Virus record (IMG/VR): IMGVR_UViG_3300002835_000954 | Span: 1 to 26,097 of that record | Strand: one strand, 5' to 3' | Length of the DNA: 26,097 nucleotides | Source: a virus | In this document: piece after piece, positions 1 through 26,097 of the stretch | Layout of the letters: each line of letters starts with the position of its first letter | Numbering within the stretch: the first letter of the stretch is position 1 | Made by a program: the position numbers and the translations under genes | Notes under the pieces: generated by a model | What the model was told of the DNA's origin: nothing | The model's database searches: none | The model's input: the letters and a program-made list of their open reading frames with translations, nothing else

Positions 1-140
1 TTGTAGCAGAAATCAAATATCGGCTTGTGCTTGCGGTTGGCCACAAACCAACCAGCATTGAAATAGGTTGAGGGCTTTAATCGATATTGCTGTTCAAGGC
101 CACGGGTGTGATCATTGTCCCGGTCAAGGCAAAAGTAAAC
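1..140. repeat. Left copy of 140-bp end repeat (circular join)
   Basis: These 140 bases are identical to the last 140 of the window. They lie inside a minus-strand coding sequence that continues in frame over the join, so the simplest reading is assembly overlap of a circular molecule with a unit length of 25,957 bp, not a true packaged terminal repeat. Confidence 0.95.
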
Positions 141-425
141 GTCTTTGAAATCGGGCAAATGATCTGCCAAATCGAAATCCCGAACGGGCCGCCAATCGCA
201 GTCATGATACATTACCAAATCAAGGTCGGGCCAAATATCCCAAATCTTGTACTTCAATGTCCACACCATTTCTTTAAACTGATGCAAGTTTAATGCATGG
301 TGCAAATGTTCATCCGTTATAATTCGGGTTTCAAGTCCAAGATGCTTACGGACAAGTTCTGCCGATTTTTCAGCGTGCTTCAGGTAATCGCCAATGCCGA
401 TGGTTACCGCTACGGGTTTTTTCAT
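1..425 (-). CDS. Glycosyltransferase-methyltransferase fusion, N-terminal part (gene crosses the circular join)
   Basis: This is the 5' part of a 375-residue protein that starts at 425 and continues from 25957 down to 25255 once the circle is closed. The first ~185 residues look like a GT-A fold glycosyltransferase resembling family 8. A DxD metal/nucleotide-sugar motif (D75-C-D77) follows a hydrophobic strand, and around residues 121-160 there is a YFNAGWFVAN segment followed by a GDQ segment, as in GT8 enzymes. It would transfer a sugar from a nucleotide-sugar donor; the acceptor is unknown. The start ATG overlaps the stop of the upstream DnaA-like gene (ATGA at 422-425), so the two are translationally coupled. 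The methyltransferase half is described in the 25255-26097 entry. Family assignment is from motif recognition; substrate and role are unknown. Confidence 0.75.
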   Translation of the reverse strand, partial: MKKPVAVTIGIGDYLKHAEKSAELVRKHLGLETRIITDEHLHHALNLHQFKEMVWTLKYKIWDIWPDLDLVMYHDCDWRPVRDFDLADHLPDFKDVYFCLDRDNDHTRGLEQQYRLKPSTYFNAGWFVANRKHKPIFDFCY

Positions 426-781
426 TTTGTTGTAGATTGAATTATGTTGTAAATTTTAAACCATTTACCGGGCACGTTTTTTTTGAAAAACAAAACCCGT
501 TGAACGTGCTGCCCAACCGTTACCCGATTGATGCCGATAAGTTCTGCCGCTTCGCCGCTTGACAACCCTTTCATGGCCACGAAATAATAAGACGCAATTC
601 GCTTAATGTCGGAATACTGCCGCCGTGTTGCACCCCGAAATGCGGCGTAATCAACCCCGTAGTATGCACAAAGCGACCAAAGAAAGTCATCGGCTGCCAG
701 CGAAATGCGGCGATTCAGTTCGCTATTTACCGCAAATTTAAGGTCGAAAAGTTCGGCCAATGAAAGTTGTGCCACGTTCAT
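422..781 (-). CDS. DnaA domain IV-like helix-turn-helix protein
   Basis: A protein of 119 residues. Residues 53-96 (RRQYSDIKRIASYYF, then GLSSGEAAELIGINRVTVGQ) resemble the C-terminal DNA-binding domain of the DnaA initiator: a basic loop, a long helix and a helix-turn-helix with a ...TVGQHVQRV recognition helix in the place of DnaA's HTTVLHA signature. The AAA+ ATPase domain is absent, so it cannot be a full initiator. It could be an origin-binding or regulatory protein. It is the first gene of the only minus-strand operon and overlaps the glycosyltransferase gene by 4 bases. A minus-strand TACATTTG element lies 5 bases before its ATG. The fold call is fairly confident; the role is inferred. 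Confidence 0.7.
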   Translation of the reverse strand: MNVAQLSLAELFDLKFAVNSELNRRISLAADDFLWSLCAYYGVDYAAFRGATRRQYSDIKRIASYYFVAMKGLSSGEAAELIGINRVTVGQHVQRVLFFKKNVPGKWFKIYNIIQSTTK

Positions 782-786
782 AACTA

Positions 787-794
787 CAAATGTA
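787..794 (-). promoter_or_regulatory. Minus-strand Bacteroidota -7 element (TACATTTG)
   Basis: On the minus strand this reads TACATTTG, matching TAnnTTTG. Only 5 bases separate it from the ATG at 781, so transcription would start at or next to the start codon. I see no clear -33 TTTG at the usual distance. It shares GTACATTTGTA with the promoter-like site at 3160-3170. Confidence 0.45.
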
Positions 795-834
795 CGATTA
801 TAGCGACAAATGGCCGAAGGTTTAAAACGGCCTT

Positions 835-844
835 ACTACCTTTG
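835..844 (+). promoter_or_regulatory. Late-type promoter element ACTACCTTTG, copy 1
   Basis: It contains TACCTTTG (837-844), a match to the Bacteroidota -7 consensus, 20 bases before the ATG at 865. The same 10-mer precedes the genes at 16276 and 22635. No convincing -33 box is visible. Confidence 0.55.
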
Positions 845-864
845 ATAAACTAAATTTTACAAAT

Positions 865-1395
865 ATGAGCTATTCTTGTTTTGACAATTTGCCTGTTTAC
901 AGCGAAAACGTCTGCGAAATCAATCGGTTAACGGGCATTTCTGCCGTGGCCGTTATTGACAATGACTACACCTTTTTGGACTACACCGATGCTGCCGAGT
1001 GGACTGCCGCTATTGCCGCTGGCGATGTAGCAATCATCAAGGAAATCAAGGCGAACTATCCCGAAGCGGAAGAGGTAACCATTACCAACCCACGCCGAGG
1101 CACGCCTGACATCCTAACCAAGTTCAACCATACCTTATCGGTAATGGATGCGAACGTGGACAGCAGCAACGATACGTTCTACGAAACGCTGAACACCATT
1201 GGCAAGTACAAATTGGCTTGGTTCTACTACGAGGAAGATGAAATCCGAGTTGTTGAGCAGCCAGTACGTTGCATCGCAAAACCAGCCAAGGCTGATGAAA
1301 ACGATGTGCAGCAATACATGGTTACCTTCGGCTGGCAGTCTGCACCCAATGAATTCCCCGTTCTATACAACGCCCCTGTTGGCGTATTTGAATAA
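865..1395 (+). CDS. Probable major tail tube protein
   Basis: A 176-residue acidic protein with a promoter and terminator of its own, as expected for a highly expressed structural subunit. The body has the pattern I associate with tail tube proteins of Bacteroidota phages: a segment asking for NPRRGTPD, then FNHTLSVMDANVDSSNDTFY, a strand ending in a PVRCIAKP segment, and a C-terminal VTFGWQS...P.LYNAPVGVF. It has no membrane segment or signal peptide. At 176 residues it is too short for an HK97-fold capsid protein, which is why I prefer tail tube over capsid. It sits just past the circular join from the tail-tip genes, in the same direction. The call rests on pattern and position and is moderate. 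Confidence 0.5.
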   Translation: MSYSCFDNLPVYSENVCEINRLTGISAVAVIDNDYTFLDYTDAAEWTAAIAAGDVAIIKEIKANYPEAEEVTITNPRRGTPDILTKFNHTLSVMDANVDSSNDTFYETLNTIGKYKLAWFYYEEDEIRVVEQPVRCIAKPAKADENDVQQYMVTFGWQSAPNEFPVLYNAPVGVFE

Positions 1396-1419
1396 GCGTT
1401 TTTTGGTTTCATGGTATCG

Positions 1420-1450
1420 AAAAGCCCCGACATTTGTTGGGGCTTTTTGT
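1420..1450 (+). terminator. Rho-independent terminator after the tail tube gene
   Basis: AAAGCCCC (1421-1428) pairs with GGGGCTTT (1439-1446), 10-base loop, followed by a T-rich tail. It lies 25 bases after the stop codon. Confidence 0.8.
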
Positions 1451-1467
1451 TTTAACACTTATTAACA

Positions 1468-1496
1468 TTTGCGTGTTGGTTTTTTATTTAGGTTTG
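1468..1496 (+). promoter_or_regulatory. Bacteroidota promoter (TTTG - 17 nt - TAGGTTTG)
   Basis: The -33 TTTG at 1468-1471 and the -7 TAGGTTTG at 1489-1496 are 17 bases apart. The element lies directly after a terminator and 16 bases before the ATG at 1513, so it should serve that gene and possibly the cassette genes behind it. Confidence 0.6.
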
Positions 1497-1512
1497 CAGA
1501 AACAAATAACCC

Positions 1513-1809
1513 ATGCAACAACCAATTAACTTTTGCGACATTATGGCCCTTGGCTTCAACATGGAAAGCGGGCACGATAGTGTGTTTGAAATGATGCACG
1601 GCTATCCGTACACAATCTTCACGAAGATGCTGGCCCCAACGCTAATGCTGGACTGGCAGCAAACAACACGCCTTTGCGAGGTGCTGGTAATTCGCCCCGA
1701 AGATGGGCATATCTATCAACGCATCCCTGTTACCGATACCAATTCTTTGCAAACGCTTGTTAATTCTTTCAAAAAACCCGAAGCCGATACGTGCTATACG
1801 GCTTGCTAA
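1513..1809 (+). CDS. Hypothetical small phage protein
   Basis: A 98-residue protein I do not recognise. It is probably soluble, with a run of ordinary mixed sequence, no membrane segment, and two cysteines in the last five residues (CYTAC). Its base composition matches the phage genes around it, unlike the AT-rich genes that follow. Its stop codon TAA (1807-1809) falls within the left end of an attC-like repeat, and its likely original terminator is 500 bases further on at 2325. This suggests that the cassette at 1876-2293 was inserted between this gene and its terminator. Confidence 0.6.
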   Translation: MQQPINFCDIMALGFNMESGHDSVFEMMHGYPYTIFTKMLAPTLMLDWQQTTRLCEVLVIRPEDGHIYQRIPVTDTNSLQTLVNSFKKPEADTCYTAC

Positions 1810-1882
1810 CACGAAATTAAACTGAAACAAAATGTGCATAGAAAGAGCGCTCCGCCCCGCTTTTGTGTATGCAGTGTTATAG
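1805..1882 (+). repeat. attC-like recombination site 1
   Basis: Imperfect inverted repeat. AACAC (1808-1812) faces GTGTT (1874-1878), inner TGCATA (1835-1840) faces TATGCA (1868-1873), and it ends in the core-like GTTATAG (1876-1882). The left side has about 22 unpaired bases, so it is a less regular site than the one at 6212. The GTTATAG core is complementary to CTATAAC at the far end of the same cassette (2287-2293), as expected for an integron cassette. Confidence 0.5.
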
Positions 1883-1900
1883 GGCGTTATTTTAAATGAT

Positions 1901-2104
1901 ATGAATGAATTAAAACTAAGAGATTTTTTTGCTTGTCAAGTTATAAGCGAATTATTAAAAGCGGAAACAGATGATTTTAAAATGTTACACGGAAAAACAG
2001 ATGAAAATGTATTGTTTGCCAATACAGCTAAAATAGCTTACAAACTTGCAGACGCTATGCTTTATGTTAGAAAATTAAATCTTAATGAGGATGCCAACAA
2101 ATAA
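1901..2104 (+). CDS. Small phage-type protein in cassette A
   Basis: A 67-residue protein. The start MNELKLRDFFACQ and the C-terminal IAYKLADAMLYVRK match a widespread uncharacterised family of small phage and prophage proteins that typically read LRDYFAA... and ...AY..ADAML..R. The function is unknown. It is visibly more AT-rich than the flanking genes and overlaps the next ORF by 20 bases. The start ATG is 19 bases after the cassette boundary, typical for cassette genes, which have short leaders. Confidence 0.6.
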   Translation: MNELKLRDFFACQVISELLKAETDDFKMLHGKTDENVLFANTAKIAYKLADAMLYVRKLNLNEDANK

Positions 2105-2282
2105 AGAAAAAAACAAACTGCCTTTTGATGTGCGTAAAATGTATTGTCAATCGGTTTGCATTTATCAACAAATCACTTACTATGAAATGGGTGTAATTTC
2201 AGAAATTGAATTTATTGAAGATGTTAGAAAAATAGTCAAAAAATATGAAGAGGTAAAAGATACTTCCGCACTTCTTCCATAA
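2085..2282 (+). CDS. Hypothetical small protein in cassette A
   Basis: A 65-residue, lysine-rich protein of unknown function. An alternative start is two codons downstream (ATG at 2091). The C-terminal half (EIEFIEDVRKIVKKYEEVKD) is predicted helical and amphipathic. It overlaps the preceding gene by 20 bases and ends 5 bases before the cassette end core CTATAAC, so it belongs to the same mobile unit. Confidence 0.5.
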   Translation: MRMPTNKEKNKLPFDVRKMYCQSVCIYQQITYYEMGVISEIEFIEDVRKIVKKYEEVKDTSALLP

Positions 2283-2324
2283 TTGGCTATAACAGCGCCC
2301 ACAATTTTTAGAACCCAAACAATT

Positions 2325-2350
2325 AGCCCCAGCCTTGGGGCTTTTTGTAT
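2325..2350 (+). terminator. Rho-independent terminator
   Basis: AGCCCCA (2325-2331) pairs perfectly with TGGGGCT (2336-2342) over a GCCT loop, followed by TTTTGTATTTT. It probably once ended the transcript of the gene at 1513-1809 before the cassette separated them. Confidence 0.85.
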
Positions 2351-2452
2351 TTTAAGTATCTCGCTTTACGCTCCGTTCTATAAATCGGCACAAAACCGAT
2401 TTGGCTGCCGATAATTTACCATTGGGCGTGTTCAGATATTGCCAGCCTGCAA

Positions 2453-2518
2453 AATGGCACTAAACTAAAATAGTGGTTGCCGCTATTTTAGTTTAATGGC
2501 ACTAAACTAAAATAGTGG
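2453..2518 (+). repeat. Iteron-like direct and inverted repeats
   Basis: TAAACTAAAATAGTGG occurs at 2461-2476 and 2503-2518, with an inverted copy CCGCTATTTTAGTTTA (one base different) at 2480-2495. The two direct copies extend leftwards by AATGGCAC, giving 24 identical bases with a spacing of 42. The first direct and the inverted copy form a 16-bp hairpin with a 3-base loop. Each copy also carries CACTA...TAGTG ends. They may be binding sites for the replication protein or an operator for the gene at 2605. Confidence 0.8.
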
Positions 2519-2582
2519 CAAAAGTTTGTAACCTTAATTCCTTCGGCGGTTTTGGTAAATCGGGAAAGTTTCTTGAAATGAT

Positions 2583-2590
2583 TAACTTTG
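2583..2590 (+). promoter_or_regulatory. Bacteroidota -7 element (TAACTTTG)
   Basis: This TAnnTTTG match lies 14 bases before the ATG at 2605, downstream of the repeat cluster. No -33 TTTG at a normal distance. Confidence 0.45.
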
Positions 2591-2604
2591 AATAAATTTT
2601 GTAT

Positions 2605-3030
2605 ATGAAAAATAAGAAATCAAAAGTTGATATTCAAAGCACAAATAATCGTGGACTTGGAAATACTAATGGTATAGATAAATTATTTAGTGGCCCTAGA
2701 AAGAAAAAGCAAATAAGAGAAATGAGGCAAGCGTCTAGGATTCTTCCTAGTGGCGAAAGAGAAAGTCATAAAATGGCTTGGGTTGGAGACCCTAATAAAA
2801 AACGTGGAAACTTTGGAGTGTTTCCGACAATAACTCCAAAACCTGGGAAAGAAAAGTCAACCGACCCTAAAGATTGGAAAACTCAATCTATGAAGGAAGC
2901 GATGAGTAAAGGTGAGTTTATAGAAGTTAAGTCAAGAAAAAGAGCCGAAAAACTTGCTGCTGGTTCTTGGAAAAGAGGTAAAGATAGAGTAGAGGCTATG
3001 AAAGAATATAGGAAATCAAAAAAGAATTAG
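2605..3030 (+). CDS. Small basic protein, possibly virion-associated
   Basis: A 141-residue, strongly basic protein (lysine/arginine-rich at both ends). I chose ATG 2605 over an upstream TTG at 2599 because the TTG lies too close to the -7 element. The middle reads SHKMAWVGDPNKKRGNFGVFPTI, and the C-terminal half EAMSKGEFIEVKSRKRAEKLAAGSWKRG; this layout (a 'S.KMA...G....FPTI' strand, then 'A...GE.I.FKS...A...A.GSWK') resembles a small domain found in phage virion and internal head proteins. The gene is more AT-rich than its neighbours and is transcribed alone between a promoter and a terminator. Function is unproven. Confidence 0.5.
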   Translation: MKNKKSKVDIQSTNNRGLGNTNGIDKLFSGPRKKKQIREMRQASRILPSGERESHKMAWVGDPNKKRGNFGVFPTITPKPGKEKSTDPKDWKTQSMKEAMSKGEFIEVKSRKRAEKLAAGSWKRGKDRVEAMKEYRKSKKN

Positions 3031-3042
3031 GTATATTTGACT

Positions 3043-3092
3043 GCCAGCTTATCCGCGTTCTTTTACCTTTCATAATTTAAGCTGGCTTTTTG
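3043..3092 (+). terminator. Terminator after the basic protein gene
   Basis: GCCAGCTT (3043-3050) pairs perfectly with AAGCTGGC (3079-3086), 28-base loop, followed by TTTTTGG. Confidence 0.65.
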
Positions 3093-3100
3093 GTTATCCT

Positions 3101-3144
3101 TCCCCCCACCTTTTTTTTCATTTTGAGGTGGGGGGATTTTTTTT
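3101..3144 (+). terminator. Strong second terminator
   Basis: An 11-bp perfect stem, TCCCCCCACCT (3101-3111) with AGGTGGGGGGA (3126-3136), a 14-base T-rich loop and an 8-T tail. It insulates the replication control region from upstream transcription. Confidence 0.9.
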
Positions 3145-3168
3145 GTTCCAAAGAAAAGAGTACATTTG
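3142..3168 (+). promoter_or_regulatory. Putative small-RNA promoter (TTTG - 15 nt - TACATTTG)
   Basis: TACATTTG at 3161-3168 sits in the palindrome-like GTACATTTGTAC (3160-3171), with TTTG at 3142-3145. The spacing of 15 is short. Transcription would begin at about 3173-3175, exactly at the 5' arm of the hairpin described in the next entry. Confidence 0.4.
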
Positions 3169-3172
3169 TACC

Positions 3173-3245
3173 GCAACCCACCTGAGCATTTTTTCATAAC
3201 CTTTGTGTTCCAACTAATAGGGTTTGGTGGGTTGTTTTTTTTTTC
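3173..3245 (+). ncRNA. Putative ~70-nt regulatory RNA upstream of the replication gene
   Basis: The stretch is bracketed by a promoter-like element and an intrinsic terminator. CAACCCACC (3174-3182) pairs with GGTGGGTTG (3226-3234), followed by ten T. Inside, AACC (3198-3201) can pair with GGTT (3221-3224), leaving TTTGTGTTCC (3202-3211) in the apical loop. That 10-mer is the exact complement of GGAACACAAA at 3259-3268, the predicted first bases of the replication mRNA. It could be a trans-acting copy-number RNA, or a cis attenuator if transcription reads through. Nothing but the sequence supports it so far. Confidence 0.45.
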
Positions 3246-3254
3246 TTATCTTTG
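3223..3254 (+). promoter_or_regulatory. Promoter of the replication gene (TTTG - 20 nt - TATCTTTG)
   Basis: The -33 TTTG at 3223-3226 and the -7 TATCTTTG at 3247-3254. The predicted start of transcription at about 3259-3261 gives an 18-20-base leader before the ATG at 3279. The -33 box overlaps the terminator stem of the putative small RNA, so the two transcripts could interfere with each other. Confidence 0.6.
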
Positions 3255-3278
3255 TGGCGGAACACAAATAAATTTCTT

Positions 3279-4652
3279 ATGAATAATGTTTATCCGCCGA
3301 AAAACCCAACCCCGCCGAAGAGCCGAAGAAAGGTACAAAGAACAATCTACCTACCTAAGGACATTAAAATCAAAGTAGAAGCCTTAGAAATTAAGCGCTG
3401 CGACAAGGATAACATTTACAAATTCTTAATGATACTCATTTCCAAGGCAAAGAAGGAAGGGGATATTTACAGGGAGGTGGCGTTAGCGTTCAACTACTTA
3501 AAGAGGGCAATAGGGGCGGGCACTTACAAAAGGATAATCACACATTTAGAAAAGTTAGGGATAATAACTTGCGACTACTTTAAGGTTATGACACTTAATA
3601 AGAAGGGAAGGTGTTATAGGTATAAGTTGGTATTTAAGGAGAGATATTCTAGGGATAAAGTGGTCGCGGTATCATATTCTTCTACTAAAGTATCAGAAGC
3701 CTTGCAAACACAAGTGTTTCAAGAGTGGTTTGAGGGGGATTTTAAGAGTTTAGTTATGCCAATGAATGAGCTTCGGGCGATTGCGAAGCGCCGAAAGGAA
3801 AATGTAAGCCTTTCTAGCTGCAAAGTAGGTACTGAGATAAGGGAAAATGTAGTTGAGATAGTCGATATTCGCACAAATTTCTCATATAGGGCGAGTAAAG
3901 AGGTGGCAATGGGTAGGGCGAGCCTTCACAATCGGTTACTCATACAGGATAAGTCTGCGTGTTACATAATGACTGAGGGGGAGTATTTGAGGTTCAAGCG
4001 TTCTGCGGTGGAGTTGTCGGATAGTGATGCGTTGAATAAGATAGAATCTGGGAATTTGCGAGCGGCCCGAAACACTACCAACCAAAGGTTAGATACGAAC
4101 TTCACCAACTTGCCAAACGAGTTTATGGCTGAGATATGCAAGGCGAACAACTTAAAAACCTTAGACATTGTAAATTCCCAGATAGCGTTAATGTCAAGAG
4201 TAATGCCCGACCTCAACACAGCCGATTCCGAGCTGTTTAAGATCATTTCGGTAGATGGCACGTTCTACGAGTCAGTTCAGCAGTTGCTAGGCTTAAAATC
4301 AAGGAAAGAGGCTAAAATCGTTTCCTTTGAAATGTTGTTTAGTGCAAGGGGCAACAGGAGTGTTTATTTGAAGCGTATGCGAGATGTATTCCCTTCGGTA
4401 ATGGCGTGGGTAGATGGGTATAAGTTGGAGCATGGGGATAATATGTTTGCGGTGATGTTGCAGAGGGAGGAGAGCAAGATATTTGTTGATGGGTTGCTCC
4501 GCCGCATTAAGGTGCTGGGGTATTTGTGTTTCACGAAGCATGACAGCATTATTTACCGGGCGGGGGATGCTGGGGAGATAGAGCGGATCGCCGAAGGATA
4601 TTTTGCTGAGATAGGTTTTAAGTGCAAGTATAAAATAGAGGATTATTTGTAA
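3279..4652 (+). CDS. Replication protein: winged-helix N-terminus plus mini family A polymerase-like C-terminus
   Basis: A 457-residue protein. The frame is open from TTG 3252, but that codon lies in the -7 promoter element, so ATG 3279 is the likely start. Residues ~20-120 (TIYLPKDIKIKVEALE, then IGAGTYKRIITHLEKLGII) look like a winged-helix replication initiator domain. The C-terminal ~190 residues carry, in order and spacing, family A polymerase motifs: A as D296-I-V-N-S-Q301-I-A-L (compare DYSQIELR), B as R342-x3-K346-x7-F354-S (compare R-x3-K-x7-Y-G), and C as H421-D422-S-I (compare HDE of DNA polymerases and HDS of T7-like RNA polymerases). Typical family A polymerases are much larger, and no exonuclease domain is seen. 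It probably starts and/or primes replication of this genome. The motif reading is mine; activity is inferred. Confidence 0.6.
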   Translation: MNNVYPPKNPTPPKSRRKVQRTIYLPKDIKIKVEALEIKRCDKDNIYKFLMILISKAKKEGDIYREVALAFNYLKRAIGAGTYKRIITHLEKLGIITCDYFKVMTLNKKGRCYRYKLVFKERYSRDKVVAVSYSSTKVSEALQTQVFQEWFEGDFKSLVMPMNELRAIAKRRKENVSLSSCKVGTEIRENVVEIVDIRTNFSYRASKEVAMGRASLHNRLLIQDKSACYIMTEGEYLRFKRSAVELSDSDALNKIESGNLRAARNTTNQRLDTNFTNLPNEFMAEICKANNLKTLDIVNSQIALMSRVMPDLNTADSELFKIISVDGTFYESVQQLLGLKSRKEAKIVSFEMLFSARGNRSVYLKRMRDVFPSVMAWVDGYKLEHGDNMFAVMLQREESKIFVDGLLRRIKVLGYLCFTKHDSIIYRAGDAGEIERIAEGYFAEIGFKCKYKIEDYL

Positions 4653-4675
4653 TTGCGAATTTACTTGTATATTTG
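4646..4675 (+). promoter_or_regulatory. Bacteroidota promoter (TTTG - 18 nt - TATATTTG)
   Basis: The -33 TTTG (4646-4649) lies in the last codons of the replication gene and the -7 TATATTTG at 4668-4675. It gives a leader of about 25 bases before the ATG at 4707. One of the best promoter matches in the window. Confidence 0.65.
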
Positions 4676-4706
4676 CACTAGAATTTTTTAACTAAAACGA
4701 GATTTA

Positions 4707-5555
4707 ATGAAACAGCCAGCTGTTATTTTCAAAACGGCCAATCCAAATGGAGGCCAGCATTATCCTGGGGTGTATTACTCTGAGGACAAGCGAATGTTTG
4801 TTTATTTATTGGGCAGGGGAACGGTAACGGAGACAAAGACCGAGACTACTGACCCCGGCATTTTGAACTCTTTGTTTCGTGCCACGTTAGACCGGAACCA
4901 GCCAATTTTAGCGGGTTCTCAGTTGCCTTATCAATTTGAGGATTTCAGTGAGGTATTGGAAAACAAGGAGGCGTTATCCTTTTTCAAGGCTTTAGCCCAG
5001 GACCCGTTGGTTCAGTGTGATGCTGACATATTGGTTGGGGGGTTGAAGAAGAAGTATTCTCCGAGGTTTATCTTAGAGATTCCCTCGCTGTATGTTAGCC
5101 GGAAGGCAACTGACACTAAGACTAAGGCCACGATATTAGCTTCCTTTGTTGTTTTGACTGAGGATGAAAAGCGTGAGGTATGTTGGTACTTTGAGGTTGA
5201 CCCAAGGGAAATGAGTGATGATGATATGCTAGTTGAGATGGCCGGGGATGGTGGCAAGTTGTATGGTGAGGAGAATGCGAAGCGTTACATCAGCAAGTTT
5301 GTAGAGACAGCTTCTTTGGGTGATGCTTACACTGCGAGGGTTATTGCCATTAAGAAGGCGATGATTATGTCTCAGTCTGACCAGGAGCCATTGGATTATC
5401 GTGAGGGCAACTATTATCATGGGGAGACTTATGTAGGCAAGGATGTTGACACTATTTTGGCATTCTTTGATGAGAACAAGCGTTTGTTTGATTCATTGAT
5501 TGGCGGGTTGGTAAGCAGCGCCGAAGAGAAAAAAACAAGAGGAAAGGCGAAGTAG
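4707..5555 (+). CDS. Hypothetical early protein (282 aa)
   Basis: A 282-residue soluble protein that I cannot assign to a family. It is acidic overall with a lysine-rich end (EEKKTRGKAK). There is no signal peptide, membrane segment or nucleotide-binding motif. It is transcribed from its own promoter and ended by a terminator, directly after the replication protein, so a role in DNA replication, recombination or DNA binding is plausible from position alone. Single-strand DNA-binding or recombination-mediator proteins often sit in this place, but I see no OB-fold or RecT-like signature to support either. Confidence 0.6.
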   Translation: MKQPAVIFKTANPNGGQHYPGVYYSEDKRMFVYLLGRGTVTETKTETTDPGILNSLFRATLDRNQPILAGSQLPYQFEDFSEVLENKEALSFFKALAQDPLVQCDADILVGGLKKKYSPRFILEIPSLYVSRKATDTKTKATILASFVVLTEDEKREVCWYFEVDPREMSDDDMLVEMAGDGGKLYGEENAKRYISKFVETASLGDAYTARVIAIKKAMIMSQSDQEPLDYREGNYYHGETYVGKDVDTILAFFDENKRLFDSLIGGLVSSAEEKKTRGKAK

Positions 5556-5562
5556 GAGATAT

Positions 5563-5593
5563 GGCCTCGGTAATAGTGCCGGGGCCTTTTTTT
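5563..5593 (+). terminator. Rho-independent terminator
   Basis: GGCCTCGG (5563-5570) pairs with CCGGGGCC (5579-5586, one G-U pair), 8-base loop, seven T. It starts 8 bases after the stop codon. Confidence 0.85.
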
Positions 5594-5606
5594 AACCCTA
5601 AAGGAA

Positions 5607-5933
5607 ATGACACAGGATTTATTTATAGAGACAATTTTAGCTTTAAAGAAGCAAGTCCGGCACGACACCAAGTTTGCTAAGAAGATAAGCAAGTTGTTTA
5701 CTGACTGCCAGATGATTGGTTACAACAACGATGTTTTAATTGAGCAGATGGTAAAGGTATTGGCTGAGCTTACTGGGGACAAGAGTGATTGGATTGGGTA
5801 TTATGTTTGGGAGCTTAGCTTTGGTGATGATTGGCTGGAGGGTGCTGTAATGTTTGGGGGTAAGGACATAAAGCTCCAAACGCCCACAGACTTGTGGAAT
5901 TTGTTGCAAATGGAAAAAGGGGTAAAGCCATGA
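5607..5933 (+). CDS. Hypothetical protein (108 aa)
   Basis: A 108-residue acidic protein of unknown family, mostly helical in appearance, with an aromatic-rich middle (SDWIGYYVWELSFGDDW). An AAAGGAA just before the ATG is the nearest thing to a Shine-Dalgarno site in this region. It starts 13 bases after the terminator's T-run, so it probably depends on leakage through that terminator. The next gene downstream was originally the one whose start remains at 5993; the cassette array now intervenes. Confidence 0.6.
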   Translation: MTQDLFIETILALKKQVRHDTKFAKKISKLFTDCQMIGYNNDVLIEQMVKVLAELTGDKSDWIGYYVWELSFGDDWLEGAVMFGGKDIKLQTPTDLWNLLQMEKGVKP

Positions 5934-5958
5934 CTTATAAACCATTCATTAACCCTAC

Positions 5959-5975
5959 TTTGTGCCTTTAATGAC
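5959..5975 (+). repeat. 17-bp repeated intergenic element, copy 1
   Basis: TTTGTGCCTTTAATGAC occurs exactly here and at 10599-10615, both times 17-46 bases before a gene start and with TTATAAA 22-26 bases upstream. It is probably a protein-binding or promoter site, as it does not match the TAnnTTTG consensus. Confidence 0.5.
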
Positions 5976-5992
5976 GCAAAAATGATGCAAGT

Positions 5993-6025
5993 ATGAGCCA
6001 ACTAATTCTAAAAATAAAAATATGA
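5993..6025 (+). pseudogene. Vestigial gene start left of the cassette array
   Basis: ATG at 5993 begins MSQLILKIKI and stops after ten codons. Its first 20 bases match the start of the intact gene at 6956 in 19 positions (ATGAGCCAACTAATT identical, then C for T, then TAAAA). It is what remains of the original 5' end of that gene, displaced by the array. Confidence 0.7.
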
Positions 6026-6201
6026 ACAAAGAACTTTTAAAATCAATATGGACGTTAATCGGAATAGTGATATGGCTATTACTATTTACAAAAACATTCT
6101 ATGAATGGACACAAGGTAAGCAACCAGATAACTTTACTGTGATGACGATATTGTTAATAGCCATATCACTTGAAAGTAAATTTAATAGCAAAAAGCAGTA
6201 A
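6022..6201 (+). CDS. Small membrane protein in the cassette array (59 aa)
   Basis: A 59-residue protein with two hydrophobic stretches: residues ~9-27 (IWTLIGIVIWLLLFTKTFY) and a shorter one at ~40-50 (VMTILLIAISL), with a short polar loop between them and a basic tail. Probably an inner-membrane hairpin with both ends in the cytoplasm. Very AT-rich compared with the phage genes. The stop is 10 bases before the attC-like core at 6212. Function unknown; small membrane proteins are common cargo of integron cassettes and may include toxins or anti-phage factors, but nothing here shows that. Confidence 0.55.
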   Translation: MNKELLKSIWTLIGIVIWLLLFTKTFYEWTQGKQPDNFTVMTILLIAISLESKFNSKKQ

Positions 6202-6211
6202 TTTTTATTGC

Positions 6212-6293
6212 TTATAACGTTTTGCGGCTTGTGGTTCGTTAGCGAAGCAAAGCCTTGTGTGGTCGGGCTAATGACCACAAACCGCTGTTATGT
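6212..6293 (+). repeat. attC-like recombination site 2 (best preserved)
   Basis: Long imperfect hairpin. Left arm GCGGCTTGTGGTTCGTTAGC (6224-6243) pairs with GCTAATGACCACAAACCGC (6267-6285) with few mismatches and an extra base, an asymmetry typical of attC. Outer cores are TTATAAC (6212-6218) and GTTATGT (6287-6293). The total of 82 bases is within the usual attC range. Confidence 0.7.
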
Positions 6294-6334
6294 GCTGGGC
6301 GGTTTATCAGCACTAAATTTAATTTAAAAACGAA

Positions 6335-6550
6335 ATGACAGAAAAAAAAAAGGCACTTGAACTGATTGCTAAATATCAGGCACTTGCAATGTTAAAAGAT
6401 TTTGGCGGAATGGACTTTGAAATTGCCAGAGGTTGTGCAATTATAGGGTTAGACGAAATGCTTGACCATATAGAAGTACCAAGCCATATTTACCAATGGT
6501 TCAAACAAGTGCGTTTTGAATTGGAACGTGTCGAGCAGCCTTGCACATAA
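6335..6550 (+). CDS. Small phage-type protein in the cassette array (71 aa)
   Basis: A 71-residue helical protein. The pattern KALELIAKYQAL... followed by ARGCAIIGLDEMLDHI and ...WFKQVRFELERV resembles a common uncharacterised family in Bacteroidota phages and prophages that reads AKECALIAVDEIL...YW.EVK.EIE. The function is unknown. The TAA stop (6548-6550) lies inside the attC left core ACATAAC, a close gene-to-site packing seen in true cassettes. There are 40 bases of leader between the cassette boundary and the ATG. Confidence 0.6.
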   Translation: MTEKKKALELIAKYQALAMLKDFGGMDFEIARGCAIIGLDEMLDHIEVPSHIYQWFKQVRFELERVEQPCT

Positions 6551-6676
6551 CGGTTCGGGTATTGCCGAAGGCAGGGATTTGAAAGACAAATGTTTCAACC
6601 TTGCACAAATGCCCAATAGAAGTACAAATGATTAATTAACCGAGAATGCCCTGCTTTTGGCAATACCTTGTTAGGT
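6543..6676 (+). repeat. attC-like recombination site 3
   Basis: Left arm from GCACATAAC through GGTATTGCC (6557-6566 region) to GCAGGG. Right arm CCCTGC, TTTTGGCAATACC, then GTTAGGT (6670-6676), which fits GTTRRRY exactly. The stem is about 25 pairs with a ~70-base variable loop, total about 134 bases, a long-type attC. Confidence 0.65.
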
Positions 6677-6703
6677 GCAGTGCTTTTCACAAATTTTAAA
6701 AAG

Positions 6704-6913
6704 ATGACAATAAGAGAATTAACAAAGCAACTTTTAGATTTCAATCCAGATGCACAGATTAGGGTTAGAAATGGTAACAACCCATCAACTGATTTTGTAT
6801 TGGCGTGGGGTGAACTTAGTGAAAACGGAATGGACAAAACAAAACAATCGGTTGTTACCATTTTTGTTGAAACTGATGAAGATAATATTGAATCTGAACA
6901 GGTGTCTTCATAG
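6704..6913 (+). CDS. Small conserved protein in the cassette array (69 aa)
   Basis: A 69-residue protein starting MTIRELTKQLLDFNPDAQIRV, the hallmark of a widespread small family (T[VI]KELI..L..FDPDAEVRV) found in phages, prophages and bacterial genomic islands, with no established biochemical function. ATG 6704 is chosen over an upstream TTG at 6668, which falls inside the attC core. The rest is acidic. The stop is 3 bases before the next attC left core (6917-6926). Confidence 0.6.
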   Translation: MTIRELTKQLLDFNPDAQIRVRNGNNPSTDFVLAWGELSENGMDKTKQSVVTIFVETDEDNIESEQVSS

Positions 6914-6916
6914 CAT

Positions 6917-6926
6917 TGCACCTAAC
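6917..6926 (+). repeat. Broken attC-like site (left core only)
   Basis: TGCACCTAAC, exact complement of the third cassette's start GTTAGGTGCA (6670-6679). No matching right arm follows before the phage gene at 6956, so the site is truncated or the array end was lost on insertion. Confidence 0.55.
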
Positions 6927-6955
6927 TATCGTATAGGCGAAATAAACGAGATATT

Positions 6956-7186
6956 ATGAGCCAACTAATTTTAAAATTTAACCTTCCCGAAGAAGAAGCC
7001 GAGGCTAACTTTGCCCTAAAAGGCGGGGAGTATTTCTTGATACTGCATGACCTTTACCAAAAGCTGAGAGATATTACCAAGTACGGCAATAACCCCTTCA
7101 ACGGCAGAACAGCAAGCGAGCAAGAGATGATACTTGCCGAGCAGATACGGGAGTACCTTAACGAAAAAGATTTTAAGGATTTATGA
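6956..7186 (+). CDS. Conserved small phage protein (76 aa)
   Basis: A 76-residue acidic protein, MSQLILKFNLPEEEAEANFALKGG..., which matches a family I recognise as common in phage early regions (LILKFNLPEE..EA..ALKG..Y...L...D..LR...KYG), often near replication and recombination genes. The function is unknown. Its first 20 bases are duplicated at 5993, on the other side of the cassette array, so this copy has been re-started behind the insertion and has lost its original upstream region. It ends in ATGA, coupling it to the next gene. Confidence 0.7.
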   Translation: MSQLILKFNLPEEEAEANFALKGGEYFLILHDLYQKLRDITKYGNNPFNGRTASEQEMILAEQIREYLNEKDFKDL

Positions 7187-7440
7187 CCATGAATTCAAGT
7201 TGCCCTACGGGGGGACAAATTATCCCTATGAATATCGATACGGTTGCTGAGTTTTGGGCTGGCTTCGATTTCGACACCGCTCAGCCGATTGCGTTCATTG
7301 ATTCCCAAAAGATAAATTGCTTGCGTACCTTTGTGAATGCCCACATTTCGTATTTAAAAGCAAACAAGGGCAACCCGCTATACCTACCTTACTGGTTGCG
7401 GATTGAAAAATTAACAAAGCATTATGCCGAAAAGCGTTGA
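7183..7440 (+). CDS. Hypothetical protein (85 aa)
   Basis: An 85-residue protein of unknown family. The start overlaps the previous stop (ATGA, 7183-7186); a second ATG two codons on (7189) is possible. The C-terminal half (LRTFVNAHISYLKANKGNPLY, then RIEKLTKHYAEKR) is helical and basic. It overlaps the nuclease gene that follows by 17 bases, so all three are read as one operon. Confidence 0.6.
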   Translation: MTMNSSCPTGGQIIPMNIDTVAEFWAGFDFDTAQPIAFIDSQKINCLRTFVNAHISYLKANKGNPLYLPYWLRIEKLTKHYAEKR

Positions 7441-7768
7441 ACATCAAATACAATTGGCTTGCGTCAAATACTTCAGGGCTGCGTTTCCCGACCTTTATTG
7501 CAACCTTTGGCATACCAATGGCCGAGCGATTGACAAACGAAACGGCGGCGTTCTAAAAGGCATGGGGGTAATTGCTGGCGTGCCCGACCTTTTGTTTTTT
7601 TACAAAGGCAAGTTACACGGCATTGAACTAAAGACCGCCAAGGGAACGCAAAGCGAAGGGCAAAAAGAATGGCAAAAGATGGCATTGATGCACGGGGGCG
7701 AATACCACATTGTGAGAACCGTTGAACAATTCGTACTTTTGATTCAGCAAACAATTCAAAATGGTTAA
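7424..7768 (+). CDS. VRR-NUC domain nuclease
   Basis: A 114-residue stand-alone VRR-NUC domain, a PD-(D/E)XK-type nuclease; family members cut branched or junction DNA. The expected residues are present: E6 in SVEHQIQ, D55 in GVPDLLFF, E68-x-K70 in GIELKTAKG, and Q80 in the following helix. The single-domain size is normal for phage members. It probably resolves recombination or replication intermediates before packaging, the role played by RusA or endonuclease VII in other phages. It overlaps the next gene by 8 bases. Confidence 0.85.
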   Translation: MPKSVEHQIQLACVKYFRAAFPDLYCNLWHTNGRAIDKRNGGVLKGMGVIAGVPDLLFFYKGKLHGIELKTAKGTQSEGQKEWQKMALMHGGEYHIVRTVEQFVLLIQQTIQNG

Positions 7769-8411
7769 GAACACGTTTATTGAAATAGTATCGCCGTTCA
7801 CAATGACCAGCGTTGAACGAATGGGTGCTTTGTACGATTCCCTTGAGTACATAAGGGCAAACAACATTCAGGGCGATTTTGTAGAATGTGGCGTTTGGAA
7901 AGGTGGCAACATTTTGGGAATCATGGAATACCTTGCATTTCACAAAATGACCGACCGAAAGGTGTTTTTGTACGATACGTTTCAGGGCATGACACCGCCT
8001 GAAGATATTGACAAAGACCTAAACGGCAGAAAGGCAGAAAGCATACTTGAAGACGTTATGTGCATTTCGCCAATTGATGAGGTTCGGGAAACGATAAGCC
8101 GTTCAAGTTTTCCATTGGTAAACGTAATTTTTGTTCAGGGCGATGTTTGCGTTACCCTTAATGGTGCAAAGTACATACACGAAAACAACTTAGCACTACT
8201 TCGGCTTGATACGGATTGGTATGCGTCAACCAAAAAAGAAATGGAGGTACTTTACCCTAAATTGAACTTTGGCGGAGTTTTGATTGTTGATGACTACGGG
8301 CATTGGAAAGGTTCGAAAACTGCGGTTGATGAATACTTTGAAGGGCAAGGCATATCGCCAAAAATTGAACAAATTGACTATACTGGAATCAAAATCATAA
8401 AAAATGGTTAA
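7761..8411 (+). CDS. TylF/MycF-type SAM-dependent O-methyltransferase
   Basis: 216 residues. The hallmark FVECGVWKGGN at 40-50 is the SAM-binding motif I. YDTFQGMTPP (71-80) and the RLDTDWYAST...MEVLYPKLNFGGVLIVDDYG segment follow, with D150, D177 and D178 in the metal-binding places of the TylF/MycF macrocin O-methyltransferase family. Those enzymes methylate sugar hydroxyls, so a glycan target is likely. Together with the glycosyltransferase-methyltransferase fusion elsewhere in this genome it may make a methylated sugar decoration on virion, cell surface or DNA. It overlaps its neighbours by 8 bases on each side with the same ATGGTTAA junction. Confidence 0.85.
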   Translation: MVKNTFIEIVSPFTMTSVERMGALYDSLEYIRANNIQGDFVECGVWKGGNILGIMEYLAFHKMTDRKVFLYDTFQGMTPPEDIDKDLNGRKAESILEDVMCISPIDEVRETISRSSFPLVNVIFVQGDVCVTLNGAKYIHENNLALLRLDTDWYASTKKEMEVLYPKLNFGGVLIVDDYGHWKGSKTAVDEYFEGQGISPKIEQIDYTGIKIIKNG

Positions 8412-8898
8412 ACTTGTAAAAATCGGTTCGGTTAAGGGAAACAGCCGTAACCCAAGATTTATTCGGGATGAGAAATTCAAAAAGCTGGTGGCTTCGCTTG
8501 TGGAGTTTCCTGAAATGGCTACTCTTCGCCCTTTAGTGGTCGATGAAAACATGACCGTACTTGGCGGCAATATGCGGCTAAAGGCGATGCAAGAACTGAA
8601 ATGGAAGGAGGTGCCCGTTGTAGTTGCCGAAGGTTTGACCGATGCCCAAAAAGATGAATTTGTTATCAAAGACAATGTGGGGTTTGGCGATTGGAACTGG
8701 GAGCAGTTGGCCAACGAATGGGATGCAGAAGAACTGACAAGGTGGGGGTTGGATATACCGGGCTTTGATGCCGAACTGCCCAACGATGAACCCGAAGAAC
8801 AAGACGCAAATAGCCTGATAGTCGAGGCCGATATGATAACCTTGGAAGACCTTTTCGATGAACTGAAAAGCCGAGGGTTTAATGTTTCAATGAAGTAA
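8404..8898 (+). CDS. ParB/Srx-type N-terminal domain protein
   Basis: 164 residues. Residues ~4-75 match the ParB N-terminal (sulfiredoxin-like) domain: NSRNPR..., LRPLVVDENMTVLGGNMRLKAM (54-62 is the nucleotide-binding GGNMRLKAM box), then WKEVPVVVAEGLT. The tail has the GFGDWNWEQLANEWD...LTRWGLD segment often found after this domain in phage proteins that are encoded next to terminase or DNA methyltransferases. The classical ParB DNA-binding helix-turn-helix is absent. Such proteins may act as CTP/ATP-dependent DNA-associated factors or nucleases; the role here is not known. Confidence 0.8.
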   Translation: MVKLVKIGSVKGNSRNPRFIRDEKFKKLVASLVEFPEMATLRPLVVDENMTVLGGNMRLKAMQELKWKEVPVVVAEGLTDAQKDEFVIKDNVGFGDWNWEQLANEWDAEELTRWGLDIPGFDAELPNDEPEEQDANSLIVEADMITLEDLFDELKSRGFNVSMK

Positions 8899-8902
8899 AA
8901 CT

Positions 8903-9262
8903 ATGGCGAACAATACGAACGCTAAAAAAAAGCTGATGCTTGAAGCCCTTGAAAAATCATTGGGCATCGTTACAACGGCATGCAAGGCGGTAGGTGTTGC
9001 AAGGGTAACGCATTACGAATGGGTAAAGCTGGATGAAGAATACAAGGCCAAGGTTGATGAAATCATGGAGGTTCAACTTGACTTCGTAGAAAACAAGCTA
9101 ATCGACCGCATCAACAAGGGGGACACAGTTGCGATAATTTTCTACCTAAACAGCAAAGGCAAGTCAAGGGGCTATAACAGGCCGCATGAAGAAAAGCGGG
9201 ACAACGTAAAATGGCCGAGCAACTTTACTTTCAACATCGTGAAAAACGATGAAGAGGTATAA
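8903..9262 (+). CDS. terS: Terminase small subunit (TerS)
   Basis: 119 residues. The N-terminal helix-turn-helix (GIVTTACKAVGVARVTHYEWVKL, split here between residues ~20 and 42) binds DNA, and a helical oligomerisation region follows (VDEIMEVQLDFVENKLIDRI), then 'GDTVAIIFYLNSKGKSRGY', a segment frequent in TerS proteins. It would recognise the packaging site and regulate the large subunit. It overlaps the large subunit gene by 14 bases, which strongly supports the assignment. Confidence 0.8.
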   Translation: MANNTNAKKKLMLEALEKSLGIVTTACKAVGVARVTHYEWVKLDEEYKAKVDEIMEVQLDFVENKLIDRINKGDTVAIIFYLNSKGKSRGYNRPHEEKRDNVKWPSNFTFNIVKNDEEV

Positions 9263-10568
9263 CTTAAACCCGAAGCAGCACGAAACACTAACCGCAAGCG
9301 AAACCGAACGGCTGTACGCTTATGTCGGTGGCATTCGTTCAGGCAAGACCATAACGGGGGCACATTGGGCACTACACAACATCATTCATCAGCCCGAAAT
9401 AAAGGGCGGTATTTTCAGCAATACGGTTAGCCAGCTGAACACCGCCACGCTATCCGAATTCATTGGCGTACTTGACGCCTACGGGCTATTCAAGGGCGAA
9501 CATTACGTGGCCAACAAAGACCCTGAACGCTACTTCGGTTATAAGTCAAAGTTTGAAAAGCACAACGGCGTTTGGTCATTCATGAACGGGGCACAGGTAA
9601 TCACGTTTAGCATCGAAACAATGATACGAGGCATTGAACTTGGTTGGTGCTGGGGCGATGAGGTGCAAGATGCGGCGATTGATAGCCTTAACATTGTTAT
9701 GGGCCGTATGTCAGGGGCCAAGTTCCCCCGAACGCTGTGGACAATGACACCGCCGATGGACAACCCTGATATCGATGAACTGATATGGGGCGAGAAGCAA
9801 ATAGCCCATACCATCGGCACAACGTATGACAACAGTGCGAACCTACCCGAAGGCTATATCGAGCAACTTGAGAAGACCTACGATAGCCTGACCTTCAAAC
9901 GGGAGGTGTTGGCCAACCGGGTTACGATGTCGGGGCTGAACTGGCTGTATTCATTTGACAGGCAAAAGCACGTGGGAGGTAAGGCGGCATACGATATTAC
10001 CATGCCCGTGTACGTTTCGATTGACTTCAACAACAACCCGTTTACGGCCACATTAGCACACAGGGGGCGGCATCAAGACGGCAACCAGTACATTCACTAC
10101 TTCGATGAGATTGCTTTAACGGCAGACCACATACAGGGCAAGACGTTCATCGAGGCGATGGTTGAAGAAATCTTCAGGCGAACCCCAGCACAGGTGCAAA
10201 ACCGATTGTACTTTGTTACGGGTGATGCTTCGGGTCGTGCCCAGTCGGTAATTGCCAAGGTCGGGCAAAATATGTGGTCCGAGATTGTGGACCGCATGCG
10301 AGTATCGCCAAACAATTTACTTGTGCCGAGGTCGAACCCGCCGCATCAAGAATCAAGGCGGCTATGCAACAGTATCTTTTCGAATTACGATGAGGTGTTA
10401 ATCAACCCGAAATGCAAGGTGCTGATACGGGATTGTGAGTTTGTGAAAGCGTTACCCGATGGCGGTGTTGACAAAGGCAGCCGAACCAAGGTTGATAAAC
10501 GTGCCGATGCCTTGGACTGCCTGCGGTACGATTTGCACGCCAACAATCGGCAGTTCATTTTCAGGTAA
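9249..10568 (+). CDS. terL: Terminase large subunit (TerL)
   Basis: 439 residues. The N-terminal ATPase has Walker A GGIRSGKT (27-34) and Walker B with D137-E138 in LGWCWGDEVQ. The C-terminal RNase H-like nuclease has acidic residues D259 (VSIDFNNNPF), D326 (TGDASGR) and D420 (KRADALDCLRY). It pumps DNA into a procapsid through the portal and cuts it at each end. The length is normal and no motif is missing, so the enzyme looks functional. It is odd that no portal gene follows: the next genes are a 75-residue unknown protein and tail-completion-like proteins. Confidence 0.95.
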   Translation: MKRYNLNPKQHETLTASETERLYAYVGGIRSGKTITGAHWALHNIIHQPEIKGGIFSNTVSQLNTATLSEFIGVLDAYGLFKGEHYVANKDPERYFGYKSKFEKHNGVWSFMNGAQVITFSIETMIRGIELGWCWGDEVQDAAIDSLNIVMGRMSGAKFPRTLWTMTPPMDNPDIDELIWGEKQIAHTIGTTYDNSANLPEGYIEQLEKTYDSLTFKREVLANRVTMSGLNWLYSFDRQKHVGGKAAYDITMPVYVSIDFNNNPFTATLAHRGRHQDGNQYIHYFDEIALTADHIQGKTFIEAMVEEIFRRTPAQVQNRLYFVTGDASGRAQSVIAKVGQNMWSEIVDRMRVSPNNLLVPRSNPPHQESRRLCNSIFSNYDEVLINPKCKVLIRDCEFVKALPDGGVDKGSRTKVDKRADALDCLRYDLHANNRQFIFR

Positions 10569-10598
10569 GTGGTTATAAAAGGGGCAAAATGTGGGGTG

Positions 10599-10615
10599 TT
10601 TGTGCCTTTAATGAC
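10599..10615 (+). repeat. 17-bp repeated intergenic element, copy 2
   Basis: The exact copy of TTTGTGCCTTTAATGAC (other copy at 5959-5975), here 46 bases before the ATG at 10662. It marks a probable transcription start region for the head-tail joining genes. Confidence 0.5.
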
Positions 10616-10661
10616 AACAAAAAAAGCATGCACTTTAAAATCAATTGCATATTTTTAACAC

Positions 10662-10889
10662 ATGCAAGATCACGCTAAACAACTATTTGAGATTAACGAT
10701 ATATGGCCAGGCGATTTAACTTTTCACCGCTTAGAACCCGAAGTGCCGTTGATTTGCTTAACCGTATGTTACAACGGCAGCGATAAACTGGAGTACGGCA
10801 TTAAACATCGAGACGGTGTTGAGAGTTGCAGCCGCCACGAACTAATGACTGTGGTGGATGCCGAAATCAAACGTATCACAGGCAAATGA
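10662..10889 (+). CDS. Hypothetical protein (75 aa)
   Basis: A 75-residue protein of unknown family with no membrane segment. It includes the strand-like PLICLTVCYNGSDKLEYGIKH and a C-terminal helix. It occupies the place directly after terminase where a portal gene would be expected, but is far too small to be one. ATGA overlap with the next gene. Confidence 0.6.
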   Translation: MQDHAKQLFEINDIWPGDLTFHRLEPEVPLICLTVCYNGSDKLEYGIKHRDGVESCSRHELMTVVDAEIKRITGK

Positions 10890-11389
10890 CAACCAAAGAA
10901 TACATCGCAAAGCTGAACAAGGCTGAGCGGGGAATCAACGGCAAACGGTTTGTCGGCTTGTCTTCAAGTGTTGGCCGCATGCAGTTTAAACGGGTGTTTG
11001 CCGAGGGCTTAGACGCTGGAGGCGGGCCGATTAAACCCGACTATTCAACCAAGCCTATAAGCATTGGCAAAAACCAAACGCCTGACAAATCAACGGCAAA
11101 GTTTTATGAAGGCGGCTATCGTGAGTTCAAACGTGAATTAGGCCGAGGCAAGATGGTATTGTTTCGGCTATTCAGCCAAATGTATTTGCAGTCCATTGTT
11201 AACCCTGAACTGAAAATTAGCAACACAGGGTTCGTTATAGCGACAGGCATGACCTACAACGCTGGCAACCCGAAAGGTAAAGTTGATGGGCTTTTGGACA
11301 AATATGGCGATGCTTTTAAGTTTTCGGACGCTGAACGCAAAGAATTTACCGAAAGGGCCCAGCAAATAGTCGTAGATTTGTTTAAATGA
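10886..11389 (+). CDS. Neck/tail-completion-like protein
   Basis: 167 residues from ATG 10886. The frame is open further upstream (ATG 10826), but the ATGA junction with the previous stop and the read-through of that gene make 10886 the likely start. The central part (STAKFYEGGYREFKRELGRGKMVLFRLFSQMYLQSI, in two pieces) has the 'Y..GY.....+..G+....V.L..SG.M..S' pattern of phage virion morphogenesis proteins of the HK97 gp10 / Mu gpG type, which join head and tail. It ends in an ATGA overlap. The family call is by pattern and is moderate. Confidence 0.5.
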   Translation: MTTKEYIAKLNKAERGINGKRFVGLSSSVGRMQFKRVFAEGLDAGGGPIKPDYSTKPISIGKNQTPDKSTAKFYEGGYREFKRELGRGKMVLFRLFSQMYLQSIVNPELKISNTGFVIATGMTYNAGNPKGKVDGLLDKYGDAFKFSDAERKEFTERAQQIVVDLFK

Positions 11390-12180
11390 TAAGCGACATT
11401 CTATCGTACTTGAACGCCCGACTGCCCAATATTTCGGCAGTAACACGGCCTTTGTGCCAACTTATAGAAGAAACGGGCAAAGATGGCAACCTTCGCACCT
11501 TCCCCGTAGTTTACGATGGCAACGGCAACCTTGACTACATTACAAGGTTCGATTGGCGTACAGGCATGTCCTTTTGGCTGAAGAACGGGGCCGAAGATAT
11601 CGAACTGCTTGACCGGGTACGTGCCAACAAAGAACGGGTGCAGATTACCATTCCCTTAAAGTTTCATTGGATTGGTACGCGAAGCACGTGGCAGAACGAT
11701 ACGCAATACCTTGAACAGTACATCTTGCTTGCACTTCAAAAGGCGGTAACGGTTGACAATATCCCAAGCCTACGGGCTACCCTTGGCCTTGACCGCATCA
11801 AAACGGTTGTAACCAATCGGGAGTACGGTGCCGAAACCCTTAACGGCGTGTTTGACAACATCGACCTTCGGCTACCCTTGGACATGGCGGCTGCGATGCT
11901 GGAGGTTAACTTGATTTTAACAGGCGATGCCGATTGCATTGTGGGCGAATCTTGTGCATCACCGGGCGGCATTGCACCAATATCATGCGAGATTGACCTT
12001 GCACGAAAGCACGATTTCGTTGCACCTTATTCGTACTGCGGCACGGCCTACCTTGGCACGTCAACCAGCACACCTACTTGGACAATTTACCGAATACAGG
12101 TTGCCAATAATGGCAGCATAACAATTAAAACGGCAGTTAATGTCGCTTGGGATAACCGATTAACAGCAATTTATACTTAA
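11386..12180 (+). CDS. Probable tail terminator / head-tail joining protein with extra C-terminal domain
   Basis: 264 residues. The first ~185 residues have the alpha/beta look of a tail terminator, with the segment IDLRLPLDMAAAMLEVNLILTG that I associate with these proteins in Bacteroidota phages. The last ~65 residues (from about SCEIDLARKHDFVAPYSYCG) form a separate small beta-rich module with two cysteines, ending VNVAWDNRLTAIYT; its style is like tail-fibre domains. The gene overlaps the preceding one by 4 bases. Position between a neck-like protein and a fibre supports the role, but it is not proven. Confidence 0.5.
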   Translation: MISDILSYLNARLPNISAVTRPLCQLIEETGKDGNLRTFPVVYDGNGNLDYITRFDWRTGMSFWLKNGAEDIELLDRVRANKERVQITIPLKFHWIGTRSTWQNDTQYLEQYILLALQKAVTVDNIPSLRATLGLDRIKTVVTNREYGAETLNGVFDNIDLRLPLDMAAAMLEVNLILTGDADCIVGESCASPGGIAPISCEIDLARKHDFVAPYSYCGTAYLGTSTSTPTWTIYRIQVANNGSITIKTAVNVAWDNRLTAIYT

Positions 12181-12184
12181 AGTT

Positions 12185-12478
12185 ATGAACACAAACAAAC
12201 CAATCACCGTTGATGGCGTTACCTACAACAAGGTAGCCGCATCACTATCTTCAATGCCATTGTTTAACGCTACTGAGGTAGGCCAAACTGTTGCAATGCG
12301 TTTGCAGTATTTCGCTACCGATGAGGCTGGTGATGTGCTTCGGCCTGAAAACCCAAGCCAATACGATGTTCCTATTGTGTTTGGGGACGTTTTAACTTCG
12401 CAAGATGCCGATGCGGTCAAGGCGTTCGCTAAGATTACCGAGGCGATTCAAGAGTACATTAACGCAAAAGGTCTTTAA
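12185..12478 (+). CDS. Hypothetical structural protein (97 aa)
   Basis: A 97-residue soluble protein, unknown family, starting 4 bases after the previous stop and ending 2 bases before the fibre-like gene. The tight spacing puts it in the virion gene operon, and it may be a chaperone or small partner of the fibre protein. Confidence 0.55.
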   Translation: MNTNKPITVDGVTYNKVAASLSSMPLFNATEVGQTVAMRLQYFATDEAGDVLRPENPSQYDVPIVFGDVLTSQDADAVKAFAKITEAIQEYINAKGL

Positions 12479-12480
12479 TC

Positions 12481-13782
12481 ATGGCGAACTACAAAGCGGT
12501 AGCCAGCGGCAACTGGTCGGCATTGGCTACGTGGCAAGATAATTCAAGTGGCAGTTTTATTGCATCTACGGTGTTGCCGGGTGCAAGTGATGTTGTTTAT
12601 TCGAATAACTTCACGGTTACAATTGACCAAGATATCATGGTCAGTTCAATTAGGAATACGGCGGCTACTGGCATTGTTCAGAGCGGCAGTTTTAGTGTCA
12701 CTGCTTCAAGAAATCTAACATTCACAGGAATAGGAGTTTATAGAGAATCGGCAGGTGTTCCCTGCTTAATAGTCAATGCTCCTGCTCAAACTGTAAATAT
12801 TGTGGGTAACATCCAGCATGAGATTGGTAGCCCCGTATCAATTTCTGTATTACAAGTGTTGGGCGTAAATTGCGTCGTTAATTTAACGGGTAATGTTTTT
12901 TCGAATACAGCTGTGGATATAAGACCAACGATTTTAGAAGTCCAGGCTTTGGCAACAGTTAATATCGTCGGAAATTTATTTTGGTATAACACTCGAGTTA
13001 ACGAGCAGTTGCTAAACAACAAAGGAACCGTAAATATCACGGGGAATTGCATAAATTATCAAGGTGGCACAAACAATGCGATATTATCAGGGAAGGTCAA
13101 TGTAGTAGGAGAAGTAAGGACTAATGGAGCAGGAGCAATAATCCATAACTTGCAGCCCCCATCAAGCGTAGCAGCAAATCTTACTATGTCAGGAGCCGTT
13201 GTACTTGCAACAACGAATTGGACACAAGGGATTCAGGGTGGTACATTTGTATTCACGAGCAATACACAGAACAGTATAAGTTTCAAAACAGAACTAAACA
13301 CAAACCAAGTACTTTACACCCCCGGTGTGGCAACTGGCCACCCAGCCACCACCAACGTAAGAACTGGTATTGTTTACGGCCCTACAAATAACCTAACAGG
13401 TACTTGTGCTGTGCCTCCTGCTGCTGCTGTTAGCCTTGGTGTTCCTGTTGACAATACGGTGGGGACTGCAAGCCTTGATGCTAATGCCTTGGCGGCAGCA
13501 TTAAACACAAGCCTATCGGCAAGCCTACCAACACCGATATCTGCAAGTTTACAAGCAAGTTTGCCAACGCCGATATCTGCAAGCCTACAAGCAAGTTTGC
13601 CAACGCCTATTGCAACAGCACTAAACACAAGCCTATCGGCAAGTTTGCCCGCCGCAATCGCACCGCTATTGTGGGACGAATCGGTTACCAACATAACCAC
13701 GCCAAACAGCATTGGCGAGCGGTTAAAGAACTGTTCTACCGTTGCGACCACGGGGGCACAAATTGCATCATTTAACCCGTAA
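12481..13782 (+). CDS. Tail-fibre-like / receptor-binding protein
   Basis: 433 residues. The N-terminal GNWSALATWQDNSSG and the following long series of short beta strands rich in N, T, V, G (residues ~60-290) look like a right-handed beta-helix, as in tail fibres and spikes. Residues ~340-390 contain a 12-residue repeat (TPISASLQASLP, 36-bp DNA unit, two near-identical copies plus degenerate ones with NTSLSASLP), probably a helical or hinge stalk. The end (LLWDESVTNITTPNSIGERL, then CSTVATTGAQI) matches a module common at the C-terminus of phage fibres. The middle of the gene (~12650-13320) is more AT-rich, with different codon choice, which suggests exchange of the receptor-binding part. 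Confidence 0.65.
   Translation: MANYKAVASGNWSALATWQDNSSGSFIASTVLPGASDVVYSNNFTVTIDQDIMVSSIRNTAATGIVQSGSFSVTASRNLTFTGIGVYRESAGVPCLIVNAPAQTVNIVGNIQHEIGSPVSISVLQVLGVNCVVNLTGNVFSNTAVDIRPTILEVQALATVNIVGNLFWYNTRVNEQLLNNKGTVNITGNCINYQGGTNNAILSGKVNVVGEVRTNGAGAIIHNLQPPSSVAANLTMSGAVVLATTNWTQGIQGGTFVFTSNTQNSISFKTELNTNQVLYTPGVATGHPATTNVRTGIVYGPTNNLTGTCAVPPAAAVSLGVPVDNTVGTASLDANALAAALNTSLSASLPTPISASLQASLPTPISASLQASLPTPIATALNTSLSASLPAAIAPLLWDESVTNITTPNSIGERLKNCSTVATTGAQIASFNP
13498..13650 (+). repeat. Tandem 36-bp repeats in the fibre gene
   Basis: CCGATATCTGCAAG recurs at 13534 and 13570 (period 36), and TAAACACAAGCCTATCGGCAAG occurs on both sides of them (from 13502 and 13622; split motif). In-frame slippage here would change stalk length in steps of 12 residues. 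Confidence 0.75.
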
Positions 13783-13785
13783 ACC

Positions 13786-14205
13786 ATGCGACCAATTAAC
13801 CACATCGTTTTGCACACCACGGCCAGCAACATAACGGCCACGGCAGACAGCATTAACCGATACCATAAAAAGGTGCTGAACTGGGGTTCGCCCGGTTACC
13901 ATTTTATCATTGAACGTGATGGCAAAGTAGTTGACAACTGGCCAATTGAAAAGACCACCAACGGAGTAAAGGGCCATAACCACGATAGCATTCATATCAG
14001 CTACATTGGCGGCATTGATGCGAATGGTAAGCCTACCGACAACCGTACCAAAGAACAGAAGCAAGCAATGGCCGAACTGGTTACCAAGCTAACCGATAAG
14101 TTCCCAAACGCTACGGTATTAGGGCATCGGGACTTTCCTAATGTCAACAAAGCCTGCCCATGTTTTGATGCTGGGGCTTGGTGGGCATCCGTTAAGAAAT
14201 GTTAA
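13786..14205 (+). CDS. N-acetylmuramoyl-L-alanine amidase, T7 lysozyme type (endolysin)
   Basis: 139 residues, a single amidase_2/PGRP-like domain with the zinc ligands and catalytic residues of T7 lysozyme in place: H10 (IVLHTTAS), Y38 (SPGYHFII), H114 (VLGHRDF), K122 and C124 (NKACPCF). It cuts the bond between muramic acid and L-alanine in peptidoglycan. It has no signal peptide, so it depends on the holin-like membrane protein encoded at 16482. It lies 3 bases after the fibre gene, in the late operon. Confidence 0.9.
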   Translation: MRPINHIVLHTTASNITATADSINRYHKKVLNWGSPGYHFIIERDGKVVDNWPIEKTTNGVKGHNHDSIHISYIGGIDANGKPTDNRTKEQKQAMAELVTKLTDKFPNATVLGHRDFPNVNKACPCFDAGAWWASVKKC

Positions 14206-14260
14206 AAAACCTTTTCGGTGTTGGGAAACACTTAATTTCATACAAACAATTGGGGAACTT

Positions 14261-15298
14261 ATGACTGAACAACAAGTAAAAATCATTGACAGCTACGTTG
14301 ATACCCAAGAGGCGGGCTTCTTCAAACGCACATTAGCCCGCAAAATTGTAATGGAAAATCCGGGTGCATTTGAGCAAACCAACAAAGAGGTTGATAGGGT
14401 GCGATGTTCAATCCGCTACCGAACGGGTGCGGCAGGCGACAGGCTAAAAAACTTTGCAACAGTTAGCGGTTCGTTGCGGGAAAACCTATACAACCCTGAG
14501 CAGATGAAGCCCAGCGAATACATGCAAGCGTTTATGGGCCGAGGGGAAAAGACCAGCAAAGAGGTATGGCATCTACCGAAGAACATCCGCAAGCCCTTGG
14601 TTTTGTCCGACCTTCATTTCCCGTACCATGAACTGCCAGCAATCGAAACAGCTATTGACTACGGGTTCAAAAACGGCGTTGATGCGATATACCTAAACGG
14701 CGATGTAATCGACTTCGCTAAGATTAGCCGATGGGAAAAAGACCCAGCGTTGATGTCGGCCCCCGTTGAGGTGCAAATGGTTCGGGACTTCTTGGCTGGC
14801 CTTGTAAGCCTTGGACTACCTGTTTTCTACAAGCTGGGGAACCACGAAGATCGCTGGGATAGGTACATACTTCAAAACGCACCTGAGTTGATTACCCTGC
14901 CCGGGCTTCAACTAAAGGCCGCATTGGGCCTTGATGAACTTGATATTGAGTTAATCGACAGCCGCCAACACGCTAAGTTTGGCAAGCTAAGTGTACTGCA
15001 TGGCCACGAATTTGGGGATAGCATATTCAGCCCTGTAAACCCAGCACGGGGATTGTTTCTGCGGGGTAAGGCATCTGTATTGGCTGGCCACAACCACCAA
15101 ACATCGGAGCATCACGAAAGCGACCTGAACAGCAAAGGAGTTGCTTGCTTTTCTACGGGTTGCCTTTGCGACTTGCAACCAGCTTACCGCCCATTTGCAT
15201 ACACGAAATGGAATCACGGGGCTGCGATTGTTGAGATTGATGAAGATGGCGATTTCAGCGTTGAAAACTTTCGCATTGATAACCGCAAGGTTCGATGA
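14261..15298 (+). CDS. Calcineurin-like metallophosphoesterase
   Basis: 345 residues from ATG 14261; the frame is open back to 14141 but that part overlaps the amidase. Residues 1-105 are a helical, basic domain of unknown fold (FFKRTLARKIVMENPGAFEQ). Residues ~112-280 hold all metallophosphoesterase motifs: D117-L-H119, G147-D148, G193-N-H-E196, H248-G, and G276-H-N-H279. Such phage enzymes may be nucleases or phosphatases acting on nucleotides; the presence of the N-terminal domain suggests a nucleic acid target. It ends in ATGA, coupled to the spanin-like gene. Its place in the lysis region is unusual for a DNA enzyme. Confidence 0.85.
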   Translation: MTEQQVKIIDSYVDTQEAGFFKRTLARKIVMENPGAFEQTNKEVDRVRCSIRYRTGAAGDRLKNFATVSGSLRENLYNPEQMKPSEYMQAFMGRGEKTSKEVWHLPKNIRKPLVLSDLHFPYHELPAIETAIDYGFKNGVDAIYLNGDVIDFAKISRWEKDPALMSAPVEVQMVRDFLAGLVSLGLPVFYKLGNHEDRWDRYILQNAPELITLPGLQLKAALGLDELDIELIDSRQHAKFGKLSVLHGHEFGDSIFSPVNPARGLFLRGKASVLAGHNHQTSEHHESDLNSKGVACFSTGCLCDLQPAYRPFAYTKWNHGAAIVEIDEDGDFSVENFRIDNRKVR

Positions 15299-15873
15299 AC
15301 TGGCTGGGGTTTATATCGAGGCATTACGGGCTTATCGCAATCGCTGCCGCATTCATATTGGGCAAGCAATCGTGCAACCACATGGCCGAGGCCGAGCGGC
15401 ACAAAAGCAATTATGAGGCAATCCAGCAAACAACGGGAAGCACAGCAAGGCGTTTGGACTTGACGGTTGAGCAATTAGCCGCCGAGAACAAACGTCTGCT
15501 GGATAGCCTCAAAATAAAAAGCGGCAAGGTTGAGTTCGTGTACCGCACCAAGTGGCGAACCAAGGTCGACACCTTTGAGGTTGAGGTGGAACGCTGGCAT
15601 ATCGACTTGATACCATGCCCTATTCAATCCTTTACGGTTGACACCAACTGCATAAAGCTGACCGCATTTTTGCACCCCGATTCGGCGGCCAAGGTAACGC
15701 TAACAACCGACTACGATTTGAGCGTGGTTGGATATTGGCAGCGGCCCGGCAAATGGTTCGGTGCGAAACTTTGGAACGGATTGCTGGGCAAAAAAGAAGC
15801 CTACATAAAGATTGCATCGCCTTGTTTTAAAGATTCTGCCGTATATTTGAACAAATTTAGCCAAGCACAATGA
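15295..15873 (+). CDS. Spanin-like membrane-anchored protein
   Basis: 192 residues. A single N-terminal membrane segment (~10-23) is followed by a polar coiled-coil-like region (~31-75, HMAEAERHKSNYEAIQQTTG, EQLAAENKRLLDSLK) and a beta-rich periplasmic part with two to three cysteines. This architecture and the position between amidase and holin-like genes resemble an inner-membrane spanin (Rz-like), which joins inner and outer membrane during lysis. No lipobox protein partner (Rz1) is evident. The family is not recognised, so it could also be a virion protein. It is coupled by ATGA overlaps on both sides. Confidence 0.45.
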   Translation: MNWLGFISRHYGLIAIAAAFILGKQSCNHMAEAERHKSNYEAIQQTTGSTARRLDLTVEQLAAENKRLLDSLKIKSGKVEFVYRTKWRTKVDTFEVEVERWHIDLIPCPIQSFTVDTNCIKLTAFLHPDSAAKVTLTTDYDLSVVGYWQRPGKWFGAKLWNGLLGKKEAYIKIASPCFKDSAVYLNKFSQAQ

Positions 15874-16244
15874 ACCCAATTTGCATTCAAGACCTTACAA
15901 CGGCCAAAGTATTAGCCGCACCGACAAGTTGCCAAGCAACCGCTAACCTGAACATCGGCACATTGGCCCCTTCAACGGCTTATGATGTATTTATTAGTAA
16001 TATCGGCAGTCAAACTACTATTAAATACGACATCGTTACCAACGGGGCGGGCCTTGCAACCATATCCTTGCAAACCAACGCACTGTTCTTTAACGGCAAC
16101 AATTTGTATTCGTTGCACGTTGTGGCGAATAACGATGACATTGCCGACTACGTGCTGATTGACAACCTATACGTTGGATTCGTGCTGTACTTTTGGCGAA
16201 GCAATACAACCGCCCCGACCACGCAAAACATTCAGGTAGTTTAA
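15870..16244 (+). CDS. Hypothetical beta-rich protein (124 aa)
   Basis: 124 residues, mostly short beta strands with an aromatic C-terminal strand (VGFVLYFWRSN), no signal peptide. It resembles small Ig-like or lectin-like domains of virion decoration proteins in style (APSTAYDVFISNIGSQTTIKY reads like a fibronectin/Ig strand pair), but I cannot name a family. ATGA overlap with the upstream gene. Its last codons contribute to the inverted repeat before the next promoter. Confidence 0.55.
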   Translation: MNPICIQDLTTAKVLAAPTSCQATANLNIGTLAPSTAYDVFISNIGSQTTIKYDIVTNGAGLATISLQTNALFFNGNNLYSLHVVANNDDIADYVLIDNLYVGFVLYFWRSNTTAPTTQNIQVV

Positions 16245-16253
16245 CTACCTTTG
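16234..16253 (+). promoter_or_regulatory. Late-type promoter element ACTACCTTTG, copy 2, with inverted repeat
   Basis: ACTACCTTTG (16244-16253) contains the -7 element TACCTTTG, 22 bases before the ATG at 16276. AGGTAGT (16234-16240) and ACTACCT (16244-16250) form a perfect 7-bp inverted repeat around TTA, so a dimeric regulator could bind over the -7 box. Confidence 0.55.
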
Positions 16254-16275
16254 ACCATACCAAAACCAAAAAACC

Positions 16276-16485
16276 ATGACACCAAAACAAACCGCAGTAG
16301 AGTGGTTGGAAGTGCAACTAAATGAAAATGGTAAACTTTCAGTAGTTGATTTTTATCAAGCCAAAGAAATGGAAAAGGAGCAGAGTAATGAGGCTTTTAA
16401 ACACGGAGAATTTTGGATATTACAAACAATTGCAGAAGCCGTGAACAATACTACAACGAAAACCTTTAATACCAAAAAACCATGA
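16276..16485 (+). CDS. Conserved small Bacteroidota phage protein (69 aa)
   Basis: 69 residues, MTPKQTAVEWLEVQLNENG...YQAKEMEKEQSNEAFKHG. This 'TAVEWL..QL...F.QAKEMEKEQ..EA...G' pattern is a very common uncharacterised family in Bacteroidota phages and prophages. Helical, no membrane segment. It is AT-richer than its neighbours. ATGA overlap with the next gene. Confidence 0.7.
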   Translation: MTPKQTAVEWLEVQLNENGKLSVVDFYQAKEMEKEQSNEAFKHGEFWILQTIAEAVNNTTTKTFNTKKP

Positions 16486-16781
16486 TTGAAACCTTGCTTT
16501 TTACTTCACTATTCATCTTCGGCGTATGGCTATCTACCGCCGAGGGCATGATTGGCGACCAACTTCGCTGGGAGTTTATTAGCCTATGGCCAAACCTTGC
16601 CAAGCCCGTAATTGATTGCCCGACATGCATGGCTTCGGTTTACGGCTCCTTGGCTTATTGGGGGCAGCACATGATCAGCGGCAACACTACCGACCTATTA
16701 ACATTCATCGGCTGGCCTATCTTCGTTGTTTGCCTTGCTGGGCTGAACGGCATCATCTTAAAACTTGCCAAATGGTCATAA
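16482..16781 (+). CDS. Holin-like membrane protein
   Basis: 99 residues with hydrophobic segments at about 4-18 (TLLFTSLFIFGVWL) and 70-93 (LLTFIGWPIFVVCLAGLNGI), and a possible third around 48-62. A CPTC pair (C46, C49) in VIDCPTCMASVYG recalls small membrane proteins of the DUF1360 kind. Size, membrane topology and position in the lysis/late region fit a holin, but holins cannot be named from sequence alone. The next gene's start overlaps by 10 bases. Confidence 0.5.
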   Translation: MIETLLFTSLFIFGVWLSTAEGMIGDQLRWEFISLWPNLAKPVIDCPTCMASVYGSLAYWGQHMISGNTTDLLTFIGWPIFVVCLAGLNGIILKLAKWS

Positions 16782-17425
16782 GTAAAGTTGCAAATTGGCT
16801 GGTTAAGAACTATCCCGATGCGGTGTTGGTTGCTTTAAAACCCGATTCAAAGAACTGGAAAGCGGGCTGCGAATTCATGGTTGATATTGACGGCCACAAG
16901 TACTACAAGTTTCGGGACAGCGGCGATGTGCCATTGGTGCGTTACAAAGAGATTCAGGCTGTTTTAATTCAGTTAGATAATCGGTTAACATCCGATGAAC
17001 TTATCAGCATTTTACAGATTGCACGTGAAAGCGTGGTTGCTGCCATTGAAGGACAAAGCCGCAAGGATAGGGGTAAGGGCTTGCAACAATGTTTGTGGGC
17101 TATACAAGAAGCCGAAAGCCGCCACAAAGAACTGGGCTTGCATACCGACTTGATTGTAGAACTGGCAGCGTTGAACCTGATTAGGGACGATGAAAACCCA
17201 TTCGAAATAAACGAAACGATACAGGCTGAAAAGTTGCGTTTGTTTAAGCGTGAGTTTGTCAACCACGATTTTTTTTTGTCCGCTGGCATGAACGAATTCT
17301 TGCCCAATGCCGCTCAACTGGCAGACGTATGGCAGGGGCTATGGCAAGCCAGCGACCGGTATCAAAGCAAAAAGAAGGACATACTAAAGTCAATTCTTGG
17401 CGAGATTCGGTCTACAATTGGCTAA
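16772..17425 (+). CDS. Probable tail assembly chaperone (G-like)
   Basis: 217 residues from ATG 16772 (the open frame to 16616 overlaps the membrane protein and is not needed). Residues ~45-130 have a regular helical part; a second domain at ~130-215 is also helical. I do not recognise the family. It stands immediately before the tape measure gene and its 3' end is overlapped by a -1 frame ORF that fills the gap to the tape measure, the same arrangement as the lambda G-GT chaperone genes. Assignment is from gene order and is moderate. Confidence 0.5.
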   Translation: MVISKVANWLVKNYPDAVLVALKPDSKNWKAGCEFMVDIDGHKYYKFRDSGDVPLVRYKEIQAVLIQLDNRLTSDELISILQIARESVVAAIEGQSRKDRGKGLQQCLWAIQEAESRHKELGLHTDLIVELAALNLIRDDENPFEINETIQAEKLRLFKREFVNHDFFLSAGMNEFLPNAAQLADVWQGLWQASDRYQSKKKDILKSILGEIRSTIG

Positions 17426-17628
17426 GCGACTTTGACAGCGATTGCTTATTTTTGTGTAACGGTGAGCATTCGCAGTTCGTTGATTTGATGTCTTCGGGCA
17501 CGATTAACGACTTCATCCGCTTGCTAAAACTTAAAACAAAAGAAGCCGATGGCCATCGACAAAATAATAGTGGAGTTTCAGGCGGAAACGACAAAACTCA
17601 AAAAGGAATTAGACGACCTAAAAGGTAG
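17329..17628 (+). CDS. -1 frame extension or overlapping gene before the tape measure (GT-like)
   Basis: The ORF is in the -1 frame relative to the upstream gene, overlaps its last 97 bases, and covers the otherwise empty 17426-17548. The part past 17380 reads like real protein (NSWRDSVYNWLSDFDSDCLF, then FIRLLKLKTKEADG), while its last ~26 codons overlap the tape measure start. CAAAAAG at 17368-17374 (zero-frame codons AAA AAG) could allow a -1 slip, though it is not a canonical XXXYYYZ heptamer. Independent starts at 17329 or 17341 are the alternative. Confidence 0.45.
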   Translation: MAGAMASQRPVSKQKEGHTKVNSWRDSVYNWLSDFDSDCLFLCNGEHSQFVDLMSSGTINDFIRLLKLKTKEADGHRQNNSGVSGGNDKTQKGIRRPKR

Positions 17629-20479
17629 GCTCGGTAATGTCGAAACTGCGGCAGAGAAGGGCGGCAAGAACATAACAAAGTCATTTGATAATGCTGGCAC
17701 AGGCGTTAACAAGTTAGGTGCTAACCTTAAAAACTTAGCTGGAACTGTTGGGCTTGCCCTTGGTGCAGCTGAGGTAATAAACTTCGGCAAGCAATCCGTA
17801 CAGGCGGCATCGGCATTTGACAAATCAATGAGCAATGTGGCCACCTTGGTTGACACCAACGTGGAAAGCATTAGTTCAATGGGCAAAGCTGTTCAAGAAA
17901 TTGCAGCCCGAACCCCCGTTGAACTTGGCCAATTGTCTTCGGCTTTATATGACATTCGTTCCGCTGGAGTTTCAGCTGGGGACGCTATGTCCGTTCTTGA
18001 AAGTTCGGCTGAGTTAGGGGTTGCTGGCTTGGCTACAACTGCCGAGGCTGCAAACATAATGACATCGGCTGTGAACGCATTTGCCGCTGAGGGGTTAAGT
18101 GCCGAGCAGATAAGCGACATTCTATTCAAAACCGTAAAGGCGGGCAAAACCACATTGGCCGAACTTACCGCACAATTCGGTGGGGTTGCACCTGCCGCCG
18201 CCGCCGCTGGGGTTTCGTTGGCGGACTTGCAAGCATCAACCGCCGCCATCACTACATTGGGAACGCCAGCCGCTGCCGCACAAACGCAGCTTAAACAGGC
18301 GTTAACTGAAATGCAGAAGCCCGGCAAGGAGTTGTCGAATATATTCAAACAACTGGGGGCCAAGGACGGCATTGACTTAATCAAAACATCGGGCGGCCTT
18401 GGTAATGCGTTCAAGTTAATCAAAGAGGAAGCCGAGGCATCGGGCATGACCGTTGCACAGGTTACTGGGAGCGTTGAAACCGCATCGGCTATCCTTGCCC
18501 TTGGTGGCACGGTAAACGAATCTTATACAGCCACCTTGGCCGATATGACCACGGGTGCGAATGCTGTTAACGTAGCATTTGAAAAGCAAGCCCAAACCGC
18601 AGATGCTCAGTTTCAGTTGATGCAGAATGCGTTTCAAAATATTCAAATTCAATTAGGTCAAGCATTGATGCCAGCTTTGCTTGATGGCATTGAAACCCTA
18701 AATGAGTTCGTTTCTGCGGTTGACTGGCAACAAGTATTTGGGGGAATAGGCGATGCTTACAACGAATTTATTGGCCCTTGGAGAGAGATTTTTTCTGCAC
18801 TTGGCGAGGTGTTTGATTTGCTGACCGCAAATTCAACAACAGGGGAAACAACTGCCAGCGTAATGGACGCTATCGGAGTTGCCGCAAAGATAACCAGCAC
18901 TCCAATACGTTTAATTGCCAAATACATTAAGGCGTTAACCGAAAATGTACTCATACCTTTAATTACAACAGGACAAAAGGTAATAACTTGGTTCAATGAG
19001 GTTCGGGAAGGCGGCGGCTTTGTTGGTGCTATATTTAACGGCATCGCTTCAGCGGCTGGGGCGGTAATAGGCAAACTGGAAGGCGTTGCACAGTTTATCG
19101 GAATTATTGATAGCGATGAAGAAAAATTGCACAAAAATAGAATGCAGCGTGATGCCGATTTTAAAAAGTCAAACGAAGAATACGCAGCAAGAAACTTTAA
19201 ACAGCAAAAACAAAGAACTAAGGATGAAGAACGCATAATGGCATTAAAGGCAAAGACCGCATATCTTGGCCAAAAGCTAACCAAAGAAGAAGAGGCTGAG
19301 TTAAAAAAGCTAACGGCAGCGACAAATCAAAACACCGAAAAAGTAAAGGAAAACGGCAAAGTTAAAAAAGATGCAACCGAGGCTCAAATAAAAGCACTTG
19401 AAGAACAAAAAAGATTGCAAGAAGAGGTGGACGCTATTTTTAAAGAGGCGGCAGATAGCCAAGCAGAATCGGAACAGAAAAGGGCAAAAGAGGTTATTGC
19501 ATTTTACAACGAGGCTGCATTTACAAATAAAGACAGGCTAAAACAGCAATTGGCAGATGAGGAGGCAATGTATGCCGAATTATTAGCCACCAACATATTA
19601 AACGAGGAGCAAAAACTTGTTATTGCGGATAGGTTTGCAAAAATGCGTAAGGAAATTGAAGGTACGGAAGGAGAAAAGGCAACTGAAAACCAACTAACCA
19701 ACATTCAAAAGGTTGAATCCAAAATGGGCGAGGTATTCGGTGCGGTTAATTCGGTACTTGGCCCCGCGATGGACGCATTGAACGGGTACTTTGCCCTTCA
19801 ATTAAACAATCTTGAAAAGGAAAAGAACGAACGGCTTGCCAATGAAAACCTAACAGCCGAGGAACGGCTACGCATCGAGGAAGAATACGAGGCAAAAAAG
19901 AACGCAATCTTAGCCGAGCAGTTTGAGGTCAGCCGAGGCAGTCAAATCATTCAGGCGATAATGTCATCGGCACAGGCGGCATTGAACGCCTTTACTTCAA
20001 CAGCCTTGCTATTCGCCCCAGCAGCCCCAGCAGCAGCGGCAGCGGCAGCGGCGTTCGGTGCTGTTCAAATCGGCATCATAGCAGCCCAGCCCAACCCGTA
20101 CAAGTTCTTTGAGGGTACTGACTATTTGCAGTTGGGCGGGAACCCCAAAGGCAAGGACACCATTCCTGTAATGGCACACGAAGGGGAAGCGATTATACCA
20201 ACCGGGAAGAACTTGCAGTACCCGGGCCTTGCCAAATCGTGGATTGACGGCAGCCTTGATGGGTACATTAACAAAAACTTCGTGCGGCCCGCCTTGATGG
20301 AACAACAGCGGCAAGCCGAGGAAGATTTTGCCGACCGCTTGGCCGCATCAATGGCATTGCAAATGTCCAGCAACTTCGATGACTACCGCCTTTTCAGGGC
20401 AACCAAAGAACAAACCGCCGTGCTACGGGACGGATTCCAAACCATGAAACAAACACGCAAAAAACTTAGGGGAGCATGA
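17549..20479 (+). CDS. Tail tape measure protein
   Basis: 976 residues, the largest protein here. It opens with a helical part, then residues ~80-340 show the TP901-1-type tape measure domain (SAFDKSMSNVATLVDT, AARTPVELGQLSSALYDIRS, GMTVAQVTGSVETASAILAL). Long charged coiled-coil stretches follow (~530-760, with EEQKRLQEEVDAIF and AEERLRIEEEYEAKKNAI). An alanine-rich hydrophobic segment (~815-850) probably crosses the host membrane during DNA entry. At about 0.15 nm per residue this predicts a tail near 145 nm, so a siphovirus-like tail. ATGA overlap with the next gene. Confidence 0.9.
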   Translation: MAIDKIIVEFQAETTKLKKELDDLKGRLGNVETAAEKGGKNITKSFDNAGTGVNKLGANLKNLAGTVGLALGAAEVINFGKQSVQAASAFDKSMSNVATLVDTNVESISSMGKAVQEIAARTPVELGQLSSALYDIRSAGVSAGDAMSVLESSAELGVAGLATTAEAANIMTSAVNAFAAEGLSAEQISDILFKTVKAGKTTLAELTAQFGGVAPAAAAAGVSLADLQASTAAITTLGTPAAAAQTQLKQALTEMQKPGKELSNIFKQLGAKDGIDLIKTSGGLGNAFKLIKEEAEASGMTVAQVTGSVETASAILALGGTVNESYTATLADMTTGANAVNVAFEKQAQTADAQFQLMQNAFQNIQIQLGQALMPALLDGIETLNEFVSAVDWQQVFGGIGDAYNEFIGPWREIFSALGEVFDLLTANSTTGETTASVMDAIGVAAKITSTPIRLIAKYIKALTENVLIPLITTGQKVITWFNEVREGGGFVGAIFNGIASAAGAVIGKLEGVAQFIGIIDSDEEKLHKNRMQRDADFKKSNEEYAARNFKQQKQRTKDEERIMALKAKTAYLGQKLTKEEEAELKKLTAATNQNTEKVKENGKVKKDATEAQIKALEEQKRLQEEVDAIFKEAADSQAESEQKRAKEVIAFYNEAAFTNKDRLKQQLADEEAMYAELLATNILNEEQKLVIADRFAKMRKEIEGTEGEKATENQLTNIQKVESKMGEVFGAVNSVLGPAMDALNGYFALQLNNLEKEKNERLANENLTAEERLRIEEEYEAKKNAILAEQFEVSRGSQIIQAIMSSAQAALNAFTSTALLFAPAAPAAAAAAAAFGAVQIGIIAAQPNPYKFFEGTDYLQLGGNPKGKDTIPVMAHEGEAIIPTGKNLQYPGLAKSWIDGSLDGYINKNFVRPALMEQQRQAEEDFADRLAASMALQMSSNFDDYRLFRATKEQTAVLRDGFQTMKQTRKKLRGA

Positions 20480-22620
20480 CAGCAAGATTATTCATAAACG
20501 GGACTGACTACACGCCCGACACGATAAGCGACCTGAACGATTTAGAGGAGCATGTTTGGTACGATATTGAACGCAAGGCATTCCTTCGAGAAATAACGGG
20601 TACGGTACTATTGGGCGGCCAAGGGTTCCGCTATTTTCAAAACCTATTGCGTACCAACTACGATACCCAAGTACCTTGCACCTTGTCAAGATTTGATGAG
20701 TACGCTGGGGTTTGGGAAACCGTATTGCATGGCCTTGTATTCGTTACCGATTGCACCTTTGACCTATACGCCCAAACATGCGAGATTCAACTGGTGGACA
20801 ATTCGTTCTTTGCCAAGATTGAAAACAACAAGAGCATTGAATTTATTATTGGTTCAGGGCGGTCGAAGAACGGCACAAACATCACAGGGGTTGCCAGTTC
20901 AACACAAATTCAGGTATTGAACAACCTGCCAACGCCGCCGCTTGTTTACTTCCCAAACACGGTAACTGGCTGGAGCAGATACGAGGCGATGAAATTCCTT
21001 GTAGCCGCTATGACCGACAACCAAATTGGCTTTTATTCCGATGCGTTACAGGAGTATTTAGACCCAGTTCAAAACGTGCTGAACCAAGGTTACCTATTCA
21101 GCGGCGAGGCGTTACGGGACGGCGTCAAACAATACGGCCCTAACATTTCATTTGAGTACCTATACAGCGACCTTGCCAAGCTATACAACTTGGTTCAGTA
21201 CATTGAAAGGGATTCGGTCGGCAACCTTCGCCTTCGTGTTGAAAGGTTCGATGACATACGGCAATCGGGCGTAATAGACACCAAGCACGTAGCTACGCCT
21301 GTAAAGGAAATGATAAACAGCGACACGTTATATTCGTGCGTTCGACTTGGCAGCAAAGATGAAGACCTTGACGGGTATTTTGCATTTACGCCTTTTCTTT
21401 CAACCTTCGAGGAGCAGTTTTCGATGAGTTACCGCAGCAACGTGGACAAGGAACTTGACCTAAGAATGCAAGCCCTAATCACGGACACAAACCTAATATA
21501 CTACACCCAAACGCAGCAAGGGTTGGCCAACCCCGATAGCAGCAAAGACAACGAGGTGTTTTACGTGATATGCCGAAAGCACAACGGCATTGACTGGGAC
21601 GAAAAAGGCACGTTGTATTTTAGCGGGGAATACTATTTAAACGGCGACATCAGCAATCAAAATGTATTGATAAACAACTTTACAGGGTTGCCCGCCACGA
21701 TTTTTAAGCAGTACCTAAACCTTTTTACAACTGGCTTTTATGCCAATTCATCAGGGCCGTATGTTCAACAACCATTATTAGCCAACACCCCATTTGAATT
21801 TGATTTACTTGAATTAATTGCATCAAAAGGCTCTCCCGGAATAAACTGGAACGGAACAAGTACAGGAACATTTGGAACAGGTATTGTGCCTTCAAGTCAG
21901 TTTTATTGCCAATGGAATAACGATTCGGTTGCCCCAGCGTTTGACGGAGGAAGCAACTACAACAACATCACGTATGAATATACAATTCCAGTAACTGGAT
22001 ATTATGTTTTTTATGGGATTCTTGATTTAATTACAAAAACAAACTTGGGGATTGTTATTGGGCCGTCATTTTACGTTGTTAATTTAAACCTTTGGCGAAC
22101 CGATTCAAGCTATACTACTGGCAATATTTTGGCTCAGTTTTCCGACAACCAAAACGATTTTTTAACTATTCCCCCCATTCCTTTCTTGGTTAAGAAAATA
22201 AAAATGGAGGTTTTTACAATCCCTATTTTATTAAATGCAAACGATAAGATATTTTTAACCATTGATTATGTTGCACCTACTCCAAGTCAATTGTTTATTT
22301 ACGAAAGCAGCCACTTTACATTAAGATTTACCAACGTGGACGGCGGCGATGCCGTTCAGGTTGAAGACGGCAACAACTACCTACTAAAAAACGAATGGTC
22401 AGGCAACTTGCCCCTACCAACATGGCAGCAAATAGCGGCATCGCCGTTCAGCCAATTAAAGTATCAGGTCAACGATGCGGGCGAGGGGCGAAATATGTAC
22501 ATTCTTGACATGACACGCAATTTGCTTTCAGGGGAAACCGAGGCACAACTGGCTGGCCGACTGGTTGACCAAGTGCCGCCTGAGTTTGAAAACCTGAACA
22601 GCATAGAAGAACCCGAATAA
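20476..22620 (+). CDS. Tail tip/baseplate protein with inserted jelly-roll-like domain
   Basis: 714 residues. The N-terminal ~400 residues (MTARLFINGTDYTPDTISDL, ending with the RVERFDDIRQSGVIDT region) look like the tail hub / distal tail proteins that follow tape measure in Bacteroidota phages. Residues ~420-615 (DNA 21730-22325) are more AT-rich and read like a TNF/C1q-type jelly roll (YTIPVTGYYVFYGILDL, then LLNANDKIFLTIDYV), a fold often used for glycan or protein binding. The C-terminal ~95 residues return to phage-like composition. The insert was probably acquired or exchanged and may take part in host recognition. Confidence 0.65.
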   Translation: MTARLFINGTDYTPDTISDLNDLEEHVWYDIERKAFLREITGTVLLGGQGFRYFQNLLRTNYDTQVPCTLSRFDEYAGVWETVLHGLVFVTDCTFDLYAQTCEIQLVDNSFFAKIENNKSIEFIIGSGRSKNGTNITGVASSTQIQVLNNLPTPPLVYFPNTVTGWSRYEAMKFLVAAMTDNQIGFYSDALQEYLDPVQNVLNQGYLFSGEALRDGVKQYGPNISFEYLYSDLAKLYNLVQYIERDSVGNLRLRVERFDDIRQSGVIDTKHVATPVKEMINSDTLYSCVRLGSKDEDLDGYFAFTPFLSTFEEQFSMSYRSNVDKELDLRMQALITDTNLIYYTQTQQGLANPDSSKDNEVFYVICRKHNGIDWDEKGTLYFSGEYYLNGDISNQNVLINNFTGLPATIFKQYLNLFTTGFYANSSGPYVQQPLLANTPFEFDLLELIASKGSPGINWNGTSTGTFGTGIVPSSQFYCQWNNDSVAPAFDGGSNYNNITYEYTIPVTGYYVFYGILDLITKTNLGIVIGPSFYVVNLNLWRTDSSYTTGNILAQFSDNQNDFLTIPPIPFLVKKIKMEVFTIPILLNANDKIFLTIDYVAPTPSQLFIYESSHFTLRFTNVDGGDAVQVEDGNNYLLKNEWSGNLPLPTWQQIAASPFSQLKYQVNDAGEGRNMYILDMTRNLLSGETEAQLAGRLVDQVPPEFENLNSIEEPE

Positions 22621-22630
22621 ACTACCTTTG
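22621..22630 (+). promoter_or_regulatory. Late-type promoter element ACTACCTTTG, copy 3
   Basis: It starts on the base after the preceding stop codon. The -7 element TACCTTTG (22623-22630) ends only 4 bases before the ATG at 22635, so transcription from it would give a leaderless message or a start within codon one. Confidence 0.5.
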
Positions 22631-22634
22631 TATT

Positions 22635-24389
22635 ATGGCAATTAGAAACGCACAACCGATACCTTACAGCAGCCCGATATTCTACGGGGAGGGCGAACTG
22701 TCATTCAACGAGCAGATAGCCCAAGAATGCGGCTTTTACGCTTCGCCCATGTGCCTACCTTGGGATTCCAGCGAAGATTTTTGCTTTCAATTCAAGGCGG
22801 GAGAAACGGGCAGCAATTTAATAACATGCCTACCCGTAAAAACAGGCACGGCAACGGGCGGCACAGCTTCTACGTTGGTTGATACAGGCGGCAACTTTAT
22901 TGTTAACGGCATACTGCAATACCAATTTGTTCGCAACGTGGTAACAGGGGACACCTTTGCGGTAAATACAGGCGGAGTGGCCGCTACCACGTTAACACTT
23001 GTTGGAACGCCAAGCGGGGCAAATGCTTTTATTGCTGGCCAAGGTTACGCAATTTACAGCGTTTTTCTTACCGTTGCATCAATTACAGAGATTAACAACG
23101 TGAGCATATTGGCCGACCATTCAATTTGCTTTAATAGGTTTAGCGGCGAGGTGCAAATTAAATTTCCTGTGGGGGCGTCTGGCAATTGGTATCGTGGCAC
23201 GTTTGATGTTACTTCGTACAGCCAAGGCACGGCTTCGCTAAACGCAGCATTAGGCCTTACCCTTTACACGCTGCCGATTGCATCGCCCGGCACATTTGAT
23301 TGGTACTTTGGCGAGCCGCTTAACATTAACCGATTGCAGTTTTTGACAACGGGTGAGTTTACGGGCTGCATTTCGTTATGCAACAGTGAGGCATATTTGG
23401 TAAACAGAACCTACGGATACAGCGTAAACGGCGGGGCATGGACAGAATTTACCTACACGGGCGGCGGCTTGCAAAGCGGCATCATTGAAAAGTGTATTGA
23501 ACTGCCTGAGGGCTGCGATGTTTCGGTATGCTTAAGCGAAGAAGCCGAATGTGCGGTATTTCAAACGATTGGGCAAGATGGCAATTGGGACACCGATGAA
23601 GCGGGCGGCATTTCAATTGAAGGCACTCAGGTTTGTTTCGATGGCAGCAGCAAAGATGATTTTGCTTATGCCGAAGAAATTGGCTGCGACATTGACCAGC
23701 AAGTTACCAACATTGAATTTGAGTTGACCATTAGCGGGCATGCTATGGGCAATGTTCAGGTTTGCATTCAAAACACCGACCCTTTCGCACCGGGCGAGGT
23801 TTGCTCAACCCCACACGGCAGCAACGGGGTGCATACCTTTACCCTAAGCAACTTCGGCATGGCCACATCGTTTAAACGCATCATCATCAAAGCCCACAAC
23901 AACAACACTACCCTTTGTGCTACCCTAAAATACAAGATTCAAAACTTCCAGCCCGAAACATTTGCTTGCAGCGAGTGCTACCACGTTAAAGAACTGGACT
24001 GCGAAACCGAACTAACTTGGAACAACGATACCAATTCATTCGGCCATGCCTACAATACGGGATATACAAACCGAATGTACGTTGAGGGGCGGCTATTGAA
24101 CGGTAAGATTGTAAGCCTTGCCCACGATGAACGCAAAGGTGTTGATTCTTACCAGCGTTCGTTTTTTAGCAACGGCAGAAAGGTAGAAGAACTTGCCATT
24201 GATGCGATATTTCCTGCCGCCCACCAAGCTATTGCGGTTGGACTTATGCACCGCAACTTCTACGTGAACGGGGTGCAGTACGTTAAGATTGGCGAATACG
24301 AACCCGACTATTCGGAGGCTGCCGAGATTGCACCGTGCATTGTTGAGGTAGCGAAGAAAGACCAACGGTTTATCGTTAACCCGCTGTAA
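22635..24389 (+). CDS. Large tail tip / adhesin-type structural protein
   Basis: 584 residues, cysteine-rich for a phage structural protein (more than 20 Cys, several in pairs such as CSECYHVKELDC). The first ~60 residues (FNEQIAQECGFYASPMC) are followed by beta-rich, glycine- and threonine-rich domains (~70-290), a central domain with EGCDVSVCLSEEAECAVF, and a C-terminal ~140-residue part (LTWNNDTNSFGHAYNTGYTN, RMYVEGRLLNGKIV) that I associate with tail-end proteins of Bacteroidota phages. It probably forms the tip or host-binding structure. The Cys pattern suggests disulfides formed outside the cell. Its stop overlaps the MuF gene start. Confidence 0.55.
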   Translation: MAIRNAQPIPYSSPIFYGEGELSFNEQIAQECGFYASPMCLPWDSSEDFCFQFKAGETGSNLITCLPVKTGTATGGTASTLVDTGGNFIVNGILQYQFVRNVVTGDTFAVNTGGVAATTLTLVGTPSGANAFIAGQGYAIYSVFLTVASITEINNVSILADHSICFNRFSGEVQIKFPVGASGNWYRGTFDVTSYSQGTASLNAALGLTLYTLPIASPGTFDWYFGEPLNINRLQFLTTGEFTGCISLCNSEAYLVNRTYGYSVNGGAWTEFTYTGGGLQSGIIEKCIELPEGCDVSVCLSEEAECAVFQTIGQDGNWDTDEAGGISIEGTQVCFDGSSKDDFAYAEEIGCDIDQQVTNIEFELTISGHAMGNVQVCIQNTDPFAPGEVCSTPHGSNGVHTFTLSNFGMATSFKRIIIKAHNNNTTLCATLKYKIQNFQPETFACSECYHVKELDCETELTWNNDTNSFGHAYNTGYTNRMYVEGRLLNGKIVSLAHDERKGVDSYQRSFFSNGRKVEELAIDAIFPAAHQAIAVGLMHRNFYVNGVQYVKIGEYEPDYSEAAEIAPCIVEVAKKDQRFIVNPL

Positions 24390-25270
24390 TGACCCGCAAG
24401 GAACGGCTTATAAAGAAAATCGCCCAAAGCATGGACGATGTGCCCGATGCGTTTTTTAGAGGCGTAAAGGCGGCACAGCGTGAGGCGTTTGCTTTGATGG
24501 TTTCGGAGTTGGCCGACCTTGCCCTTGATGAAGCTGGCAACGTAATCATAAGCCAAGGCAACTTTGCAAAGGTGCAAACGCTTACTAACAAGATGAAGGC
24601 CGCATACAACAACCCTAAATACAGCGAGGCGTTGAGGGGCTTTGTTGATAGCATGACCGAGGGTGCAGAACTTTCGGCAAAGCTAATGGGGGTAATAACC
24701 GGGCAGGCATACACGCAAAGTGCCAAGGTTCAGGCCATATTGGGTAACGCTAAAAGCACAACCTTAGATTTACTATCTACCAATGCCCCAGCCGATGCCG
24801 CCGCCGCCTTTCGCAAGGTCATTGAAAACAGCGTGGCCACGGGCGAAAACTTTGGCCAAGTGCTTCGGAACGTGCGAAAGAACATTGAAGGTAGTGCGGA
24901 CTTTCAGGGCAGAATGGAAAGGTACGCCAAGCAGAACGCATACGATTTCTATTCGATAAGTCAAGCCCAAGTCATTAACGAAATGACCGAAGAACTTGGC
25001 TTTGAGTTCTACGAATACATTGGCGTTGACGTGAAGGGTACGCGTAGTTTTTGCAGCCAGCGAAACAATCAAATATACCACAGCAAAGAGGTAGAGGCAT
25101 GGGCTTCGCTAAATTGGGACGGCAAGAACAGGGCAACGAATTCAAGTACTATTTGGGCACTTCGTGGCGGTTACAATTGCGGGCATCAGTTAATTCCCGT
25201 GGCAACCGAAGATGTGCCGCAAAATGTTAAAGACCGGGCCGAGGCTGCTGGGTTTTATAAGCCTGAATAA
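24389..25270 (+). CDS. MuF-like head morphogenesis protein
   Basis: 293 residues. The C-terminal domain (residues ~205-272: YEYIGVDVKGTRSFCSQRNN, then ALRGGYNCGHQLIPV) matches the phage Mu protein F family, with C222, C264 and H266 in the expected places (...D.RTR..C....... GGY.C.H...P). The N-terminal ~200 residues are helical. MuF proteins sit in the capsid near the portal and help head assembly. Normally the gene follows portal; here it ends the tail cluster, 14 kb from terminase, and neither portal nor capsid genes are near it. The 3' end overlaps the convergent minus-strand gene by 16 bases; I see no terminator between them. Confidence 0.8.
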   Translation: MTRKERLIKKIAQSMDDVPDAFFRGVKAAQREAFALMVSELADLALDEAGNVIISQGNFAKVQTLTNKMKAAYNNPKYSEALRGFVDSMTEGAELSAKLMGVITGQAYTQSAKVQAILGNAKSTTLDLLSTNAPADAAAAFRKVIENSVATGENFGQVLRNVRKNIEGSADFQGRMERYAKQNAYDFYSISQAQVINEMTEELGFEFYEYIGVDVKGTRSFCSQRNNQIYHSKEVEAWASLNWDGKNRATNSSTIWALRGGYNCGHQLIPVATEDVPQNVKDRAEAAGFYKPE

Positions 25271-26097
25271 AAGCAGCCTAATTGTCGGCCCTTGCCATCG
25301 GTCGTAATTGTATGCCTTGGGTTACCAATTAAGCCAAGCAATTCGTTTACATCGAATGAATCCACATCGTGAACTATCAAAACGCCATTTTCGGCTACCT
25401 TTTTTTGGTAGTATTGCACCAATTCTTGAATAACGCTGGGCCCGTGATAGCTGTCGTGAAACACCACATCATATTTTTCATCGTTTTGCAGTTCTTTTTC
25501 GCCTGATGTTATGCGAAAATCAATTAAATATGGACTGCAAAACGCAATGTTTGCCTTTAAATGTTCATCGCTGATGTCGATTGTCTTTACCGACATGCCA
25601 GCCATTGCCATGGCCTTTGCCCCATGTGCCTTAAAAGTACCTACTTCAAGGGCCTTGCCGCCTTTGTATTGCTTGGCCACGTTGTAAATTTCGGTTATGT
25701 GCATTTTGTCCGTTATCCACGTATGAGCAAAGTCCCAGTTTTCAATTTGTGATTCGGGGTTCCCCCATTCAAAGTCATTGTTACCTTCGTAAATTGAGTA
25801 ATTTGCTGATGAGTGAAAAGCCAACACTTCTTCATTGGGGATATTTGTATTAACGTCCATCACGTTCAACCGCTTGTCGGCCAGCGTTACCAAGTTTTTG
25901 AAGACCTGATTTGAAACGCATTGGTCGCCCCATATGTTTTCGTACCTGAAATAGTTGTTGTAGCAGAAATCAAATATCGGCTTGTGCTTGCGGTTGGCCA
26001 CAAACCAACCAGCATTGAAATAGGTTGAGGGCTTTAATCGATATTGCTGTTCAAGGCCACGGGTGTGATCATTGTCCCGGTCAAGGCAAAAGTAAAC
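25255..26097 (-). CDS. Glycosyltransferase-methyltransferase fusion, C-terminal part (continues at window position 425-1)
   Basis: This holds residues 96-375 of the fusion; the frame is open to the window edge and joins the 1-425 part through the shared 140 bases. Residues ~235-375 are a class I SAM methyltransferase: motif I A244-L-E-V-G-T-F-K-A-H-G254, an acidic strand end (VKTIDISDEHL, D269), VVFHDSYHG (D310) and VLIVHDVDSFD (D339), close to the Methyltransf_24 group. One chain therefore has a sugar transferase and a methyltransferase, so it could add and then methylate a sugar. It converges on the MuF gene with a 16-base overlap. Confidence 0.75.
   Translation of the reverse strand, partial: VYFCLDRDNDHTRGLEQQYRLKPSTYFNAGWFVANRKHKPIFDFCYNNYFRYENIWGDQCVSNQVFKNLVTLADKRLNVMDVNTNIPNEEVLAFHSSANYSIYEGNNDFEWGNPESQIENWDFAHTWITDKMHITEIYNVAKQYKGGKALEVGTFKAHGAKAMAMAGMSVKTIDISDEHLKANIAFCSPYLIDFRITSGEKELQNDEKYDVVFHDSYHGPSVIQELVQYYQKKVAENGVLIVHDVDSFDVNELLGLIGNPRHTITTDGKGRQLGCFYSGL
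25958..26097. repeat. Right copy of 140-bp end repeat (circular join)
   Basis: Identical to 1-140; see that entry. Positions 25958-26097 should be removed when the unit genome is counted. Confidence 0.95.

Follow-up and report, generated by a model that had tools for sequence, protein, structure and literature searches.

How does a phage genome that encodes no integrase come to carry what look like integron cassettes, and are its attC-like hairpins genuine? The window analysed here is an entire IMG/VR viral record of 26,097 bp, and because it carries a 140-bp end repeat, the phage genome is either circular or terminally redundant. Between 6014 and 6955 lie three small ORFs (6022–6201, 6335–6550 and 6704–6913) with two hairpins between them. 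The initial annotation described this stretch as genes alternating with hairpins; the three genes and two hairpins are present, but the third core has no hairpin and the one upstream of gene 1 has been lost. The features of the window are as follows.

1804–2293, + strand: possible degenerate second cassette, two genes between GCTAACA...GTTATAGGG and CTATAAC
5992–6018, + strand: left flank (MSQLILKIKI), a truncated copy of the beginning of the phage gene at 6956
6022–6201, + strand: cassette gene 1, 59 aa, hydrophobic; upstream hairpin absent
6211–6294, + strand: attC-like site 1, core TATAAC ... GTTATGTG; 38.9 bits, E 2.9e-7
6335–6550, + strand: cassette gene 2, 71 aa
6544–6677, + strand: attC-like site 2, core CATAAC ... 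GTTAGGTG; 61.9 bits, E 1e-12
6704–6913, + strand: cassette gene 3, 69 aa, begins MTIRELTKQLLDFNPDA
6917–6926, + strand: terminal core TGCACCTAAC, where the array meets non-cassette DNA; complement of GTTAGGTGCA at 6670–6679
6927–6955, + strand: right flank TATCGTATAGGCG..., possible degenerate attI remnant; missing in array-less relatives

An in-house attC finder that demanded a stricter core failed to detect the true sites of the window, and a covariance model was therefore used. This model, R1, was built in this analysis and is distinct from the IntegronFinder model; it rests on 16 sites from other phages and from Bacteroidota contigs, with the window and its close relatives excluded. The training set has 25 pairs, 16 of them with changes on both sides, and 94% of its cells are paired as compared to 38–48% when slid, a control that leans favourable because the training sites were chosen partly by arm complementarity. 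R1 recognises one attC type only, and this type is specific to Bacteroidota (8 of 8 genome contigs with the attC pattern); the viral contigs are metagenomic, and phage hosts were assigned from attC type. Run unfiltered on the 26-kb window, R1 returned exactly two significant sites, 6544–6677 and 6211–6294, both on the + strand, and nothing else below E 0.1. Single-strand folding is ambiguous on its own, with site 1 reaching z −3.3 on the bottom strand and site 2 reaching z −4.8 on the top strand.

The cassette ends are complementary to the core of their own attC in two pairs of 9–10 nt, GTTATGTGC at 6287 with GCACATAAC at 6543 and GTTAGGTGCA at 6670 with TGCACCTAAC at 6917. Both pairs are exact, as the initial annotation stated, and dinucleotide shuffles of 5900–7000 predict 0.12 such 9-mer pairs where two are observed. 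Two further readings from the first inspection held: the right core GTTAGGT fits GTTRRRY (GTTATGT of site 1 falls outside it), and the stop of gene 2 (TAA, 6548–6550) sits within the core GCACATAAC at 6543–6551. No hairpin follows the terminal core, and other phage arrays end likewise. The tyrosine recombinase profile PF00589 found no match anywhere in the window, and none in 13 further phage records. The window thus contains at least two neighbouring attC sites and no integrase, the two properties of a CALIN, which bears out the proposal of an integrase-less attC array in a phage; the opposite outcome, no model match and hairpins scattered as ordinary repeats, did not occur. Pfam and PHROGs assigned no function to the cassette genes, which probably encode small accessory proteins, and Rfam and tRNA searches of the window gave no match.

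The model and folding checks proposed for this array had also been proposed for 1800–2310, and there neither gave support. The site at 1804–1890 scores 7.2 bits (E 9, not significant), that at 1791–1883 is at noise level, and folding of 1801–1890 gave nothing; an attC identity for 1804–2293 is not supported. The two genes of this region (1901–2104 and 2085–2282) include one, at 1901, that matches a PHROG lacking an assigned function, and the region is also present in the relative L060 (99%). Where the window has a single TTGCTAAC repeat (1800–1812), L060 (4834–4910) has two, separated by about 60 additional bp; the difference looks like gain or loss of a unit between two cores. At 2455–2521, copies of GGCACTAAACTAAAATAGTGG in either orientation form a palindromic cluster, conserved in L060, that is a possible regulatory or replication site.

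The initial annotation had proposed comparing related phages with and without the array, and both kinds were found. Array-less relatives (L009, L011–L014, L036, L037, L048 and L060) have flanking DNA about 87–97% identical to the window and a single copy of the flanking gene start; the array is present in the window, L008, L039, L047 and L051. Relatives sharing the array have differing downstream alleles, and its spread among close relatives can be by plain homologous recombination. The left flank (5992–6018) is a direct repeat of 6955–6981 (89%) that occurs as a single copy in array-less relatives, and its stop TGA overlaps the ATG of gene 1. We considered this 21–27-bp flanking duplication as a target-site duplication and set it aside, since IntI-type insertion is not expected to create one and a single illegitimate crossover is sufficient to explain it. 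That crossover would have joined an empty and a filled phage at a microhomology of TAAAA, removing the first hairpin and duplicating the phage gene start in one step. Two other variable places in the window have no attC: a TylF-like methyltransferase gene at 7761–8411 is missing from several relatives, and other relatives carry several hundred extra bp at 8770–8898.

Each of the three genes recurs singly in unrelated phages, and the homology breaks at core sites. Window DNA 6009–6218, containing gene 1, matches at 94% identity a cassette of phage L092 that has its hairpin and, next to it, an integrase. Window DNA 6283–6546, with gene 2, is 95% identical in phages L053 and L054; the homology stops at both cores, and between those cores there is no recognisable hairpin. 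In L053 (4165–5260) the core that closes each small gene leads into TCGCTYATTCGTGAAC... instead of a hairpin, and window gene 2 sits there between two TCGCTYATTCGTGAAC-type stretches. Hairpin 2 with gene 3 is also found in L058 (98%) and L059 (88%), with 99% and 77% amino-acid identity of the gene 3 protein, respectively. Queried by tblastn with the three cassette proteins, a set of 50,697 phage records gave no match. A search for the same cassettes in chromosomal integrons had been proposed; for gene 3, the one gene searched, a scan of 84,980 species genomes yielded no confirmed relative, and it is in other phages that the same genes were found. Given the attC matches, the lack of an integrase, the array-less relatives and the singly recurring cassettes with core-bounded homology, we take the window array to be a real CALIN in a phage, as judged from sequence comparison.

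A cassette had initially been read as a gene plus its downstream attC, and the comparison gives instead an upstream hairpin plus a gene. Across 88 pairwise matches between phage cassettes, the TAAC core marks the start of homology, with the median match beginning 1 nt ahead of it; 4 of the matches extend at least 25 nt upstream of the core and 28 extend at least 25 nt past the hairpin. These alignments point to a mobile unit that consists of the upstream hairpin and the following gene, from one TAAC core to the next, and with such a unit the genes are inverted relative to attC polarity. Pooled over all sets, about 108 of 111 phage cassette intervals have their gene on the model strand as compared to 0 of 62 chromosomal intervals, where about nine intervals of the second set repeat the first and intervals within one array are not independent. 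The first set gave 25/26 for phages and 0/23 for chromosomes, the exception being an ORF antisense to gene 3 of L059; the second gave 27/27 and 0/39; and the third, phages found via the integrase, gave 65/67, with a similar ORF on the expected strand in both exceptions. All three phage exceptions are ambiguous, and orientation completely separates some two dozen phage contigs from about 16 genomes. The standard polarity, in which the gene precedes attC on the same strand, was seen neither in the window nor in those roughly 108 phage intervals. Phage cassette genes are short, with a median length of 85 aa in one set. In one set 16 of 65 cassettes have an ORF that begins inside the attC hairpin (L058:3815–3949, L165:3734–3867, L097 and others); one hairpin that occurs repeatedly codes for an N-terminus that is hydrophobic and signal-like (MKTKTSIYHRTFAFAYVLLCLVLFSSCSG), and differing genes can follow the same hairpin.

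The standard gene-then-attC order is found in Flavobacterium NRK F7 (L128), where R1 finds the same hairpins on the opposite strand from the genes and the first cassette ends behind the integrase are GTTATGCAAC / GTTGCATAAC. In the Flavobacteriaceae chromosomes G002, G015, G020, G036, G017 and G039 (loci L128 and L169–L173), attC arrays adjoin a recombinase of the same IntI-like family, which occurs in either orientation to the array. Chromosomal relatives of the phage integrase, 44–47% identical, were present in 5 of the 8 genomes first found. Across 61 Flavobacteriaceae the association between integrase and attC is modest (35/3/14/9, Fisher p 0.006), partly because R1 sees one attC type; for 11 integrases, read by eye, attC sites lie within 25 kb and always on the attI side. 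These recombinases are probably missed by standard integrase profiles.

Phages carry members of this integrase family as well. In L092 a 267-aa tyrosine recombinase, P0001, lies directly behind the last cassette, and a scan found its relatives at 37 viral loci, most of them 71–100% identical, on contigs of 6–430 kb. P0001 resembles IntI (TIGR02249, PDB 2a3v) in that it can be aligned on either side of the additional domain and has the tyrosine recombinase catalytic residues (R, H..R, H and Y, conserved in array-adjoining phage integrases); unlike IntI, it falls below the TIGR02249 cut-off (155 bits against 265), and the best PDB matches are XerA/XerC-like. The IntI additional domain itself was not found in P0001, which aligns in two pieces with the intervening region unmatched. 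The alignment of the chromosomal relative P0002 with IntI4 is likewise split in two, and at the place of the additional domain P0002 has about 22 residues against the 64 of IntI4 (179–242). These alignments argue for a phage integrase family without most of a domain that has been described as necessary for integron recombination (PMC9668308).

Phage cassettes are not the rarity that was first supposed: in two targeted scans, dozens of viral contigs proved to have arrays, and many of these contigs encode an integrase themselves. Integrase-linked phage arrays have up to 12 sites on one strand, nearly all just upstream of the integrase, and in L199 attC sites flank it on both sides. The large viral contigs L163 (180 kb), L164 (219 kb) and L165 (127 kb) have up to 15 attC sites per array, and in G011 and G013 there is more than one cluster. 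Some 30 other phage contigs combine an IntI-like tyrosine recombinase with, where examined, a conserved attI. At 24 phage loci a conserved TAT.NTATATA lies to the right of the core and the left side is taken by 24 distinct cassette ends, and this conserved side with differing left flanks identifies the site as attI; it is located 49–55 bp before the first aligned intI codon. The window flank TATCGTATAGG resembles the phage attI weakly, with 6927 ranking 8th of 1256 AAC sites by the attI matrix, a match too weak to be counted as proof.

Having no integrase and no convincing attI, the window is read as an integrase-less member of this group, and it is likely that its phage carries a phage-adapted three-cassette array worked in trans. 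Either a co-infecting phage or the host would supply an IntI-like tyrosine recombinase, which would cut (at TAA^C) and join the units at the core using the folded single strand of attC, and the cassette genes would be read from upstream phage transcription without an integron promoter. On balance we also favour the broader view that Bacteroidota phages have their own integron lineage, with a XerA-like recombinase, attI and inverted cassettes, and that small phages use the same pool; the inversion would let phage transcription read the genes toward the integrase. Counting against the reading of the window as an array worked in trans are its lack of an integrase and of an intact first hairpin, the weak attI match, a spread among close relatives that plain homologous recombination could explain, the hairpin-less gene 2 of L053/L054 and the site 1 core outside GTTRRRY.

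Could the array instead be an ordinary fragment of a chromosomal integron, acquired by illegitimate recombination and without phage-specific meaning? The attC type is that of Flavobacteriaceae chromosomes, the left end looks illegitimate, and it has been proposed that CALINs enter phages through illegitimate or off-target homologous recombination (PMC9892861). Such an origin is nevertheless unlikely, given a gene orientation opposite to that of every chromosomal interval, the short phage genes, and cassettes all three of which recur in phages while gene 3 has no confirmed relative among the species genomes. The hairpins might also be islands of homology rather than current recombination sites, with phage homologous recombination shuffling the genes between them, as the differing downstream alleles of array-sharing relatives and the hairpin-less exchange of gene 2 in L053 would allow. 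We regard this as quite improbable, since junctions fall at the core base and not anywhere in the hairpin, compensatory pairing is strong, and 24 phage loci join unlike cassettes to a conserved attI beside an integrase.

That the hairpins only look like attC, being chance structures or functional ones such as terminators or REP-like dispersed repeats, was rejected on finding core-exact unit exchange between unrelated genomes. The hairpins do come after genes, and some chromosomes have single attC-like matches, yet core complementarity, the specificity of R1 in the window, and arrays that reach about 15 sites and in many cases end at an integrase make such mimicry extremely improbable. The phage-adapted array worked in trans is the reading that we retain.

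CALINs and integrons in phages have been published, with 17 CALINs among 10,705 phage genomes and recombination by IntI1 of 5 of 6 phage attC sites tested (Qi 2023, PMC9892861). The window array resembles these in being a cluster of attC sites without an integrase in a phage genome; inverted genes, a common phage integrase family and a shared attI are not reported in the parts consulted. R1 found no match in Polaribacter phage P12002L of that study. With the sedentary integrons of Vibrio type and of Flavobacteriaceae (L128) the phage arrays share attC hairpins with paired R boxes, core-complementary cassette ends, and an integrase and insertion site at one end; in those integrons the gene precedes attC, whereas in phage cassettes it follows with opposite polarity. 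Within the partial literature passages covered, we found no report of consistently inverted phage cassettes.

Integrons have so far been studied as bacterial devices. Use of the attC bottom strand is held to place a captured gene in a readable orientation (PMC2727003), and phage arrays that are consistently reversed, if confirmed, would make this rule directly testable. Complete integrons are hardly seen in Bacteroidetes with standard tools (PMC9024848), and a recombinase family of this kind may explain their near-absence from integrase searches. If the reading is correct, phages would gain a route for exchanging small accessory genes.

Follow-up and report, generated by a model that had tools for sequence, protein, structure and literature searches.

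Gene content and closure of the circle

The window analyzed here, the whole of an IMG/VR virus record of 26,097 bases, begins and ends with the same 140 bp (1–140 = 25958–26097) and therefore describes a circle of 25,957 bp (Table 1). The end repeat is present in one copy in every relative that carries it, and any exact repeat within the circle is shorter than 40 bases; with its ends in single-copy sequence and no longer repeat available, the circle was not closed at a repeat. A minus-strand gene encoding 375 aa (25255..425) crosses the join in frame. Because relatives run colinearly across position 1/25958, we read the join as natural; a misassembly at this point was considered and rejected on the basis of that colinearity and of the single-copy end sequence. 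The 375-aa gene combines a glycosyltransferase-like part with a methyltransferase-like part, is conserved in the 37–38-kb phage family described below, and is, besides its 119-aa HTH neighbor, the only long gene that opposes the rest.

Table 1. Features of the window and their coordinates.
Feature	Position	Strand	Remarks
End repeat	1..140 (= 25958–26097)	.	Circular closure mark; in single-copy sequence
Glycosyltransferase/methyltransferase-like gene	25255..26097 + N-terminal part 3–425	-	375 aa; function by sequence reading only
HTH/sigma-region-4-like protein, 119 aa	422..781	-	PF08281 E = 0.001, under its cut-off
Conserved family protein, 176 aa	865..1395	+	97–100% identical in full relatives that have portal and capsid candidate
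98-aa gene	1513..1809	+	Last left-flank gene common with 38-kb backbone; also adjoins imported block in 65-kb phages
474-bp tract	1823..2296	.	Exactly identical to 65-kb phage G034; left-switch zone
Imported block	2298..5933 (approx.)	+	~3.6 kb; main proteins 96–100% identical to two 65-kb phages
Terminator-like boundary	2307..2353	+	Intrinsic-terminator-like sequence GCCCCAGCCTTGGGGCTTTTT
466-aa protein	3252..4652	+	Likely replication protein; family-A-polymerase-like motifs DIVNSQ, HDS (putative motif reading)
282-aa protein	4707..5555	+	100% identical in both 65-kb phages
108-aa protein	5607..5933	+	Last gene of imported block
Conserved intergenic sequence	5934..5990	.	Right switch
Cassette of 59-, 71-, and 69-aa genes	6014..6955	+	Near-identical to ordinary 38-kb-type contig G001
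MSQLIL gene, 76 aa	6956..7186	+	First right-flank gene common with 38-kb backbone
ParB-N-like protein	8404..8898	+	PF02195 E = 7.5e-6
Terminase small subunit (TerS)	8903..9262	+	phrog_4044 E = 2.5e-8
Terminase large subunit (TerL)	9249..10568	+	PF03237 E = 2.3e-12; phrog_2 E = 3.3e-31
Neck/tail-completion-like protein	10886..11389	+	167 aa from ATG; conserved in full relatives; putative name
Virion-associated protein, 264 aa	11386..12180	+	N-terminal 73–80% conserved in full relatives
Fiber-like repeat protein, 433 aa	12481..13782	+	Exchanged with 65-kb phages
Amidase-like lysin	13786..14205	+	Read from sequence; 81–99% identical in relatives
Metallophosphoesterase	14141..15298	+	PF00149 E = 1.9e-7; phrog_221 E = 4e-38
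Tape measure protein	17549..20479	+	phrog_991 E = 6e-57
Tail-tip-like protein, 714 aa	20476..22620	+	Position after tape measure; alleles 30–99% identical
Tail-associated protein, 584 aa	22635..24389	+	
MuF-like head morphogenesis protein	24389..25270	+	phrog_595 E = 1.1e-5; PF04233 E = 5e-4, under cut-off

Genes for the terminase, MuF, the tail, and an amidase are present on the circle. Family models recognize TerS, TerL, the tape measure, a MuF-like protein, a metallophosphoesterase, and two further products, a TylF-type methyltransferase and a ParB-like protein; searched over the whole record, the Pfam MuF model stayed below significance. The TylF-type O-methyltransferase (7761–8411) is 98–100% identical in some relatives and missing from others, as a patchy accessory gene. 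No integrase was seen in family searches that took in some but not all of the small ORFs, or in a reading of the ORFs.

A preceding sequence-only reading had described the ORFs, their strands and coordinates, and the in-frame closure as they are found here, and its central observation, that portal and capsid genes are lacking, is borne out. Family-model searches give no portal or capsid match among the window's ORFs, and neither the 595-aa portal of a close relative nor the 336-aa protein that neighbors that relative's capsid candidate has a match in the window. Gene-by-gene comparison with three relatives finds the portal, the scaffold candidate, and the capsid candidate with its neighbors all missing; the 25,957-bp circle is thus without genes for portal, scaffold, or capsid. 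The ORFs at 865–1395 (176 aa), 10886–11389 (167 aa), and 11386–12180 (264 aa), singled out there for fold searches against capsid and portal, are not portal or capsid, since full relatives have them beside a separate portal and capsid candidate. The assertion that every ORF over 150 aa was otherwise accounted for was mistaken in that it passed over the 466-aa (3252–4652) and 282-aa (4707–5555) ORFs, which make up the imported piece.

The 37–38-kb relatives of the backbone

Searches of IMG/VR with the terminase, MuF, and tail-tip proteins return dozens of related contigs, and phages near-identical to the backbone of the window are present in that collection. They form a population of 37–38 kb, examples of which are IMGVR_UViG_3300042390_000452, 3300042309_000414 (circular), and 3300042542_001827 (circular); G020 and G004 are complete circles of 38.1 kb and 37.4 kb with 127-bp end repeats. 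The backbone DNA of the window is 85–97% identical to that of ordinary relatives, its terminase is 95–99% identical to that of 38-kb phages, and most backbone genes have 92–100% amino acid identity to the nearest record, the alleles of the tape measure, tail-tip, and fiber being variable. The backbone has no independent divergence from the ordinary phages and falls inside their mosaic variation. On these comparisons, we assign it to an ordinary member of the 37–38-kb population, with which the window has in common the gene order for the terminase, tail, MuF, amidase, and glycosyltransferase/methyltransferase genes.

Where the window has its 3.6-kb block, the population has head and replication genes. 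The order in the relatives runs from MuF through the glycosyltransferase/methyltransferase gene (minus strand), the 119-, 176-, and 98-aa genes, and a small cassette to a 585–595-aa glycosyltransferase-like gene, followed by the portal (phrog_7376, E = 2e-20), a 131-aa protein, a 267-aa scaffold candidate, a 354-aa capsid candidate, the 336-aa protein, and a holin (PF05105). There follow, to the loader as in G002, an SLT transglycosylase, Erf, an exonuclease, small genes, SSB, further small genes, and a DnaC-like loader, and then the 76-aa MSQLIL gene, a VRR-NUC-like gene, the ParB-like gene, TerS, TerL, and the tail. Every long relative has the portal and the 336-aa protein, and in all of them the interval bounded by the 98-aa and MSQLIL genes, about 15.3 kb in G002 versus 5.1 kb in the window, holds the genes missing from the window. 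The stretch without a counterpart in the window comprises the glycosyltransferase, portal, scaffold, capsid candidate, holin, SLT, Erf, exonuclease, SSB, and DnaC genes and amounts to ~14.7 kb.

Full relatives therefore have their head genes upstream of the terminase and downstream of MuF. The succession of TerL, a 75-aa protein, and a tail-completion-like gene, which the sequence-only reading had remarked on, is present as described and is normal for the family, full relatives having the same. The 354-aa protein is named a capsid candidate because it follows the scaffold candidate and is conserved; an AlphaFold2 model of it (10-sequence alignment) had a mean pLDDT of 34, fold searches with this model gave nothing below E = 0.001, and its profile found no PDB relative. 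Across 17549–22620, the tape measure and the 714-aa tail-tip protein occur as strongly different alleles with sharp borders in otherwise near-identical phages, among which the tail-tip alleles show 99% versus 30% amino acid identity.

The imported block and its two junctions

The imported block occupies the place of the relatives' portal, capsid, holin, and replication genes. Its 466-, 282-, and 108-aa proteins have 96–100% amino acid identity to those of two 65-kb phages, the only phages that match (G033 and G034; IMGVR_UViG_3300044730_001016 and 3300042478_001888). These full-size phages have a terminase different from that of the window and their own 744-aa portal (phrog_6547), and they are otherwise unrelated to the 38-kb type; what they have in common with the window is the block together with its flanks, the 98-aa and MSQLIL genes having homologues on either side of it in the 65-kb phages. 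The swap is one clean block, and we are highly confident that the window represents a backbone of the 38-kb type in which the head-and-replication stretch was exchanged for ~3.6 kb of the 65-kb type.

The 466-aa protein is likely a replication protein. It aligns at 28% identity over 139 aa with a Hymenobacter plasmid protein, the DIVNSQ and HDS motifs being common to both, and has no notable match in Pfam, PHROG, NCBIfam, PADLOC, or the PDB; AlphaFold2 returned a mean pLDDT of 36. It could represent a minimal replication protein of a new kind, belonging to phages and plasmids of Bacteroidota. In the search for a host, no genome contig matched the 466-aa protein or TerL.

Exchange between the two phage types extends beyond the block. 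Pairs of 38-kb records alternate between long mismatch-free tracts and sequence of 5–10% divergence, and the fiber, amidase, metallophosphoesterase, and small genes are common to 38-kb and 65-kb phages; together, these patterns indicate that exchange, including recombination within the 37–38-kb population, is frequent. The fiber and amidase region (12013–14187) has 92–95% DNA identity in parts with G034, and the 433-aa fiber has 48% amino acid identity with that of the same phage, which suggests that receptor-binding genes are exchanged between unrelated phages.

The left switch falls in the 474-bp tract, parts of which are also present at the contig ends of ordinary 38-kb phages. Over 1–1949 the ordinary contigs G003 and G029 are 99.95% identical to the window; they end there, having exactly 127 bases in common with G034, whereas the portal-bearing contig L109 starts at window position 2172 with exactly 126 such bases and continues through the boundary at 2307–2353 into the glycosyltransferase and portal genes. 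Three contigs from other samples thus break inside the tract, and from these base counts we read the breaks as fork marks of a k = 127 graph. In 38-kb phages the terminator-like boundary comes before the glycosyltransferase-portal block, and in 65-kb phages it comes before the imported block. Both it and the conserved sequence at 5934–5990 look like recombination boundary sequences; they are short conserved intergenic sequences that bound small exchangeable cassettes in both phage types.

Because the tract is common to both phage types and contigs break there, an assembly error is possible, and the left switch, lying in a repeat that exceeds every common k-mer in length, could be either a recombination or a mis-walk. 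The assembly alternative holds that the sample contained both a 65-kb phage and a 38-kb phage of the ordinary type, that the assembler crossed at the 474-bp tract and back at the intergenic sequence, and that no portal-less molecule existed; we give it a substantial probability, somewhat short of even. The exactness of the tract in both types, the k = 127 forks, and the lack of essential genes from the product are all consistent with it. The 140-bp end repeat, compared with 127 bp in G020 and G004, suggests another assembler; it does not fit k = 127 and may reflect one run at k = 141. In a benchmark, 10–30% of circular MEGAHIT and IDBA-UD contigs were false, compared with <2% for metaSPAdes (PMC5610896).

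The right switch is harder to reconcile with such an error. The longest exact stretch common to the parental types there is 48–56 bases among known strains, far below k = 127 or 141, so that the assembler would have had to be confused over at most 56 exact shared bases, as against 474 at the left switch. The right-switch zone of the window also holds variants seen in no relative. The contig ends in single-copy sequence rather than at a repeat, and pruning of the portal and 65-kb branches with retention of the backbone and the block would conflict with a constant depth for each parent. The short shared stretch at the right switch and the single-copy closure thus favor a real molecule. Counting against one are the position of the left switch in an exact tract common with the 65-kb phage, a backbone that has not diverged from ordinary phages, and the occurrence of the right junction in no other record, as judged by a pattern scan that could miss near-identical records.

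Origin of the circle and comparison with satellites and defective phages

On balance, we lean slightly toward the circle being a real, recent, helper-dependent recombinant of two unrelated co-circulating phages. A 37–38-kb phage would have traded its ~14.7-kb head-and-replication stretch for the 3.6-kb block of a 65-kb phage, in which the block lies between homologous flanking genes, by crossovers in conserved sequence, namely the 474-bp tract and terminator on the left and the short intergenic sequence on the right. The recombinant would retain the terminase, MuF, the full tail set, and the amidase and gain the likely polymerase-type replication protein; it would be without its parent's portal, capsid, holin, transglycosylase, recombination, and helicase-loader genes and would build no heads. 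Its terminase would recognize and package its own DNA, with replication probably carried out by the 466-aa protein. Spread would be expected only when the 38-kb parent infects the cell as well, and the heads of that parent would presumably be filled by virtue of the 95–99% identical terminase; such dependence on helper heads is reasonable only if the molecule is real. Since the backbone has not diverged from ordinary phages, the element would be recent rather than an old satellite lineage. The full claim, of a real self-replicating phage without portal or capsid that has its own tail and terminase and the replication module of a second phage, feeds on the heads of its parent, and is abundant enough to assemble, we hold to be unlikely.

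The sequence-only reading had proposed a satellite that builds its own tail and takes its heads from a helper. The lack of head genes stands, whereas the separate kind of satellite does not, the backbone being ordinary, the change a single block swap, and a second record lacking. An established lineage with its own tail and terminase that steals heads, the mirror image of capsid-forming phage-inducible chromosomal islands (PICIs), would fit the gene content and the junction ORFs, which are all intact. We consider it very improbable, because a backbone within the mosaic variation of ordinary phages gives no sign of a separate lineage, no integrase was seen (although some satellites are without one; PMC10690885), and IMG/VR searches with the 466-aa and 282-aa proteins and the right-junction pattern found no second member, that is, no other portal-less record or block on this backbone, near-identical records being the kind that such searches could miss. 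Least probable of all, and barely credible, is that the right junction is real and the circle incomplete, a normal-sized recombinant carrying both blocks in which the portal-capsid block was skipped at a duplicated 474-bp tract: ordinary contigs do break at the tract and the terminator boundary does precede both blocks in different phages, but the end repeat lies away from the tract, repeats of at least 40 bases are absent from the circle, and no relative has the tract twice with both blocks.

If the recombinant is real, two unrelated phages infecting the same cell would have given rise to a replicating, head-less, dependent element through a single double crossover in conserved intergenic sequence, and such a crossover would be one possible route to satellites. 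If the assembly is in error, the record warns that circular closure and an in-frame join do not protect against a chimera of two phages, and that circular records with odd gene content should first be compared with full-length relatives.

Among known systems, capsid-forming PICIs make heads and take tails (Alqurainy et al. 2023, as cited in PMC11389934). The circle would have in common with them the encoding of one half of the virion, the other half coming from a helper. It differs in that the half is the opposite one, no integrase or island is seen, there is no second member, and what it encodes duplicates genes of the presumed helper itself. Streptomyces satellites have encapsidation genes and lack replication genes (PMC10690885). 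The literature searched describes no satellite that has tails and terminase and borrows heads, which is not proof that none exists. PICI, P4-like, PLE, and cf-PICI satellites are recognized by recurrence as independent lineages and by an integrase and satellite regulatory genes; the block was found on this backbone in no record but the window. Nothing marks the circle as a new, tail-only class of satellite, and either a defective recombinant phage or an assembly chimera describes the window better than a satellite does. It has the terminase, tail, and MuF order of the 37–38-kb phages without their portal, scaffold, and capsid genes, so that virion genes that are essential, and that close relatives have, are missing, as in a helper-dependent defective phage.

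Defective or deletion phages dependent on a wild-type helper have lost essential genes by one recombination and kept the packaging signal and terminase. The circle resembles them in both respects; it differs in that the lost genes were replaced from another phage rather than simply deleted, and in that it is known as an assembled sequence. On the unlikely full claim of a real, self-replicating circle that feeds on parental heads, it would correspond, among DNA phages, to defective interfering genomes, or would mark the emergence of a satellite that steals heads.
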